The notes under the pieces were generated by a model, which ran no database searches, was not told where the DNA came from, and saw only the letters and a program-made list of their open reading frames with translations. The position numbers and the translations under genes were made by a program. Below are positions 1-64,000 of a DNA stretch of 64,000 nt, piece after piece. The DNA is from Natronosalvus hydrolyticus (GTDB lineage: Archaea > Halobacteriota > Halobacteria > Halobacteriales > Natrialbaceae), in the NCBI GenBank assembly GCA_025517525.1, contig JAOPJZ010000004.1, positions 215,594 to 279,593 of the forward strand, written 5' to 3'. The number at the start of each line of letters is the position of its first letter. Position 1 is the stretch's first letter.

Positions 1-1059
1 ATCCGACAGCCCCGTTCGCTCCATCCCGGTCTGTAACGCTCGAACCACGGATTCGTCGCTCTCGGTCACTCCAGGCTCGAACTGGATCGAGAATCGCTCC
101 ATCGTCGGCCCGACAATCCCACCCCAGTCAGCCTCGCGCGCGATCCCTTCGAGGTGTGCCTGTAGCTCCCGCTCGACCGACGCAACCGTTTCGCCGGGGG
201 CAACGCCAACCCGAACGGACGCCGTCAACTCGTCGGCCACCGAGGACGCCCACTCCCCTGCCTCGAGACGCCCGATACACACCGGCCACGGAATCTGAAA
301 CTCCTCGTACAACGGGTGGACGACACGCTCAGTTCGTTCGCGTTCGAACGCCTCGAGTCCAGCCCGGAGATCCTCGAACGCCTCAAGGACCGATGCCCCC
401 CGCCAGCGCGTTGCCGCGTGCGCCGACCGACCCTCGAGCCCGATTTCCACCATCAAACTTCCCTCCGTGGCCGTCACCGGCCGCAACTCCGTCGGTTCGG
501 CCACGATAGCCGCGTCGCGGTCGAACGGATACGGATTCTCGAGTGCGGCCGCAGCCGCCCCGATACCACCTTCCTCCTCACCGACGACGCTCTCGACGAC
601 GATTCGACCATCGAGCGAAGTCGATGACGACTCGAGCGCCTTCGCCGCCCCAACACACGCCGCCAGCCCCGACTTCATATCCGCCGCACCGCGTGCCGTC
701 AACCGCCCATCCACCCAGCGCGGTTCGAACGGGTCGCCCTCCCAGCCCCGGCCCGCCGGAACCACGTCGACGTGTCCGTTCAACACGAGGGTTTTCCCCG
801 CGTCCGGGTAACCGAACTCGAGGATGCCCCCGACACTCGGTCGCCCGTCGGTCTCAATCAGCGCCGGGTCGTCCGGAAACGACGGATGATTCGCGAGACG
901 CTCTGCATCGGCTTCCCATGTGTAGACCTCGAATCCGGCCGACTCGAGCGTTGCCTGCAACCACTCCTGTGCAGGGGCTTCGTTCCCGGCCGTCGTCTCG
1001 AACGAACACAGCGTCGCTGCAATCTCACGAACGGTCACCTCGAGGGACGCGTCTTCCAT
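1..1059 (-). CDS. M20-family metallopeptidase (ArgE/DapE-like), 3' end outside window
   Basis: Zinc-dependent amidohydrolase of the ArgE/DapE/carboxypeptidase G2 family. It starts at the ATG at 1059 and reads open to the window edge, about 353 residues, so the C-terminus is missing. The first metal-binding segment [10 protein letters not shown] is followed by [13 protein letters not shown] and then by the catalytic glutamate region VVGEEEGG, which is the standard order for M20 enzymes. The central part (from about residue 180) fits the lid/dimerisation domain with its SAHAA-like segment. Substrate cannot be told from motifs: acetylornithine deacetylase, succinyl-diaminopimelate desuccinylase and acyl-amino-acid hydrolases look alike here. 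The gene lies outside the putative island and reads like a normal GC-rich chromosomal housekeeping gene. Confidence 0.88.
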
Positions 1060-1184
1060 GTGAGGGCGAACGAACGGGGGTAGTATATAGCCGCTCGGTC
1101 GGCTCTTTTGTGCCACAAACCACAGGCACGCAGCCACCGGAGAAAGAAACGTTTAACCCCGCGTCCCATAAATTGGTTACTACA

Positions 1185-1235
<51 letters not shown>

Positions 1236-1258
<23 letters not shown>

Positions 1259-1510
1259 CTTTTGCCACGAGCAAACTCGCGAGTGGCAAAACGGCTCCGC
1301 GATTTGAATCGCAGTGAGGAGCTTGCTCCGACCGTGTGTTCAAATCGCGCCCGGCCCGCTTTTGCCACGAGCAAATTCGTGAGCAACAGGTCGCGGATCC
1401 GAAGCGATTTGAAGTAGACGAGTCGCAGCCCGTGAGCGAGCGCAGCGAGCGAACTGGAACGTCTTGGCACAGTTCACAATCGCGCCCGGCCCGTTTTTGC
1501 TACGAGCAAA
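1236..1510 (+). repeat. Three tandem copies of the tRNA-Lys 3' end plus downstream flank
   Basis: A 40-bp segment (1236-1275) covering the last 23 nt of tRNA-Lys and 17 nt beyond it recurs without a mismatch at 1336-1375, exactly 100 bp on. A third, diverged copy begins with AATCGCGCCCGGCCCG at 1478 and ends near 1510, including the flank GCTACGAGCAAA. Such tRNA 3'-end duplicates normally arise when integrases use the gene as an attachment site. Here the elements themselves seem to be gone, leaving only spacers of 60 and about 100 bp. Confidence 0.85.
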
Positions 1511-1609
1511 ACTCTCGAGCCATCCCCACTCTTTCGCCCACTCCCGTCGACACGCAGGCATCGCCACTACAAACCGGAGACGAACAACAAAATCGCGAAA
1601 CAAGCCGTT

Positions 1610-2494
1610 TCAGCCGCGAACCGGCATAAACGCCAGTCCCGTCAGCAAAATCACCGTCACAATCGACAGGCCAATAACCCACCAGAGGCCGTGTACCCGA
1701 TCGTGGTGTTCCTCAACAGCCGCATGCTGGGCTTCGAAGCTCTCGATATCCTCAGTGAGGTACGCATAACTCGGGTGCGGGAAGTGCACACCGAACTCCT
1801 CACCGTTGATCAACACGACTTCGTTGTGCTCGAGCGACACCGTCGACACCTCTTCGCCAACGTACTCGAGGGTCACCGACTCCGCGTCGATCTCGACGAT
1901 CTCACCGTCGACCTGACCTTCCTGCTCTGCCTCGAAGAACCTCAACTCGTCGCCTAACTCGAGTTCGAAGCTATCGATCTCCTCGACTTCGCTGACGTGT
2001 ACAACGCGCTCGTCGCCATCGTCATCCACGGTCACGTAGACGCCGTCTTCACGTTCGATCGGCGTGAACTCATCCTCGTCGAAGTCCTCGACGAACAACA
2101 CCGTCTCCGGTACTGGCTCGTCCTCCTCATCCTCGTCCGCCTCCGGCGGCGCATAGAGGTACACGTAGTACTCAACGCCTTCTTCCTCGAGTTGCACGCT
2201 ATCGCCAGCATCCCAACTATCACCGTCGGCCGCACTCGCCCCAGCCCAGGTGACATCAAACACTGCCTCCGTGTTCACGTGCTCGAGCGTTGCGGTCCCC
2301 GCGTTCCCATCGAGTTCGGACACGTTGTATGTCAAGTCCCCGACCGTGAAGTCATCTCCCTGCTCGATTTGATAGTCCGCATCGGCTTCGTCAATCACCA
2401 CTTCAGGTGCCTCCGCGGTCGCAATAACAGCGTATGCGCCCGCAGTGATCACCAGGAACAGGACGATATAGACGATCCCTGCGCGTAATTGCAT
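1610..2494 (-). CDS. Bitopic membrane protein of unknown function
   Basis: I do not recognise a named family. The 294-residue protein has an N-terminal hydrophobic helix (about residues 7-26, IVYIVLFLVITAGAYAV) and a second near the C-terminus (about 268-290, with LWWVIGLSIVTVILL). Between them is a very acidic extracellular-type stretch of about 240 residues rich in beta-prone segments, with a DEDEEDEP run. The layout suggests a protein held at both ends in the membrane with the middle outside the cell. It sits between tRNA-Lys and the putative left island border and has no operon partner in the window. Base composition matches the chromosomal flank. Confidence 0.72.
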   Translation of the reverse strand: MQLRAGIVYIVLFLVITAGAYAVIATAEAPEVVIDEADADYQIEQGDDFTVGDLTYNVSELDGNAGTATLEHVNTEAVFDVTWAGASAADGDSWDAGDSVQLEEEGVEYYVYLYAPPEADEDEEDEPVPETVLFVEDFDEDEFTPIEREDGVYVTVDDDGDERVVHVSEVEEIDSFELELGDELRFFEAEQEGQVDGEIVEIDAESVTLEYVGEEVSTVSLEHNEVVLINGEEFGVHFPHPSYAYLTEDIESFEAQHAAVEEHHDRVHGLWWVIGLSIVTVILLTGLAFMPVRG

Positions 2495-2730
2495 GTGTGA
2501 GGGCTTGTTCGCCCGTCGTATAACGGTTACTAAGTTCGCGAATCAGCAGCTACAGTATTGCAATGGAAATGACGGAATCAGCGGTCACTCGAACGAACTG
2601 TTGAGAGACCGCAGCCGTGGGCACATGTTAGAACCGTTCCTGTGGGCAAAATGTGTTCACTCACTGTCAAACCACGGTCGACCGGTGAAACAAGTCCGAA
2701 ACTGTCGTTCTCGGATTTGTTATCGAAAAA

Positions 2731-2743
2731 AGCCAAGGGCCGG
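2731..2743 (+). repeat. attL-like copy of the tRNA-Cys 3' end
   Basis: AGCCAAGGGCCGG is identical to 63783-63795 and in the same orientation; after one mismatch the next three bases (TTT) also agree. It is an orphan copy with no tRNA body. The sequence continues into GGCTTTAGGG, which is repeated just inside the right end. Its place directly before the integrase supports the attL reading. Confidence 0.72.
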
Positions 2744-2791
2744 CTTTAGGGCTAAGGGTTAAAGCCCAGCAAATAAAACATATAAGCAGAG

Positions 2792-4090
2792 ATGGGAACG
2801 AGAGATCAAATCGAGAACCTCCAAAAACGCATCAAGAAACGGTCAGGTCTGTCCGACGAGCCGCCTGATGACGAGAACGCACCATCAATCTCCGAGGACG
2901 ACGCCGAGGCGCTCCTCGAATTCAGTCGGCAACTCGACCTGCTCAGTTCGAAGTACACCGACTACCGGCACCTCAAACTCCTCCGACACTGCGTCATCAT
3001 GGCGGAGCAGGTCGGTGGCCTCGCAGATGCGCTCGAAAGTCGAGATTCCGCCGAGGAGGTCGTTGTGTGGATCAATCGGGAACGCGGCGTCCCCGAATTC
3101 AGTGAAGAGACCAATCAAGACTACCGAGTTGCGCTTCGAATCTTCGGGAAGCGAGTCCTGAAGATGGCCGACGACGAAGTACCGAACTCGCTCGCGTGGG
3201 TTCCAACTGGCACGAGCAAGTCCTACGATCCTTCGCCCAGCCGGTCAAACATGCTGGACTGGGAAGAGGCCAAGAAGATGGCCGTTGAAGGGACGACAAA
3301 CCCCCGGGACAAGGCGCTCATCACGGTGTCTCACGAACTAGGACCGCGCGGGGAGGAGATGCACGAAGTCCGGATGGGGCAAGTGAACGACGCCGACCAC
3401 GGGATCCAGATCAGTCTCGACGGGAAACAAGGAGAGCACTCGGTCACCCTAATCAACAGCGTCCCCTACTTGCAGCAGTGGCTCAGTGAACACCCCGCAC
3501 CCGACGACGACGAGGCGTGCCTCTGGTGCAACCTTGATGGCGCGTACGACAACGCGAGCTACCAGACGTACCTCGGCCGGTTCAAGAAAGCAGGACGGCG
3601 CGCCGACATCGACAAGCCCGTCACGCCAACGAACTTCCGGAAGTCGAACACGTACTGGCTCGCCAAGCAGGGAGCAAACGAGTCGTTCATCAACGACCGG
3701 CAAGGCAGAACACCGACGTCCGACCACGCGAGGCGGTATATCGCGGAGTTCGGTCCGGAGAACGAGAACAACCAGTATGCCGAGCTCCAGGGCCTCGACG
3801 TACAGACGGAGAAAACAGAAGATCGGACACCACTCACGTGTCCCCGGTGCGATAAGCAGACCCCGCGGGACGAATCGTTCTGCGTCTGGTGTCACCAAGC
3901 GATGGAACCAGACGCCGTCGACGAACTCGAAAAGGAGGAATCCAAACAACGGCGAGAACTGCTCCGGCTGGCGAAGGAAAACCCAGAGCTGCTGGACGCA
4001 GTCGAAGACATCGAGCCCTTGATCGAAACCCTGGGTGGAGACGCGAACGTCATCAACACAGCTCGGAAGTTCGTCGAAGCGACTGAGTGA
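2792..4090 (+). CDS. Tyrosine site-specific integrase with C-terminal zinc ribbon
   Basis: This 432-residue tyrosine recombinase is the likely integrase of the island. The N-terminal 140 residues form the SAM-like core-binding domain. The catalytic domain shows a box I arginine in ELGPRGEEMHEVRMGQV, a box II segment TPTNFRKSNTYWLA (weak, with an Arg but no clear His), and the nucleophilic tyrosine in DHARRYIAEFG. A zinc ribbon CPRC...CVWC (about residues 349-369) and an acidic helical tail follow, a layout seen in haloarchaeal integrases. The ATG at 2792 follows an AT-rich stretch (2771-2786). The gene is uninterrupted and adjacent to the attL-like repeat. Its parallel 4200-4883 is shorter and lacks the tyrosine. 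Confidence 0.87.
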   Translation: MGTRDQIENLQKRIKKRSGLSDEPPDDENAPSISEDDAEALLEFSRQLDLLSSKYTDYRHLKLLRHCVIMAEQVGGLADALESRDSAEEVVVWINRERGVPEFSEETNQDYRVALRIFGKRVLKMADDEVPNSLAWVPTGTSKSYDPSPSRSNMLDWEEAKKMAVEGTTNPRDKALITVSHELGPRGEEMHEVRMGQVNDADHGIQISLDGKQGEHSVTLINSVPYLQQWLSEHPAPDDDEACLWCNLDGAYDNASYQTYLGRFKKAGRRADIDKPVTPTNFRKSNTYWLAKQGANESFINDRQGRTPTSDHARRYIAEFGPENENNQYAELQGLDVQTEKTEDRTPLTCPRCDKQTPRDESFCVWCHQAMEPDAVDELEKEESKQRRELLRLAKENPELLDAVEDIEPLIETLGGDANVINTARKFVEATE

Positions 4091-4199
4091 CCGACAGCGG
4101 CTACCCTGTTCTCCAGAGCCATTGACTACTGCTTACCATCTGGCAACGAAAAGAAAGTAACTGAAAGCTGGTTCGCCAGTTCGCCACGAGAGTGGTTAA

Positions 4200-4883
4200 T
4201 CAGTGACCGGTTCCGCACCAGAGGCATGGTTGATGTTGCGGAGTCCATGCCCCACAATCTGGACACTGGATGGGGGGTTGTGGTCTGACATCTTCGTTGA
4301 GACCGTCGTCTTCGAAGGTTTCAACGAACTCCTTGCGTTTGTGAGGCCCCCATCCGAACCGCTCCCGCAGGGCGGGAGTCCTCAATCCGAGTTGGATGGC
4401 CAGCAGTTTCGCTCGTGACCGCCGGATGTCGTACAACGTGAATTCTGTCGGGACATCGGCGTATTCGCAGGCTCGCTTTGTGACTGCCCGTAACTGAAGC
4501 GAGGAGATGATCCTGTTCCTATGCGTCTGTGCCCAGACCGGCGTCTCTGGGGCAACCTCCTCTAACGAGTCAGTCTCCGCAGTGAGCAGTTCCGTGACTG
4601 GATGTTCCGCTTGTATCCACTTTTTCAAGTGTGGCATCGATCCGCAGAGAGTGAGTAACCGTTCATGGCCATCTTTACGAGTGAGCAGTATGGCCATGTG
4701 GTCGCCTCTGTCTTCCAGGTCACCGAAGCTAAGCTGGTGAAGTTCAGACGGTCGTGCGTGCGACTCCCACGCGACCGCTATGAGGGCTTTGTCCCGGATG
4801 TGGATGTTCGGATGTTTGAGGATCGGTACGATGTGGTCTTCCCAGCGGAGTATCGTCCCCTGGTCGTCGTTCGGTTCTTGCAT
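4200..4883 (-). CDS. Integrase-like protein: catalytic domain and zinc ribbon only, Tyr replaced by Phe
   Basis: The 227-residue protein resembles only the C-terminal half of the neighbouring integrase. It has a box I arginine (ESHARPSELHQLSFGDL), a box II-like FTLYDIRRSRAKLLA, a GWGPHKRKEF segment, and a C-terminal zinc ribbon CPDC...CLWC. The core-binding domain is absent, and where the nucleophilic tyrosine is expected (HARRYIAEF in the 432-residue protein) this protein reads KRKEFVETF, so it should be unable to cut DNA. The promoter carries a TATA box at 4951-4960 and the 13-bp palindrome at 4930-4942. It may be a decayed integrase or a non-catalytic accessory or regulator; the intact frame and shared operator favour an expressed protein. 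Confidence 0.75.
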   Translation of the reverse strand: MQEPNDDQGTILRWEDHIVPILKHPNIHIRDKALIAVAWESHARPSELHQLSFGDLEDRGDHMAILLTRKDGHERLLTLCGSMPHLKKWIQAEHPVTELLTAETDSLEEVAPETPVWAQTHRNRIISSLQLRAVTKRACEYADVPTEFTLYDIRRSRAKLLAIQLGLRTPALRERFGWGPHKRKEFVETFEDDGLNEDVRPQPPIQCPDCGAWTPQHQPCLWCGTGH

Positions 4884-4929
4884 GACGCATCCTATCGTTC
4901 GGCCCGGGGGATAATCGTCGAGTCGTGGG

Positions 4930-4942
4930 TGAAGTCACTTCA
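4930..4942. promoter_or_regulatory. 13-bp palindromic operator candidate TGAAGTCACTTCA (copy 1)
   Basis: A perfect 6-bp inverted repeat around one central base. It lies between the TATA-like GTATAAATAT (4951-4960, minus strand) and the ATG at 4883. It would cover the expected transcription start, about 26 nt after the TATA centre. The same 13 bp with the same 20-nt centre-to-TATA spacing recurs at 5630-5642. Confidence 0.65.
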
Positions 4943-5040
4943 GCAGCGAAATATTTATACCGTAGATTATTTCGTCGCGTGATTATTGCCGATCGGACAA
5001 AGCCTTACCAAGAGCAAGTTATTCAACAGACGACGGAACT

Positions 5041-5445
5041 CTAGGGGGACGTAGAATCGGTGTGACTCTGTCCGTAGGTATCATAGTGTGATGTATCCAA
5101 GTGGGTCGTATTTTGGCTGTTCTTGGATCGTATTTCGTCTATCTGAGATTGTGACAATCGTGTAGGATGTAGTCGCCATCGTTTCTCCCCTTTACTATTG
5201 AGATATTGAGTGACGATGCCAGCGTCCTTTGCCTGTGAGAGTACTGAAATTAACGAGGCAGGAGAGTACTCACCATCTCGACCCCACTCCTTGGCACCCC
5301 GTGAGTCGTCCACGATAATCGTATTTACCTTCTCGCGGAGCGCAGTGAACGCGTAACTGTTCCCTGGTGCGTCCAGCAACTCTTTCAGCACAATCTGTGC
5401 GTATTTCTGCTTCAGTAGTTGTTCGAACTCAGTATCGTCCATCAC
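5041..5445 (-). CDS. Small winged-helix-like DNA-binding protein
   Basis: The 134-residue protein is not a family I can name. The N-terminal 80 residues read as helices with a putative recognition region (LLDAPGNSYAFTALREKV, then SPASLISVLSQAKDAGIVTQYL) followed by a basic strand GEKRWRLHPTRL, the pattern of a winged helix. The C-terminal 35 residues are polar, Ser/Thr/His-rich and probably disordered. A second Met directly follows the first, so the start could be either. It lies between the two promoters that share the 13-bp palindrome, making it the natural candidate repressor for both. Its own upstream region lacks the palindrome, so autoregulation through that site is not supported. Confidence 0.62.
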   Translation of the reverse strand: MMDDTEFEQLLKQKYAQIVLKELLDAPGNSYAFTALREKVNTIIVDDSRGAKEWGRDGEYSPASLISVLSQAKDAGIVTQYLNSKGEKRWRLHPTRLSQSQIDEIRSKNSQNTTHLDTSHYDTYGQSHTDSTSP

Positions 5446-5629
5446 AAGACAATTTTCCTGGTCCGTATGTAAATAAGATGGCCAGGGGTAGGACTGTGAA
5501 ATCCGAAGATTATCTTATACTGTTTCTTGGAAAAGGGATGGGATATCTTGTAGCAGTTTCTTGTTGGATTCCGTGGTTAGAGTTCGTCTTTGTCGAAATT
5601 TTTAACCAGTGGTAAATATCTTTCCCTGG

Positions 5630-5642
5630 TGAAGTCACTTCA
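5630..5642. promoter_or_regulatory. 13-bp palindromic operator candidate TGAAGTCACTTCA (copy 2)
   Basis: Identical to 4930-4942. It sits 20 nt (centre to centre) downstream of the TATA-like TAAATATC at 5613-5620 and 41 nt upstream of the ATG at 5683, again over the expected transcription start. The placement would suit steric repression of the small-protein/integrase pair. Confidence 0.65.
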
Positions 5643-5682
5643 TCCTCGTCGCGTAGTTTACCCTCTCTGTTCTAATTCGGGT

Positions 5683-5889
5683 ATGGTCGAATACGAGGAT
5701 GAAAAACTCCCGCCGGGGGAGTACGTGCGTGAAAATAAAGAGCAACTCGAACGGTTGATCAAACACAGCAACAACGATTTTGTTCGCGCGTTGGCGATAG
5801 CGGCATTCGTCGAGTACGGGGAGGACGCATCAGTAGAGTCAATCACAAAAGACTTGGAGCGAATCAAGGAGTTGGAAGAGGTTCGGTGA
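5683..5889 (+). CDS. 68-residue acidic protein encoded just upstream of an integrase
   Basis: The first in-frame ATG with a sensible upstream promoter is at 5683. The product has 68 residues: an acidic start (VEYEDEKLPPGEYVREN) followed by helices (EQLERLIKHSNNDFVRALAIAAFVEYG). I recognise no family. Its TGA overlaps the GTG start of the integrase at 5886 (GTGA), so the two should be translationally coupled and the small protein may be the integrase's N-terminal partner or a directionality factor. Transcription is probably controlled through the palindrome at 5630-5642. A longer reading from an alternative start at 5590 is possible but would run through the operator. Confidence 0.6.
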   Translation: MVEYEDEKLPPGEYVRENKEQLERLIKHSNNDFVRALAIAAFVEYGEDASVESITKDLERIKELEEVR

Positions 5890-6680
5890 GGATGCGGCTG
5901 GTTCCCCACTCCAACTCAGACGGCTATCGAGTCTTCATGGAGCCGCATGAATACGAGACGATGGTCGAATGCGCCTCACGTGACCGAGCGGAGATCGCGT
6001 TCCGGCTCGGTGGAGAATGCTCTCTGAGAAAAAAGGAGGTACTTGAGGTAACCCTCAATAAGATTCAGAAGTCTCGAAGCCCTGGTGTAGAGATTTCCTT
6101 TATGCGCGTATGGGGGAAGGAAACACGGAAAGAGAATAGTAAGAAGCCGCGGAAACCCTGGGTTCCCAACTCGTTACTAGAGGAGGTCAAACGGTACAGA
6201 AAACGCAAGAACATCAGGCCTTCATCTCCCCTCTATCCGAAGTCCAAAGGAACTCTTCAAAACGATATCGTGGATGCACGGGAACGAGCGGCTGACAAAA
6301 CTGGTGACGATGATTTCCTCGAAGTGACGTTCCACGACTTCCGGCGATATTTTGCAACCAATCTATTCTACAGAGAGGGAGTCAACATCGAATTCATCGC
6401 GGCTCTCGGCGGGTGGGAAGATCCAGATTACATGAAAGAAGAGTATTTGGACCCCTACTTCGATGACGTTATCGAGCGACACTTGGCGCAAAAAGGAGTG
6501 CTCGACATCGACACCGGCCATCAGTCTGACTTCGAGAAAATACTCGGTAAGATGAACGAACTGGGAAATCGCATTGATACTCTTGAACGTACCTTTGCGA
6601 CTGAGACTGGGGAGGTCGAGTCTGAAGAACCAGAGACCGAAGAAAGCGATGAGAATCACTCGTTGGGAGAGTTCCGGTGA
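5886..6680 (+). CDS. Second tyrosine recombinase, catalytic domain type
   Basis: A 264-residue tyrosine recombinase starting with GTG at 5886, coupled to the 68-residue gene by a GTGA overlap. The catalytic set looks complete: box I arginine in CSLRKKEVLEV, box II FHDFRRYFATNLF (H-x-x-R), a GGW segment in place of the usual GH, and the tyrosine in YMKEEYLDPYF. There is no recognisable full core-binding domain, so the 68-residue neighbour may supply part of it. The C-terminal 60 residues are acidic and coiled-coil-like (KILGKMNELGNRIDTLERTF). It shares promoter architecture with the Tyr-less integrase-like gene at 4200-4883, suggesting one regulatory module. Confidence 0.82.
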   Translation: MRMRLVPHSNSDGYRVFMEPHEYETMVECASRDRAEIAFRLGGECSLRKKEVLEVTLNKIQKSRSPGVEISFMRVWGKETRKENSKKPRKPWVPNSLLEEVKRYRKRKNIRPSSPLYPKSKGTLQNDIVDARERAADKTGDDDFLEVTFHDFRRYFATNLFYREGVNIEFIAALGGWEDPDYMKEEYLDPYFDDVIERHLAQKGVLDIDTGHQSDFEKILGKMNELGNRIDTLERTFATETGEVESEEPETEESDENHSLGEFR

Positions 6681-7259
6681 CCAAGCCCCCTTTCAAGTAA
6701 CGTTCTCTGCGATCTTCAGCCTGCGAGGTGGCCTCTTAGATTCATAATCACCGTGGAGTTCTAAACGATATTGAGACTCCGGAGCTTTCCCCTTGGCATT
6801 TGAGATTTGATCATTGTTCCAGAAGTGGAATTATAACTACCGGACTACGGCACTATCCTATGTTGATGATGCTACGCTAGTCCCAACCATCATCTGGTTC
6901 TAAGGCATAGAGTGGTTTCTTCCTCAGGGACACCTACAGCCCAATGCGAGCGACTTGGCGGCAAGTATCATTAGGTAATGATGAACATATAGATTATAGG
7001 TTATATTTCTCAGCGAAAGGTAGCAATTTCGCGGTCATCGATAATATAGAGATATGCGAAAACCGCCAGAAGGTATCGGGGCAATCTTGTTTTGCATTCT
7101 CCTATATTATCGAACAATGCCAAGCGATTAGGGTGCCATCCCCTGAATTATCCATTGTTCCTTCTTGTACGTAACCAGATGAATGGACAGTGCACCATCA
7201 TGTTTAGAAATTATGGATACCAGTGAATTGTATCATATATTAAATATTGACCCTAGTTG
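6681..7259. other. 579-bp stretch without a convincing gene
   Basis: This is AT-rich compared with the flanks. A 76-codon frame at 6944-7174 (+) has mixed composition and a Cys/Ser-rich end unlike haloarchaeal proteins, and I do not accept it. No tRNA, terminal repeat or array was seen. It is probably non-coding filler or eroded sequence between the integrase module and the next gene. Confidence 0.4.
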
Positions 7260-7607
7260 CTACTGTGACCTATTCAGGCGTCTTTCGGCACGGGATTTCA
7301 GAACCTGCCTCGCATATAGGGCATCGTCTCGGTCACTTTCAGCCACCTCTTCAAATGCTCTGCGAGAAATTTGCTCCATCAGGAGGTCACACTCGTTAAT
7401 CCACCATGCGAACGGCTCTCTCGGGTCAAGTCCTCTTTTTAGCAGCATTTCTCCATCCACCCGAAGCGAACTCACTAGTTCGTCGCCGTACGCAATTGCC
7501 TGCTTACGGCTCAAGACTAAGTTGTCCAAGTATTCATTATCGTTCGGTGAAGGTGTAGCCCACTCTACTGTCCACCCCGGTTTGACATCCTGTGACGGCA
7601 TGCTCAT
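7260..7607 (-). CDS. Hypothetical acidic protein (about 115 residues)
   Basis: I recognise no family. The protein has haloarchaeal composition and a helix-rich second half (DDALYARQVLKSRAERRLNRSQ), with a tryptophan-rich PFAWWINECDLL. The frame extends to a GTG at 7643, but a TATA-like GCTATATCC at 7644-7652 would place transcription start near 7620, so the ATG at 7607 or the one at 7601 is favoured. The opposite strand has a 191-codon frame over the same DNA; its Ser/Leu/Arg-rich composition makes it the shadow. The divergent CARF-like gene starts 175 bp away. It could be a stand-alone cargo gene or a small partner of the CARF/PIN pair. Confidence 0.55.
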   Translation of the reverse strand: MSMPSQDVKPGWTVEWATPSPNDNEYLDNLVLSRKQAIAYGDELVSSLRVDGEMLLKRGLDPREPFAWWINECDLLMEQISRRAFEEVAESDRDDALYARQVLKSRAERRLNRSQ

Positions 7608-7782
7608 CAGTAGTTTGGAGAGCAAGAAGATGAATTGGGACACGGATATAGCTTCAGATCCACAGATTGGAGAGCAACGACTGCAACAGATCGATATCAG
7701 ACGGTGTGGGTTTTTGAGCGTGACCGACTCCCTACTACAGGCACGCGAACACTATTGACAGTGGGATGATTCTCATTTACTC

Positions 7783-8253
7783 ATGGCTCGAATTTGGGTG
7801 ACCAACGGAACGCCCACCATGCCGGGGGTTTTGAATCCGCTGACAGCAGCCTGCGACCGTGGATATGTCCCGGACGAAGCCTGGGTGCTTTCAAATCCAG
7901 GGGTTGCTGAGTCCGTCTCAGAGGCCACAGACCAGTTTGAAGTCATCATTGACGCGTATGATGGCGACGCCGACGTGTCTGCGCACGAGTTAGATCACGA
8001 AACCGACTTCCGCGGCATCATTGAGTTCTACCGGTCTAATATTGAAGCGGCTCGTGAGAATGGCGATACGATTGCTGTTGACGTCACTCCCGGACGAAAA
8101 TTCATGTCTGCCATCGCATTCCAAGCCGGGTTCAAATTTGACGCCGACCATGTCTTCTATTTCCACCGGAAATCAGGGGGCTATTACGGGCAATTCTACG
8201 CTGAAATCCCGCGAACCGCGACTGACTTGATCGACTTCAAGGAGGTGCTGTAA
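7783..8253 (+). CDS. CARF-like (Rossmann) putative nucleotide-sensor protein
   Basis: The 156-residue protein begins with a Rossmann-like strand (MARIWVTNGTPTMPGVLNP) and has near its end VDVTPGRKFMSAIAFQAGF. This closely parallels the D-[VL]-T-G-G-T-K-x-M-S-A signature of CARF domains, which bind cyclic oligoadenylates in CRISPR ancillary proteins. The spacing (signature about 50 residues from the C-terminus) also fits a minimal CARF domain with no effector of its own. Its stop overlaps the ATG of the next gene (TAATG at 8251-8255), so sensor and PIN-like nuclease should be co-translated. No CRISPR locus is in the window. The assignment is by motif only; another Rossmann sensor fold (for example SAVED-like) is possible. 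Confidence 0.6.
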   Translation: MARIWVTNGTPTMPGVLNPLTAACDRGYVPDEAWVLSNPGVAESVSEATDQFEVIIDAYDGDADVSAHELDHETDFRGIIEFYRSNIEAARENGDTIAVDVTPGRKFMSAIAFQAGFKFDADHVFYFHRKSGGYYGQFYAEIPRTATDLIDFKEVL

Positions 8254-9290
8254 TGCAAGTCGAACGCCGTCGATTGATGGTTCTGTTGAATGCATTGTAC
8301 GATCAGGGCGTCGATTCGATCCCCATCAAACATCCTTGCGAGGACATCGGCGAACTCGTTCGGATCGAACTGGAGGACGATGGTCAAGCTACGGTACGGT
8401 TCGCGCAGGGTACGATGACGTACCAGGACAATCGTGAAGGGATTCCTGTGAAGCATGGTCAGCCTGCCTATGAAGATCTGCCGGATGCTGAGACGTACAC
8501 CCGCATAGCGGTCGCCAGCGGCCATGTCCAGCTCGCTAATCAAGATGATGTCGGTGAATTCATCCAACGGCACGGCTATGCCGATCTCGAAGCCGGTCAT
8601 GACCCTGTCGTCCTCGGATTAGATGCCAACATCACTGCCTGGAGACTCCCAGAAGTTCTGGGCATCGATAGTGAAACAGGAGCCACGGACGACCGAGATC
8701 GACGACCAACCAACGGGTACGCGCTCGCAACTGGCGTCAAAGAAGAGTTGGACTGGCATTACAAGCAGTACAACACACACGAGCTGACCGAAGCCTTCGG
8801 CGAGGAGTTTACACGTCTCGACAATCAGCCAGCCGGATCCAACCGGGAAGGGTTCCTCGGCCTCTACGAGTACCGTCGCCTGAGAACCAACCGGACCGTC
8901 GATGTCATTGAGTGTGACACCGGTGACGAAGCAATCGTCGCTGCCTATCAAGAGTTCAACCAGAACAGTCGAAAGCAAGCAGTGTTACTCAGCAACGATC
9001 ACGGGTTCGTCGACAGAAGCATCGACGCTGGCGTCCCAGCACAGCATATCTACTACCCGATAGACATCCCTCGGAAATCCACGGGAACATGGACGCAGGC
9101 AGCTGAATTACTGTACTACCTCGCAATTCTATTCGGTGTCATCCGGCTTCCGAAAGTCACCGTCTACGGGGTCTGGAACGGGAAGGACGGTCGGCACTGG
9201 CAACACGAGCAACTCGATATCGACTGTCGGAGCCCCAAAATCGAACCTCAACTGGAACGAGATCTCACCATCCTCAACTCAACCTATTGA
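8253..9290 (+). CDS. PIN-like domain protein, partner of the CARF-like protein
   Basis: A 345-residue protein. The first 110 residues are a mixed alpha/beta region that I cannot assign. From about residue 118 the segment PVVLGLDANITAWRLP carries the first acidic residue of a PIN-like nuclease fold (D124). Further acidic positions follow in VIECDTGDEAIVAAYQEF and in LLSNDHGFVDRSI, the typical late PIN strand with Asp. The remainder (PAQHIYYPIDIP, then a hydrophobic helix LLYYLAILFGVI) may be a second small domain. Its ATG lies inside TAATG with the CARF-like gene. The likely role is an RNase switched on by the partner's ligand. PIN assignment is moderate because the four acidic residues cannot be proved by eye. 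Confidence 0.62.
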   Translation: MQVERRRLMVLLNALYDQGVDSIPIKHPCEDIGELVRIELEDDGQATVRFAQGTMTYQDNREGIPVKHGQPAYEDLPDAETYTRIAVASGHVQLANQDDVGEFIQRHGYADLEAGHDPVVLGLDANITAWRLPEVLGIDSETGATDDRDRRPTNGYALATGVKEELDWHYKQYNTHELTEAFGEEFTRLDNQPAGSNREGFLGLYEYRRLRTNRTVDVIECDTGDEAIVAAYQEFNQNSRKQAVLLSNDHGFVDRSIDAGVPAQHIYYPIDIPRKSTGTWTQAAELLYYLAILFGVIRLPKVTVYGVWNGKDGRHWQHEQLDIDCRSPKIEPQLERDLTILNSTY

Positions 9291-9429
9291 CGAGAAGAAG
9301 TGACCGCATAGCCTCAACGTGATAACGCGGCACGGAAACGAGGTGTGCGGTTCTACGGAACGCTATCAGGTCGAATACGATTCAGATCAGGGAAACTGAT
9401 TACTGGCACTCTGATGTATCGTCATATCG

Positions 9430-9525
9430 ATGCCCCAGATATTCGATTTCTACTGTACGAACCCGGACTGTGGGTTCAAGATGCCGTCAGTCTGGGGGTA
9501 CTATATGTACGCGATTGCGGACGAG
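9430..9525 (+). pseudogene. N-terminal fragment of a zinc-ribbon-like protein, cut by a recombination junction
   Basis: From the ATG at 9430 about 32 residues read like the start of a real protein, with CTNPDCGF as half of a zinc ribbon and VWGYYMYAIADE. After codon 32 the frame runs into the antisense of the HTH gene and loses its character. I read this as a gene beginning broken at about 9520-9530. Confidence 0.42.
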
Positions 9526-9735
9526 GTACTTCCCGTACGCAATGCGCTCAAGCCATCTTTTCTCCTTGAGGGCATACGCCATGTCCTTGGCCGACTTCCG
9601 CGGAATATCAAGTGCGTCTACGATGTCACTAATGGTGATGACCTGCCGTTTCTCGCTATCGAGCCGTGACAGTGCCTGCGACTCGCGCGTCGACAGGCTC
9701 TTCCGTTGAGTCTCTTCCCCGTTTGTTGACCCCAT
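9487..9735 (-). pseudogene. Truncated AbiEi-like antitoxin: N-terminal helix-turn-helix only
   Basis: The 82-residue frame matches the DNA-binding part of AbiEi-type (type IV toxin-antitoxin) antitoxins: LSTRESQALSRL, then VITISDIVDALDIPRKSAKDMAYALKEK with RWLERIAYGKYLV. Full-length antitoxins continue for well over 100 residues after GKYL. Here only about 14 unrelated residues follow before the stop, because the coding sequence is broken at about 9520-9530, the same point at which the opposite-strand zinc-ribbon fragment ends. No AbiEii-like nucleotidyltransferase toxin was found nearby. The stub could still bind DNA; the 26-bp repeats directly upstream may be its operators. Confidence 0.6.
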
Positions 9736-9737
9736 AG

Positions 9738-9845
9738 CCGCTCAGCGTACATAGAATCTAAATCCGACAGTTATATACGTATTTGTTGAGACCTAATTTG
9801 GCGAAAGTTGGCACATGAACCGCTCAGAGCACATAGAACCTAAAT
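9738..9845. repeat. Two 26-bp direct repeats upstream of the truncated antitoxin
   Basis: 9738-9763 and 9820-9845 agree at 23 of 26 positions (shared core CCGCTCAG...ACATAGAA.CTAAAT) and lie 82 bp apart, close to eight helical turns. The first starts 3 bp before the HTH gene. This is an arrangement expected of antitoxin operator sites, although insertion-element remnants are an alternative. Confidence 0.6.
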
Positions 9846-10000
9846 AATACCAAAATTTGACATTCTGAATGAGAGTGTGTCCAAAGAAATCTTCGTCTGC
9901 CACTCGCCCCACCACCGCGCGTTCGAGGACGTCGAAGTAGTGAACTTTGGAGTCCCCCTTATAGACTCCAGCGGTGCTTACGCCGACCCCGACTAGCTGG

Positions 10001-10741
10001 CTAGCGAGATGTACGGTCGCCGGGGTGCCCGACTGGCCCGAGCCGCGTTACCCGTCCTTCTTCGATTAATGTTTTGACTCCGTCTTCCGTTGGAAACCCC
10101 CAGACAGCGTCCTCAATGGGCTGCTTCGGTGCCAGCGACTTGAAATGCCGGCCATCAGGGGTCAGCGCGATCAACCGGCGGTGACTGCCTGCCAGGTCGA
10201 CACACCCGAGATCCCATCCACAAGCCCGTCGCTCAATCCACGCCTTCCCTGACCGATACCCCAGAATCTCCTCAGGCTGAAAATCAATGTACCGCTCGAC
10301 GGGGAACGCGTAGTTTTTGAACGTAATCGGGGTACCCACGTCCAATTCACCCGCGATCGGATCATACTCGCCGAACTCGAACGGCCCCTCAAGCTCCGGT
10401 TCCAGCGCCGCCCGCGCAGCTGTCTGCTGGTCACGATGCTCAATGTGGAACACCCAGTGGACGACACACCCGAGGCGGAGCGCTTCCCGTGTCTTTGCAC
10501 GGTATGACTGGTCACTCCCAGCCACGAACTCAATGCACCGCTTGACCGGCCCATCATACACCAGACAGTCCGGCACTCGGTCAGCAAACTTCTTCTCGAA
10601 GCGATACTCACCGGGGAACCACGGGTCGCGTTTCGCCTCCTGTCGCCGATCTAGCTCTATTTTCCCCCACAGATGCTCAACCGACTCCTTGCCTGCAGAC
10701 CGGTACCGTTCAACATCACCCCAGATTTCGAAGTCAGTCAT
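10001..10741 (-). CDS. CoiA-like PD-(D/E)XK nuclease-domain protein
   Basis: The 246-residue protein has a central region VPDCLVYDGPVKRCIEFV followed by AGSDQSYRAKTREALRLG and VVHWVFHIEH. This fits the CoiA-type competence nuclease-like domain: an Asp, then a hydrophobic strand with the E of E-x-K/Q-like type, then a Tyr/Arg helix and a W-x-F strand. The N-terminal part (EIWGDVERYRSAGKESVEHLW) resembles the helical zinc-less start of such proteins. The C-terminal half is unassigned. The ATG at 10739-10741 overlaps the stop of a 17-codon frame (10741-10791 region, Gln/Asn-rich) and is preceded by the small gene at 10793-11047, so it is likely the last gene of a leftward operon. CoiA-like domains are frequent on haloarchaeal plasmids and islands. 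Confidence 0.6.
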   Translation of the reverse strand: MTDFEIWGDVERYRSAGKESVEHLWGKIELDRRQEAKRDPWFPGEYRFEKKFADRVPDCLVYDGPVKRCIEFVAGSDQSYRAKTREALRLGCVVHWVFHIEHRDQQTAARAALEPELEGPFEFGEYDPIAGELDVGTPITFKNYAFPVERYIDFQPEEILGYRSGKAWIERRACGWDLGCVDLAGSHRRLIALTPDGRHFKSLAPKQPIEDAVWGFPTEDGVKTLIEEGRVTRLGPVGHPGDRTSR

Positions 10742-10792
10742 ACGTCATTCACCTGTTGGTTCTGCTGCTGTTGGTTCTTGTTTCGTGTCATG

Positions 10793-11047
10793 TTATTCTG
10801 CACAGATGCGTCCCACCACTAAGACGACAACCAACACACTCACACCACCACTGCGTCCCAACACACCCTGTTTCCAGTGTTCTCCGCACTCGCAACCCAG
10901 CATCGGATCGAGCACACGCTCGTCGTAGCGGCCACGCGGAACTACTCGCCGCCACGTAGCGAGGGGTCGAGCGAGTCCGTCGGGACGCCACCACGCATCC
11001 CGGCGGTCGCCCTCGCCCACCACACCCAGGGACTCTTTCATTGGCAC
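10793..11047 (-). CDS. Small protein with C-terminal hydrophobic segment
   Basis: The 84-residue product shows a charged N-terminal part (MPMKESLGVVGEGDRRDAWW) and a C-terminal hydrophobic stretch (VSVLVVVLVVGRI). GC-rich sequence makes several frames open here, so the gene is tentative. Its start directly follows the end of the frame 11048-11260 on the same strand and it precedes the CoiA-like gene, which supports an operon. A competing 113-codon frame (10788-11129) in another phase has an arginine/serine-rich composition and is less convincing. No family is recognised. Two Cys in LGCECGEHW could bind metal. Confidence 0.4.
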   Translation of the reverse strand: MPMKESLGVVGEGDRRDAWWRPDGLARPLATWRRVVPRGRYDERVLDPMLGCECGEHWKQGVLGRSGGVSVLVVVLVVGRICAE

Positions 11048-11260
11048 TCACAGTGGCACGCCCACCACAGCCTGCCACACGAGCAGCCACCGCCCGCCGT
11101 GACCGGTGCCCCACCACGAGCACCGCCACAACCTACGACGCTTCACATCCCGGCCACGACGGCCACACCACCCACTAGCGCACCCCCAACCCGCCGGCAT
11201 CACCTCCCACCCCCACACCCGCCACGACTCGTACAACTCCGCGGGTCGAAGCGCCGACAA
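11048..11260 (-). pseudogene. Trp-rich frame, probably the shifted 3' part of the gene at 11200-11583
   Basis: It begins with TTG only and overlaps the end of the preceding frame by 61 bp. The product has an unusual Trp/Arg/Gly pattern (LYESWRVWGWEVMPAGWG, CSWWGTGHGGRWLLVWQ). The upstream frame ends in low-complexity SCTSRGGCGGGR, which looks like out-of-frame sequence, so a single-base shift around 11235-11245 may have split one gene of about 180 residues. I cannot exclude two overlapping genes. Confidence 0.35.
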
Positions 11261-11583
11261 TACTCCTCAACGTACTGCAGCGCCGGCGACCACGACCGGA
11301 TACGACGCAACTGCGCATCCAACATGAGCTCGCGCACGCCCAAGGTGAAGTATTCCGTCGGCTTATGCCGGCAACCAATGCATTTCACGTGCCCGATCTG
11401 AAAGGCCGACCGCTCGGCCGGGCGGAAGGCAAACACAACGAGAGAAGCACCTTCCCACAGTTTTTCACCGCAGGCTTCATATGCCGCGGCTCCTTCCCCG
11501 AGCGCAAAACTTTCAAATTGTGATATTTCTACAATGAGCTGGTCACCGACAGTCTCTTGATTCGACGGATCTGACTTTTGCAT
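11200..11583 (-). CDS. Cys-containing protein of unknown function, possibly frameshifted
   Basis: The first 113 of 127 residues look like a real globular protein: VGDQLIVEISQFESFALGEG, an alanine/glycine-rich turn, LVVFAFRPAERSAFQIGHV and KCIGCRHKPTEYFTLGVREL. The CIGC motif suggests a metal site. The final 14 residues degenerate into Cys/Ser/Gly, whereas the +1 phase stays open for another 60 codons, so the true C-terminus may lie in 11048-11260. It heads a leftward cluster with 10793-11047 and the CoiA-like gene. I recognise no named family. Confidence 0.5.
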   Translation of the reverse strand: MQKSDPSNQETVGDQLIVEISQFESFALGEGAAAYEACGEKLWEGASLVVFAFRPAERSAFQIGHVKCIGCRHKPTEYFTLGVRELMLDAQLRRIRSWSPALQYVEEYCRRFDPRSCTSRGGCGGGR

Positions 11584-11678
11584 GGGTTCTTACATCCCGT
11601 GAGAAACCCAGTCCGAGTGTCTCTAGCACTCGGGCGTTTTCGCTTAATTCACGCCCCTCCAAGACTGACCTTCTACAC

Positions 11679-11762
11679 CATCACCTACATTGTGTAATGG
11701 CATAAGTGTTCCCATCTCCTTTGAAGGAGATGGGATGTAACCCATCACCTACATAGGTGATG
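11679..11762. promoter_or_regulatory. Palindromes and a direct repeat upstream of a wHTH gene
   Basis: 11711-11734 is a 24-bp palindrome with 11-bp arms CCCATCTCCTT/AAGGAGATGGG and a 2-nt centre. 11743-11762 is a second one with 8-bp arms CATCACCT/AGGTGATG around ACAT. CATCACCTACAT is also present at 11679-11690 as a direct half-site copy. All lie within 101 bp upstream of the GTG at 11780, as expected of operator sites for an autoregulated HTH protein; the longer palindrome could alternatively act as an RNA hairpin. Confidence 0.55.
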
Positions 11763-11779
11763 TTCACGAACCGATTACT

Positions 11780-12013
11780 GTGCCGGGAAAGGATCGAGAG
11801 GATGAGTCCGGGAAGTATACCACGAGTTACCCGGATTCAGATTTCATAGACGCCATCCAGACGCATGATGGAATGGCAGGGACCTCAGAGATAGCCGAAA
11901 CTGTCGGCTGTACTCGGCGGACGGCGTATACGCGTCTACAGTCACTCGAATCCGAAGGCCAAGTTTCCAGTAGGAAGGTGGGGAACTCTCTACTCTGGAG
12001 CGTCGCCAACTAA
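11780..12013 (+). CDS. Winged-helix transcription regulator
   Basis: The 77-residue protein starts with GTG at 11780. After an acidic, probably disordered N-terminus (about 20 residues) comes a helix-turn-helix: DFIDAIQTHDGMAGTSEIAE, TVGCTRRTAYTRLQSLESEG, and a wing QVSSRKVGNSLLWSV. This is the compact MarR/IclR-like winged helix common in haloarchaeal mobile DNA. It has no effector domain. Palindromic sites at 11711-11762 lie directly upstream, suggesting autoregulation. It is separated from the helicase operon by 340 bp and reads in the opposite direction, so a role in controlling that operon is possible but not shown. Confidence 0.7.
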   Translation: MPGKDREDESGKYTTSYPDSDFIDAIQTHDGMAGTSEIAETVGCTRRTAYTRLQSLESEGQVSSRKVGNSLLWSVAN

Positions 12014-12353
12014 GTTAGGTCGCCCTCGCAGAGACGGGCTATCTGAATCTTACGCTTACCCCAAACTCGGTAAGATGAGTGGCTCAAATCAACTTTTGTG
12101 CAACTGCGCAGGTGAAGAGACAGGTGATTCAAGGGTATTCACGCTGAGAGGTCAGAATGGTAGCGAGAGTAAATAACACCGTTACGCCAGCACCTGATCA
12201 AACAGATCCGCTGCAACTGATTCCGGCCCAAACACATTAAGCGGAATCATACCTAACGGATACCGCTGTCGTTGTTTCCTTGCTCTCTTCGATACCAGAG
12301 CGACAACTGGGCAGCATCAACGATTTCCTACAGAAGAGCGTCGTACTTTGAGA
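12014..12353. other. 340-bp gene-free stretch with a possible gene remnant
   Basis: On the minus strand a frame ending in TAA at 12182-12184 reads about 40 protein-like codons (ending ...NVFGPESVAADLFDQVLA) but has no plausible start and is closed upstream by a stop. It could be the tail of a lost gene. Nothing else was seen. Confidence 0.35.
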
Positions 12354-13034
12354 TCAACGCATATCGAGCAAGGCGGCCCCCAGCTCCCGCTGTAGAAGGT
12401 TTTTATCTAACAGAAATGTCGGTGTCCGTGGAAGAAGTAGACAATTTTCGCAGTAATTCGAACATTCACATGTTTCTAGCTGCATTGAAGCCTCATCGAA
12501 TACAGCACTCAAATTTTTATAAATAGGATATGAGAGACCTGCTCCACCAGGTTCATTGTCGTATACAAGAAGACGAAGATAATCGTTAAGGAGGTGTGGT
12601 TCACACTGTATCTCAATCGGATTAACGCCCAACTGTCGTGCCATGACGCTCCGAAGACTATATCCTACCGAATAAAGAGCAGCTAGACGCTCTTCTGGTG
12701 TTGTGACATCTGCATATGTCCGGAATAGTCTTTTCGACACCTGAAGTTCAAATCCATCTGTTCCGTATTGATGGCCTGCTATCGCCCGTTCGCTTCGTAC
12801 TTCTCCATCCTCTATTTTCAGGATCTCTCCGTGGGCTTCTTGGACTTTGGATGATGACTGATACGTAATCTCGACGCGAGGAACAGCACGCTGAACTCGT
12901 ATATTCTTTACAAATTTTGTGTCAATCTCTCCTGTCGTTCTTTCTTCGACTGTTTCTGATTCTCTTTTGAGCAAACTGGTATCGAACTCGTCGTCGCCAA
13001 TTAAATGCGCGAAATCATCTAATTCATCAGTCAT
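12354..13034 (-). CDS. DUF1998/MrfA zinc-binding-like protein, partner of the helicase
   Basis: This 226-residue protein matches the C-terminal module of DUF1998-containing helicases. A central segment is followed by YDNEPGGAGLSYPIYKNL and the cysteine cluster CECSNYCENC, the metal-binding signature of that region (as in MrfA, DISARM DrmB and related proteins). The open frame extends to 13079, but the ATG at 13034 overlaps the helicase stop by 8 nt (ATGACTGA), the same junction type used elsewhere in this locus, so 13034 is preferred. It is last in the leftward operon 23760-12354. Probably it acts in trans as the DNA-strand-separating zinc module that other lineages fuse to the helicase. Confidence 0.72.
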   Translation of the reverse strand: MTDELDDFAHLIGDDEFDTSLLKRESETVEERTTGEIDTKFVKNIRVQRAVPRVEITYQSSSKVQEAHGEILKIEDGEVRSERAIAGHQYGTDGFELQVSKRLFRTYADVTTPEERLAALYSVGYSLRSVMARQLGVNPIEIQCEPHLLNDYLRLLVYDNEPGGAGLSYPIYKNLSAVFDEASMQLETCECSNYCENCLLLPRTPTFLLDKNLLQRELGAALLDMR

Positions 13035-16000
13035 TGCTAACACCTCTAAGTGTGAATGGGCGTGTTCTCTTATTGCCATAAGATGGTTTCAGGATTGCAC
13101 CAAGATACTCATGGACAGGTAGTGATCGTAACGTGTCACTGCATACTGGACAGTTGGAGCTGCCCTCTGGCTGTTGGTGTAAGAATAGTAAACAAGAAGT
13201 ATTCATACAAGTATTAGCTGTATATAAGGGGTCGGAGCTTACCTGCGTATTGACAACCTCATATTTTGTACCGGCGTATGTATCAACTGCCTCAGGATAC
13301 GTCTCTCTGAGAGCTTGGCGAAGACTCTTCGATTCATAATGAAGATGTTCTGTTACCGATCCGGAGCCTTCTTGCTCACGGAACAGGACAGCGTTATCAT
13401 CAGCAGACCGATATTGAGATATGAGGCCTGCTTTAGAAAGTAGCATTGGAAGATACCCTAATTCACGACTAAGTTCAGATAGAAGCTCTTCTTGAATGAT
13501 TCTTCGTCGTTTGAGCTCTGATACTCCGTTTCCAGATTCAGAAAGACGTGAGTACAAACTGTAAAACTTGAATAAGCGGCGCGTGGTCTGTCTTTTTATA
13601 ATACCCTCGTTTTCACAGAGTGTATTTATTGCATATTCAACCTCACTTTGTGATTTCGAATTAAAAGTCGAAGTGAGATGCGATATAAGTTCTTTTTCCT
13701 TATTTTCTATTTCATCTAGTAGTGCTTCTATACTCGAATATGCTGCGTTGAGAACTGACTCAAGATCGGACTCAGTGTCGATCCGCTCGTACTCCTCATA
13801 ATTGCTGTCGGACAAATTCATAAAAGTAATCACTTCTGAGAAAAGCTGTGTCATGAACGGTGTTTCCCCAATCTCATTGATGTGGGTTGGCTTAGGATCC
13901 GCATTAAGAAATCTCCCCCCAATATCCTCGAAATAATGGCTATCAACAGCACTGTGAGGGTTTGCAACTGTAAAAACAACTGATGACCTAGATAGGTCTC
14001 GTCCTGCTCGTCCGGCACGTTGTGTATAACTTGCCTTCGTAGGTGGGATTCCAAGGTTGACGACGCAGTCGAGGCTCCCAATATCGATTCCCAGCTCTAA
14101 GGTTGTTGTGGCTGATACAACATTTATCCGCGGCGGAGAGGCTGCAAACGCCTCTTCAATGGTGTTTCTTGTATTTGGGTCAATTCCGGCTTTATGAACC
14201 GCAGAGATGAGGGGATTTGGTTCAGATTGGTAAACAACCTTTGCCCAGTGGTCCAGAGTATATGGTGGACTATATTCACCAGATTCAGGTGAGATATCTA
14301 CCTTATTTTCTCGGTCCACATCTGAAAGGTCATGGCCACAGTCTGGACAGAAGTCTCGGTCCCAGAATGGCCAGCCACCATAACAGAAGCTACAAACTTT
14401 TGCCAGCCGGTTGACCCTTAGCTTCAGAAACTGAGGACGCAGGGTAAGAATGGTTGAGACACCATCCCCATCCGATATCCGATCAACTTTGACGGTACCT
14501 TGCTTTTCAAGTGATTCGATGGTGTTCTCTATCTTCGTTTCAATATCTGGTATGGCATCGGCGTACTGTTCAATGGAGTTAGTTAGTTTCTGCTGGATTC
14601 CGTCCTTTCGGACGCTCATATTCCGGTTAAGATCCTGGTGTGGTTTAAATGCAAGAACTTTTACAATCTCGTTTGTGAGAAGGTTCTGTTCCGAATCTTG
14701 TTCAGTAAACACGCTAACAATCCCCGCATCGAAGAGTCGGCGATGCTCATCAGAATTCAATGGATTAGAAAGTCGATAGAGGTGACGGGAGAGACCAGAG
14801 TAGAGAATTTCATCTTCCAGGTAACCATATGGTTTTTCGATATAGATCCTTTTGAGTTTTGAATGAAGAACATCTTGAATAGCATCTGCTGTGTAGTGTT
14901 TTTCTTCTTCTGGTCCTTCTTCGAGGAGTGTAACGAGTAATCGCTGTGCTTCTAATGAGTAGTCCAATGCTCTCATAAGTGCGCCAATACCCTCTGCATC
15001 ACTACGTCGGTTTGAGAAACAGAGGGCTTTTCCTTCACCGAAGTCCTTGAGATCTCGCCCCAACTGTGTGAGGAGATAAGAAAGGAATGTTGTTGATTTT
15101 ATGCGCTGCTCAGATATATTATAAATCCCGGAGCAGGAACACGCCTTTCCAATCGCCCATCGGGAATCTCCGTCTGTATAGTAAAGGGTATCACACCGAG
15201 AACATGATTCAACTGGATAGAGGTTATGAGCCCGATAACCGCAGCTGTTAGAACGACTTGTGTGGAGTGACCGGCAGTCCTTACAGTAGTAGAACGTACT
15301 GAACGGTTTGAGAAAGTAGTGATGGCGGTCATACAAGATGCCTGCGAGCTTGCACCATTTGAGGATCGAATTAAACCGATTTGTTGTCTCGTCTGTCGTA
15401 CTATCAGCATAGAGAGCAGAGGTAATCTCGTCAAGAGGTGCAAAATCATCGTCCCCAAATTCTTGAAATATGGTAGATATCTCAGGCACTTCCTCCAGTA
15501 GACGATTCTCAAGCTCTTTCCGAAGATCATGACGACGTCTGAATAGCGATTCTAGAGTGTCCTCTTCCCATGTCTCTGGCTTGTTCAGATCATTGAATAT
15601 TTCTTTACCAAAGTCGGTAACATGATTTCCATCGATTATTCCTAAACGTGTTGCGATTTTTTCAACCTCTTCTGAGAGCTCGCCTTTTGCTGACAGAGAC
15701 CATCTCATGACTTCTTCAAGAGCATCATAGGGCGTAACTGCCGGCGTTGATGCTGTTGGATCGTTTGGTGTTGAAGACGTAGCAACAGCTGGTACAAAGT
15801 CGATATGATCGATATTATTCCGATCACGACGAAGTATTTCACTCGCAAATCCGACTGGATTTTCTATTGTGGCACTGGCAAGCACGATCGAAGATCCATA
15901 CCTCTCACGTAATCGTTCTATGAAATGTGACACTGCGGTACCGCTATTGCCATCCCAAACATGAGCTTCGTCAAAGACCACTAAATCAAGGGAGTCAGAT

Positions 16001-16851
16001 GAAACAAGTTGACGTGAGTCTGAGGAAAATAGACGGAACTCGTATGCTTCAGGGTTTGTGATCATAATATCTGCCCCCTTATCACCAATTGTATCACGAG
16101 TTACTCGCAAGAAGTCAATCTCCACAAAGTTACCTGAGGAGTGTGCCTCTGGATTGGGGCAAAGTAGCGATTCTGTATTTCCATCCCATTCAAGTTTTTT
16201 ATCACATTCTGGGCATTGGAGCCCGCGAATATTCTGTCCGTCGTAGAGCTCGTAGCTTCCTTGAGGTGTATCACCGTCAAATATTCCGACTGTAATCTGT
16301 TTAAATCGGTCTCGATGTTGATTCAAATAATATCCATATTCTACAAGTCGATTGAGCTGATCCGTTTCTAAAGCCTTTTGAGGATAAACAATAAGACTCT
16401 TAATATCAGTTGGTGGCTCCCCATCCGATTTATTCTGCAAAGCGACCTGAAGTGCCGGAATTAAGAAACACTCTGTTTTCCCAGTTGCAGTGGGAACAGT
16501 AAGAACAGCATCATTACCTTGGTCTGTATCCAAAGATTCGAGAATACGACGAACCGCTCGATCCTGATGGTCATAAAGGCGGCCATCATTATCACCAAAA
16601 ACTGCCGTTTGGATTGATTGTTCTAATTCAGAGGCAATACCAAAATCCGAACAGAAGGACTGCCACGTTTGAGGTGCCGACAGTGGAGGCTGTACTCTTT
16701 CGAGGAACGGACCTTTTACTTGAACTAAATCGTTAAGGAATTCATCATAATTCGTAATCGTGCTCGGATCAAGCTTTGTCAAGCCCTTATTCCACCAAAT
16801 GGTCTCCGTAGCATGTTCGATCGCTCGACGATTTAGTTCGTTTACATTCAT
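13027..16851 (-). CDS. Large SF2 DEAD/DEAH-type helicase with zinc modules (DpdJ/DUF1998 class)
   Basis: About 1274 residues from the ATG at 16851, which lies 5 nt after the upstream stop; an in-frame start at 16881 would overlap that gene. Motif I is TVPTATGKTE (about residues 118-127), motif II VVFDEAHVWDG, motif III VLASATIENP, and the second RecA domain ends in GIDIGSLDCVVNLGIPP with QRAGRAGRD. Cysteine pairs lie before motif II (CPEC...CPNPEAH), in the middle (CSFC...CPDCGHDL) and near the end (CPVC). This layout is that of Lhr/MrfA-like helicases carrying DUF1998, used in DISARM, Druantia and Dpd. As the biggest gene of the operon it is the likely DNA translocase of a restriction complex. 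Subfamily DpdJ is inferred from gene order and not proved. Confidence 0.82.
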   Translation of the reverse strand: MNVNELNRRAIEHATETIWWNKGLTKLDPSTITNYDEFLNDLVQVKGPFLERVQPPLSAPQTWQSFCSDFGIASELEQSIQTAVFGDNDGRLYDHQDRAVRRILESLDTDQGNDAVLTVPTATGKTECFLIPALQVALQNKSDGEPPTDIKSLIVYPQKALETDQLNRLVEYGYYLNQHRDRFKQITVGIFDGDTPQGSYELYDGQNIRGLQCPECDKKLEWDGNTESLLCPNPEAHSSGNFVEIDFLRVTRDTIGDKGADIMITNPEAYEFRLFSSDSRQLVSSDSLDLVVFDEAHVWDGNSGTAVSHFIERLRERYGSSIVLASATIENPVGFASEILRRDRNNIDHIDFVPAVATSSTPNDPTASTPAVTPYDALEEVMRWSLSAKGELSEEVEKIATRLGIIDGNHVTDFGKEIFNDLNKPETWEEDTLESLFRRRHDLRKELENRLLEEVPEISTIFQEFGDDDFAPLDEITSALYADSTTDETTNRFNSILKWCKLAGILYDRHHYFLKPFSTFYYCKDCRSLHTSRSNSCGYRAHNLYPVESCSRCDTLYYTDGDSRWAIGKACSCSGIYNISEQRIKSTTFLSYLLTQLGRDLKDFGEGKALCFSNRRSDAEGIGALMRALDYSLEAQRLLVTLLEEGPEEEKHYTADAIQDVLHSKLKRIYIEKPYGYLEDEILYSGLSRHLYRLSNPLNSDEHRRLFDAGIVSVFTEQDSEQNLLTNEIVKVLAFKPHQDLNRNMSVRKDGIQQKLTNSIEQYADAIPDIETKIENTIESLEKQGTVKVDRISDGDGVSTILTLRPQFLKLRVNRLAKVCSFCYGGWPFWDRDFCPDCGHDLSDVDRENKVDISPESGEYSPPYTLDHWAKVVYQSEPNPLISAVHKAGIDPNTRNTIEEAFAASPPRINVVSATTTLELGIDIGSLDCVVNLGIPPTKASYTQRAGRAGRDLSRSSVVFTVANPHSAVDSHYFEDIGGRFLNADPKPTHINEIGETPFMTQLFSEVITFMNLSDSNYEEYERIDTESDLESVLNAAYSSIEALLDEIENKEKELISHLTSTFNSKSQSEVEYAINTLCENEGIIKRQTTRRLFKFYSLYSRLSESGNGVSELKRRRIIQEELLSELSRELGYLPMLLSKAGLISQYRSADDNAVLFREQEGSGSVTEHLHYESKSLRQALRETYPEAVDTYAGTKYEVVNTQVSSDPLYTANTCMNTSCLLFLHQQPEGSSNCPVCSDTLRSLPVHEYLGAILKPSYGNKRTRPFTLRGVSND

Positions 16852-16856
16852 TATAA

Positions 16857-17714
16857 TTAGGAACTTAGATGCCTTCCACAAAGAGTTTCAAGATTATCAA
16901 CACTCTGGCTTTCAAGCCGAGTGACGTTATCCTCCTCCTCCTCGATATTTCTTTTTAGTCTTTGTAAGGTGGCGATATCGGACTCGATGTCTGACTTGGC
17001 GTCTTCAGCAGACTCTTCATCAAAGTCTTCACCAGGATTTTGAAATTCTTCTTTATATTCATTAAGTTTATCCTCTATTTCTTGTCGCCGATCGGTACTT
17101 ATGTTTTCCCAGCGAACACCACAGTGACTGCATTCTCCCCCTTGAAGGCCAATAAAGTGTATCGCCTTCTCTAACTTTTCCTTACTGTTCTTATAGATTT
17201 CTAGTGCTGTGTCTGCATCTCCACTATCGTATTCACTGAGGTCAGATTTGTATCCTGACAATTTTTCGCGTGCGTCATTAAGATCGGTACATCGATTGTA
17301 TTCCGTTGTCACGGATTCACAGTAATCCTCGAAATCTGATGTCAGCGTTTCAGGCTCATCACTCTCAATAAAGAGGACTTCCTCATCATCAAGTTTGTTG
17401 AAAATAACACGCCCTAATTCAACGTATCTGTCCTGTATTGTGTCATCAAGTTCCGAAAGTTCTGAAATCCTAGTCTCTGATTTCAGTGAATCTACGGCAC
17501 TCTCCACACGCTGAAGATACGCAGATGCTTCGCTAAGGTTATCAAGATGATCGCTTATACGATTAACATTCTCGATCGACGATGTATAATTTTCACTCAG
17601 AAGTACATCTACATCGGCGGTCTCTATATCAACATCTCCTAATGAGGTTGTCTTTGCGGTTTCTCCATCGTTTTCTCCTTCCAAGCCTACATCTGTGGTG
17701 GAATTACTACTCAT
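16857..17714 (-). CDS. Coiled-coil protein with a central zinc-type Cys pair
   Basis: The protein has 285 residues from the ATG at 17714, which overlaps the previous stop by 8 nt (ATGAGTAG). An acidic N-terminus is followed by helices with long heptad-like stretches (HLDNLSEASAYLQRVESAVDSL; ATLQRLKRNIEEEEDNVTRLES) and, near residue 200, GGECSHCGVRWENIS. The latter resembles a half zinc hook or zinc ribbon at the hinge between two coiled coils. This arrangement suggests a small SMC-like spacer or dimerisation protein. It lies between the ATPase and the helicase genes in what I take to be a Dpd-type operon (DpdI position). No enzymatic motif is seen. The sequence is markedly AT-rich. Confidence 0.65.
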   Translation of the reverse strand: MSSNSTTDVGLEGENDGETAKTTSLGDVDIETADVDVLLSENYTSSIENVNRISDHLDNLSEASAYLQRVESAVDSLKSETRISELSELDDTIQDRYVELGRVIFNKLDDEEVLFIESDEPETLTSDFEDYCESVTTEYNRCTDLNDAREKLSGYKSDLSEYDSGDADTALEIYKNSKEKLEKAIHFIGLQGGECSHCGVRWENISTDRRQEIEDKLNEYKEEFQNPGEDFDEESAEDAKSDIESDIATLQRLKRNIEEEEDNVTRLESQSVDNLETLCGRHLSS

Positions 17715-20628
17715 CTGAATCTCCTCCATTATGAATAAACGATCTTACTTTCTTCCGCTTTCTCTGTAGAGATTCAGTTTGATTATTATACTCTTCGACT
17801 TTCGTTTGTTCACTATCTTGTAATTCCTTGAGTGCGTATCGAATATCTGATTCAGTCTCATGGAATAGTGAAGGATACAGTTCATCCTCGTCCAAGTATT
17901 CTCCAGCACCCTGTGGTGGATTCTCAACTAGCCGTGAATAGAATAACGTACGATGAATATCCGAGATGTCTGAATTAGGTAGTTGCTGTATTTCATCCCA
18001 GATCATACGATCTTCTTCCAGTAATGATTGAATACGTGAATACCCATCTATATTGAAGTCACAGCGAACAGACTCCAGTTCATCTGCGACATTCGAGAGT
18101 GCTGTGATTCCGTTTAGCTCAGATTCTATCCTATCGATTTCTGAATCTTCAGTGAGGAAATAGTTAATCAGTTTCTCTGCATCTTCTAGCTCTGATAGAG
18201 CTTGATCTATATCGTCGTCTTGATGTACCCATTGGAGATCGTTTTGCATTTCTGCAATTGACTGAAGCTCTTCTAAGACTGGTTTTGGTATAGGACGTAG
18301 GTCACGAAGATCATCTATACTGCGGTCAGTCAAATAAGATATTCCACCATAATCACTATCAAAGAAAACGAAAGTGTCTTCTGTCCCTTCAATTTCTTTG
18401 AGACCTCCTGTTTCAATTAAGGATTTCAACTCGTTTCGATATTCGGAACGAATATCAAGGAGATCAATCTTCGTAACGAATCCTTGTTCTTTTATGATAT
18501 CTAAGACTTTGCTAAGTGCCTCTGCTTCAGGTAGTGTTGGTCCGTTATATTTTTTATATGTAGTAACATGAAGTTCTATAACAGATTCGTGAAGATCGCT
18601 AGTTAGACCCCAAAGGTTCTCATAAAGATCAGGAGCGAGATGATCCTCTGATAGCGTTTGGATAGCCTGTATACGCTCCACGACAGTATCATAGTCCCGG
18701 TTCTCCGCGATCCGTCCTATCGTCCATGGTTCTTGGATATCTGAAATGGATACCCGTTGAATTATATCTCCCCAAGTATAGTCGGGTGTCCACTGGCGGT
18801 GAGTAGAGATCTCTTCATTGAACCAGTCTGGATCTGCCCAATCATTCTGTGGTTTATCAGTAAAGACCAAAATCCCTGAGTCAGGATGATCACGACCATA
18901 GAGGTCTCTGATCTGATTTTCAACGTCACTATCACTGAGAGCTTCGTCCTCAAAGAGAGCAAATATGAGGTATTCTCCCTCGTATTCTTCTAGCCCGCCA
19001 CTTTCAGGTTTGAGCTTTCTAGCACGTCCCAATGATTCTTCCCTGGAAAAACTAGTTACTCCAAACCCTGGGTTTTCGATACCGGGAACTGACAATGTCG
19101 TCTGATCAGTGACGTTTGCTCGTTGAGTGCCAAACCACTCAATGACATTTATAAGGTAGTCTTCGGTCGCATATCGAAGATCATCTCTGTCTTCCTCTTC
19201 TAATTTCGTCTCGAATTCTTCAGCTTTTCGCAGATATTCATCGATCAACCGTTCGCGGGATTCTGAACTAGAGTCTGGGCTAGACGATCCAAAGTCAGGA
19301 TCCAGTAATTTGGGGTGAATCTTTAGTTCATTTTCGTCCTCAAAGATGACACGATTATCTAAGAGAGAATCACGGACATTATCTGATAACTCATCTATAT
19401 TTCTAGATCCGACTATAAGTTCCTTTGAAGCAGCAACTTCGGCCGTGCGATCGTCAGGGTCCAAGTCAGTGACTGCTTTGAAAGCAACTTTCAGACGAGC
19501 GCTTTTCATTGCCCGGTCACATTCATCATAGAGATATGCACCAATCCCTCCATACTCGTTTGATGTTGTCGCGTCGTTTGCGTACCTTTTAATTGCTGTT
19601 CCAACTCCATCTATAAGATTACCTATTAGGCCATGTGTCCTCAAGAGACTCTCCATCCATTCTACGTTCGCATCAGTAAATGGCCCATACTCCTCGTCTT
19701 GCTCATCAAGATATACATCTTGGAAGTATTCCGTTAGAAGTTCACGTAGGTTGATTAATTGATCCTGCCGACCACGGATATTGATGACATGATTTTGGTC
19801 TAAGCGGTGCTGATTACCAGCAATATCTAAAGTAATATCTCCATTTCGACGCCGCATTTGATCGAACATATCATTTCGTGTGATTGATGACACATCTGGA
19901 TGGCAGAACAGTACGAACCCGACGTACGGATTAAGATGTTTTTCAAACCACTTTAGAACGTTTTGGGCTTCTTCTTTTCGATGGCTGGGAACCATTTCGT
20001 CAAAAATAAATACAAACATATAGCCCTGATCAGCTAATTTTGAAATAACGTCACTGGGCTCTGTTTGACCATCAAATAGTCCTGCCTCTTCGGCGATCTC
20101 CCGGAATTGATCTCCTGAAATATCTGCTCCATCAGTGAAGGATGATAGTTCCTCATCCGAAAGCTGTGTACTAATTGTATCAATCAATTGTAATTTATAT
20201 TCTAAATCCGGTACATTATCAATCGAATTGAGATATTGTTTACCTTCTGACTGAATTCTTTGAAGATATTTATAAGAACTCGGGTTTGGTAGTGACTTTT
20301 GCCAAATTGGTAGAACAATCGGCACATTCTGGCGTGACTCGTTTTCGACAGGGTCTAGCTGGTCTCGAATATATCGAGTCATCGTGGTTTTCCCTGTTGC
20401 TTGGGCTCCTTCTATAATTAGAAAAAGTCCAGTGTCCGGATTACCAGCTTGTGCTTCTTCATAGAGACGATTGCTCCATTCATCCACAGCATTGATAACC
20501 TCGCTTTCAACAGTAGTTTCAACATGAACTCGATTCTCACTGCTATCATTTTCTTGCCAGTACTCTGCGAACGTTTGGTTAAACCGATTTGTATCAATCC
20601 CGAAGACTGATTCAAGCTCTTTTGACAT
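17707..20628 (-). CDS. Large P-loop ATPase of restriction operon (DpdH / BrxC-PglY-like)
   Basis: The chosen ATG at 20628 comes one base after the previous stop and gives 973 residues; the frame stays open to 20802 but that would lie inside the previous gene. Walker A is GAQATGKT (residues 74-81) after the strand LFLIIE, and Walker B is YMFVFIFDEMV. The protein goes on with helical regions and a repeated acidic, coiled-coil-rich second half. Size, early P-loop and neighbourhood with a PglZ-family gene recall BrxC/PglY of BREX and the DpdH ATPase of Dpd. Probably it is the ATP-driven recruiter or loader of the locus. The DNA is AT-rich: 16 of 60 bases are G or C at 20161-20220. Confidence 0.75.
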   Translation of the reverse strand: MSKELESVFGIDTNRFNQTFAEYWQENDSSENRVHVETTVESEVINAVDEWSNRLYEEAQAGNPDTGLFLIIEGAQATGKTTMTRYIRDQLDPVENESRQNVPIVLPIWQKSLPNPSSYKYLQRIQSEGKQYLNSIDNVPDLEYKLQLIDTISTQLSDEELSSFTDGADISGDQFREIAEEAGLFDGQTEPSDVISKLADQGYMFVFIFDEMVPSHRKEEAQNVLKWFEKHLNPYVGFVLFCHPDVSSITRNDMFDQMRRRNGDITLDIAGNQHRLDQNHVINIRGRQDQLINLRELLTEYFQDVYLDEQDEEYGPFTDANVEWMESLLRTHGLIGNLIDGVGTAIKRYANDATTSNEYGGIGAYLYDECDRAMKSARLKVAFKAVTDLDPDDRTAEVAASKELIVGSRNIDELSDNVRDSLLDNRVIFEDENELKIHPKLLDPDFGSSSPDSSSESRERLIDEYLRKAEEFETKLEEEDRDDLRYATEDYLINVIEWFGTQRANVTDQTTLSVPGIENPGFGVTSFSREESLGRARKLKPESGGLEEYEGEYLIFALFEDEALSDSDVENQIRDLYGRDHPDSGILVFTDKPQNDWADPDWFNEEISTHRQWTPDYTWGDIIQRVSISDIQEPWTIGRIAENRDYDTVVERIQAIQTLSEDHLAPDLYENLWGLTSDLHESVIELHVTTYKKYNGPTLPEAEALSKVLDIIKEQGFVTKIDLLDIRSEYRNELKSLIETGGLKEIEGTEDTFVFFDSDYGGISYLTDRSIDDLRDLRPIPKPVLEELQSIAEMQNDLQWVHQDDDIDQALSELEDAEKLINYFLTEDSEIDRIESELNGITALSNVADELESVRCDFNIDGYSRIQSLLEEDRMIWDEIQQLPNSDISDIHRTLFYSRLVENPPQGAGEYLDEDELYPSLFHETESDIRYALKELQDSEQTKVEEYNNQTESLQRKRKKVRSFIHNGGDSDE

Positions 20629-20629
20629 T

Positions 20630-21586
20630 CTAATTCGCCTCAATCTCGAATTCACTTGCGGTGATTTCATCACTCCATGCTGTTTCCGCCTCGAAGTAAC
20701 GAACTGTAAAACACTCTGCGTCAGGGAAATCTTGGTGTAAATGATAGAAAAGAACTGGATATGACTCTTCGTCAATAGTGGAGTCCTTAGCAAGTGGTCC
20801 ACGCTTCATAATATGGTGATCATAGAAGGATCTCGGAATAGGATACCACTCTTGCTGGAGTGTTTTAAAGAATTCTTCAAACTCTGGACTCTCATCATTC
20901 ATTTCCTTTAAAAAATATTGATAAGTGTAGTAGAGCGCTGTTTGGAAAATATCCATACTTAGAACGGGGAGTAGATTGTCACCACCAGAATTTGTGTGTT
21001 CTCGTTTCGCAACTCCAAGATCGATTCCTCGATCGCGGACGAAACGGGCCTTGTTCGTATTCCAGGCACCGGAAAGCTCTCTCACCATGATGTCTACTGA
21101 CCAAGTCGTTCTGTGTGTTCCCGTATCATTATCGCGTTGATCCCAGAGAGTTTCCATGAAAGTGTGGAACGCGTTATCGATACTCCCTGATTGTACACTC
21201 ATATTATACGAGTTTAATTTTCGCAGGAGAAATGCTGCAACTGTTGCACGCTTAATTTCCGGAGATTGGTTATCATATAGTAGTTCTGCTAAACCACGGC
21301 CACTTGGCTCAGGAAGAAAATCATCATCGACTTCTGAATCCCTAGTAAGTCGGAGATCTTGATTTGTGTTTTCTGCTATTACATCTAAGACATCATGAAG
21401 CTCATTATATGCCTGTGAGCTACCGCTTGGACTAAGTGTTGTTTCATCTTTTGGTGAATAACCAAAAGCTGCTACAGAGTCCTTTTCAGCTAGTTCCTCT
21501 GGAGAGAGAGGGCCTTCATCGTAGAGGACTTTGACAATCGTAAGCAGTGCTTCATACTTTCCTTTTGGGGGTGGATAGTTAACCAT
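20630..21586 (-). CDS. Putative wHTH-containing restriction-operon protein (DpdG position)
   Basis: A 318-residue protein without an enzymatic motif. The N-terminus (KYEALLTIVKVLYDEGPLSPEELAEKD, then SQAYNELHDVLDVI) has the periodicity of a winged helix. The middle is helical (IKRATVAAFLLRKLNSYNM), and the last third carries paired aromatic strands (PRSFYDHHIMKRGPL; SYPVLFYHLHQDF). It begins 3 nt after the PglZ-like stop and ends one base before the ATPase start, so it is tightly coupled. In the bacterial Dpd cluster as I recall it, a protein of about this size precedes the DpdH ATPase, which is the basis for calling it DpdG-like. That call rests on position and size only. Confidence 0.55.
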   Translation of the reverse strand: MVNYPPPKGKYEALLTIVKVLYDEGPLSPEELAEKDSVAAFGYSPKDETTLSPSGSSQAYNELHDVLDVIAENTNQDLRLTRDSEVDDDFLPEPSGRGLAELLYDNQSPEIKRATVAAFLLRKLNSYNMSVQSGSIDNAFHTFMETLWDQRDNDTGTHRTTWSVDIMVRELSGAWNTNKARFVRDRGIDLGVAKREHTNSGGDNLLPVLSMDIFQTALYYTYQYFLKEMNDESPEFEEFFKTLQQEWYPIPRSFYDHHIMKRGPLAKDSTIDEESYPVLFYHLHQDFPDAECFTVRYFEAETAWSDEITASEFEIEAN

Positions 21587-21589
21587 GAT

Positions 21590-23644
21590 CTATGCAGTTA
21601 CAATGAAGCAAGGGATCAGAGACTCTTCAACCGAAATCCCACCATGGGTCCATATATTCTCTGTCTGCGTTCCAATGCGGCTATGCGGGTTAAGGGGGGT
21701 TATCATTGTCTCTGAACCATTGGAACCAGTTTGTTCTATCTCGATAGAGCCAATATTGCTGAGATTAGAAGGTGGTGAACTCGTTATCACGCCTCGATTA
21801 TGTGTAGTGTGACTACTTGAATCCCCTGTAACATGTCTTTCTATAACATCTTCTGGGAATGTTTCGACCATACCATGATCAGAGGTTACCATAATGTCAG
21901 CCATACTATTAAATCTGCTAATGAACCTTGTTATTGTGCGAACATAGTCCTCTACCTCGCGGGCACGACTATTTTCATACCGTGCTGAAACATCAAGCCG
22001 TGCATCATAGAGAATAATCGATTCTCCGGCATTTAATCGATTCTGAAGCTCGTCTCTATCTTCATTTTGGTTTACGAAAGATCGAACCGATTGGGATTTG
22101 AGTCCTGTTCCTTCGATATAACCACCTAAATTGCTGAAATCGACTTGGTCTCGAAGTTCATTGACAAATGTGTCTGTAGTTGAGTGGGCTGGACTGACCG
22201 CGTATCCCGGTTCTATATCTGCCTGATTCCGAATCAAATTCCGAACTGATTCCTCAAGCAAACCCAGAGAATCAATCACTAAGACTAGCTTTGGACCAGG
22301 CTCTTCTAAGAAATCCGCCACCCTATGTACATTATATAATTCATCAAATTTACCACCACGATAACCCTCAGTAAGTAAGTTAGTAATCGGCGATTTGGCT
22401 TCGTGATTTTCAATCTTTGCGTAGATATCTATGATATCCAAAACATCATCAGTTGCAGGGGCCTCTGTAATTTGTTGAGTTAGAATGAGGGCTGGAAGAC
22501 TCCGATAGAAATCGCAGACGGTGGGATTAGATGCAATATTAGTGAACAAACGGCATCTACTTGCCACCTTACGAATCATGTTGGTATTATTCTCACCCAT
22601 ATCTATATGTGAGATGTTCCCTTCGATGAGATCTGTTGCGACCTGCCGAATGACTTCTTCTGTCTCCTCTGTTCGATATAACTGGCTTGTTAGAAGTCGG
22701 ATATCAGTTAATTCGAAGGGGGGGAGCGGGATTTCCCTACTAATCCCATCTAATATTGTTTCAACAAGAGGTGTGTTGACCGGTGAAGCATTTATTTGTC
22801 TGATATCACCATACATCTGACGGAACTCTGCAAGTTGTAATTCATTTTGCTCTCGTAGTTTGATTGCTGCGAGAGACCGATAGAGCCGGTTATTTGATTC
22901 AGGAAGTAGCTTCTTCACATCATTTGGAAGAGAATCAAGAGCATTCTTTTCAATGCAAATTTCAATACGAGTGCTGGCTCCTCGGTATGCTGCTTTCACT
23001 GCACTTCGGAATTGGCGATGTTCCATGTAATAATACAAAATCCTCCGTTGGTTACGATCATGAAGAGCTAATTTAGGATCGAATTTCGGGATAGTATCCT
23101 CAATAGCTTCAGTATCGGAAGGACGGAGCGTCTCAATTCGAGTCACCCATCGGGGACTTGATGGATGCCTAAGACAAATCTCAAACCAAATAGGAGCAAC
23201 AAACAACGTTTTTGAGGTCTCACAGAGGCTTTTCAAAGCCTGGTCTGTTGATTCATTTGGAGCTGCTGCATCTGGAAAATCTAAGAGGGGAACAATATGT
23301 GGCCCTGAGCCGGTAGGCGATATCCCGCCAGCTGGAACACCTTCCGTATCGACAACGGTTGCTTCTGGGAACCTTTCTCTAATCGTTTGAAAAACGGTGC
23401 TGAGCTGTAGTTCCTCCGGATACAGCAGGAGATAACTTGGGGCCTCCCATGAGCCGAGTGTTTCAATTACTGAGGATAGTTCTCTGGCACCCATACTGAA
23501 AGAGTCAGATGCAGGTGACTTAAATGCCGTGGCAATTGGAAAAACATCCTTCCCAGTCTCCGTCTCAACACCAGAATAAGATCCTGAACCGCATTCTATA
23601 GCAAGAATTCTATGACCCTCATTGTTGAGTGGGCATAGATTCAT
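21590..23644 (-). CDS. PglZ-family (alkaline phosphatase superfamily) protein
   Basis: The 684-residue protein has a C-terminal domain with the PglZ landmarks in order: KLVLVIDSLGLLEES (the metal/nucleophile aspartate of the alkaline phosphatase fold), MVTSDHGMVETFP (the DHG metal ligands), HTTHNRGVI, and finally THGGISVEESLIPCFIV (the last metal-binding His in the HGG-S-xE pattern typical of PglZ). The N-terminal 400 residues are helical and unassigned. PglZ is the hallmark of BREX and of some other phage-exclusion loci, where it acts on phosphodiesters or serves as a scaffold. No PglX-like methyltransferase or BrxL is adjacent, whereas 7-deazaguanine enzymes are. Its ATG overlaps a 39-codon frame upstream by ATGA. 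Confidence 0.82.
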   Translation of the reverse strand: MNLCPLNNEGHRILAIECGSGSYSGVETETGKDVFPIATAFKSPASDSFSMGARELSSVIETLGSWEAPSYLLLYPEELQLSTVFQTIRERFPEATVVDTEGVPAGGISPTGSGPHIVPLLDFPDAAAPNESTDQALKSLCETSKTLFVAPIWFEICLRHPSSPRWVTRIETLRPSDTEAIEDTIPKFDPKLALHDRNQRRILYYYMEHRQFRSAVKAAYRGASTRIEICIEKNALDSLPNDVKKLLPESNNRLYRSLAAIKLREQNELQLAEFRQMYGDIRQINASPVNTPLVETILDGISREIPLPPFELTDIRLLTSQLYRTEETEEVIRQVATDLIEGNISHIDMGENNTNMIRKVASRCRLFTNIASNPTVCDFYRSLPALILTQQITEAPATDDVLDIIDIYAKIENHEAKSPITNLLTEGYRGGKFDELYNVHRVADFLEEPGPKLVLVIDSLGLLEESVRNLIRNQADIEPGYAVSPAHSTTDTFVNELRDQVDFSNLGGYIEGTGLKSQSVRSFVNQNEDRDELQNRLNAGESIILYDARLDVSARYENSRAREVEDYVRTITRFISRFNSMADIMVTSDHGMVETFPEDVIERHVTGDSSSHTTHNRGVITSSPPSNLSNIGSIEIEQTGSNGSETMITPLNPHSRIGTQTENIWTHGGISVEESLIPCFIVTA

Positions 23645-23760
23645 ACAGATATTGCCCGAAAAGCGTCATCGATATGGATGGATCGGCGGTCTTCGGGCAG
23701 GTCATCGACAAACTCGAGCTGTCTAGTTGTCAGCCTTGCCAACCCCATTTGTTCATCCAT
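23641..23760 (-). CDS. 39-residue leader protein of the PglZ-helicase operon
   Basis: A short frame from the ATG at 23760 to a TGA at 23641-23643 that overlaps the PglZ-like ATG (ATGA). The product is acidic and soluble-looking (GLARLTTRQLEFVDDLPEDR). A stop lies in frame a few codons upstream, so it is not the tail of a longer gene in its present form. A TATA-like GATATTAAATT at 23818-23828 could drive it and the whole operon to 12354. The perfect overlap is the main support; it could also be a chance frame or a translational starter for PglZ. Confidence 0.42.
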   Translation of the reverse strand: MDEQMGLARLTTRQLEFVDDLPEDRRSIHIDDAFRAISV

Positions 23761-23913
23761 GCGTAGGGGCTTAGCAGGCTTTCATTCCATCAGAGCCCAG
23801 CCAGCAATGTTATCAGAATTTAATATCAAGTGGGACATCTGACAAGGTCTTGATTTGATCCTTGTTTATGATTCCCTTGATGCGGTTAAAAGAGACGAGT
23901 ACAGAGTGATCCG

Positions 23914-24387
23914 TTAGGGGTGTTCGATCATCGACGACACGGTCGCTGCCATCGAATCCGTCGTCTCCTTCCACTCCGTGAATCGCTCTTCGCCTGCTTT
24001 TGGCGGATCGATGTCGAAATCGAGTGGGTGATAGCTCATTCGGCCCAGAGACTCGGCGGCAACCTCACCGACAAACTCTGCATTCTTCCGCTTGGATGAA
24101 ACGCCGCCAGACGCTAAATCGTAGTAGTCAGTGAACAGTTGTACCACGGTCACGGTGCCTTCTACTGCTCGGGATTTGCTGAGGTGTCGAAAAATTTTCG
24201 CCGCGTTGTCCGCGGGATCGGCCCGTCGCCATTCCAGTTCGACCAAAATGTAACTGTCGTCAGCTACTCCCCCGACGTCAACGGGGGTTTCCACGATCCT
24301 ATACTCGGTTTCCCACCTATAGAACGGTAACTCCCGTTCCAATCGATCTTTCAGTCGAACGATTACATCGTCCGCAAACTCTCCCAT
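23914..24387 (-). CDS. Hypothetical protein, possible PD-(D/E)XK-like fold
   Basis: The 157-residue protein starts with a helix (FADDVIVRLKDRLEREL) and continues with strands ending in VETPVDVGGVADDS and YILVELEWRRADPADNAAKIFRHLSKS. An Asp followed 10-15 residues later by E-x-E in a hydrophobic strand is what a divergent PD-(D/E)XK nuclease would show, with the final Lys replaced. This is weak evidence, and a non-catalytic version or an unrelated fold is equally possible. The gene lies between the PglZ operon and queC, on the same strand as both, so it may belong to the modification-restriction locus. Nothing more specific can be said. Confidence 0.5.
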   Translation of the reverse strand: MGEFADDVIVRLKDRLERELPFYRWETEYRIVETPVDVGGVADDSYILVELEWRRADPADNAAKIFRHLSKSRAVEGTVTVVQLFTDYYDLASGGVSSKRKNAEFVGEVAAESLGRMSYHPLDFDIDPPKAGEERFTEWKETTDSMAATVSSMIEHP

Positions 24388-24445
24388 GGTGTGAACACTG
24401 AGACGTGACAGTTAGAGCTTCCGGCAATTGACGGCCTCTCGCCTC

Positions 24446-25150
24446 TCAGTCAATGTAGTTCGGACGCTCTCTGTACTCAATGGGATCCCTCACACCGGCT
24501 TCTTCGAAAGCTCTGAGGCGATAGGCACAGGCGTCGCACCTACCACACGCCGGTTCCTCGTCGCGGTAGCAACTCCACGTGAGATCGTAGGGTACGTTCA
24601 GGTCGAGTCCCCACTCCGTGATCTCTGTCTTCGTCCAGTCTACAAACGGGGCCATTAGATCTATCGACGTCTCTGGCTTCGTTCCGACGTCCACAACTCC
24701 CTGAAACGCGTCGAAGAATTCAGGACGGCAGTCGGGATAACCGGAGTGGTCCTCGCTGTGGGCACCGATGAAAATGGCCCTACAGTCGTTCGCCTCGGCA
24801 TACGAAGTCGCCATCGACAGGAGATTCGCATTCCGGAACGGGACGTAACTTGACGGAATCTGATCGCTGTCAAGATCCACGTCATTGACATCAAGGCTAT
24901 CGTCAGTTAGGCTGGAGGCACCGATGCGAGCTAGGTGGTCGGTCTCGATATGGAGGAAGTCGGCCACGTCTATGTGTTCGGCCAGCTGTTTGGCACACTC
25001 CGACTCTTTACCCGCCGTTTGCTGACCGTAGGTAGTGTGGAGAAAGTAAAGTTCGTACCCCCGTTTTCGCGCTTCGAACGCCGCAGTCGCGCTGTCCATA
25101 CCGCCCGATACGAGAGCTACCGCCTTCTCTGCGTTTTGTTGGTCTGTCAT
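24446..25150 (-). CDS. queC: 7-cyano-7-deazaguanine (preQ0) synthase QueC
   Basis: QueC converts 7-carboxy-7-deazaguanine to preQ0 with ATP and ammonia. The 234-residue protein has the N-type ATP pyrophosphatase loop LVSGGMDSATA near the N-terminus and the C-terminal four-cysteine zinc site C-x7-C-x2-C-x2-C (CYRDEEPACGRCDAC), both diagnostic. The length is normal for the family. It is third in the leftward queD-queE-queC operon. Haloarchaea need preQ0 for archaeosine in tRNA, but a set placed between two DNA-defence operons on an island, next to two DpdA-like genes, points to supply for DNA modification. No GTP cyclohydrolase gene is nearby, so the first precursor must come from the host. Confidence 0.92.
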   Translation of the reverse strand: MTDQQNAEKAVALVSGGMDSATAAFEARKRGYELYFLHTTYGQQTAGKESECAKQLAEHIDVADFLHIETDHLARIGASSLTDDSLDVNDVDLDSDQIPSSYVPFRNANLLSMATSYAEANDCRAIFIGAHSEDHSGYPDCRPEFFDAFQGVVDVGTKPETSIDLMAPFVDWTKTEITEWGLDLNVPYDLTWSCYRDEEPACGRCDACAYRLRAFEEAGVRDPIEYRERPNYID

Positions 25151-25172
25151 GTCGGTGATAGTGCATATATGT

Positions 25173-25955
25173 CTACGTCTCTGGTGCGTCGTTCCAAATG
25201 TCCACGTGTATCCGTGGCGTGTACCGAAATCCGTGTTCCATCGCCAGTTCAGCGGTCAGTTTTCGCGTCTCCTGGAGGCGGGACTTCGTGGCTCCCTCGG
25301 GCATTAGTAGCACGTCCGAGTCCCGTATCTTTGCGGCTGTTGTCCCTCGTATGTCGTCGATCAATCTGGTTATTTCGGACATGTCGTCTCGACTCGACAC
25401 TACGAACTTCAGCTGGGCCTGGTAGGATTCCACCAGCCGACAAATGGATTCCATATCAATGCGTCGGTCGTCGTGACGGTCGGCCCAGCTCCCGTTTCCC
25501 TTAGGGTCTTTCCGCGGGGTTGGCGTGCTGTTCGAAAGCTTCGGGCTGATACTCGCAAGGTCGATTGCAGCGTCCCGATAGATGGTTCCGTTCGTCTCAA
25601 CGGTCGTGTGATACTCTGCATCCCTGAGTCTGTCGAGTAATTCAACCGTTTTGTTGTGTATCAGCGGTTCACCGCCTGTCACCACGACGTGGTCAGCCTC
25701 CTCGTTTCGGCTGACGCGTTCGACGATGGTGTTCACATCGAGCCACGCGTGAGTCGGTTCCCAGCTCGTGTGGTACGAATCACAGAACCAACATCGAAGA
25801 TTACAGCCGCTTGTCCGGACGAACACGCTGGGCGTTCCAGCGAGTTTTCCCTCTCCCTGTAGAGAGTAGAACAGCTCGTTGACCGGCAGTGCGTCTTCGT
25901 TGGCGCTGTGCGATGAGGCATTCGTGAGATCAGTGTTGTCGGAACTAACCGGCAT
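25173..25955 (-). CDS. queE: 7-carboxy-7-deazaguanine synthase QueE (radical SAM)
   Basis: A 260-residue radical-SAM enzyme that contracts the ring of 6-carboxytetrahydropterin to form 7-carboxy-7-deazaguanine. The iron-sulfur motif reads CNLRCWFCDS (C-x3-C-x2-C), preceded by the QueE-typical FYSLQGEGKLAGTPSVFVRT and followed by HVVVTGGEPLIH. Later segments SISPKLSNSTP and QLKFVVSS also fit QueE. A 25-residue Ser/Asp-rich N-terminal extension precedes the conserved start, so a shorter start is possible. The gene lies 3 nt after the queD stop and 22 nt before queC, in one transcription unit. Confidence 0.92.
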   Translation of the reverse strand: MPVSSDNTDLTNASSHSANEDALPVNELFYSLQGEGKLAGTPSVFVRTSGCNLRCWFCDSYHTSWEPTHAWLDVNTIVERVSRNEEADHVVVTGGEPLIHNKTVELLDRLRDAEYHTTVETNGTIYRDAAIDLASISPKLSNSTPTPRKDPKGNGSWADRHDDRRIDMESICRLVESYQAQLKFVVSSRDDMSEITRLIDDIRGTTAAKIRDSDVLLMPEGATKSRLQETRKLTAELAMEHGFRYTPRIHVDIWNDAPET

Positions 25956-25958
25956 CTG

Positions 25959-26426
25959 CTACAGTATCCCTCCTGCGGCAAGCTCTCCAGTCTCACTCAC
26001 CTCAACGGTTACGTCGCTCACAGTCTCCGGAAGCTCAATTCTCAATCGCCGTTCGAGGACTAATCCCATCACCTCCGCAGTCGGCGGCTGATCTAGGACG
26101 ACGACGGCGTCGCCATCACCGCTGGCCTCAAACGCATCTACCAACGGATCTCCTCGCTCCACGAGGAACCGGTGATCCCACTCCGACAATACAGAAGTGA
26201 TGACCCCCTTGTCAACGACCCATCCATCGGCAGAGAGGGTTCCAGTCACCGATACGGTGACCTCGTAGTTGTGCCCGTGGGGACGACTGCACTTACCATC
26301 GTGATGCAATATACGATGTCCTGTGCTGAGACGGATCGGTTGATTACGACCGACATGAAGGGTACGTTCGGCCCCAGCGAGGTCTTCCGAGGAAAGAGAG
26401 TATTCTTCAGGTATGCCTTCTAGCAT
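25959..26426 (-). CDS. queD: 6-carboxytetrahydropterin synthase QueD
   Basis: A 155-residue T-fold enzyme that makes 6-carboxytetrahydropterin from dihydroneopterin triphosphate. The zinc and active-site residues are present: the first His in STGHRILHHDG, the catalytic Cys and two His in KCSRPHGHNYEV, an Asp-His pair in SEWDHRFLVERGDP, and the Glu in PPTAEVMGLVLERRL. It is the first gene of the leftward que operon; an AATTTAAGTAC element about 24 nt before the ATG could be its TATA/promoter region. The divergent transglycosylase operon starts 139 bp away, so both halves of the modification pathway can share one control region. Confidence 0.9.
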   Translation of the reverse strand: MLEGIPEEYSLSSEDLAGAERTLHVGRNQPIRLSTGHRILHHDGKCSRPHGHNYEVTVSVTGTLSADGWVVDKGVITSVLSEWDHRFLVERGDPLVDAFEASGDGDAVVVLDQPPTAEVMGLVLERRLRIELPETVSDVTVEVSETGELAAGGIL

Positions 26427-26565
26427 ACCGGGATATTATCGCCACCGTACTTAAATTTGAACCACTCGGTGGCTATGATCGAACTGATGGGAATGATTAG
26501 GTAACTGACCGTTTCGACAATGAGAAGTTAATTGAGGTCACCGACAGAGAATACATACAGATCAT

Positions 26566-28470
26566 TTGATGTCGGTATTCAGGACCCTTGAAAAGGCAAC
26601 GTACGGTCGTCGGGGTGAGATTGACACCCCTGGCGGTCGTATACAAACCCCTGCGCTTCTCCCCGTAGTGAGCATTATTGGGGGTACGACAACTAAGTCA
26701 GGCGGCATCTGGCGGTACACGCGTCGCCATCTGTTTGAGGACGAGAGCGCCCAAGGATTCATGTTTCAGGCGATGTCGTTTCTCGACTACAATCTCTCTG
26801 CAGACAACCTCGAAAACTGGCGTAAAAAACCTCTCAAACAGCATTTTGATGAGTGCGATACCGAACCTGGATTTGATCGGCCACTGTTCGTTGATTCGGG
26901 TGGGTTTAAATTGATGAACTCGAACAAATTCGGGGAATCACCGGACGAAGGCGGCAGTGAGAACGACTGGGGTATCTACACGAATCCCGAGAGCATCTTA
27001 GACCTGCAGCTCGATTACGGTGCCGATATTATTGCAACTCTAGACTTTCCGATTCCACAGAATCTGAATAGAGAGGAAACAACGGGACGGATGGAGCGGA
27101 GCATCAATAATGCGGTAGAGACGCTCCGGTTGCTCGATGAGCGTGAACTGGATAAGACCCCCTCCGTGTACGTGGCAATTCACGGTCACAACTACGAAGA
27201 CGTCAACTGGTACGTCAGCCAGTTCTTGGACCGTGCTGAGGAGTTTGACGAGGCCTTTGAAGGGTTTGCTCTCGGTTCGCTCGTCCCGCTCAGCAGTTCG
27301 CCGGACACGTTGGTAGACATTGTGCAAGGCGCGAGAGACGCAATTCCCACGAATCGTTACGACGACATCGCGCTCCACGTGTTCGGTATCAGCGGGAGGC
27401 TCTGCCCGTTGCTCTCTCTCCTCGGAGTTGATACCTTCGATTCGAGAAGCTACCAGTACGCCGCAAGGAACAAGAAGTTCATCCACCCGGAGACGTGGCG
27501 ACGGATCAGCCTCGACCAAATTGACGACTGGGACGACTGGCCGTGTGACTGTAGCGCGTGTCAGTCCATCCATCTGGACGACATGCAGCATGCTTTATTG
27601 GAGTCAGACGTCAGCAACAAGCCCATTGAGGGCCAACACGGGAAGCGTTTCAAGAGCGAGTATTACGCACAGATAGCCCACCACAACTTCGAGCTGTACA
27701 GCCGCCAGATGAGTGGAGTCCGCGACGCAATTGACGATGGCCGCCTATTGGAAAACGTCGCCGACTTTGCCTGTGGGAAAAACATCGTCGAGAAGGGACT
27801 TAAGCGAGCGCAGCTACACAACCCGGAGCTCCGGGAGCGACTCGCGGAGATTGGCTATGAAGAGCTCGTCGCTGGCCCCGATGATGAGACGTTTCAGAGC
27901 AAACTCACCAGCTTCCTGAGCGGAGTAGAGGATGCAACACGGAAGAAGCGAACCATCTCGTTGAAATACGGTCCAGGCGACTTTGACGTGCTTCAGCGCG
28001 ACGACTACCAGCCACCAAACGACGCAAAAGTACTACTCATTCTGCCGTGTAGCCAGGAAAAGCCATACTCCGAATCCCGTACCCACCAGGCAGTCCTGTC
28101 TCGGCTTGAAGGCCAGCGAAATGCTTTTCATAAAATATCTGTCTCTGGTCTTTACGGCCCGGTTCCAGAAGATTTTGAGGAAGTAGACCCAGTGATGAGT
28201 TACGAATATGTCCTAACCACGGCCGACGACGACCAAGTCGAGCTCGTCGCACATCGGCTAGCGGATTACTTGGAAGAGTACGGTGATCAATTTGACCGGG
28301 TTTTAGCTTACACGACCAACAAAGCGTACCGCCAAGCCATCGAGAAGGCGTTCGAGGAGTATGGACGAGGGGAGACGCTCCCCAGTAATCCGCGAGCGCT
28401 CCAACTCACGGAACACTTCCGAGGTGAGAATCTCGACGAATTGGTGGAAAAATTCACTAGCTCTCCGTGA
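26566..28470 (+). CDS. DpdA-like DNA transglycosylase fused to an ArcS-type (DUF5591) domain
   Basis: A 634-residue two-part protein. The N-terminal two thirds is a TGT barrel: IDTPGGRIQTPALLPVVS start, FVDSGGFK (D110), ATLDFPIP (D160, nucleophile position) and the zinc cysteines CDCSAC (C327, C329, C332). There is no PUA domain for tRNA binding, in line with DpdA-type enzymes that exchange guanine in DNA for preQ0. The C-terminal domain contains LPCSQEKPYSESRTH from residue 493, which fits the PC-x3-KPY-x2-S-x2-H motif of archaeosine synthase ArcS. That suggests the inserted preQ0 is further derivatised. First gene of a rightward four-gene operon, divergent from queD. Whether the target is DNA or RNA is inferred. 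Confidence 0.8.
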   Translation: MMSVFRTLEKATYGRRGEIDTPGGRIQTPALLPVVSIIGGTTTKSGGIWRYTRRHLFEDESAQGFMFQAMSFLDYNLSADNLENWRKKPLKQHFDECDTEPGFDRPLFVDSGGFKLMNSNKFGESPDEGGSENDWGIYTNPESILDLQLDYGADIIATLDFPIPQNLNREETTGRMERSINNAVETLRLLDERELDKTPSVYVAIHGHNYEDVNWYVSQFLDRAEEFDEAFEGFALGSLVPLSSSPDTLVDIVQGARDAIPTNRYDDIALHVFGISGRLCPLLSLLGVDTFDSRSYQYAARNKKFIHPETWRRISLDQIDDWDDWPCDCSACQSIHLDDMQHALLESDVSNKPIEGQHGKRFKSEYYAQIAHHNFELYSRQMSGVRDAIDDGRLLENVADFACGKNIVEKGLKRAQLHNPELRERLAEIGYEELVAGPDDETFQSKLTSFLSGVEDATRKKRTISLKYGPGDFDVLQRDDYQPPNDAKVLLILPCSQEKPYSESRTHQAVLSRLEGQRNAFHKISVSGLYGPVPEDFEEVDPVMSYEYVLTTADDDQVELVAHRLADYLEEYGDQFDRVLAYTTNKAYRQAIEKAFEEYGRGETLPSNPRALQLTEHFRGENLDELVEKFTSSP

Positions 28471-28546
28471 GGATACACCAGCTTGTAAGGGTAAACTCGG
28501 TTGATTATCCGAACTATTAAGGTCTCCAAGGGAGATCAGCAGGTAG

Positions 28547-29008
28547 ATGACTTCCCTGCTCGTTCAGTCCTGTTCGGCCACCAAAGAACCGGTGGAAGAG
28601 CCGGTTCAAGCCATCGAGCTGTACGATGGATACTTTTTCCGGATTATCAAGAAGGCACAGCGCTCAAACCGGGTTCAGACAGGACTCGACATAATAATTA
28701 TATCAGCAGAACATGGTGTCGTTGAGACTGATGACAAGATTGGATATTACGACAGGCGAATGGACACGGAGCGTGCGAGCGAGCTGAACGATACAGTCGT
28801 TGGAAGTATTGCAAACAAGGTGTCTGAGGCGGGGTATGATAATATATGGATCAACCTGGGTAAGGACTACCTCCCAGCAGTCGAGGGTATTGAAAGTGCC
28901 GTCAACGTTCCCGTCAATTACATCCAAGGCTCCGGAATCGGAATGAAAGGCAAGCGGCTGAAGCAGCTGGTTTCCATCGACGGAGCCGTCGCGGTAAGCG
29001 GTGACTGA
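28547..29008 (+). CDS. YaaA/DUF6884-like protein, candidate preQ0-modifying enzyme
   Basis: A 153-residue protein with an N-terminal SCSATKEPVEEP, a IIISAEHGVVETDDKIGYYDRRM segment and a late LGKDYLPAVEGI. This is the pattern of the YaaA/DUF6884 superfamily, to which the ArcS DUF5591 domain is related (compare PCSQEKPYSESRTH in the preceding gene). GGAGATC 12 nt upstream of the ATG may act as a ribosome binding site. Its stop overlaps the next start by 8 nt (GTGACTGA). DpdC, which turns preQ0 in DNA into 7-amido-7-deazaguanine, is the functional counterpart I would test first. The homology to DpdC itself is not shown. Confidence 0.62.
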   Translation: MTSLLVQSCSATKEPVEEPVQAIELYDGYFFRIIKKAQRSNRVQTGLDIIIISAEHGVVETDDKIGYYDRRMDTERASELNDTVVGSIANKVSEAGYDNIWINLGKDYLPAVEGIESAVNVPVNYIQGSGIGMKGKRLKQLVSIDGAVAVSGD

Positions 29009-30260
29009 CGATATGGTGTCGTTCAACGTACATGCTGAGGCGGGCGAAGCGCGTTGCGGTACGCTTCAAATAAATGACCGCAGCCTCGAAACCCCTCACC
29101 TGTTTCCAGTGGTGAACTTCTACGCAGGAGGAAACGAGGGCTCTCTGTTCGGCGGCGGGATCCATCGCACGATAAAAGAGTTCATGGTCAACCACCCGCC
29201 CGTGGTGGGGGAACAGAACTACAGTGACCTGTTCCCGGGGGTAATGACTTCCATTTCTTCCCTGGCAGACTACGGTATCTCGGAGGAAAAACTAGAGTGG
29301 TATCTACACAATAAAATTCGAGAATGGGAGAGTTTCAGTGACTACAATGGCGTGATATTCGCTGATTCTGGGGGCTATAAAATACTCACTCAGGGAGGGA
29401 TACAGGGAAGGGACTTTGAGAAAGATATTGATCAAGACAAGGCTCTGGACATCCAGCTCGCGCTGGGTCCGGATATTTTCGTCAATCTGGATCATCCAAT
29501 CCATCCCGACGACGAGTTCGAAGATCGAATCGAAAAAATGAAACAGACTGCGGTGAACGCCCGACTGTTCGCTGAGCGGAGAGACGAGATCGACGGCGCA
29601 TGTTACCTCACCGTTCACGGCTACTACGAGGCGATGCTGGAGCGATCTTTTGATCTTATTGAAGAGGAGCTTGCGGAGCCGATACCGAAGGTATTCGACG
29701 GGGTTGCGCTAGGCAGCCTTGTCCCACGAAAGGACAATGTCGAGGTGCTCGTGGAGGCCGTCTCCGACTGCAAGCGCGAAATGCAACAGCGAGGTTACGA
29801 GGATCTACCACTTCACGTTCTCGGAATTTCGGGTAATGCAATGCCGTTACTTGTCGCCCTCGGGGCCGACTCCTTCGATTCTGCTTCGTACCTACACCAA
29901 GCGATAAACGGGAAATATTACGTCAACTTATTCGAGTCCGTACCGGTTGATGAGGCTGATTTCGACGCCTGTCAGTGCCGGATCTGTAATGACGACTTCC
30001 ATCGTGCGCGAATGCGTGACCGGATGGAAGATCTTTATCAAAAGGACATTCTCGGTTCGGTCGCGGCGCACAACCTGGCGGTTCAACAGCGAGAACTTCG
30101 CAAGTTCCGTCAGCTGATTGTTGATGGAAACGAGCAAGCGGTTGCGACTTACCTGGAAGAGTCTGTGAAGGATCAGAAAGGTTTCCGTAAGTTCGTCTAC
30201 AAACTAATTAACGAACGAATGAATCCCTACTTTGAGGAGACTGATACAACCTATGCATAA
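29001..30260 (+). CDS. Second DpdA-like transglycosylase
   Basis: A 419-residue TGT-fold protein that begins with GTG at 29001, overlapping the previous stop by 8 nt; an ATG at 29013 is the alternative. Key residues: FADSGGYK (D122), VNLDHPIHPDDE (D164, nucleophile position) and the zinc cysteines CQCRIC (C324, C326, C329), with a downstream SVAAHNL supplying the His. It has no PUA and no ArcS-type domain. Both paralogues keep their catalytic aspartates, so they could act on different sequence contexts or strands, or as a heterodimer as in eukaryotic QTRT1/QTRT2, although in that pair one subunit has lost catalysis. Operon context is as for the neighbouring gene. Confidence 0.8.
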   Translation: MTDDMVSFNVHAEAGEARCGTLQINDRSLETPHLFPVVNFYAGGNEGSLFGGGIHRTIKEFMVNHPPVVGEQNYSDLFPGVMTSISSLADYGISEEKLEWYLHNKIREWESFSDYNGVIFADSGGYKILTQGGIQGRDFEKDIDQDKALDIQLALGPDIFVNLDHPIHPDDEFEDRIEKMKQTAVNARLFAERRDEIDGACYLTVHGYYEAMLERSFDLIEEELAEPIPKVFDGVALGSLVPRKDNVEVLVEAVSDCKREMQQRGYEDLPLHVLGISGNAMPLLVALGADSFDSASYLHQAINGKYYVNLFESVPVDEADFDACQCRICNDDFHRARMRDRMEDLYQKDILGSVAAHNLAVQQRELRKFRQLIVDGNEQAVATYLEESVKDQKGFRKFVYKLINERMNPYFEETDTTYA

Positions 30261-31788
30261 GACACCACAAGTCAACGAGGTCAACGAGTTTATCGAGATA
30301 GCGAGCGACTTTGAGGATCCGCTGGAAGTCATCAGAGAAGCTCTATCGAACTCCTACGACGCAAACGCTACGAGAGTAGATATCGAGATTACGCAAGACG
30401 ATGAAGGGCGGAATACACTCACCATCGATGACGATGGTGATGGAATGTGCGAGCGGGACTTATCTTCGTTCTTTGATCTCGGAAACTCAAGGAAACATGA
30501 CGCGATTGGATACAAGGGACACGGGACGAAAATCTATTACAAGAGCGACGAAATTCGAGTCGAGGCAGTCAAGGACGGTACACGGATCGAATCATTGATG
30601 GAACGACCGTGGGAGACGCTGAACGACCGCGAACTTCCCATGTACTCGGTCGAGAAGACTGAAACCGACGAGTCATCGGGTACCCGAATTGAGGTTCACG
30701 GATTCCGTGCAGGTCGAGGTTTCGATCCACAGAAACTTACTTATAACAAGATTGAACACTACATCAAGTGGAAAACAATTGGTGGATCAACCGCCTGGTA
30801 CTTCGACGACGACTTCCATGAAATGGAAATAACCATTGAGCTATCAGATACCATCGACGACACGCGTCCCCCAATAAAGACTACCAACCGACTGAAATTT
30901 GGACCCGAAAACAGGGACCCTGAAGGTGAGTTCGTAGCTGAAAGAATGTGTAAGTGTTACCCACCCAGAGAGCTGTCCGTTACTCTTGACGACGGCCAAG
31001 AGGCATTGATCGAAGTTGTTGGAATGGTGGGTGGAAAGGAAGCGCGAAATGAGCTACCGACGTACGGAAAACACTCTGCACAGTTCGGAGTCTGGCTTGC
31101 CAAAGATCACATCAAGGTTGAGAGATATAACGACGCCATCGGAGCCGACAATGAGTTCTTCCACTTCTTTTTTGTAGCTAACTGCCAGGATATCGAACTC
31201 TCTGCAAATCGGGAAAAGATACGGAACAAGTCTGGCAACGTCTACCAGGCGATAACGGACGAGTTAGATCGATTCTTCACCAAGGTATGTCAAGACCCAT
31301 GGTATCAAGATTATATCGAACGTCGAAAGCTAGAGAACAAAATGCAGAGTGTGCAGTCTCAGGCGAGCTCGCTTGATGATCGACGGGAACGTGCGGAAGA
31401 ACAGGGAGGGCTTTCACCATCAAATTCCGCTGAAGTGGTCGCCATGTTGGAACGATACAGTGCCAACGGTGCTCCAGAGTCATTCAAAATTGCGGACTTT
31501 CAGTTGAATGACGAAGTGAACACGATCCTTGAGACGGAAAACGGGTTTGATAATGCCTCAATAGAAGTCAAGCTGAGTGACTTCTTTAAGGATGAACCGC
31601 CTTTGACTCATATTGACAGATTCGTTTGCTGGAAACTCGGTGATATTGATGCACTCAGCCAGCTTGAACGGACGCCTTACATGGATGAAACCATCCGATT
31701 CGATTTTTCCGATAACGAAATTAAGTATGGGGAAGACGATCCGAGGACGATTCCCATTCTCGAACTTTCCTCAAAGATCTCACCGTAG
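30253..31788 (+). CDS. Hsp90/MORC-like GHKL ATPase
   Basis: The ATG at 30253 overlaps the previous stop by 8 nt (ATGCATAA), so I prefer it to the one at 30232; the protein has 511 residues. The Bergerat fold is clear: VIREALSNSYDANATRV (N box), IDDDGDGMCERDL (D-x-G-x-G) and IGYKGHGTKIYYKS (G2 box). An S5-like middle domain follows (VWLAKDHIKVERYNDAIG; CQDIELSANREKIRNKS), as in MORC and Hsp90-like ATPases. The C-terminal 130 residues are unassigned. MORC-like ATPases act as ATP-gated DNA clamps, so it may help the transglycosylases or police unmodified DNA. A ParB-like DpdB, the partner in bacterial Dpd, is missing, and this ATPase occupies that place. Confidence 0.78.
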   Translation: MHKTPQVNEVNEFIEIASDFEDPLEVIREALSNSYDANATRVDIEITQDDEGRNTLTIDDDGDGMCERDLSSFFDLGNSRKHDAIGYKGHGTKIYYKSDEIRVEAVKDGTRIESLMERPWETLNDRELPMYSVEKTETDESSGTRIEVHGFRAGRGFDPQKLTYNKIEHYIKWKTIGGSTAWYFDDDFHEMEITIELSDTIDDTRPPIKTTNRLKFGPENRDPEGEFVAERMCKCYPPRELSVTLDDGQEALIEVVGMVGGKEARNELPTYGKHSAQFGVWLAKDHIKVERYNDAIGADNEFFHFFFVANCQDIELSANREKIRNKSGNVYQAITDELDRFFTKVCQDPWYQDYIERRKLENKMQSVQSQASSLDDRRERAEEQGGLSPSNSAEVVAMLERYSANGAPESFKIADFQLNDEVNTILETENGFDNASIEVKLSDFFKDEPPLTHIDRFVCWKLGDIDALSQLERTPYMDETIRFDFSDNEIKYGEDDPRTIPILELSSKISP

Positions 31789-31907
31789 TATGGTAATCCC
31801 GTCGGTTTTTGGTGTGCGTTTCTATCGTGATCTGACCCATTCACAGCGTTATCCATCCTCAATACGGAGTGGATGATCTGCCCAAGCGAGGTCCTCTGAT
31901 ATGGATT

Positions 31908-33731
31908 TTAACTACTATGTTGTGTAAGGCAGACTGGGAGTCCGAGGACTTCGGTTGGCTGTACGTCGGGGGCTTTGATCATCATCTGGCCTTTTCCGAA
32001 CAGTGGAATCCGGTCGCTGAACCCGCGCGGAATCTCGATTTTGTCAACAACTTCGTCTTCCAGTCCCAGGTAGATCCGCGTGTTCGTTTGATTCCGGATT
32101 TCTTCGTCGATATCCGCTGGGTTTTGCGTCACCATTCCTAGTCCGAGTCGTTGTTTTCGTCCTTGCTTCGCTGCTTCGACGAATCTGTCTACGATGTATT
32201 CTTGCTGTGTCGTAGCTCGGCTTGCGAGGTAGTTGTGGGCTTCGTCGACAACCAGCAGTAACGGGGTGTGTTTCACCTGTTCGCTCGGGTTCTGGTCGTC
32301 GAGTTTGTTGTCCACGATGTGCGCCAGCAATGACATCATCACTAAGCGTTCTTTCGGACCGGTCAGGTGATCGGTTGGGATTACGCTCACTCGTCCCGGG
32401 CGGAACATCTCGTGCTCAATCTCAAGCAAGGACTGTCCCTGGTCGAACACGTCGTTGAACGAGCGTTGAGACAAGCGCCCCATCATTGCACTCCATGACT
32501 GGGGATGAATTTCGCCGTCGTCTGTGAATTCATGTTCGTTCGCTCGTACCCAGGTCATGAAGTCGTCGTATCGAGCGTCGCTATCGTTATCTAACGTCGA
32601 AAAATACCCGCCGACAACGCGGGAAATCGCGTTTCTCGTTGGTCCTTGCGCGGAGTACGGGATGAGGAGGTCGGGGCGGTTTTTCACGACTGCGAACGGG
32701 ATGCCGAACTCGATCTCGTTCGTCGCTGCTGTACTCGGTGGGTTCACTTGATTGACCACGGGAATGAACGCTACCAGATCGTCCACGCCCCCGACACGGA
32801 AGCCTTGTTGATCCGCGTTGTCGAGCACTTCACGGTCATCCGGGGTTAGCTCGCTCGGGTCCGGGTTGTTCGCTAGCTCTGCGTACTCGTTCTCTGGGTC
32901 CAAAATCACGGTGCAGAGTTCTTTGGTCGTTTCCGTGCCGTGCTTGTCTTCGACCGTGTATGCTGGGCCGCCGTGCCCGCCAGCGAATTGCCGGAGAATG
33001 TTTTTACACGTGTGTGTTTTTCCTTTCCCTGTGCTTCCTGCGATCAGGAGGTGTCGCCAGAGTGCGGGTTCTTCAGTCTCACTCGGGTCGGGGTTCGGGA
33101 AGTGGTACACTAGCGGTTTTTCCATTGACCGTGGGACAGGGTCTCCGCTCACGGCGACGTGCCCAAGTGGGATCCCGTGGTCTGGGAGGTTCAATCCTCG
33201 GAAGAGGTACTCTTTGTCTTCGATCAACTCGACTGATTCGAACGGTTTGGGTATTTGGTCAACTGCGCCTCGGTCAATTACGACGTCGCCTTCTGATGCT
33301 CGTTCGTGGCGAAGGATCGTGATTGGGTCAAGCTGTGCGATCAACGGGTAATCGTCTTCGTTAATTTCGAAGTCTGGTTGAATCCCAGGAATGTCTGAGA
33401 GGTCTCGGAGCGTTGTTTCCATGTCGTATTCAAGCCCAGATACGGCAGTGAAAAGCACGTTTTCGGGTAAATCTTCGTCATCGTCGCTGAATTTTGGGAA
33501 CGGAACACCGACGTAGTCTCCGACGTGAACGTCGTTCTGCCGGTTTTCTGTGGTCACGAAGGCTTTCACTTCGTGCTCGTCCATCCCGATTTGCAACCCG
33601 TCGCTCGCCGTCACGTGCCCGATGCGGCGACCAGAGCGCTCCGGGTCGGCGTCCGTGACTTCGAACGAACCACCCAGCTCGTCGAGGTACGCTTCCATGT
33701 CCTTCGAATCGGGGCGGTCTTGATCGCTCAC
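31908..33731 (-). CDS. HerA-type DNA translocase/helicase
   Basis: Hexameric FtsK-like ATPase that drives DNA-end resection with NurA. The start is GTG at 33731, overlapping the NurA stop (GTGA), 607 residues; the ATG at 33767 would lie inside nurA. An N-terminal HAS-barrel-like beta region (VGVPFPKFSDDD) is followed by Walker A in LLIAGSTGKGKTHTCKNIL, Walker B in TPLLLVVDEAHNYLA and a sensor/arginine region NPADIDEEIRNQTNTRIYLG. These are standard HerA landmarks. It is the last gene of a leftward four-gene operon and faces the MORC-like gene tail to tail. Chromosomes of archaea usually carry their own HerA, so this looks like a dedicated second set. Confidence 0.85.
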   Translation of the reverse strand: MSDQDRPDSKDMEAYLDELGGSFEVTDADPERSGRRIGHVTASDGLQIGMDEHEVKAFVTTENRQNDVHVGDYVGVPFPKFSDDDEDLPENVLFTAVSGLEYDMETTLRDLSDIPGIQPDFEINEDDYPLIAQLDPITILRHERASEGDVVIDRGAVDQIPKPFESVELIEDKEYLFRGLNLPDHGIPLGHVAVSGDPVPRSMEKPLVYHFPNPDPSETEEPALWRHLLIAGSTGKGKTHTCKNILRQFAGGHGGPAYTVEDKHGTETTKELCTVILDPENEYAELANNPDPSELTPDDREVLDNADQQGFRVGGVDDLVAFIPVVNQVNPPSTAATNEIEFGIPFAVVKNRPDLLIPYSAQGPTRNAISRVVGGYFSTLDNDSDARYDDFMTWVRANEHEFTDDGEIHPQSWSAMMGRLSQRSFNDVFDQGQSLLEIEHEMFRPGRVSVIPTDHLTGPKERLVMMSLLAHIVDNKLDDQNPSEQVKHTPLLLVVDEAHNYLASRATTQQEYIVDRFVEAAKQGRKQRLGLGMVTQNPADIDEEIRNQTNTRIYLGLEDEVVDKIEIPRGFSDRIPLFGKGQMMIKAPDVQPTEVLGLPVCLTQHSS

Positions 33732-35020
33732 CAGTCCCCACCTCCTTGATAAGCAAGGTGTTCCCAACGCGCTCTATTATAATCGCTCACCGTTTGACTT
33801 TTCATATTTTCACTAATCCTGTCTCTAACGTCTAACGTGATTTGTGCGTGGTGATCCGCATCGAGCACCGCACGCGGCGTATCCTCTGTCTCGACTATCT
33901 CTCGGAGAATCGCTCGTTGGAACATTCGACGACCTTCTAAATCCATGTTTTGGACGTACATTGCGGGCACCTCGATACGGAATATGTGGCCTTCGCGCGG
34001 GACACGAGCGAAGAAGAACGCTCGACGCAGGTCCGGTGCGGAGAATTCGCTGAACTCGAATTCGCCTACCAGTTCAACACGCTCGGATTTGATGCTGACC
34101 TTCTCCTGAACAACCCATGACGTGTACGAGTACGTCTGGTTATCATGCCGTGGTTGGGCAAGCAACGAGGTCGCGTACGCATAATCATCGGTCCACGGGA
34201 CGCGGTTCTGTTCCGGTCCATCTTCTTGATTTGCTTCAATCGCTTTTAGCACCTCGTTGGTGTTCACGGATTTCGTCACCGCGATAACCGGGTGCCCGGA
34301 TGCGAGCTGCTGCTCAATCCCGTCGACGTACAGCTGAACCATGGCTTTTGTTGCCTCTCGCCATTCGGGCGATACGATCGCCCCTTCAAGGGTAACGAAC
34401 AACAGGCGTGAAAGGACACTCATCGGGTACAAAGCACCGTCGAGAAACACGGGCGCGTCTAACTCGTCTACGTACGTTTTCAAGTGCCGTCCTTCTGCGA
34501 GTGCTTGCGTGCCTGCGGACACCCACTTGTTCGGGGCTTGTAAGTACCCGCGCGTTGACGGGAGGAACGCGGCTTCAGCGTACGTGTCGACCTCGCCGTA
34601 ATCCGTGTCCCATGACTCATCCTGAATTGTCACGCGCTCGAATTTCTCCTCTCCGTCATCGAACCACGCACCAGCAACTATCGTGCGGTGATTACGGACT
34701 TGACGATCTGTGTTCTTCTCACCGAACACGGCGTTCGCTACGTCGAGGATGAGCCCGTTCTCGAATGAGATATCCCGCGTCGTGGACGCATCTACACCGA
34801 ACGACCGCCCGAAGCCTTGGTACTCGTTCCAAATCGTGTTTTTGTCATCAGCGTACACATACGTCTCGTCACCAACGGGTTTGACACACCCCTTACCGCG
34901 TGAAAGCACGTTCAACCAGTACTCTTCCGGGTCAATCGGGTCCCGGTCATCGATTTCACCCACGCGGTTACTGACGTGCTCGACAACCGCGTCGAACGCG
35001 TCAACGACTCGTGGCTGCAT
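33728..35020 (-). CDS. NurA-type 5'-3' nuclease
   Basis: The 430-residue protein has the NurA active-site arrangement: an aspartate in PVFLDGALYPMSVLSRL, a lysine region in PVIAVTKSVNTNEVLKAIE, and the C-terminal AVLDADHHAQITLDVRD with Asp-His. NurA degrades DNA with HerA, which threads DNA through the NurA ring. Its ATG at 35018-35020 directly follows the Rad50 stop, and its own stop overlaps the HerA start, so stoichiometric expression is likely. The protein is somewhat longer than typical NurA (roughly 340-400 residues), the extra length being in the N-terminal part. Confidence 0.8.
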   Translation of the reverse strand: MQPRVVDAFDAVVEHVSNRVGEIDDRDPIDPEEYWLNVLSRGKGCVKPVGDETYVYADDKNTIWNEYQGFGRSFGVDASTTRDISFENGLILDVANAVFGEKNTDRQVRNHRTIVAGAWFDDGEEKFERVTIQDESWDTDYGEVDTYAEAAFLPSTRGYLQAPNKWVSAGTQALAEGRHLKTYVDELDAPVFLDGALYPMSVLSRLLFVTLEGAIVSPEWREATKAMVQLYVDGIEQQLASGHPVIAVTKSVNTNEVLKAIEANQEDGPEQNRVPWTDDYAYATSLLAQPRHDNQTYSYTSWVVQEKVSIKSERVELVGEFEFSEFSAPDLRRAFFFARVPREGHIFRIEVPAMYVQNMDLEGRRMFQRAILREIVETEDTPRAVLDADHHAQITLDVRDRISENMKSQTVSDYNRARWEHLAYQGGGDW

Positions 35021-38000
35021 TCAGTCGTCACCTCCGATGGATGCCGCTTCAATTGACCCGGTGCGTACTTCCGTGGTACTGGATTGTGTGTCCGTGTTCA
35101 TCTCGACGACGATCTCGTTAAACCCGGAATCGAACAGTTCCTCCTGGTGCGTGACGACAAACACTTGAGGGACGTCCCATTTCCTGATTTCTTCGATCAA
35201 CTCAGTAACTTCGCGGATGTGCGTGTTATCCAGGCCTTCGGTGGGTTCGTCGAGGATCAATGGTGGGAGTTCCCCGGCTCGTGCTTCCTTCTCAGCGATA
35301 AGTCTGTAGATCGCTGCGCGTAATGCGAGATTCAAAATCGCGCCTTCACCACCGCTCGTTAACCGAGGTGTCATGCGTTCACCGTCGGCTCGAACCATGG
35401 CCATTTCGTACCCTGCGCGAAGCTCAACCCGTTCAAAGCTTTGTTGCTGGTACAACGCGTCGAACAGGTCGTTCACGTACTGTTCGAGGAGAGCGATGTT
35501 TTTCTCTCGGAGTCGGGATTTTACCTGCTCGTACGTAACGCGAACCGATTCGAATTCGTCGTACAAGTCGCTCGCCCAGGCTTCCCGTTCCTCCGCCGTT
35601 GAAACGCGTTCCTGTAACCGCTCGATTTGCTGTAACGTGCTTTCAATCCCGGTTTGTTCCCGGTCTAATTCACGGATTCTGGATTCGAGATCCTCGATTG
35701 CTGTTTCGAGTTTCTCGATGTTCGATTCCATTTCCGCCTTATTCGACCGTAACGAGTCAATGTCTGTCTCTGCCAATTCGCCGCGTAATTCGTCGAGCTC
35801 GGCTTTGATATCCTTGATCCGGGATTGGATGTCTTCGCGTCGTTCTCGTGCGTGTTCGATATTTTTCCTGAGTGACTCGATTTCATGTTCCAGGTCGCCG
35901 ATTTCACCGTATTTGTCGAGTACAGAAGTTACTCGTGATTTCGTGTCCCGGATCGTTTCCAACTCGGCCTTCGCATCATCCACACCCGCTTTCTTCTCTT
36001 GAATTACTTCGCCCTGCTTCTCCAACTCTTCTTCTACACGTTCAATCTCGTTTTCCTGTTCAGTTACTTTCTCAGCAGCAGATTCTCGCTTATCTGTTAA
36101 CCGGTCGACTTCACGCTCCGCCTCTTGTGCCTGTCTTTCCCGTTTTTCAACAGATTTGAACGCTGCTACTGCCTCTTCACCTTTCTCGATTTCCGCAATT
36201 AACTCTTCTTGCGTCGAGCGCAACTCGTTGATCCGTTTCTCCACCTGTTCTTTTTCAGAATCCACTTCCTCCACTTTCGAGGATAGCTCATCGAGTTTCT
36301 CATCATGACTCCCGACCGAATCCCTCAATTCTGAGAGGGTTTCTTTTATCGACTCGACGCTTTCTTCTGCGTTTGCTAACTCGGTTTCCTGTATCTGAAT
36401 CGCGTCTCGAATGTCTGCTTCGAACGTGTCTAATCGACTGTTCCGGTCATCGATTTCTTGTTTCTGCCTACGCGCTTCATCGCGTTTCTGTTTCGCTGTC
36501 TCGATAGCTGATTCCACCTCGTCACGCCGATCTTCGTGCGAGAGGTCTTCAGGTACGCCTTGACCGCAAAGCGGACAGTCCTCCCCGTCTTCTAAGTGCT
36601 CGACGTGCTCTAACTGGTCTTCAAGTCGAGTTACTTCTGCCTCGAAATTCGATGCTTGCTCCACCGCGTCGTCGCGTCCACTGCTTAACACAGACCGCGC
36701 AGCGGGGATGTCGTTGTCTCGAACGGCTTCCAGTGTGTCTATGGTGACTGTGATGTCGAATTCATCACCGGTCTCGTCCAATTCCGAAACGGTTTCCTGC
36801 AACCGTGCCTCGACGTCGTTGACGTTCGATTCCGCAGCGGGTAACTCCTCGTCACGTAACCGGTCGATTTCCGATTCCGTCTCAGCCTTCTCTTCTTTAA
36901 TTCCCTCGATTTCGTCCTGTACGTTGTCAAATTGTTTGTCGAGTGACTCGGTTGTAGACGATTTAGCGCTGATCTGTTTCCCGATGTCTTCTCGCTCGCC
37001 GTCCAGTTCGGTTACTCTCACTTCAACATCTGACTCGTGGTCTTGCGTAACGTCGTCTACAGAGATGTCAAGGAATGTTGCTGCGCGTTCATCTCTCGTG
37101 CGTTCTGCGTCGCTCACAGCGTCTTTCGCGTTGTTGAGTTCCGCTTGAGCGTCCTCGATCTCGTCTTCAAGTTCGTCGACGTTCCCTTCCGCTTTGGTTA
37201 ACTTATCTTTCGTCTCCTTAAGCGTGGTCTGTAGTTCGTCTTTTTTCGACTCGGCTTGCGATAGCTCGGTTTTAGCCGTGGCGACAGCCGCGTTCGCCTC
37301 GGACTCCTCCGATGCCAGCGACTCGTCCGCAGCTTCAGCGTCCTCCTCAGACGACACCGTGTAATCATCCAGTGCGTCGTCGATCTCGGTGATTTCACTG
37401 CGAAGCTGTTCGATGTCTTGAGAGTGCTCTTTCTGTTCGCCTTGCCATTCTCGAATGTTGTTTGTTAGAGTCTCAACCTCGCTTTCCTGCTCGGTCAACT
37501 CACCTTCTAACTCGCCGAGTCGCTTTTCCCGTTCTTCAAAGGACTCGATTTCACTCTTCATGTCCCGAACGGCTTCTTCCCACTCGGATTTCTTGTCTCG
37601 GGCATCCTCGACTTTGCCTTCCTTCTCGGAAATCTCCCGCGCTATCTCTCGCTTTCGTTCTTTCAACGCGTTCTCATCGTCGAGTTCACTGAGTTGATCA
37701 CGAAGTATGGCCTGGGTTTGCTCCGCGTCGTCCTCGATGCTGGAGGCGGATGCACGCGCGTTCTTCATTCGGGTGATGTACGTATCGAGTTTGTCGAGTC
37801 CGAGCAACCCATCGAGGATTTCCTGCCGTTCGCCCGCGTCAGCTGACAACAACCGCCGAATATCGTGCTGTTGGACGTACACCGAGTTCACGAACGCTTC
37901 GGAATCCATCTGCACGATATCATCCGTGATTCGCTCATTAACAGAAGTATACCCATCAATGGGTTCGTCGAGCGCTGGGCTGGACAGCACACAGTCCCGT

Positions 38001-38317
38001 GTTTTCGCGGTTCGATTACCGTTCTCGTCCTCGCTAACGCTGATCGTCCACTCGACAGTGTACTCTACGCCCTCGACTTCGAATGTTAACTTGACCGTCG
38101 CACTGTCTTCTCCCAACTTCACGAGCTCGTCCAATGTTTCGATGCCGAGCGCTTCATCGGACGCGTCAGTTTGGAAGAGCGCACAGAAAATCGCGCGGAG
38201 AAGCGTAGACTTCCCTGTCCCGATTTCCCCGCGAATGAACGTCGTTCCTTCAGGGAATTTTACCTCGCCGTTATCGTACGACTGAAAGTTCGTCAACTCC
38301 AACTCCTTCACTTTCAT
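35021..38317 (-). CDS. Rad50-like SMC-family ATPase
   Basis: A 1098-residue ABC-type ATPase with two long coiled coils. Walker A is FIRGEIGTGKSTLLRAIF near residue 30. The zinc-hook CPLCGQG sits near the middle, as required for Rad50 dimerisation. The ABC signature reads LTSGGEGAILNLALR and Walker B LILDEPTEGLDN, close to the C-terminus. Everything between is acidic heptad repeat. Its ATG overlaps the Mre11 stop (ATGA). Length and motif order match archaeal Rad50. With Mre11, NurA and HerA next to it, the complex should bind DNA ends and start resection; as island cargo it may act on invading or broken DNA. Confidence 0.88.
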   Translation of the reverse strand: MKVKELELTNFQSYDNGEVKFPEGTTFIRGEIGTGKSTLLRAIFCALFQTDASDEALGIETLDELVKLGEDSATVKLTFEVEGVEYTVEWTISVSEDENGNRTAKTRDCVLSSPALDEPIDGYTSVNERITDDIVQMDSEAFVNSVYVQQHDIRRLLSADAGERQEILDGLLGLDKLDTYITRMKNARASASSIEDDAEQTQAILRDQLSELDDENALKERKREIAREISEKEGKVEDARDKKSEWEEAVRDMKSEIESFEEREKRLGELEGELTEQESEVETLTNNIREWQGEQKEHSQDIEQLRSEITEIDDALDDYTVSSEEDAEAADESLASEESEANAAVATAKTELSQAESKKDELQTTLKETKDKLTKAEGNVDELEDEIEDAQAELNNAKDAVSDAERTRDERAATFLDISVDDVTQDHESDVEVRVTELDGEREDIGKQISAKSSTTESLDKQFDNVQDEIEGIKEEKAETESEIDRLRDEELPAAESNVNDVEARLQETVSELDETGDEFDITVTIDTLEAVRDNDIPAARSVLSSGRDDAVEQASNFEAEVTRLEDQLEHVEHLEDGEDCPLCGQGVPEDLSHEDRRDEVESAIETAKQKRDEARRQKQEIDDRNSRLDTFEADIRDAIQIQETELANAEESVESIKETLSELRDSVGSHDEKLDELSSKVEEVDSEKEQVEKRINELRSTQEELIAEIEKGEEAVAAFKSVEKRERQAQEAEREVDRLTDKRESAAEKVTEQENEIERVEEELEKQGEVIQEKKAGVDDAKAELETIRDTKSRVTSVLDKYGEIGDLEHEIESLRKNIEHARERREDIQSRIKDIKAELDELRGELAETDIDSLRSNKAEMESNIEKLETAIEDLESRIRELDREQTGIESTLQQIERLQERVSTAEEREAWASDLYDEFESVRVTYEQVKSRLREKNIALLEQYVNDLFDALYQQQSFERVELRAGYEMAMVRADGERMTPRLTSGGEGAILNLALRAAIYRLIAEKEARAGELPPLILDEPTEGLDNTHIREVTELIEEIRKWDVPQVFVVTHQEELFDSGFNEIVVEMNTDTQSSTTEVRTGSIEAASIGGDD

Positions 38318-39546
38318 AAGTTCTCACCTCCGTCGGTCGCTGACCCTGTGTCACCGGGAAGTTCGGCCTGAACGGGATCCTCACCATCCAAGTCCTCGTC
38401 TGGTGTGCTGCCAGGTACTGCGGCGGCCACGACCTCATCGGCTCGTGCTCGAACGTGTGATTTCGGCGTGTTCAAATCACGCACAACTTGCTCGACTTCC
38501 TGAGCTGTTGCGCTCAAGTCGAGAACACCGAGTTCCTCGTCAACAGTAGTGTCGATGTTTTCTACTTCTGTCTCAACCACGTCAACGTCAATCTCGAATT
38601 TACTCCGGGCGTCGGAGCACCGACCCACAGTCACTCCCCTGTCTCGGAGGAGGTCTTCGACTTGCGATTTCGTCACGTTCACATCCGCTCCGTCGAGAGT
38701 GACGTGCACCACTTTGCCTTGAACGTCGTACGCGTCGAGTTCGCGCTGAATTTGCTCTACAGGGGATACGCCTTCTACAAGATCGATATCGATGAACAGG
38801 AACTCTCGCGTCGGGATTTCTCGCCGGGCCTTCCGGTCGAGTTCTGCCCCGTCGAATTCCAAAATATCGACGTAGTGGTTAGGTCCGTCGTCTTCCTTGG
38901 TTTTTTCTGTCGATCCTGGGTACCACACTTGGGTTCCGTTCACTGTTGTTTGTTCTCGTTGGTGGTGGTCTCCGAGTGCGAGCGCGTCAACGTTAATCCC
39001 GAACCGGTCAAGGACGTCTTCTGTGTTGTGCTGCGCCATTATCTCCGGAACCGGTGGGTGGAAGAGTTGGTGCATGGCGACCAAAATAAAGCACTCAGTG
39101 TCTGGTGGTGTTAGTGTGAGATTAGTGGATTCCCAGGATGGCTTGGGGATGTAGTCGAACCCGTAGATTGCGACATCGTCGTTCACAACGAATGGGGTGT
39201 TGTCTTCGTTGTCGAGTTGCACCAAGTGCCCGTTCGGGAGTTCCAAGTAGTCAACGAATTGATGATCGCGTTTCCGTTCGTGATTCCCGACGATGGTCAG
39301 GAACGGGATTTCCTCCGATGGCTCGTTTTTCAAGCGTTGTATGATTTCTGCGCATTCGATCTGACTGCCCAGTGATGGGCTTTTGTCATGGAACAGGTCG
39401 CCGGTGTGGAGGACAGCGTCTACGTTTTCTTCGATGGCGATGTCGATAACGCGGTTGAACGCGTCGACGTAGTCTTTCCGACGTCTGTCGTTTTGGTATT
39501 GCCTGTAATCCAGATGCGTGTCTGATACATGGAGGATGCAAGTCAT
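38314..39546 (-). CDS. Mre11-like DNA double-strand-break nuclease
   Basis: A 410-residue calcineurin-like phosphoesterase with all core motifs: VSDTHLDYRQ (D-x-H), VLHTGDLFHD (G-D), LTIVGNHERKRDH (G-N-H-E), LVAMHQLFHPP (H) and ALGDHHQREQ (G-D-H). The capping domain and an acidic C-terminal tail follow. First gene of the leftward Mre11-Rad50-NurA-HerA operon, with about 45 nt to the divergent small gene at 39593. Sequence after the phosphatase domain (DLLRDRGVTVGRCSDARSKFEIDVDVV) is plausible for an Rad50-binding region. Confidence in the family is high; whether it acts in general repair or defence is open. Confidence 0.87.
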   Translation of the reverse strand: MTCILHVSDTHLDYRQYQNDRRRKDYVDAFNRVIDIAIEENVDAVLHTGDLFHDKSPSLGSQIECAEIIQRLKNEPSEEIPFLTIVGNHERKRDHQFVDYLELPNGHLVQLDNEDNTPFVVNDDVAIYGFDYIPKPSWESTNLTLTPPDTECFILVAMHQLFHPPVPEIMAQHNTEDVLDRFGINVDALALGDHHQREQTTVNGTQVWYPGSTEKTKEDDGPNHYVDILEFDGAELDRKARREIPTREFLFIDIDLVEGVSPVEQIQRELDAYDVQGKVVHVTLDGADVNVTKSQVEDLLRDRGVTVGRCSDARSKFEIDVDVVETEVENIDTTVDEELGVLDLSATAQEVEQVVRDLNTPKSHVRARADEVVAAAVPGSTPDEDLDGEDPVQAELPGDTGSATDGGENL

Positions 39547-39592
39547 TATATGTCTGTAGTCAGGCTATTCTTGTTAAGTTACGGATACCCAA

Positions 39593-39781
39593 GTGAAAGT
39601 GAAATTACGCGACACGAAATACCCTGATCCGCGCCCGACACGACCGGACGAACAGATCCGGTCAGCGGTGATCGACGCCTACTGTCAGCACGGACTCGAA
39701 CCAACCGCCGCAGCAACGGCCGCAGACAGACTTCTCGATCGGATTTCGGTAGGCTCTGAGCCGAGTGAGAAAACGGATTGA
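39593..39781 (+). CDS. Small hypothetical protein (62 residues)
   Basis: A short frame starting with GTG at 39593, with a basic N-terminus (MKVKLRDTKYPDPRPTRPDEQ) and an alanine-rich helix (EPTAAATAADRLLDRI). Composition is haloarchaeal and the frame fills the space between the divergent Mre11 operon and mcrB. No family is recognised. It begins only 47 nt from the Mre11 start, so their promoters overlap. Confidence 0.45.
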   Translation: MKVKLRDTKYPDPRPTRPDEQIRSAVIDAYCQHGLEPTAAATAADRLLDRISVGSEPSEKTD

Positions 39782-39885
39782 GAGCAACCTCGCCAAATTT
39801 GAACGAACCAGGTCTACTGCCAATCTTCTAAATACCTGTTCCGTTGCAGGTATGTTTATGCACTTGGATAAGACACTTTTTGTGA

Positions 39886-42519
39886 ATGAGTGCCTCGTCG
39901 CCTAAGATTGAGCTTGACGGAATCGATGATGTTGTTGATCGATTTGTTGAGGTGTGGGATGCTGGCGGGTATGAGGAAGATGCGGCGTCGCCTGTTGGGT
40001 GGGAGACGTGGAAATGGGATTATCAGCGGCATTTGGAAGAAGAATTCTTAGCGGACACCAAGGTGACGGAGTTATCGCCGAGTGATGTTCCGGTGCTGCT
40101 TGAAGTGCTTGGTGATCAGGTGAGTATCGGGACGAAAATCCCGGCGTACATGTTAGGAGGGGGACAGAACGGTGGTGTAGCGTGGCATGAGTTCAAAGAG
40201 GTTTCTGAAGCGAATGTCGAAGCAACCGCGGAGACGCTTTCGTTTTTCTTTGATCCGACTGAGGACCTCGTAGAGCGGTTAGACCAGTTTCGGGAGTTTT
40301 ACGCGGATGTCGAAGCTGGAAGTGCACCTGGATCGCTGCTCGGGCTCGGTGCGTGTCTTCTGATGTTTGTCCATCCGGATCAGTATGTTCACTACAAGTG
40401 GACGCAGATGCGGGATTTCTTCCGTGAGTTCGCGGACTACAAGGTGAATCAAGGGTTCGATGCACGTCAGTATCTGGAATTAAACAAGGCGTGTACGCAA
40501 CTGTTAACGAGGCTTGAAGGACGGGTCGAGGATCCGTCGATGCTGCACGTCCAGACAATGATTTGGAGTTGGAGCGATCTTCTCACTCCAGACGCAGTCG
40601 AAACTGATGCATTACCTGATGTCGCGGACGATATCGAGTTTTTCTGGGTGAATCAAACGCACGATGAAGAATTAGAAGGGGAGTATCTTCGTTCAACGGA
40701 TACGAAATGGCAACGTGATCTCACGGTTTTGGATCCGGGGGATGTCGTTTTCCACTACGCGAATCAGGAGATCCGTGCGTGTTCAGTCGTTGAGTCGGAA
40801 GCGTATCAGGATGAATTCGATGGGGAACAGCACTTCTTTGTTGATCTCTCCACAGAGCGGTTAAGTGACCCAGTGCCGCTAGACGAGGTTCGAGACGGCC
40901 TGCTTGATCCGGAGGTCCGACAGGAGAAAACCAGATATCCGTTGAATGATGCCGGAAACGTGTTGCAGGCCTATCTCTGCCACCTCACGCCTGAAGCTGG
41001 CGCGTACCTTCTGGACGTTGCGGAAATAGAGCCACCAGAATCCGAAGGGGAAACGCAGTACTTCTGGGTGAATGCTGAGGCAACTGACTGGCATCAAGAA
41101 GACGGGGAGTCGTTTTATCAGGTGACAAGTCCGGCCGGTGAGGCCAGGCGGAACCCGGAGGCGTATCGGGAGGCGACGCCAGGTGATGAGGTCCTGGTGT
41201 ACCAGATTTCGCCAGTGAAAGAGATTGTTGGGCGAGCACACGTTACGCGTGGGTTACACGAAGAGGCTTCGAATTCAGGCGATTCAGAAGCCGTTGAAGG
41301 CATCACGCTCCAATGGGATGAGGCATTAGATGGAGCGAGTTGGCGTGAGGTGAAATCGGACGGGGAATTAGATGGAAGCCGGCTTGTAGAATCTGATAAC
41401 AGCTTCGTAGTTACGGAACTCACCAAGGGTGAGTACGAGCGGATTCTGGAGTTATGCGAGATGACACGGTTTGATGACTTCGCTACGGAGCTTGCGGTCC
41501 CGGACTCGGAGATTACGGTTGAGCAGGAACACTTGCATTTTCCGGACGATGAATGGGATCGGATTCAATCACGGGTGGAGCAAGCGTTGGCAAACGGGAA
41601 CCATGTTTTGTTGTTCGGCCCACCGGGCACGGGGAAGACAAAGCTGGCACGTCAAGTGTGTGAAGCAACGGTTGGGGAAGGTAAATACGAACTCGTGACA
41701 GCGTCGGCTGATTGGTCAACGTTCGATACGGTCGGTGGGTATCAAACGACCACGCAGAACACGCTGGAATTCGAACCGGGAGTTGTGTTGGACCGGTTCC
41801 ACGCAGATGGCGACGGGTCACCAGCGAATGAGTGGCTGATCATCGACGAGCTCAACCGGGCAGATATCGATAAGGCGTTCGGGTCGTTATTTTCGGCATT
41901 GACGGGAGAGAGTGTCACGTTACCGTTCGATGACGCCGACGGGGATCCGATCGAGATCCTCGACGCGTCCCGCAGCCCCGAGGAGATCGGGCAGAACCGG
42001 TTTTTCATCCCGGAAGACTGGCGGATGCTGGCGACGATAAACACGCTGGACAAGACCTCGCTGTACGAAATGAGTTACGCGTTTATGCGGCGGTGGGCGT
42101 TCATCCCCGTTGGAATCCCTGATCTTCCTGACCCTGAGGATGGCGATGATTCTGAACTCGAATCACTCGTCGCGGACTATGTCGCAGTCTGGGCGGCAAA
42201 CGGTGGAGTGCCGGAAGCAGACCATCACTACGAGACAGTCGGGCGTATCTGGCGAGCGGTTAATGAACAGCGAGCCATCGGGCCAGCCATCGTTGAGGAT
42301 ATTTACGAACACGTTGCAGCTGCTCCCTCAACGGAGACGGCGGATTACGTTTCGCCGATCATCATGTACGTGTTCCCGCAGTTGGAGGGGCTGCGGCGAA
42401 ACGAGTTAGAGCAACTGATCGGGGCGCTTGAAGCGATTGTCGACGACGAGACTGGTGAGTTGTGGACAGTCGCACGTGATTTCTTCCAGGTTGACCTGGA
42501 GCCGGGCGGGGGAGAGTGA
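39886..42519 (+). CDS. mcrB: McrB-like AAA+ GTPase with two EVE domains (type IV restriction)
   Basis: An 877-residue motor subunit of a modification-dependent restriction system. After an unassigned 230-residue helical N-terminus come two EVE domains: about 252-385 (EFFWVNQTHDEEL...GDVVFHYANQEIRACSVV) and about 392-530 (QYFWVNAEATDW...GDEVLVYQISPVKEIVGRA). These domains read modified bases, usually modified cytosines. The C-terminal AAA+ domain has FGPPGTGKTKLA (about 577-588), EWLIIDELNRADIDKAFGSLF and ATINTLDKTSLYEMSYAFMRRWAF, typical of McrB. A TTTATGC element about 30 nt upstream may be the TATA box. Type IV activity has to tolerate any modification the island itself makes. Confidence 0.88.
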   Translation: MSASSPKIELDGIDDVVDRFVEVWDAGGYEEDAASPVGWETWKWDYQRHLEEEFLADTKVTELSPSDVPVLLEVLGDQVSIGTKIPAYMLGGGQNGGVAWHEFKEVSEANVEATAETLSFFFDPTEDLVERLDQFREFYADVEAGSAPGSLLGLGACLLMFVHPDQYVHYKWTQMRDFFREFADYKVNQGFDARQYLELNKACTQLLTRLEGRVEDPSMLHVQTMIWSWSDLLTPDAVETDALPDVADDIEFFWVNQTHDEELEGEYLRSTDTKWQRDLTVLDPGDVVFHYANQEIRACSVVESEAYQDEFDGEQHFFVDLSTERLSDPVPLDEVRDGLLDPEVRQEKTRYPLNDAGNVLQAYLCHLTPEAGAYLLDVAEIEPPESEGETQYFWVNAEATDWHQEDGESFYQVTSPAGEARRNPEAYREATPGDEVLVYQISPVKEIVGRAHVTRGLHEEASNSGDSEAVEGITLQWDEALDGASWREVKSDGELDGSRLVESDNSFVVTELTKGEYERILELCEMTRFDDFATELAVPDSEITVEQEHLHFPDDEWDRIQSRVEQALANGNHVLLFGPPGTGKTKLARQVCEATVGEGKYELVTASADWSTFDTVGGYQTTTQNTLEFEPGVVLDRFHADGDGSPANEWLIIDELNRADIDKAFGSLFSALTGESVTLPFDDADGDPIEILDASRSPEEIGQNRFFIPEDWRMLATINTLDKTSLYEMSYAFMRRWAFIPVGIPDLPDPEDGDDSELESLVADYVAVWAANGGVPEADHHYETVGRIWRAVNEQRAIGPAIVEDIYEHVAAAPSTETADYVSPIIMYVFPQLEGLRRNELEQLIGALEAIVDDETGELWTVARDFFQVDLEPGGGE

Positions 42520-42525
42520 CTGAAG

Positions 42526-43920
42526 ATGGCGAAGACGACTGAAGAGGCGTTGTTGGGAGAGATTGCCGACGATTTCCAGACGTATCTCCGGAAAGGCGTT
42601 CGGTTCGATCGAGTCATCGGGTCGGCGCACGCAGATCTGGATATCGATGATATCGAAACGCTGCTTCGGATTCACTTCGTCCTGACCGATGCTGAAGACG
42701 ACAGCTCGGAAGTCGGTGTCCTGGGTTTCATGCGGCAGTTAGAAGACCGGATTCGGCAGATGAAGACGACAACCGCTCCTGAGTCGTTCCAGTACCGCGG
42801 TGAGATCCGCGGGCAGATTGACTGGCAGGGAACGGTGAAGACACGGGCGCGCGTTGGACGGCTGGATGAGCCGATGTTTGTGTGTACGCAGCCTGAAGAG
42901 CACTACAATATCGACGAGAATCTCGTGCTGAAACGGTTACTGACGATTATTCACGAGATCGTTACGGATGACCTTGCGTACGCGTTGGACAACCCGGTGG
43001 GGTATGACTGGCTGAACGAATGGGTGACGCCACACACAGGTGGAAGCGGTCGGGGCGTGGAATCAGCAGCAGAGATGCTTGACCGGATTTACGAGCAGAA
43101 CATCTACCTGCAGCGGATTAACGTCGCTGAGGCAGATATCACGGACAGAACCATCGAGTCAGTCAAGCGCTCACGCTCGCAGTTCTATCAGGATGCAGCA
43201 ATACTTCTCGATCGGTACCGTCAATTGATGAACCACGAGTTGGACAGTACCGAAGCGCACGATATATTGAATCACACACTCATCGCCCCGGCGAACACGG
43301 ACACGCTGTTCGAACTGTACTGGGTGTTCCGCGTTCTCGATGCGTACGAGAGCGTGGAGTATCGCGTGTTAACTGATAGTCGGGATAGTCCGTCGACGGT
43401 CGCTACGTGGGAGCAAAACGGCTCACGGTTCGTCCTGTCCCATGATGCGACCGGTGAAGGGTTGTCATTCAGCGAATCAATCGGTTCTGAGGATATCGAG
43501 CCTGACGGGTACTTGTACCGCATGAACCAAGTGCTCTCCCGATGGCAAACGATCTCTGAGGATCTGCTTGGCCGTGGCGGCAGTAATTCATTATGGGGTG
43601 GTCGTCCTGATATTGTCCTGGAGCGATATCGGGAGACAGAGGCTGGTGGGGAGGAACTTGAACAAGTGTTCCTTGGGGAAGTGAAGTACACGCAGAATAC
43701 CGACTACGTCGCAACCGGGCTCCGAGAACTATTGGAGTACATGGCGTTTGTCAAACGGTCGGCGACTGACGAGTACGTTGAATCCGCAGACAACCTCCTG
43801 GAGTCAGTCGATGTCAAGGGGCTGTTGTTCGTCGACGAGTTATCCCGCGAGACACCCGCTAACCGCGACGAGGACGTGAAAATCATTCAGTACCCGGAAT
43901 CACCGGGATCGGTATTGTAA
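42526..43920 (+). CDS. mcrC: McrC-like nuclease subunit of the type IV restriction system
   Basis: A 464-residue partner that begins 6 nt after mcrB. The C-terminal PD-(D/E)XK nuclease is visible as WGGRPDIVLERYRE (Asp) followed by QVFLGEVKYTQNTDYV (E-x-K) and the helix GLRELLEYMAFVK. The N-terminal part (YRGEIRGQIDWQGTVKTRARVG) fits the McrC/DUF2357-type start that contacts the McrB ring. The strict mcrB-mcrC order and spacing make the pairing secure. Together they should cleave DNA whose modified bases are recognised by the EVE domains. Confidence 0.85.
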   Translation: MAKTTEEALLGEIADDFQTYLRKGVRFDRVIGSAHADLDIDDIETLLRIHFVLTDAEDDSSEVGVLGFMRQLEDRIRQMKTTTAPESFQYRGEIRGQIDWQGTVKTRARVGRLDEPMFVCTQPEEHYNIDENLVLKRLLTIIHEIVTDDLAYALDNPVGYDWLNEWVTPHTGGSGRGVESAAEMLDRIYEQNIYLQRINVAEADITDRTIESVKRSRSQFYQDAAILLDRYRQLMNHELDSTEAHDILNHTLIAPANTDTLFELYWVFRVLDAYESVEYRVLTDSRDSPSTVATWEQNGSRFVLSHDATGEGLSFSESIGSEDIEPDGYLYRMNQVLSRWQTISEDLLGRGGSNSLWGGRPDIVLERYRETEAGGEELEQVFLGEVKYTQNTDYVATGLRELLEYMAFVKRSATDEYVESADNLLESVDVKGLLFVDELSRETPANRDEDVKIIQYPESPGSVL

Positions 43921-43944
43921 GCCGGTTCGTCGCGGGCTTCGAAC

Positions 43945-45354
43945 TCAGTTTTGTTGGGGCTTCATTGTGATCTGGGTGCCGTAGACCTCTGCGACGGTGT
44001 CAGTGTAGATGTCGTCAAGAATGGTGATCAATTCTGGATTCTCGACGACTAGGTCAGAGAGCCCTCGCTCGAGTGCAGTGACATAGGCCGCGAAGAAGTC
44101 CTCGTGTTCGTTGGGGACGATGTCGTACTCTGCCGATATCATATTCCGTTTATTCCCGGTGAGACTTGCAGTTTCCCGCAGCGCTGCTTCGATAGCATCG
44201 GCTCGCGCATCGAAGTGCTCAGACACAGCATCTATGAACGATTGATCATTGGCTCCCATGTTCCGGAAGTAGAGCGTGAGTGTCCCCTCTCTGATTGCTT
44301 TCTCGCGGTCGTTTTCGAGACGATGGTGGAACCCGATTCGGGCGTCGTTTCGATCATCCGGCCGGCCGTGGAGAATGTTTGTGGGTTCATTGGTGTGTCG
44401 CCACCAACCGTGTTTGAATATCATCCCCCAATCGGAACTCGTTGAGCGGAACCACCAGTCCCCGACAGCGTCGTTCGCACACTCGAACAGTACGTGGTAG
44501 TCGCTCTCCGAGCGGATCGTTCCTTTATCGGCGGTTACGAGACGATCAGAAAGATGAGAGGGCCAGTTATGAGAGAACGTCTCCCACTGGTTCTCGAAGG
44601 TAGCCGTCACGTCAGCGATGGCCTCATAGTGATCGAGATACAGTTCAATCTTCTCGTCAACGTCGTCGGTGGGGTCAGACATACCTGTGATTGATCGAAT
44701 ATCGTCAGTGAATTCGTGGAGCTGTACGACTGTTCGTTGTGGGTATCGTGGTGCGTTATCAACAATAAAGTCGGTCAGGACGGTTTCGACGAAGGCTGTC
44801 CACGTCCAGTTACTGAATTCTGGGTCGTTTGCGTCTGGTCGGTCCTCTTGATGCAGATAGAGATAGTACGTGCCAGACTCGTAGTCGTCCTTCGGAACAC
44901 CGTCAATGTGTGTGACGTCCTGTCGATAGAACTCCGTTTGAGTGTCCTCAGCTGAGAATTTGAGTTCGACCAGAAGGAACCATTCGTTCGGGACTTGAAC
45001 TGCCAAGTCGACGAATCCTGACGACACTGTTTCTCCGTTGACCTGCTCAGTGAGCCGTACTTGATCGTCGACGACAACGTCTGAGAGATTGTGGATATCC
45101 TCCTCGAATCCACACGTGTCGGGTAGGCCATTGAGAAATACGCGGAGAAATTCCGAGTTCATCCGGTGGGGCTGCTCCGGGTCGAGGAAGTATGCGAAGA
45201 GACGGTTGATGTACACCTCGGCCTTCCGTTGCGTTCCTAACGAGTATTCGATCACGTCCATCAGTGATCGAGGTGTCTCGGGAACCGCGGTGAGTTGCTC
45301 CCATCGGCGTGTGAACGTCTTCAACTCCCGCCGCAAGTCGTTAGTCTCAGTCAT
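43945..45354 (-). CDS. PD-(D/E)XK nuclease-superfamily protein
   Basis: The protein has 469 residues from the ATG at 45354 (an in-frame ATG at 45429 would add 25 poorly conserved-looking residues). A nuclease-like site appears around residue 120: SSGFVDLAVQVPNEWFLLVELKFSAEDTQ, i.e. an Asp and then E-x-K in a strand. This corresponds to the PDDEXK group often annotated in stand-alone defence genes. The rest includes a DHYEAIADVTATFENQWETFSHNW helix and a Trp-rich beta region (DWWFRSTSSDWGMIFKHGWW). It is convergent with mcrC (25 bp apart) and on the same strand as the next ATPase gene, which may be its partner. Confidence 0.7.
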   Translation of the reverse strand: MTETNDLRRELKTFTRRWEQLTAVPETPRSLMDVIEYSLGTQRKAEVYINRLFAYFLDPEQPHRMNSEFLRVFLNGLPDTCGFEEDIHNLSDVVVDDQVRLTEQVNGETVSSGFVDLAVQVPNEWFLLVELKFSAEDTQTEFYRQDVTHIDGVPKDDYESGTYYLYLHQEDRPDANDPEFSNWTWTAFVETVLTDFIVDNAPRYPQRTVVQLHEFTDDIRSITGMSDPTDDVDEKIELYLDHYEAIADVTATFENQWETFSHNWPSHLSDRLVTADKGTIRSESDYHVLFECANDAVGDWWFRSTSSDWGMIFKHGWWRHTNEPTNILHGRPDDRNDARIGFHHRLENDREKAIREGTLTLYFRNMGANDQSFIDAVSEHFDARADAIEAALRETASLTGNKRNMISAEYDIVPNEHEDFFAAYVTALERGLSDLVVENPELITILDDIYTDTVAEVYGTQITMKPQQN

Positions 45355-45500
45355 ACCATCATCTCCGAACAACTCAACGCGGAGGTATAGACGCTTTGCC
45401 GACAAACTCGGATGCTGGAACGAATACATCCCCTAAGAGAGCCGTGGGGGCACGACTCGCAATACGGAACAGGCCGTCGACATAGACGGCAGGGGCTTTC

Positions 45501-47180
45501 TCAGCAGATCAGTAAGAACAACCAGAACGGGAGATAACAGATACTGGTCTCGTCTTTCTCGATGATCAGGGATTCGTCTTCTCTGACTTCCTTTGGCAAG
45601 CTGTCGGTAATGACGAACCGGTACGGTGCCTGGTAGTCTAATTCCTGTAGCTCCTCACTGCCGGATTCGGTGTGCTGGCCGGATTCGGGGGTGAATTCTT
45701 CGGCGATTGTCTCGGCGTTGCCAGTGTGTGGGTGGTAGGAGAGGATGAAGGGGAGGACGTGCCCGTCGCGGTGGAGGATGTAGTCAACAAGTCCGGAGTC
45801 GGTTTCGGTGTATTCGACGTCGTATGCTCCGACGTTGAAGGCGAGGCGTTTGGCGTGGTCGAAGGCGACGGTGCGGGCGAGTTTGTATTCGAATTCGTGG
45901 TTGAGCGTGTCTTGTCGTTCGTACGCTTCGAAGCCGTGGTGTTCCTGGCGTTGGGAGAGGAGGACGAGGTGGCGTGGGTTGCGGAGGTACAAGCGGGTTC
46001 GGCGGTGGCGTCGTAGAGTGTAGTCATGGGATTCGGTGACAGCGATGCCTTCGTCGAGAACGTCGAGGTAGTTGTCGACGGTTCGCCTGTCGACGCCGAT
46101 TTGATCGCTAAGATCGGTGTACTGGAGTTCTTCACCGGCGTTGGTGGCGGCGATGGAACTGAGTCGGTGGAGGTTTTCGGGTTGTTGAATGGATCGGTGC
46201 TTGGCGAGTTCTTTGTAGAGGAAGAGGAGGAAGTGGGATTTTGAGAGGTCGTTCCGGATCGAAGGGTCGTCTGTTTGGTGGAGGGTGCCGCCTGTTCGGA
46301 GGTATGCGCGTGCGGCGTCGTGGAGGTTGTTTCGGTCGTCCTCGTCAAAAATGCCGAAGCAGAGTTCTGAGAGTGTCTCAACAGCTGTGTCGAGACTGGT
46401 TTCCGAATTCGTTCCGGAAAGTCCGGTTCGAATTGTTTTGATCGGTGCTGGGCCGTCTAAGTCGGGTGATTGGAATTGTTCGAGTTGCGTTCGGAATTCC
46501 TCATTGAATTCGACACCTAGGCCTTCGCCGGTTTGGACGGTGTCGATGAATTTCATCGGGAGGATGGGCCATGGGCCTTCGAATTCATCAACGGTGTCGG
46601 CGGTTTCGGCGATGGAGAGGTTGACCTGTGCGCGGACGTTACCGGTTAGGAATACGTACGTATTGTCGTCGATAAGGTCAAGTAGCTCTGCTTTGTGGTT
46701 CTCATCGAAGTCAAGGGCTTGGACATCGTCGAGGAGTATGAATTTTTGACCTTGACGGGGTGCGACGTGCGTCTGGAAGTAGTCGATGACTTGGTTGAGG
46801 CGTTTGATGTCGTTGCTTGGACGTTCCAGCTGATACAGAGAGTCTTCTAAGGGGATATAGAGGATTTGTCTGGGGGAGAGTGCGGAAGTGAGTTCGAGGT
46901 CTTGGTTTTGTTGTGGGAATTCGGTTGTGTCGAGGAGGGCTGCGATGAGTTGGTGTATAAGCGTGGTTTTCCCGATGCCGGTTTGTCCATGAATTGCGTA
47001 GACGAGGCTCTCGACATCGTCAGTGTAGTGGGTATTTGTTTCCTTGAGGATGCGGTAGAAATCAGAGCGAGGGGTGAGATTTGTGGCGTGTGAAAGTTCT
47101 GGGGAAGTTCCGTCACTCCACCACTCGTTGTGGTGTTCGGCGTCGTCGATGAACTCTTCTGCGCTCCCTGTCCCGATCAT
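45501..47180 (-). CDS. Archaeal AAA ATPase with wHTH and C-terminal domain (AAA_14/DUF4143-like)
   Basis: A 559-residue protein. Walker A is IHGQTGIGKTTLIHQLI (about residues 63-79), Walker B QKFILLDDVQALDF, and YVFLTGNVRAQVN is sensor 1. A winged helix follows (LQYTDLSDQIGVDRRTVDNYLDVL) and then a C-terminal region (YKLARTVAFDHAKRLAFNVGAYDVEY...DYILHRDGHVLPFIL) that resembles the nuclease-like DUF4143 domain of this STAND-related family. Such ATPases abound in archaea and some act in defence or toxin-antitoxin roles. The hydrophobic C-terminal tail (CYLPFWLFLLIC) is unusual. The promoter region faces the Argonaute operon, with 255 bp between the two starts. Confidence 0.75.
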   Translation of the reverse strand: MIGTGSAEEFIDDAEHHNEWWSDGTSPELSHATNLTPRSDFYRILKETNTHYTDDVESLVYAIHGQTGIGKTTLIHQLIAALLDTTEFPQQNQDLELTSALSPRQILYIPLEDSLYQLERPSNDIKRLNQVIDYFQTHVAPRQGQKFILLDDVQALDFDENHKAELLDLIDDNTYVFLTGNVRAQVNLSIAETADTVDEFEGPWPILPMKFIDTVQTGEGLGVEFNEEFRTQLEQFQSPDLDGPAPIKTIRTGLSGTNSETSLDTAVETLSELCFGIFDEDDRNNLHDAARAYLRTGGTLHQTDDPSIRNDLSKSHFLLFLYKELAKHRSIQQPENLHRLSSIAATNAGEELQYTDLSDQIGVDRRTVDNYLDVLDEGIAVTESHDYTLRRHRRTRLYLRNPRHLVLLSQRQEHHGFEAYERQDTLNHEFEYKLARTVAFDHAKRLAFNVGAYDVEYTETDSGLVDYILHRDGHVLPFILSYHPHTGNAETIAEEFTPESGQHTESGSEELQELDYQAPYRFVITDSLPKEVREDESLIIEKDETSICYLPFWLFLLIC

Positions 47181-47404
47181 ATGGATGATTATTCTGGGCT
47201 AGTACAAATATTCGTGCATCCTGATGTCCCTATCTTGACTCTATTAGAAACTCTTTGTTCGCCGCGGTATATGTGGGAGATTCATGACCTCGTCGTTGTC
47301 CGGTGCTATCTCCGCAGTGTCCCCAAACCGTTTGCAGAGGAGTTGTTGTATTGGTATGGTTCTAAAATTCATTTTGCGTGTTTCGAATGTGTCTAGTGAA
47401 AATC

Positions 47405-47414
47405 TATTTATTAT
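47405..47414 (+). promoter_or_regulatory. TATA box of the Argonaute operon
   Basis: TATTTATTAT is centred about 26 nt before the ATG at 47436, so transcription would start at or next to the start codon, giving a leaderless mRNA as is common in haloarchaea. Confidence 0.55.
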
Positions 47415-47435
47415 AGGAGTTCGTTTGTCGGTGTA

Positions 47436-50102
47436 ATGGCAGTGAAGACCGACATCGAGGATGGGGAACAGATCGATATCTCACTGCGTGTCACAGGGAT
47501 TGACGAGTGGGATCACGACGCCATCGCTCGGAAAGTCCAATTGGAGGACGTCGAAGGGTCGCCAGTGGGTCTGACCGTATTTCACAATAACGAGATCGTG
47601 GATTTCGAGTGGGATGATGGGCGCTGGTACGTACTGGAGAACGTGGTCGGGAACGAGTATCGCGGTGAGATGCAACTCAACCCAGGATATGACCTGCTCG
47701 TCACGCCGCTCGACGAGCGACCTGCTGCAGCCGAGAACGGCGGGGCGGAGAACACATCGGCTACGCAGTCCTCCGAGAGTGATGATAGTGAATCTTCAAC
47801 GGAGGCAGATCAAAGCGCTGAGTCGGAGTTCGTTCAAGGTGAGGTGACGAGCGAACCACGGCCGACGGCAGATGGTGGCGGTGAACTGTTACACCAACAG
47901 CCGTTGTCGGAAGGGAACTACCTGCTGCAGTTCGAGCTCGGGAATCTACCGGAACTCACCGTCCACGAATATGAACTCCGCGCAACCGGGAGCAGCGGGA
48001 TCGACCCGGACGACTTCACGAACGGGATTGAGGGGTTCACGGCGAAAGCAGCGAACTACTATCAGTCACGGATCAACAGCCCAGTCACGACAGCTGATGC
48101 GTCCCGGCGACGTATCTACGCGACCGAAAAGCTCCATAGCACGATTTCGTTCCACGGGTACACTATCGAACCCATCCACCAAGACAAGACGACCTTGGAG
48201 GCGCGCTCGTACACGGATGACGGTCCGCTTCAAGAGTTCGTTAAGCAGGACGTGAAGCGAGGTGTTGCTGGCCGCTTCGAGGTTTCGGGGATCGATTCGA
48301 TTATTGAGCCCACTCCGCAGCGAACCGCGAACAGCGGGTTGTTCGAAGCCTATCGAAAGTACAAATGCCGGATTCATGTTGATGCTGACGGAACCGTGAT
48401 TTGTGGCGTGAACGTCGCGTACCATCTGGAATCGACGTTTTCCGCCGCTGAGTGGGTGCAGCGCGGACATGACATTGCCGAGGTGAATGTTGAGCACGAC
48501 ACGGACCTGTACGACAGTGCGCGCACGGCAACGGTCAAGGAGGTCATCGATATGGACTACGGCGATGTGCTGGAGGGCCCGGGCGTCTCGATGTCGAAGT
48601 ACCACGAGAAGCACGTTGAGCAGGACGTCATCAACTCGATGCGGGCCGGTGATCCGATCATCGCCGATCTGCAGTACGGGAGTGATGAGGATTCGATCTT
48701 CCCGCAGCTCTTGGAGTTCTGCAAGGTTATCCCGACGTTCGATCAGTTGGGCCGTGTCGATGAGGCGTTCTTGGACGTCATTCACAACGAGAGTCGGATG
48801 AAACCCGAGGAACGGTTCAGCGTCGTCACGTCGTTCGTGGATTTGCTCGGTCCGACGCCGTACTTCGGCTTCGACCCCGTCGCGCAACCCACGAACGCGG
48901 GATACCGGGAGCACAAAACGCCGAATATCCCGAACCTGCGATTCGGCGATGGAAAGACAGGGTACTACGGGGCCGGCGGGCTGGAACGGAAGGGATACGG
49001 CGTGTACAAGGCTCCTGGATCGTTCGACATCATCGCGCTGTACCCGGAAGATGAGGAGGACGACGCGCGGCCGTACGTGCTCTCGCTACTCAAAAAGCTT
49101 GCAGACTACGAAGCGAACCCATCGGCGTTCGACCGCGACACCTACGAACTCGGTTCGGAGTTCCACTACTCCCAGCACGCGCAGAAAGCGAGTGACTACG
49201 ATGCGGCGCTGATCGTCGTGCCGGATGAAGACGAAGCTGCGGCAGCCGACTACGACGATCCGTATCCCGAGTTCAAACGTCGGCTCGGGCAACTCGGCGT
49301 GCCGAGTCAGATGATCTCTGTCGACAATCTCGGCAACGACAACTACCGCGGGAACATCTGCTCGTCCCTCATTGGGAAAGCGGGCGGTGTGCCGTGGCGT
49401 ATTGATGACGTTCCTGGGGACGTTGACGCGTTCGTCGGGCTCGACGTGACGTACGACCATGCGAACAAGCAACACCTCGGCGCAGCTGCGAACGTCATCA
49501 TGGCCGACGGAACTATCCTCGCGTCGGAGGCCATCACGAAGCAGGCGGGTGAGACGTTCGATGAGGATGACGTAGCGAACGTCATCAAACACGTCTTGGA
49601 AATCTTCGCCGAAGAGGAAGACCGGCCGCCGCGGCACGTAGTCATCCATCGTGACGGGAAGTTCTACCTTGACGTCGAGAACCTCATCAACCGTCTCGAC
49701 AAAGCCCGCGATCTCATCCAACGGTTCGACCTTGTCGAGATCCGGAAATCCGGGAATCCCCGCATCGCCGCGTACGACGAATCGGAATCGCGGTTCGATA
49801 TCGCAGACAAAGGTATTGCCTTCCACGTCCACAACGGCGAGCACTCGTACCTGACCACGACCGGCGGAAAGGAGGGCAGCCCTGGCACGCCACGACCGCT
49901 ACAGATCGTGAAACGCCACGGGTCGACGGATCTCGACACGCTCGCGGAGCAAACCTACTGGCTGTCGGAAGCACACGTCGGTTCGCTGAGCCGGTCCACC
50001 CGACTTCCCATCACCACGTACTACGCCGACAAATGCGCCGACTTCGCCATGAAGGGGTACCTCACCAAAGGCAGCGTCATCCGCGGCGTCCCGTACATCT
50101 GA
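47436..50102 (+). CDS. Long prokaryotic Argonaute (NgAgo-like), catalytic DEDD intact
   Basis: An 888-residue Argonaute, practically the length of Natronobacterium gregoryi Ago (887). The PIWI tetrad can be read as D670 (VGLDVTYD), E706 (KQAGETF), D740 (VIHRDGKF) and D868 (LPITTYYADKCAD); each lies in the same motif as in NgAgo. A beta-rich N-terminal region (about 10-100, ISLRVTGIDEWDHDAIARKVQLE) resembles the OB/RPA-like domain that precedes the N domain in NgAgo-type proteins. An acidic Ser/Glu linker (about 105-135) separates it from the Ago body. The protein should bind short guides and cut complementary nucleic acid. It heads a rightward operon with PLD/P-loop and AddAB-like genes. Confidence 0.92.
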   Translation: MAVKTDIEDGEQIDISLRVTGIDEWDHDAIARKVQLEDVEGSPVGLTVFHNNEIVDFEWDDGRWYVLENVVGNEYRGEMQLNPGYDLLVTPLDERPAAAENGGAENTSATQSSESDDSESSTEADQSAESEFVQGEVTSEPRPTADGGGELLHQQPLSEGNYLLQFELGNLPELTVHEYELRATGSSGIDPDDFTNGIEGFTAKAANYYQSRINSPVTTADASRRRIYATEKLHSTISFHGYTIEPIHQDKTTLEARSYTDDGPLQEFVKQDVKRGVAGRFEVSGIDSIIEPTPQRTANSGLFEAYRKYKCRIHVDADGTVICGVNVAYHLESTFSAAEWVQRGHDIAEVNVEHDTDLYDSARTATVKEVIDMDYGDVLEGPGVSMSKYHEKHVEQDVINSMRAGDPIIADLQYGSDEDSIFPQLLEFCKVIPTFDQLGRVDEAFLDVIHNESRMKPEERFSVVTSFVDLLGPTPYFGFDPVAQPTNAGYREHKTPNIPNLRFGDGKTGYYGAGGLERKGYGVYKAPGSFDIIALYPEDEEDDARPYVLSLLKKLADYEANPSAFDRDTYELGSEFHYSQHAQKASDYDAALIVVPDEDEAAAADYDDPYPEFKRRLGQLGVPSQMISVDNLGNDNYRGNICSSLIGKAGGVPWRIDDVPGDVDAFVGLDVTYDHANKQHLGAAANVIMADGTILASEAITKQAGETFDEDDVANVIKHVLEIFAEEEDRPPRHVVIHRDGKFYLDVENLINRLDKARDLIQRFDLVEIRKSGNPRIAAYDESESRFDIADKGIAFHVHNGEHSYLTTTGGKEGSPGTPRPLQIVKRHGSTDLDTLAEQTYWLSEAHVGSLSRSTRLPITTYYADKCADFAMKGYLTKGSVIRGVPYI

Positions 50103-50165
50103 CCATGCACCAGCACAGACCCACACAACCACTCACGCACCCGTCGACACACCGGTAACCCTCGT

Positions 50166-52286
50166 ATGACCAAGACAGAATTCGAAGCAACAGTCGAGTT
50201 CGATGACGGCAGCACTGCCGACCTGGAGATGGCTGCCGACAAATCATGGGACAGCTTCCTGAACTACTTCGGCGACGCCCAGCACGTTTACTGCGTCACG
50301 TACAGTCAGTCACCCGCGTTCATCTACAAGATGTTTCAGAACCAAGACCTCGCAGTAGATTCACTGGAGGTCATCGTCGGGGACAACCAGCACGACGACT
50401 ACCGGCGGTCGCTGAAAAACACGAACAACGCAAAGAAAATCGCCGCGCAACTGGAATCACTGCGCCAAGACGGTGATCTCTTCATCCACACCGTCGATTC
50501 CGCCCGCGTCCTACTTCACACGAAACTCTACATCGTCGAGAACCAGGACGGGTCTCGTACACTCATTTGTGGGTCCGCGAACCTCTCCAAGCAGGCCTGG
50601 CAGGGGAGCAAGCAAACCAACGTCAACATCGCCTGGCGTACCGATGGGGACACGCCCGTCGACGAGTGGTTCGAACGGCTCTATACGTTCCACAAGGACT
50701 ACGCGACGCCGTTCATGGAGGATCTGACCGAGGAGATCGAGGACGCCGAAACGGCAGAAGAGGAGGCGAAGATCTACGATATCTGGCTGGGTGGCGACGA
50801 GTTCAGTGACGACCCGGTCGCCGAGCTGAACGCACGGCTCGACGAAGCAGTTGACGACGACCAGGTCAACACGTATAACGTCGTCACCGACGCCGAAGAA
50901 GCAGAGAAAGCGGTGTTCGCCGCTGAAGATACGGACACGGATCCGACCGAGATAAGCCCGGACAAGCGCGTCCGCCTTTCCCCACAGGGACTCGAAGATG
51001 CTATCTCGAATCTGGACGACACGCTGTCTGCCAATAACATCCGGATCAATGACGGTGAAATCGTGGCGACACCCGCCGGTATCGCGCGGTACAAAGAGAC
51101 CTTCACTGGGTATCCTGACCTCAACGTCGATAGAGACGAGAAAAATGTCGGATTGCGGGTTGACGACTCCGTCCTGGAACTAACGGCATCACTGCCGGAC
51201 GATCCGCAGGAAGTCGCTGACGCACTCGACCTGATCGAGCAGTACATCGAAACTGTCGGCGAGTTCGGTGAAACGCGAACGCCAAAGGAGACGCGGGCAC
51301 ATTTTTACGAGGGAATCATCTACTTCTGCTGGGCTCCGTTCGCCAACTACTGTGCCCATCACTACGCCGAATACGAGTCCGCAGAACTGGATAAGGATCT
51401 GCCGTTCCTGTTTCTCCACGGTGACAACGACAGCGGGAAAGGCATGTTCCTGCGGTTCGGGGCGCGGCTCATCTCGAACGGGTACGTACAGGAGGTCACG
51501 ACCGGCGACGACTTCGTCAAAAACAACATCGAGCGCGCTCGTGCGTCGGACACCGTTTTCCCGTACATCGTTGACGACGTGGCGAAGTCGAAGATCGACC
51601 GGGACATCATCAAGTCGTACTGGGAGGGGAAGTGGGACGGCTCCATCCAGATGCCGACGTTCATCTTCTCCTCGAACGACTCGACGAAACCGAAATCCGA
51701 ACTCCGGACTCGCATGAAGACACTGGATTTCAACGTCAACTTCTCCGAACTGAAGAAGGACGAACGGGAAGCCGCCGCGCAGATCGCGGGCCAGGCGGAC
51801 AACTGTAACCTATTCCCGTGGTTCGCCCACCTGTTCTTGCAGCGGGATATCTCGCTGCCAGACCAGGCGGATCGGCTCGCGGATGCTCGGGACGTGTTCG
51901 CAGAGCTGTACGCGTATGCCGATAAGGAAGTACCCGAGTACGTGCCGCTGGAAAAACCTGCCGAGCAGGAACACGACCCGGGACGTCGGAAGTGGATCAG
52001 TGCGTTGTCCGACGGACTGTGTGAACTAGATTTCAAAGACGACGGGCGTGTTATCGCTGATTTCTCCGCGAATCTGGATCAGCAGCAGTGCTGGCAGTTC
52101 CAGAAAGCTACGCCAGCCCACATCCGGGCCAGTATTTACGGGCCAGCAGTTCAATTTGAAAGCGCAAACAGGTTCAAGAACTGGATAAATGAGCCTAATA
52201 TCATCGAAGATGCACGACGTGACACTGAAACAGCCGCTGACAACACCGGTGTTCTGTCTCGGGTTACGCGGCTCGTCCGAGGGTAA
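50166..52286 (+). CDS. PLD-like nuclease domain fused to an SF3-like P-loop ATPase
   Basis: A 706-residue fusion. The N-terminal domain carries one HKD-type half site, LLHTKLYI (H118, K120) and ICGSANLSKQAW (G136, S137, N139), in the phospholipase D superfamily. The second part has a Walker A-like HGDNDSGKGMFLRF (about 418-431) in which the last Ser/Thr is Gly, a Walker B-like FPYIVDDVAKSK, and a sensor IFSSND with an arginine RTRMKTL, like viral D5/SF3 helicases. One HKD half site implies a dimeric nuclease. It follows argonaute by 63 bp and precedes the AddB-like gene by 5. It could process or unwind DNA that Ago has nicked. I know no named family with this exact combination. Confidence 0.75.
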   Translation: MTKTEFEATVEFDDGSTADLEMAADKSWDSFLNYFGDAQHVYCVTYSQSPAFIYKMFQNQDLAVDSLEVIVGDNQHDDYRRSLKNTNNAKKIAAQLESLRQDGDLFIHTVDSARVLLHTKLYIVENQDGSRTLICGSANLSKQAWQGSKQTNVNIAWRTDGDTPVDEWFERLYTFHKDYATPFMEDLTEEIEDAETAEEEAKIYDIWLGGDEFSDDPVAELNARLDEAVDDDQVNTYNVVTDAEEAEKAVFAAEDTDTDPTEISPDKRVRLSPQGLEDAISNLDDTLSANNIRINDGEIVATPAGIARYKETFTGYPDLNVDRDEKNVGLRVDDSVLELTASLPDDPQEVADALDLIEQYIETVGEFGETRTPKETRAHFYEGIIYFCWAPFANYCAHHYAEYESAELDKDLPFLFLHGDNDSGKGMFLRFGARLISNGYVQEVTTGDDFVKNNIERARASDTVFPYIVDDVAKSKIDRDIIKSYWEGKWDGSIQMPTFIFSSNDSTKPKSELRTRMKTLDFNVNFSELKKDEREAAAQIAGQADNCNLFPWFAHLFLQRDISLPDQADRLADARDVFAELYAYADKEVPEYVPLEKPAEQEHDPGRRKWISALSDGLCELDFKDDGRVIADFSANLDQQQCWQFQKATPAHIRASIYGPAVQFESANRFKNWINEPNIIEDARRDTETAADNTGVLSRVTRLVRG

Positions 52287-52291
52287 CAGCC

Positions 52292-54349
52292 ATGTCTGAC
52301 CACTCATCTCGCCGGCAATTCGACGGCACGTTAGTCACGGCACCGTTCGGGGGCGAGAACGTCGAACGAACAGTGCGGGACGAATACCGGACGCTCCTTG
52401 ACGAGCACGATTCTGAGAAGGTGCTCGTCGTCACGGGTGCGCCGACGAGTACGGACACGTTTCGGAAGACGTTAGGTGCGGAACTACCGGGTGCGGCGAC
52501 GCCGTACGTGACGTCGCCGGTGGTGCACGCGACCGATGTCCTCAACCGGACCGATGACCGCGTCATTCTCTCCGACGCGCTGCGACGTGAGCTCCTCCAT
52601 CGATTCCTCGCGGACTACGAGTGGGAAACCGAGTACCTCCAACGGGCGTCTGAACAGCCGTCGTTTATCGAGGATGTGGATGCCGTGATGGGCACGATCT
52701 CCTGGCAGACAGTCACACCTGACCAAACGCCGGAACTCCGTGACATCACGGCTGCACTCGATGCGTTCCACGAGTGGCTCGCCGAGCACGGGCACATGGA
52801 ACGTGGCCAACTCATCTCGGACGCGCTCGATGTCCTCACTGGGGATGCCCGCGACGATGTCGTCGATTTCGACGCGGTGCTTGCAGTCGAGTTTGAGGAG
52901 TTCTTCCCGCTTGACCGCGCGTATCTCGACGCGCTCGTGGGGGACTGCGACCTGGTCTGTGTTGCCGAAGAGAACGCGAGTGTGCGCCGGACGAGGGTTG
53001 AGACAGGGCCAATCACGGACTACGTCTCGTTCAGCGAGTCCCGACAGGGGGCGTCGGGGACACCGTCGACGCGACCAGCTGCGACGGCAGCCTATTTCGC
53101 CGAAGAAACGATTCCGGAAGATCCGGGAGCCGGGTCGGTCTCCGTTCTCGCTACAGACTCCAGTGACGAACAACTCGCCGAGATTGCGAACGAAATCGAA
53201 GATCTCGTCGCACAGCCGGATTGGAATTACGACGATATCGCTGTCGCCACGAAGCAAAGCGGCAGTACTGTTACGGACAGTGTCGAAGCATTCGAAGGCA
53301 CCGGGATTCCAACGGAATCGACAACCGTCACCGGATTCGGTGACGATCCCGCGATCCGAGAACTCCTCGCAGCGGTTCGGTATATCGCCGCCGACGGAGA
53401 TGATGTCCCCGACCACGGACCGGAACCCGACACAGAGCGCTTGGACCGTGTCAGCGAAATGGATAACCTCGAAGACGGGATTCACTGGTGGGCGACAGAT
53501 GCCGGGTTGAAAGAGCGGATCGCGGAGCGGGCAGCCCCGTTGGATGCGCGGGCGCAGTTCGGGAACGTCCGCCGGGCGTTCCGGATGGCCGAGTTCCTCG
53601 AAGAGACCGAGTTCGTGGATGCGACGTGGGAGAGCTTCAAGGAGATGCTCGAACGCGCCCACGAGTACGCACCACAGCAGAATCAGACAAGTGCGACGGA
53701 CCTGGATGGCGGCGTCCGCGTCGATCACTTGCAAGCGATTAAGAACGAATCCTTCCGCGCAGTATTTCTCGTGAATCTCGTCGACAGTGAGTACCCAGGT
53801 GACCCGCATTTGACACGGTTGTTCCCGAGCGAGCGAGTCGCGTCGATGCCAGACTACCCTGGTGTGACGGAACTCGATGAAGCGGATGTGGATGCGACGT
53901 TCCCAACTGAATCGACGGCATCCGGGCGAGCGTTCGCACGATACCATACGGAGCACGCACGGCGAGGCCTGGCTATCGGCTCAGAGACAGCGACAGAGCG
54001 GCTGTACTGTTGTCTCTACGAGTACGAAGACGCGACGCTCGAAGAGCGTGTGCAGGCGTCGCGGTTCCTCACAGCGGCGTATGAGGATCTTCCGTGGGTG
54101 ACCGAGGCCGATGAGCCACACATTACGAGTGAGCAAGCGGCGGAGAAGTACCTGCTGTCGCGGGTTGACGACGCGCTCGCGGAGGTGCACCACGCGAACA
54201 GTCAGGACGTGACGGTGTCGCTTGACGAGGTCGAAGCGGAACTCGGTGAGATTCAGGACCTACTCGAACAGAGCGACTCCCGAGGGGACGACCTCCGGGA
54301 AGCGTTGCGTGCACGTGTCGAATTCGCTAACGGGGAGGTGCGGCGATGA
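52292..54349 (+). CDS. AddB-like protein without a Walker A motif
   Basis: A 685-residue SF1-helicase-like protein. The fold is suggested by LVVTGAPTSTDTFRKTLG near the start, FDAVLAVEFEEFFPLDRAYLDAL in the motif II position and GVRVDHLQAIKNESFRAVFLVNL with SEYPGDP in the motif V position (compare HKSKGLDFPVVLIPQ in the AddA-like protein). The G-x4-GKT of motif I is replaced by VTAPFGGENVERT and the DEx[QH] of motif II by VEFEEF, so ATP hydrolysis is not expected. This is how AddB/RecC-like scaffold subunits look. The nuclease domain that AddB would carry at its C-terminus is encoded separately by the next gene, whose ATG overlaps this stop (ATGA). Confidence 0.72.
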   Translation: MSDHSSRRQFDGTLVTAPFGGENVERTVRDEYRTLLDEHDSEKVLVVTGAPTSTDTFRKTLGAELPGAATPYVTSPVVHATDVLNRTDDRVILSDALRRELLHRFLADYEWETEYLQRASEQPSFIEDVDAVMGTISWQTVTPDQTPELRDITAALDAFHEWLAEHGHMERGQLISDALDVLTGDARDDVVDFDAVLAVEFEEFFPLDRAYLDALVGDCDLVCVAEENASVRRTRVETGPITDYVSFSESRQGASGTPSTRPAATAAYFAEETIPEDPGAGSVSVLATDSSDEQLAEIANEIEDLVAQPDWNYDDIAVATKQSGSTVTDSVEAFEGTGIPTESTTVTGFGDDPAIRELLAAVRYIAADGDDVPDHGPEPDTERLDRVSEMDNLEDGIHWWATDAGLKERIAERAAPLDARAQFGNVRRAFRMAEFLEETEFVDATWESFKEMLERAHEYAPQQNQTSATDLDGGVRVDHLQAIKNESFRAVFLVNLVDSEYPGDPHLTRLFPSERVASMPDYPGVTELDEADVDATFPTESTASGRAFARYHTEHARRGLAIGSETATERLYCCLYEYEDATLEERVQASRFLTAAYEDLPWVTEADEPHITSEQAAEKYLLSRVDDALAEVHHANSQDVTVSLDEVEAELGEIQDLLEQSDSRGDDLREALRARVEFANGEVRR

Positions 54350-55248
54350 GTTCGTCCCTCTCCCCGTCGAGATTAGCGAACTACGCGACGTGTCCACGCC
54401 TGTACGACTACCGCTACGCTCAAGACGTGAACGCGCCGGACCGTACAGAACTGTATCTCAACCAAGGAACGATCTACCACGAAACTATCGAAGAGGTGTG
54501 CGATGCGACTGACCGCGATGACGACCCGGAGACAATACACGACCGGGCGATGCAGGTATTCAATGCGAAGTGGGACAAACACAGTACGCCGGACGACTAC
54601 GAATCTGCTGCGCATCAGGAGTACCAGCGAGCTGAGAACCGCGCTGCCATCGCGTCGTTCTTCGATCCGGACGGCGGTGACGGAATCGAGCACGCTCGCT
54701 ACTCGGTCGCTACGGAATGCTGGGTGGAGTGCGAAGTAGATGGTCGACAACTCCACGGGAAAGCTGACAACGTCGTCCGGACTGACGACGGGCTCCACAT
54801 TTTCGACTACAAGCGGAACACGGACGGAGTTCTTTCGTCGGGGACGGCCGAATACCTTGGCGACCATCTCGACGGGGAGGCCCACAAACCGAAGCGAGTA
54901 CGGAACGCATTCCAGACGGCGACATACGTCGAAGGCGTGAAGAACGAACCGTTCTACGAGGATGGGATGGAGGTTCGCTTCAGTTTCTACGGGATCCTCA
55001 ACAGTACGTCGTTCGAGAGCACCCCGAGCGGATACGACGTGTCCGCGCGTGGCTGGCCTCGTGAAACCACGGAAATCTACGAGGACTACTACGACACGAT
55101 TTGGACGCTCATCCGGGACGCCCACGATGGCATCACGAGTGAGACGTACGAGCCGGATCTGCTCGAGCTTATTACTGAGGAGGCGTGCCCGGACTGCGAC
55201 TATAGAGAAATGTGTGCTGACCGACTGTCCACGGAGGTGCAACGATGA
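54346..55248 (+). CDS. Cas4/RecB-type PD-(D/E)XK nuclease with Fe-S cysteines
   Basis: A 300-residue nuclease. The first Cys lies in SRLANYATCPRLYDYRY, the catalytic core in GKADNVVRTDDGLHIFDYKRN (Asp, D-x-K), and three more Cys lie at the end (CPDCDYREMC). Together these make the four-cysteine iron-sulfur cluster of Cas4 and AddB nuclease domains. GTIYHETIEEVC supplies the usual His of the RecB family. The size is that of the detached AddB C-terminal domain. ATGA overlaps at both ends tie it to the AddB-like and AddA-like genes. No cas1 or CRISPR array is nearby, so a Cas4 role in adaptation is unlikely. Confidence 0.83.
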   Translation: MSSSLSPSRLANYATCPRLYDYRYAQDVNAPDRTELYLNQGTIYHETIEEVCDATDRDDDPETIHDRAMQVFNAKWDKHSTPDDYESAAHQEYQRAENRAAIASFFDPDGGDGIEHARYSVATECWVECEVDGRQLHGKADNVVRTDDGLHIFDYKRNTDGVLSSGTAEYLGDHLDGEAHKPKRVRNAFQTATYVEGVKNEPFYEDGMEVRFSFYGILNSTSFESTPSGYDVSARGWPRETTEIYEDYYDTIWTLIRDAHDGITSETYEPDLLELITEEACPDCDYREMCADRLSTEVQR

Positions 55249-58200
55249 GTGACGAGGCCGAGTACCCGTCCTGGTTTCCGGTGCCGGAAGCAGATCTCTC
55301 ACCGGAGCCCCAACAGGAGTCGATTATCGACTCGGACGCGTACCCGATACGTGTCCTCGCCGGCGCAGGCACAGGGAAGACGTTCACGATGGTGCGGAAG
55401 ATCGAGTACCTCATCAACGAGGAAGACGTCTCGCCAGACCGAATTCTCGCGTTAACGTTCACGAACAACGCGGCGGACTCGATGCGGGAGAAGCTCAACG
55501 CGAAACTCGGGACAGCGGGGTACGACATCGACGCGTACACGTACCACTCGATCTGTAACGAGGTCCTCACCGACTACGCCTACGAAGCCGGGATCGACCC
55601 GGACTTCGAGGTTGCCACGGATGCCGAGAAGTACGCGATCGTGCTGGATGTTCTCGACAACATCGAGTACCGATCGGTCAAACCCAACGTGTACGGCAGC
55701 GACGGCTACGCGTCCGGAGCCGCGTCGAAGCTTCTCAACTTCATCGGGTCGATGAAGCGCAGCGGCATCTCGCCCGACGACATCGACGCATTCCTCGGGC
55801 CTGCTGATCACGTCTACGATCTTGCCGACCTTCCGGAGCGCATCGAAACGATTGCCAGCGACCATCTCGGCGGCCGGTCCGTGTCAAGCGTACTGGACTC
55901 AATACCCGAGGTGCGCGATGAGCTCGCCGCGGAACGCAACGCATTGGGAACGGACGGGATCGAAGCCAGTGCCCGAGATTTCCTCGACCGGCTCGTCGAC
56001 CTGTGTGATGCGCTTGAAACCGCGTTCGAGGCCCACGAAGATGGCGAGCGTGACCTGCGAGACAACGCGTACAAACTCCCGAAGTACCTGTTCGGAGGGT
56101 ACGCAAGCGGTGCCCCGAAAGGGATCCCGGACGATTTGGACCTTGAACTCACGGACCATCTCGACTCGTTTGTTTCTGACTGTCTTACTGCCCGAGATCT
56201 CACCGCAGGGTACGCTGCGTATGAGCGAGAACTGGACGTGCGCAACCTCATCGACTTCGACGGCCTGGTGGTCGAGACGGCTGCGCTGATGGACTCTCCG
56301 GTTGGCGAGGAAATCGCCGAGCGGTGGGACTACGTGTTCTGCGACGAGTTCCAGGACACGGATCGCCTCCAGTTCGACCTCGTCACGTCACTTGTCACCG
56401 ACGATAATCTGTTCGTCGTCGGGGACGATGATCAGGCGATCTACGAATGGCGCGGCGCGAACGTCGCCAACATCACCGACGAACTCGACCGAGCGTTCAC
56501 GGCGCTCATGGACGAACCGCTGGAGGAGAACTTCCGCTCCCGACAGCCGATTCTCAACCTGGCGAACGAGGCAATTCAAAAACTCGACCACCGTGAACGG
56601 CACAAGACACTCACTCGCGTCGACGAACCCTCGTACGACGGGGATACGGTCGCTACCGTCGAACTACCGGACGAAGACAACGACTCGAACGGTGCACTCC
56701 AACTTCGTACCGTCGTACAGAATTTACTGAGCGGTGCAGCAGAAAATCTCGATGAGACGTACGACCCAGGCGACATCGCGTTACTCGTCCGAAAAAACAA
56801 CCACGCGACACCTGTCATCGAGGAATTCGAAGACGCTGGCATCCCGTACCAGGTTGCTGGGGATTTGGCCACGGAATCAGTCGGCGTCGGAACCGTCACT
56901 GCCTACCTGAAGGCGCTTGCACGGCCGGAAGATGAGGTGAGTTGGAATCGCGTCCTCCTGATGCGGTACCGTCTGTGTGAGGCAGACCTCCGCACGCTCA
57001 ATGCAGGCGACGGCCCGCTCGTGGATACGCTCCGGGAGGCACCACTCGACGAGTTTGAGGAGCCTGACCGCGTTGCAGAAGCCCGCGAGCACGCCACGGA
57101 ACTACTCGAACTCCGTGACTCAGCGTCACTCAGTCACCTGTACCGCGAACTTACGGACCGCACGAACATCGAGTGGTATCTCAGCGAGCAGGAGCGCCGG
57201 GATCTCGCCCAGCTTGAAGACGTCATCGAACAGTACGGGGATAGTGCCGTCCAACCACCGCTCACCCCGGAGTTCATCGATTCGCTTGAACACTACGACT
57301 CCCTGTTCGACGAGAGTGGCACCACACCCACGAGTCAACCGGATGTCGCCGATGACGCGGTCAGCGTGATGACCATCCACAAAAGCAAGGGCCTGGACTT
57401 CCCGGTCGTCCTCATCCCACAGGTCACTGCCGACGAGTGGGCCCCGAGTTCACGCACGTACGACGCGCTCGAAACCAGCCTCTCTGATGGCGCTGAAGCA
57501 GCGTTCGCGCAGGATTTCGTCGAGCGTGATGCCCGTGAGACCCGTCGTGTGTTCCACGTCGGGGTCACGCGTGCCGAGGACATTCTCGTCCTGCAGGGTG
57601 GCAGCGAGGAAGGCGACGAGGCTGCGGATGAGGAGTCGGTTTCAGAGATGGTTGACGAAATTCTCCCATCTCGAATCCCATGGCAGCCAGAGCGAGGACA
57701 TCTCCCGCTCTGGACCGACGTCCAAGAATGTCTCACGGACGACGCAGTAGACTGGACGAACACGCTGGCTAGCCAGACAGTCGGTGATGTAAGTGGTTCC
57801 ATCAATCATGACGGAGAAGAGGTCGCGGTGGAGGCTGCGCGCGACCGCGTGCTAAACCTTGCAACGGCCACTCTCGACCGATCCCTCTCACCGAGAGCCG
57901 AGCGGGAGACACTCCAGGTCACGTCGCTTACTGGCCCGTCGATACCGTCGCCGTCGCTTTCTCACAGCTACACGTCGCTGGCAGCCTACGAAGAATGCCC
58001 GCGGAGTCATTACTTGGAGTACGTTGTCAACGCGTTCCCGGATTACCAGGAGAACACAAGCAACGCCGGGGATGGCGTGTCGCAACGTACAATCGGGTTG
58101 TTGTTCCACGACACCGCAGAGGAAGCCGCGAATCAAGACGTGGAATGTCGTGAGGAGTGGTACGTAATCTGCGAGCGACTCGCCAGTCAGCGCCGCGCCG

Positions 58201-58700
58201 AGGACGCGCTCCCGGCGGCAAAACAGTGCATCGACCGGTACTTCGAGTTAGATCTCCCCAGTTACGAGATCATCGACGTGGAGCGAGAGTTCGAACTCAA
58301 TACCGATGGGCACGAACTCGTTGGCTACATTGACGCCGTCTACAGAACCCCTGACGACGAACTGGTCGTCATCGACTACAAGGCGACCGAGCGCCACCGC
58401 GACCTACAGGACGACAAGCAACTCCCAATCTACCTGTTAGCGTGCCGTGACCTGTACGATGAGCCTGTAGCACGTGCGGGATACGCCTATGTCGGAGACA
58501 TCGGGCCAAAAGTCGAATCCCGAACATTCAGCGATAGTGACCTGGAAGCAGTCAGAGATGACGTGACGACGTCGATGAACCGCATTGCTGAGTTCTCGTT
58601 CAGTCGGTACACTGCGGGCGAGCACTGTCAATGGTGTCAACACAACCAATTGCCCTGTGCACCAGACTCGTTCACCGTTGGCCCCGGATTCGAGGAGTAG
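55245..58700 (+). CDS. AddA/UvrD-like helicase-nuclease
   Basis: A 1151-residue SF1A helicase with a C-terminal nuclease. Motif I is LAGAGTGKTFT (residues 38-48), Ia ALTFTNNAADSM, motif II YVFCDEFQDTDRLQ, III GDDDQAIYEWRGAN, V VMTIHKSKGLDFPVVLIPQ and VI GVTRAEDILVL. The nuclease domain shows AYEECPRSHYLEYV (Cys 1), HELVGYIDAVYRT and VVIDYKATERHRD (D...D-x-K), and ends with CQWCQHNQLPC. This gives a second four-cysteine iron-sulfur nuclease beside the one encoded by the preceding gene. Such a two-nuclease composition is that of AddAB. It is the last gene of the argonaute operon and ends 23 bp before the convergent HEAT-repeat gene. Confidence 0.87.
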   Translation: MSDEAEYPSWFPVPEADLSPEPQQESIIDSDAYPIRVLAGAGTGKTFTMVRKIEYLINEEDVSPDRILALTFTNNAADSMREKLNAKLGTAGYDIDAYTYHSICNEVLTDYAYEAGIDPDFEVATDAEKYAIVLDVLDNIEYRSVKPNVYGSDGYASGAASKLLNFIGSMKRSGISPDDIDAFLGPADHVYDLADLPERIETIASDHLGGRSVSSVLDSIPEVRDELAAERNALGTDGIEASARDFLDRLVDLCDALETAFEAHEDGERDLRDNAYKLPKYLFGGYASGAPKGIPDDLDLELTDHLDSFVSDCLTARDLTAGYAAYERELDVRNLIDFDGLVVETAALMDSPVGEEIAERWDYVFCDEFQDTDRLQFDLVTSLVTDDNLFVVGDDDQAIYEWRGANVANITDELDRAFTALMDEPLEENFRSRQPILNLANEAIQKLDHRERHKTLTRVDEPSYDGDTVATVELPDEDNDSNGALQLRTVVQNLLSGAAENLDETYDPGDIALLVRKNNHATPVIEEFEDAGIPYQVAGDLATESVGVGTVTAYLKALARPEDEVSWNRVLLMRYRLCEADLRTLNAGDGPLVDTLREAPLDEFEEPDRVAEAREHATELLELRDSASLSHLYRELTDRTNIEWYLSEQERRDLAQLEDVIEQYGDSAVQPPLTPEFIDSLEHYDSLFDESGTTPTSQPDVADDAVSVMTIHKSKGLDFPVVLIPQVTADEWAPSSRTYDALETSLSDGAEAAFAQDFVERDARETRRVFHVGVTRAEDILVLQGGSEEGDEAADEESVSEMVDEILPSRIPWQPERGHLPLWTDVQECLTDDAVDWTNTLASQTVGDVSGSINHDGEEVAVEAARDRVLNLATATLDRSLSPRAERETLQVTSLTGPSIPSPSLSHSYTSLAAYEECPRSHYLEYVVNAFPDYQENTSNAGDGVSQRTIGLLFHDTAEEAANQDVECREEWYVICERLASQRRAEDALPAAKQCIDRYFELDLPSYEIIDVEREFELNTDGHELVGYIDAVYRTPDDELVVIDYKATERHRDLQDDKQLPIYLLACRDLYDEPVARAGYAYVGDIGPKVESRTFSDSDLEAVRDDVTTSMNRIAEFSFSRYTAGEHCQWCQHNQLPCAPDSFTVGPGFEE

Positions 58701-58723
58701 ACCAGATTCTCCTTACGCGTCTA

Positions 58724-59986
58724 CTATCGACTTTCAATCTCGCCGATTGCTACCGACGCAGCGTGACGCACCTCCTCGTTCGGGTCGGTTTCTTCGACTT
58801 CTCGTAATCTGTCCAGTGCGTCTTCGGCTGCGAGATAACCGAGCGCCCAGCAGGCATTAGACCGGGTGTACACGAAGTCCTCGTCTAATGCATCGATCAA
58901 CGGCTCAATTGCGGGTTTGACGGCGTCCGAATCTGCTTTGGCGATTCGTGCGAGGATCGATGTCGCGTTGTACCGTGCCTTCTCATCAGAGTCTTCTAAT
59001 AACTCGATTGCCCGTGGTACCACCGGCTTGACCTGGTCAGGGTATGCATCAGCTAAGTCTGCCAACAGACCGGCTGCATTCGCGCGAAGTTTGTAGTGAT
59101 CCGCGTCAAGCAATTCGATTGCCGTCGGGATCGTGTCTTCAGCGACGTTGGGGTAGTCCTTTGAGAGTGTTCCGAGGGTGGCGAGCGCACCGATCCGGTG
59201 TGACTCATTATTCTCGTCGAGGTACGCGGTGAGCTGCGGAGTGATTGGAACGACAGCGTCTGGATATGCTTCTGCGACGCGTTGAATTGCCGTGATTGCT
59301 GTCGCGTCAGCGGGCGAGCCATCTTGGAGGAGCGCTGCGAGTTTCGGTACTGCGTCGACGACAGCACTGGGATTCGAATCAGCGATCTCCGCGACGATGG
59401 TAATCGCGTCAGCAAGAACGTCAGGATCTGCTTCCGAAGTGAGAAATTCAATAACGTCCTCAGCAGCAGGGGTCACTTCTTCGGGATACTCTTGAGCGAC
59501 ATACGAGAGTATTGTTACTGCTTCAGCCTGGACAGCCGGGTCTGACCCCTGCAATTCAGTCGTTAGTACGGGGACGGCCGTGAGACCGGCATTGGGATCT
59601 GCCTCTGCGAGTCGTGCGAGCCTGAATATGGCCAGTGACTGCGCTTTACTCTCCCCCGTTTGGATAGTATCAACTATCCCATCGACATCAGTCGTGTCTA
59701 CGGCTTCCAAAGGATCCTGGAGGTCGTCGTGGTCGTAGGCATGACCGTACTGGTCATACACTACGTAATCTTCGAATTCGGTTGCTGGAGGTATCGTGAT
59801 GCTGGAGAGTGCTAGGTGATGGCTAACCACTGAGAGTGCCTCACCTGGTGGTCGCATCAGATTAATCTCGACGAGAGTGTAGCCTTCGTCCGGATAGTGG
59901 GCTTCTCGCTCTTCGCGGCCGCTGTCGAAAGCGCGGTCAGAGTTGTCTTCCATTCCGTCACTCGACGGTTCATCGTTACCGGTCAT
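58724..59986 (-). CDS. HEAT-repeat protein
   Basis: The protein has 420 residues from the ATG at 59986; the frame is open to 60028 but the extra residues are not acidic. After about 90 residues of a distinct N-terminal domain (EEREAHYPDEGYTLVEINLM) come some nine HEAT-type repeats of about 37-40 residues with the recurring AxAxxxLxxLAxxxPxxVxPxxPxLxxxL pattern, for example GLLADLADAYPDQVKPVVPR and TLGTLSKDYPNVAEDTIP. Such alpha-solenoids are protein-binding scaffolds. The protein is convergent with the AddA-like gene and has no same-strand partner, so no function can be derived from context. Confidence 0.8.
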   Translation of the reverse strand: MTGNDEPSSDGMEDNSDRAFDSGREEREAHYPDEGYTLVEINLMRPPGEALSVVSHHLALSSITIPPATEFEDYVVYDQYGHAYDHDDLQDPLEAVDTTDVDGIVDTIQTGESKAQSLAIFRLARLAEADPNAGLTAVPVLTTELQGSDPAVQAEAVTILSYVAQEYPEEVTPAAEDVIEFLTSEADPDVLADAITIVAEIADSNPSAVVDAVPKLAALLQDGSPADATAITAIQRVAEAYPDAVVPITPQLTAYLDENNESHRIGALATLGTLSKDYPNVAEDTIPTAIELLDADHYKLRANAAGLLADLADAYPDQVKPVVPRAIELLEDSDEKARYNATSILARIAKADSDAVKPAIEPLIDALDEDFVYTRSNACWALGYLAAEDALDRLREVEETDPNEEVRHAASVAIGEIESR

Positions 59987-60028
59987 ACTTGTTCGTGGAG
60001 CCTGCGTTGACCCGGGGCCGCAGTTCAA

Positions 60029-60370
60029 CGTGGGCTCTGCTATACCCTTTGAAGGATCAGATAGTTAATTCCGAAGGTGATTCTGGCTTGCTTCAGTTCA
60101 GACGGTTCTTCGGTAGGCCTCCGCTGCGGCGTACCGGGATTACGAAAACTTCATTCACGAAACTACGCCGGTTCCCCGGCGCGCGCGGTGCCTTCCTTGA
60201 TACACCGCCTGTTCAGGCGCGTTTTGGTTGGATGAAGGCCAGTATCGACGGTATGGTCGTGCTGTCAGTCGGGCGAACGTGCTGTGAGTCTGAATTTGGC
60301 TTCTAATGCCCTGTACCTGTAGAAATCACTGGCTAACGTTTATACGTACCCACGGGTTTTGCCGGTGTGC
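60029..60370. other. 342-bp intergenic region, with promoter at its right end
   Basis: No coding frame here has convincing composition (a 105-codon frame at 59989-60306 is Arg/Cys-rich). A TATA-like TTTATAC at 60339-60345, 26-32 nt before the ATG at 60371, should serve the next gene. Nothing else was recognised. Confidence 0.45.
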
Positions 60371-60682
60371 ATGCAGCAAGTCATCGACCGCAAACTGTAC
60401 GATACAGACCAAGCCGAACAGATCGCCCGATACGCGCCGCTCACCGACAGGGGCAATTACAACTACCTGATCGAAACCCTGTACAAGACCGCTGACGGCG
60501 AGCACTTCCTTCACGGTGAGGGGGGCGCAGCCACGAAATGGGCAGAGAAAATCAGCAATCGACGCATGCCCGGTGAAGAGATACAGCTGTTGACCGACGA
60601 CGAAGCGCTGGACTGGTGTGAGGAGCGAGCGATTGACGGCGAGATCGTCGTCGAAGAGTTCGGCCACCTAATCGAAACGTAG
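60371..60682 (+). CDS. Small acidic protein of unknown function (103 residues)
   Basis: I prefer the ATG at 60371, because a TATA-like element at 60339-60345 would give a leaderless transcript starting near it; an in-frame TTG at 60359 is less likely. The product (QQVIDRKLYDTDQAEQIARY...) is acidic and has short strand-rich patterns: GNYNYLIETLYKTADGEHFLH, followed by GEEIQLLTDDEALDWCEER. It may be a small regulatory or anti-restriction-type protein, since similar short proteins are frequent on haloarchaeal mobile DNA, but I cannot name a family. It precedes the methyltransferase by about 200 bp on the same strand. Confidence 0.6.
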   Translation: MQQVIDRKLYDTDQAEQIARYAPLTDRGNYNYLIETLYKTADGEHFLHGEGGAATKWAEKISNRRMPGEEIQLLTDDEALDWCEERAIDGEIVVEEFGHLIET

Positions 60683-60703
60683 CTCCAGGAGTCGCCTCGG
60701 AAA

Positions 60704-60726
60704 CCCACCACCCGGTAGGTGGGTGG
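60704..60726. repeat. Imperfect hairpin between the small gene and the methyltransferase gene
   Basis: CCCACCACC and GGTGGGTGG pair across a short loop with one bulge. There is no T-run, so it is not a standard terminator. Together with further short stems at 60763-60783 it recalls the palindromic ends of IS200/IS605-type elements, but no transposase remnant could be shown. Confidence 0.35.
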
Positions 60727-60886
60727 CGTACTTCGGATCATTCCCGAAGCGAGGCTTATGCCAGAATCCGGGCATGACAAGCGCCTTCATCCACGAGGAG
60801 TGAGGTGCGAGACTCGCACGTACCATCCGACCCCCGAACCATCCGTGGGATCGAGCGGTGAGAAAGACGAATCACCGATCACGCCG

Positions 60887-63217
60887 ATGGGGTTAGAAGC
60901 CCGTCGACGTGAGCAAATCGGGGAGGTCATTGAACAGCTTGCCGGCGACGACCACGACTCCCCTTCACCGTTCTCCGAACCAGAACTCTATCGAACAGCC
61001 GCAAGCCTCGGGATTCCAATCTGGGAAGCAGAGGTAAAAGAGCGATTCACTGCTCGGATACTTGACCGACTCAACTACGAGCAGGACCCAGTCGCCCAAG
61101 CGTTCGTACCGGTAGTCGGAGAAACCTTGATTGAGGCCATCAAAACTGCCGCCGAGACCGTCGTTCCAGCTCTGAATTCAGAGCTACCACAGTCGCTTCG
61201 GAAACGGCTCGAAGACTGGTGTGAGTTACACGGCTTCGATTCACTGGAACACACAGCTGTTCAGACAATTATTGCACGCCAGGCACTCTTGAGTGTCCTC
61301 CTGCAGGCAGCACTCTACGAACGACAGCGGAAGCAGCACGCGTGGCCACAGCTCGATACTGATCCGCAGACCGCACTTCACCAAATCGAGGAACGAACAG
61401 GATCCCCCGGATTCGAAGCGTGTGTCCTTGATGACGTTGTGCAGCTATTCGAGTCAACAGATCTGCAAGCGGTACTCGGCGAACGTCACAGAGTGTTGTA
61501 TTCGAGCCAGCCCACAGAGGCCATCGGGAGACTCTACGAAGCGCTACTCCCAAGCGAGTACCGCAGGACGATCGGTCAACATAGAACCCCACCAGAAATT
61601 GGGAACCTAATGCAGACGTGGGCGACCAGCGGTGGAGACGCCGTCCTCGATCCGGGCATGGGTGCCGGCGGCTTGTCGACGCCGTTCCATCCACGGTGGG
61701 ACGTGAGCACTGACCCAGGAGACGTCACGGGGATTGATCGGAGTCCAATTGCCGCCCGTATGGGCATCACAGCGCAGACGCTAGCCCGGCAATCGACGAC
61801 AGCCCAACTGACCGACTTCCTCGACCTTACCCCAGAAGATCTGGATCACGACGTGGACGCGGTGGTGTGTAACCCGCCGTATACCCGGTATCAGGCACTC
61901 CCCGCAGAGTACAGAGCCGAACGCAACGCCCAAGCCGAAGACCGAACAGGATTAGAGATCCCCGGTACCTCGCCGCTGTATGCGTACTTCCTGTACCACT
62001 TGCGGCAGTTCCTCAACCCCGGGGATCGGGCGGCGGTCATCGTCCCGCACGTCTTTCTGGCTCGGGATTACGGAACGCCACTCAAGCAATTTCTGTTGCG
62101 GGAGTTCCACGTGAAAGGGCTCCTGATGTCTGATCCAAACACCGAGTCGGTATTCGAGAACGCGCAGACGACCGAGCTGATCCTGTTTCTCGAAGCACGG
62201 AGTGGGAGTGAGGAGACGGGCGTGACGCGGTTCATCCGCGTCGACGAGAAACAGGATGTCCCGAGCCTCGTCGACGCGGTCCGAAACGGCGGGCAAGGGG
62301 AAACGGACTGGGGGGTTATTCACTGCTTCAAACAGGCGGATTTGGCTCCCGAGCAGAAGTGGGATCGCTTGTTCGATCCGATTGACGTCGAAACGTCTCC
62401 TCGTCTCACGCCGCTCTCGGAAGTCGCGGACGTTCGCCGCGGGTTACAAACTGGCGAGAACGATTTCTTTTGCCTCACACAGGAGACTGTCGACGCGTGG
62501 GGAATCGAGCCGCGATTTCTCGAACGAATGGTTCCGAAGCCGGAATACGTTGAGGGGTACGATGTTCGTTCAGACGACTGGGAACACTACCGCGCTGACA
62601 ACCGGCCTAACTGGCTTCTATACCATACCGATCCCATCGAGGGAGTGCCTGCAACGACCTACGATCACGAAGCCGACCGCGCGGAGTGGAGTGAAGCTGC
62701 AACAACGGAAGAACCAGTGTACTCGGTAGTGGAGTATCTACGGCACGGCCTACCCGAGCACAAAACCCTCTCGACACGGGCAACCGTCCACCGTCGGGAG
62801 CCCTGGTACTGTGTTGAGCGCGGTGATGTCGCGCCGATACTGATAGCACCGATGAGCCGGTCGGGCATCCGCTTCCTGCTCAACGAGACCAACGCGCGAC
62901 ACTTGAACAGTTATTATGGGGTCTACCTTGACCCGGCGATTGGACGGACCGGGAAGAAAGCGCTCTTGGCGTATCTGAACTCCACCTTCGTCAACAAGAT
63001 CGTCTCCCAAGAGCAACACACGTTGTCAGGCGGACTAAAGAAAATCGAACCGGGAGACGCGAAAGATCTCCCGATCATCGATCCGCGAGAGTTACCCGAC
63101 ACTGTCGTCTTCACCCTCGCCGACTCCTTCGATGATCTTCGAGAAGCCGCACGATATAACGAGGACGAGGACCCCATCATCAGTCGAATCGATTCAGTAC
63201 TCGAACGAGAATTGTAG
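60887..63217 (+). CDS. Eco57I-like N6-adenine DNA methyltransferase
   Basis: The protein has 776 residues from the ATG at 60887; the frame is open back to 60719 but those 56 residues look like translated non-coding hairpin sequence. An N-terminal helical part of about 230 residues is followed by EYRRTIGQHRTPPEIGNLMQTW, AdoMet motif I AVLDPGMGAGGLSTPF, and catalytic motif IV DAVVCNPPYTRYQ (NPPY). After that comes a target-recognition region with the TaqI/Eco57I-type end (LDPAIGRTGKKALLAYLNSTFVNKIVSQEQHTLSGGLKKIEPGDAKDLPI). This is a gamma/IIG-type adenine methyltransferase. No nuclease domain is obvious in the N-terminus and no restriction partner lies adjacent, so it may be an orphan or the methylation subunit of a split system. 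Confidence 0.82.
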   Translation: MGLEARRREQIGEVIEQLAGDDHDSPSPFSEPELYRTAASLGIPIWEAEVKERFTARILDRLNYEQDPVAQAFVPVVGETLIEAIKTAAETVVPALNSELPQSLRKRLEDWCELHGFDSLEHTAVQTIIARQALLSVLLQAALYERQRKQHAWPQLDTDPQTALHQIEERTGSPGFEACVLDDVVQLFESTDLQAVLGERHRVLYSSQPTEAIGRLYEALLPSEYRRTIGQHRTPPEIGNLMQTWATSGGDAVLDPGMGAGGLSTPFHPRWDVSTDPGDVTGIDRSPIAARMGITAQTLARQSTTAQLTDFLDLTPEDLDHDVDAVVCNPPYTRYQALPAEYRAERNAQAEDRTGLEIPGTSPLYAYFLYHLRQFLNPGDRAAVIVPHVFLARDYGTPLKQFLLREFHVKGLLMSDPNTESVFENAQTTELILFLEARSGSEETGVTRFIRVDEKQDVPSLVDAVRNGGQGETDWGVIHCFKQADLAPEQKWDRLFDPIDVETSPRLTPLSEVADVRRGLQTGENDFFCLTQETVDAWGIEPRFLERMVPKPEYVEGYDVRSDDWEHYRADNRPNWLLYHTDPIEGVPATTYDHEADRAEWSEAATTEEPVYSVVEYLRHGLPEHKTLSTRATVHRREPWYCVERGDVAPILIAPMSRSGIRFLLNETNARHLNSYYGVYLDPAIGRTGKKALLAYLNSTFVNKIVSQEQHTLSGGLKKIEPGDAKDLPIIDPRELPDTVVFTLADSFDDLREAARYNEDEDPIISRIDSVLEREL

Positions 63218-63435
63218 CAGGCATTGATCTATCCTGTGAGTCACCCAGTTTCGAACAGATATTGGGCCGTTAGAGAGCTTTTGACGCGGGTACTAAACTC
63301 AGCGCTCTCTTAGTAGTCCTGGTACTCCCAGGGATCGCAGACCGACCCCATCAAGATCAGCGGCCACCCGTTCCATTCGAGGGCTATCTTATGTTTTGGT
63401 TCCATTTCTACGGAGCGGTTCAGCGCGACCGACCG

Positions 63436-63612
63436 ATGAGTACCGAACGAGCGCGCAAAAAGACCGTGGAGGAGTTGGATCTTCAGAACCTCGACGACGA
63501 CGAAGCCGTCCAGTTCCTGAAGCTGGCGAACGAGGGAGTGTACGATACCGATGATATGCCCGAGTGGTGGCAGGGCGTTTTCGGGGAGATGGAAGAAAAC
63601 CTCCACCCATAA
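63436..63612 (+). CDS. Small acidic protein (58 residues)
   Basis: I prefer the ATG at 63436, as upstream codons to 63391 encode a Trp/Phe-rich stretch unlike haloarchaeal N-termini. The product begins MSTERARKKTVEEL and is acidic with a short helix (DDDEAVQFLKLANEG) and a C-terminal Trp motif PEWWQGVFGEMEENLHP. I know no family. It is the last gene before the right island border, in a spot where some integrative elements encode a directionality factor, which is speculation here. Confidence 0.5.
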   Translation: MSTERARKKTVEELDLQNLDDDEAVQFLKLANEGVYDTDDMPEWWQGVFGEMEENLHP

Positions 63613-63741
63613 TGCTGCGACCGATAAAGAACCGAGAAGGATGAGGAAGAACTATTCACTGGAGGTCAATCGAACACCGATCTCCGAGCACCAATTGGTT
63701 CTATCAGTATCTATAGAGGTGTTTGTGGAAAAGTGGTGGCC

Positions 63742-63763
63742 CCCAAGACAAGGTCGTCTTGGG
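63742..63763. terminator. Hairpin just inside the right island end
   Basis: CCCAAGAC (63742-63749) pairs perfectly with GTCTTGGG (63756-63763) over a 6-nt loop and is followed by CTTTAGGG. It could stop transcription leaving the small gene at 63436-63612, or protect the tRNA-Cys 3' end on the other strand. No strong T-run follows. Confidence 0.4.
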
Positions 63764-63782
63764 CTTTAGGGTATCGTGTTAG

Positions 63783-63795
63783 AGCCAAGGGCCGG
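63783..63795 (+). repeat. attR-like site: 3' end of tRNA-Cys
   Basis: The 13 bp AGCCAAGGGCCGG are the 3'-terminal bases of tRNA-Cys, read on the opposite strand. They match 2731-2743 exactly and in the same orientation. The tRNA remains intact at this end, as expected if the element reconstitutes the gene on integration. Confidence 0.72.
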
Positions 63796-63858
63796 ATTTG
63801 AACCGGCGATGGGCTGCTCTGCAGGCAGCTGCGTTCGGCCGGACTCTGCCACCTTGGC
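63783..63858 (-). tRNA. tRNA-Cys(GCA)
   Basis: Read on the minus strand, the acceptor stem is GCCAAGG/CCTTGGC with discriminator U (63783). The anticodon loop is CTGCAGA (anticodon GCA) within stem AGCTG.../...GCAGC, and the T-arm GCCGG-TTCAAAT-CCGGC is complete. No CCA is encoded. Its 3' end is the presumed integration target of the island. Confidence 0.94.
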
Positions 63859-63926
63859 GCGTCCGAATGTACCAGTTGCGGTTGTTTAAGCATAGCGGTC
63901 CGACGCGAGTGAAATACAAAAATCCC

Positions 63927-63946
63927 CACAGAGCAGGTGCTCTGTG
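63927..63946 (-). terminator. Hairpin and T-run terminator, minus strand
   Basis: CACAGAGCA and TGCTCTGTG form a perfect 9-bp stem. On the minus strand it is followed by GGGGATTTTTG, so it fits a terminator for a leftward gene ending at about 63980. Confidence 0.6.
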
Positions 63947-63979
63947 AGGATAATGAATGTATGAATGATCGGCGGCGAA

Positions 63980-64000
63980 TCAGCTTTCCCAGAGGGTCTC
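63980..64000 (-). CDS. Last codons of a leftward gene, product unknown
   Basis: Reading from the window edge, the minus-strand frame gives ETLWES and a TGA at 63980-63982, 34 bp before the terminator hairpin. The terminator is the main argument that a gene ends here. Nothing about its function can be said from six residues. Confidence 0.3.
   Translation of the reverse strand, partial: ETLWES

Follow-up and report, generated by a model that had tools for sequence, protein, structure and literature searches.

A PglZ-like gene arm beside a predicted 7-deazaguanine DNA-marking core in a haloarchaeon

Why does a haloarchaeon carry genes for making a 7-deazaguanine next to genes that resemble the restriction machinery of BREX, and would the two act together? 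We addressed this question for an island at positions 12354-31788 of our window, by which we mean the whole 64,000-nucleotide stretch of Natronosalvus hydrolyticus DNA that was analysed. The island holds 14 genes in three blocks: a PglZ arm, a preQ0 block, and a TGT core (Table 1). It is a real assembly rather than a product of chance. Our main reading, which we consider fairly likely, is that it is a host modification-restriction island, in which QueD, QueE, QueC, and two TGT proteins are predicted to mark the cell's own DNA and the PglZ arm is predicted to attack DNA that is unmarked. Both the marking of the DNA and its restriction are predicted from sequence.

The arm (PglZ-like protein, 318-aa protein, ATPase, Cys-containing coiled-coil protein, helicase, and MZB protein) is read leftward with intergenic gaps of -53 to +3 bp, and it therefore very likely forms one operon. 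It is separated by 269 bp from the preQ0 block (23914-26426), which is also leftward and consists of a 157-aa gene, QueC, QueE, and QueD. The core (26566-31788; TGT1, DUF6884, TGT2, and GHKL ATPase) is read rightward. The arm has a G+C content of 43%, the preQ0 block 56%, the core 51%, and the right flank 58%. All open reading frames named in a preliminary description of this DNA were found in place.

Table 1 Genes of the island, with positions in the window
Feature	Position	Strand	Evidence or remark
MZB (DUF1998-type) helicase partner	12354..13079	-	PF09369 E 1.8e-11
YprA/DruE/DpdJ-like SF2 helicase	13027..16881	-	DEAD + Helicase_C (Pfam)
Cys-containing coiled-coil protein	16857..17729	-	Pfam: no family
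ORC/Cdc6-type, BrxC-like AAA+ ATPase, 973 aa	17707..20628	-	ORF open from 20802
318-aa winged-helix protein, SspB/DUF4007/BrxA-like	20630..21586	-	
PglZ-like protein, predicted nuclease/phosphatase	21590..23644	-	PADLOC PglZ E 1.1e-6
157-aa protein	23914..24387	-	conserved PxD...ELEWRR
QueC	24446..25150	-	PF06508 E 5e-72
QueE (radical SAM)	25173..25955	-	PF04055 E 5e-16; sits between QueC and QueD
QueD (PTPS family)	25959..26426	-	PF01242 E 3e-18
TGT1, TGT + DUF5591 (ArcS core) fusion	26566..28470	+	PF01702 E 1e-28; PF17884 E 4e-19
DUF6884, DpdC/YaaA-like	28547..29008	+	PF21818 E 2e-12; PADLOC DpdC E 1.6e-4
TGT2, stand-alone TGT, weakly DpdA-like	29001..30260	+	PF01702 E 1e-27
GHKL (MutL/MORC-like) ATPase	30232..31788	+	HATPase_c_3 PF13589 E 2e-12

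Pfam scans agreed with the earlier reading of a queD-queE-queC operon, with QueC, a radical SAM protein at the QueE position, and a PTPS-family QueD. The 157-aa gene adjoins queC and was found beside cores in six genomes of our neighbourhood set, the window included. No family was found for its product in our scans; its conserved motif resembles that of PD-(D/E)xK nucleases, and the protein is possibly such a nuclease. The two TGT proteins had been described as PUA-less, and neither gave a PUA match in the Pfam scan. The C-terminal DUF5591 domain of TGT1 had been overlooked. In TGT1, D110, D160, and D292 together with an ArcS-type CSxxKPY motif are invariant in 32 of 32 relatives; its zinc cysteines are not invariant among them. 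TGT2, which aligns with a solved archaeosine TGT structure, keeps D122, D164, D293, and C324/C326/C329/H357 in all 27 of its relatives; these residues would serve in general base catalysis, substrate binding, nucleophilic attack, and zinc binding. The protein first described as YaaA-like matched DUF6884, with the YaaA family itself below its cut-off (E 0.0023), and the supposed Hsp90/MORC-like ATPase was recovered by HATPase_c_3. The nucleotide-binding motifs of this GHKL ATPase are invariant (27/27). Its gene lies 3' of the DUF6884 and TGT2 genes on the same strand at all 27 loci with this trio, regardless of the arm, and from this linkage we infer that the ATPase serves the marking step. DpdB gave no match in PADLOC or NCBIfam scans of the island.

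Whether such a core would act on DNA needs to be considered with caution, since TGT and ArcS families act on tRNA. The best NCBIfam TGT models for TGT1 and TGT2 are those of tRNA TGTs, and NCBIfam DpdA reached 26 bits against a cut-off of 200 for TGT2 and did not match TGT1. These results would suit a core that modifies RNA (tRNA or rRNA) rather than DNA. However, the same genome has a TgtA-like gene on contig C14, a second QueC on C45, and on C7 a longer gene matching TGT in part, which we read as ArcS or ArcS-like; with these paralogues elsewhere, the island appears to exist in addition to the tRNA pathway. The lack of a PUA match in both TGT proteins and the strong tie of the core to helicase and nuclease defence genes also argue against an RNA target, which we regard as quite improbable.

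The proteins of the arm were compared with BREX families. The proposed PglZ-family protein has a PglZ-type C-terminus in PADLOC; Pfam's own PglZ model had no match in the window. We assigned the protein to PglZ because of the PADLOC match, a weak PorX match (E 0.038), and conserved residues (D458, D551, SDHG 588-591, and HGG 667-669), which are invariant in 4/4 PglZ-arm genomes. Elsewhere in the same genome (L001, G000:C56), the Pfam PglZ model matched above its cut-off (38 bits), so that the strain probably has another PglZ protein. The model of the 318-aa protein aligns with SspB/DUF4007 across most of its length, the SspB score being tied in Z with many small winged-helix proteins, and BrxA itself was absent among the matches listed. 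The ATPase model is ORC/Cdc6-like, with BrxC among its matches and DUF6079 absent among the families listed. The likenesses to PglZ and BrxC are remote. The locus had been called PglZ/BREX-like before these models were available, and their SspB-like and BrxC-like folds suggest a likeness to BREX that exceeds what could then be seen.

The ATPase most likely starts at 20628, since its relative in genome G259 begins there. In two cousin loci (G026 and G131) the ATPases are longer (1254/1256 aa), and the extra C-terminal part matches the Cys-containing protein of the window. The DUF1998-class helicase and its MZB-like partner were recovered as a DEAD helicase nearest the DpdJ and DruE models (PADLOC DpdJ 117 bits, DruE 114 bits; NCBIfam DpdJ 106 bits, the cut-off being 800) and a separate MZB protein, which aligns with the C-terminal part of a one-piece 1578-aa helicase of other core loci. 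A YprA-type helicase is split into two genes at the window. Neither a methyltransferase nor a PAPS reductase was matched by Pfam among the 14 island proteins.

Our island was compared with known systems that share parts of it. BRIGADE (Bell et al., bioRxiv 2025; PMC12458937) comprises haloarchaeal predicted deazaguanine systems and resembles our island in its occurrence in halophilic archaea only, its predicted 7-deazaguanine cluster, and its YprA-type helicase. Such a cluster is present in the window as QueD/E/C and TGT genes. According to that paper, BRIGADE of both types usually has two YprA-like helicases, whereas the window has one. A PLD or PD-(D/E)xK nuclease also lies near BRIGADE; Pfam gave no PLD match among the scanned island proteins, and the 157-aa protein has a motif resembling that of PD-(D/E)xK nucleases. 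The PglZ/SspB-like/ORC-type set also sets the island apart, and the word PglZ is absent from the BRIGADE main text as far as it was accessible. BREX-Related Capture (BRC; Rakesh and Krishnan, NAR 2026; PMC12839542) combines PglZ and TGT with a HerA translocase. As described there, it has PglZ, as does the island, and in a subset a TGT; its BrxC-type ATPase and its DUF4007/BrxA-like protein may correspond to the ATPase and the 318-aa protein of the window. HerA/FtsK is universal in BRC, and a DpdC homologue is missing. In place of HerA/FtsK, of which the Pfam scan found none there, the arm of the window has a YprA-type helicase; its core genes also differ from BRC, with QueDEC, the ArcS-type fusion, DUF6884, and the GHKL ATPase.

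Bacterial Dpd shares a TGT homologue, QueC/D/E, a weakly DpdC-like protein, and a DpdJ-like helicase with the island, but the DpdA and DpdJ scores of the window are far under the NCBIfam cut-offs, and the PglZ arm is foreign to Dpd. BREX (including the phosphorothioate Type 4) and SSP are alike in PglZ, a BrxC-type ATPase, and a BrxA/SspB-type fold. BREX, however, has a BrxX/PglX methyltransferase, or phosphorothioate genes in Type 4, of which none was matched in the island; Type 4 is a precedent for another mark replacing the methylase (PMC12839542). Because one defining feature of BRIGADE and one of BRC are missing, we call the island a new variant, and its gene content would link the two systems without falling fully under the definition of either. 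A literature search for the combination gave the papers cited here as the only relevant results, and some of our genomes may be in their supplements. The preliminary description had spoken of a possibly undescribed archaeal branch; this is only partly true, given that BRIGADE and BRC already describe haloarchaeal deazaguanine and PglZ-plus-TGT systems.

With regard to distribution, the PglZ-like protein was found in 4 of 391 class genomes and the arm ATPase in the same four out of 392 order genomes, a search that is not independent of the class sample. The arm ATPase gave 23 proteins in a search of 5.8 billion proteins (best 7992 candidates scored), and a genome contig search gave two arm loci, both among the four. 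All four have TGT and QueC/D/E no more than about 10 kb away from the arm, and the window's kind of core is present in two (the window and G259). The cousins G026 and G131 have TGT, a protein in which matches to TGT and DUF6884 are combined (the former being below cut-off in G026), and FolE with QueDEC; the que operon of the window lacks folE. In the cousins, the run of genes that holds the TGTs contains, in place of the GHKL ATPase, a BrxC/BrxD-like ATPase. A GNAT identity for the cousins' 287/298-aa proteins was dropped, as they have no Pfam family and are helix-turn-helix-like by eye only.

TGT1 passed E 1e-25 in 43 of 391 class genomes, 38 of them TGT1-grade and five with a weaker TGT match. 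Our neighbourhoods covered 32 of the 38 core loci, namely those of the window and G259 and 30 others in stretches no longer than 40 kb; the core genomes outside this set are G054, G098, G133, G194, G354, and G357. The DUF6884-TGT2-GHKL trio was present in 27/32 of these loci, and QueD, QueE, and QueC together in 13/32, one with QueE split into two ORFs.

These counts bear on the possibility that two independent defence systems adjoin here, such that the PglZ arm needs no mark and the core is BRIGADE-like with its own arm lost. Seen from the core, arm and core are mostly apart, an outcome that the preliminary description had named as one part of what would refute its proposal: 36 of 38 core genomes have no PglZ arm, and TGT1 and the arm are marginally associated (p 0.049, 391 genomes). 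The difference in G+C between arm and core is also consistent with independence. Seen from the arm, they are together in 4/4 genomes, two of which have a different TGT set. Furthermore, no BRIGADE-type arm protein was found in any of the four, and there was no second helicase of those families in the window or G259, where DpdJ-like and 1578-aa queries match only one split helicase in G000 and in G259 (E 1e-10). We consider independence unlikely. The Dpd-type core with a PglZ/ATPase/helicase arm, as first proposed, thus fits the sequence, the TGT and QueC paralogues elsewhere, and the co-occurrence seen from the arm, and it does so less well from the side of the core.

Although joined in the window, arm and core differ in their relatives. 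DNA homology of the window to G378, which has a BRIGADE-type arm, covers 23983-31764, and that to G165 covers 23956-31764 (both 73%). It stops at the 157-aa gene, which marks a module edge: in G378 and G165 the BRIGADE-type arm ends beside this gene, at the position that PglZ takes in the window. With G259, most of the arm is homologous at the DNA level (12415-21691). The window's core proteins share 72-84% identity with their G378 counterparts and 41-53% with those of G259, and its arm proteins share 47-68% with those of G259. A tree built from the four core proteins in concatenation (27 genomes with all four genes, quick search, LG+G4; arm labels of G361 and G267 from a genome-wide match and not from the neighbourhood stretch) rejects the window and G259 cores as a clade (AU p 4e-54). 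The break in DNA homology and the cores not being sisters indicate separate histories for arm and core. The core tree does not give the direction of exchange, i.e., whether core or arm moved.

Which arms, then, accompany the core elsewhere? Within the 32 core stretches, a recurrent cassette comprises a helicase of the 1578-aa type (19 loci, not counting those with PglZ), an ATPase of 973 aa (19), 309-aa and 279-aa proteins (18 loci each), and a 231-aa protein (16). DpdJ-like helicases and small PLD proteins occur with it in fewer loci. In the one set scanned, cassette representatives reached 180 bits for DpdJ and E 3e-11 for PADLOC DpdK, both under NCBIfam cut-offs; for each of the labels DpdJ-like, DpdK-like, and third arm, one or two representatives were scanned. 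The 973-aa arm protein was found at 200 bits or more in 29/391 genomes, with three more weak matches, and 26 of the 29 carry TGT1 (Fisher p 3e-28, which is not strict because the genomes are related). Accordingly, 26/38 core genomes have this Dpd/ARMADA-like arm rather than the PglZ arm. By description alone, it fits BRIGADE Type I (PMC12458937). It was never found together with the PglZ arm (0/4 PglZ-arm genomes). Two likenesses between arms were dropped: the window's ATPase aligned with the 973-aa ATPase of the BRIGADE-type arm in a 40-column Walker A region only (probability 31), and the PglZ-like protein with the 932-aa phosphodiesterase of a third arm at a probability of 24.

This third arm lies beside the core in G294, G070, and G147 (L052:2619-11623, with relatives in G070 and G147) and has a PF01663 phosphodiesterase, an AAA ATPase, and a HerA-like protein; two of its genes are in G056. 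It resembles BRC and is possibly a BRC-type system. A GmrSD-type (Type IV) restriction gene lies near the core in G340 (L074:4186-6675) and G153, both without a BRIGADE-type arm. The 973-aa protein is missing from 12 core genomes, of which two have the PglZ arm (the window and G259) and two a DpdJ-like helicase (G002 and G237). The other eight, which include the third-arm and GmrSD loci, have no DpdJ-like helicase and a single weak match to the 1578-aa helicase (G056, 44 bits). Gene content thus suggests that the core may serve as an interchangeable self-mark for at least three arms: PglZ, Dpd/ARMADA-like (BRIGADE-type), and HerA-phosphodiesterase-ATPase (BRC-like). A bolder form of this idea is a portable haloarchaeal 7-deazaguanine 'password' (TGT/ArcS-type fusion, DUF6884, TGT2, GHKL ATPase, often QueDEC) for at least three unrelated restriction arms, one BREX-like, swapped as cassettes at one slot; we find the case for it evenly balanced. 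If true, base hypermodification would underlie a restriction platform general to archaea, in which the GHKL ATPase is the loader that enables TGT to act on double-stranded DNA.

Under our main reading of a host modification-restriction island, QueD/E/C would make preQ0 from the product of the host's FolE, and TGT2 would exchange guanine for preQ0 in double-stranded DNA, for which the GHKL ATPase may be a DNA-opening clamp. A clamp-type, DNA-opening role has been proposed for DpdB of bacterial Dpd (PMC12839542). The nitrile would next be changed by the ArcS-type domain of TGT1 and by DUF6884, either into an adduct of the lysine or archaeosine type or into the amide. The SspB/BrxA-like winged-helix protein would assemble with the ORC/BrxC-type ATPase on DNA that is unmarked, along which the YprA-type helicase and its MZB partner would travel, and PglZ would nick or cut this DNA. 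Counting against this reading are the remote PglZ and BrxC likenesses, the variable zinc cysteines of TGT1, and the folE missing from the que operon. The roles could also be reversed in a Type IV-like manner, with the arm attacking 7-deazaguanine viral DNA and the core regulating or mimicking. Haloviruses with such DNA exist (HVTV-1), and preQ0/G+ pathway genes are reported in all Druskaviridae (PMC6884629, PMC8651126); the GmrSD-type genes near two cores would also be in line with this. A host that makes the mark would, however, suffer from its own arm, and the core retains its full set of mark-making residues, so we hold this view to be highly improbable.

Restriction systems are usually classed by mark or effector, and here one predicted core is found with different effectors in close relatives. 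The PglZ/BrxC-like/SspB-like arm is elsewhere paired with methylation or phosphorothioation. If the mark is confirmed, these loci would be a natural experiment that asks what is read by effectors of the PglZ type, in that a similar arm is combined with a third self-mark of different chemistry. Confirmation would also predict archaea with hypermodified guanine in their own DNA and could bear on the fate of 7-deazaguanine haloviruses in such archaea. The GHKL ATPase is a candidate for how TGT reaches double-stranded DNA.

A viral origin of the island was not favoured, as single-protein scans, which reach close relatives only, found no relatives of TGT2 or the arm ATPase in viral contigs and none of TGT1 in phages. 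Among plasmids, TGT1 was found in three records, one a fragment, and the arm ATPase was not found.

Next to the GHKL ATPase gene, HerA-like, NurA-like, Rad50-like, and Mre11-like (metallophosphoesterase) genes occupy 31908-39546 of the window on the minus strand. Genes 31-40% identical to these lie about 10 kb from the core in G259. We set this cassette aside as a part of the system because NurA, the one searched, is near-universal (377/391 class genomes) and two PglZ-arm genomes, G131 and G026, have no such cassette in their 60-kb stretches. To the left of the arm, two small genes (window 10001-11583) have relatives that adjoin cores in G259 and G165, beyond the far side of the core in the latter, and one of them is also near cores in G378 and G294; they may belong to a mobile element or a toxin-antitoxin system that recurs in such neighbourhoods. 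In G259, a 391-aa protein that matches VRR-NUC weakly, with a score below the cut-off, is encoded between the core and the PglZ arm (L016:6736-7911). A GIY-YIG nuclease gene recurs near cores (L061:15398-15922, with relatives in G082, G086, G136, and G147), and in most of its loci it adjoins the GHKL ATPase gene.
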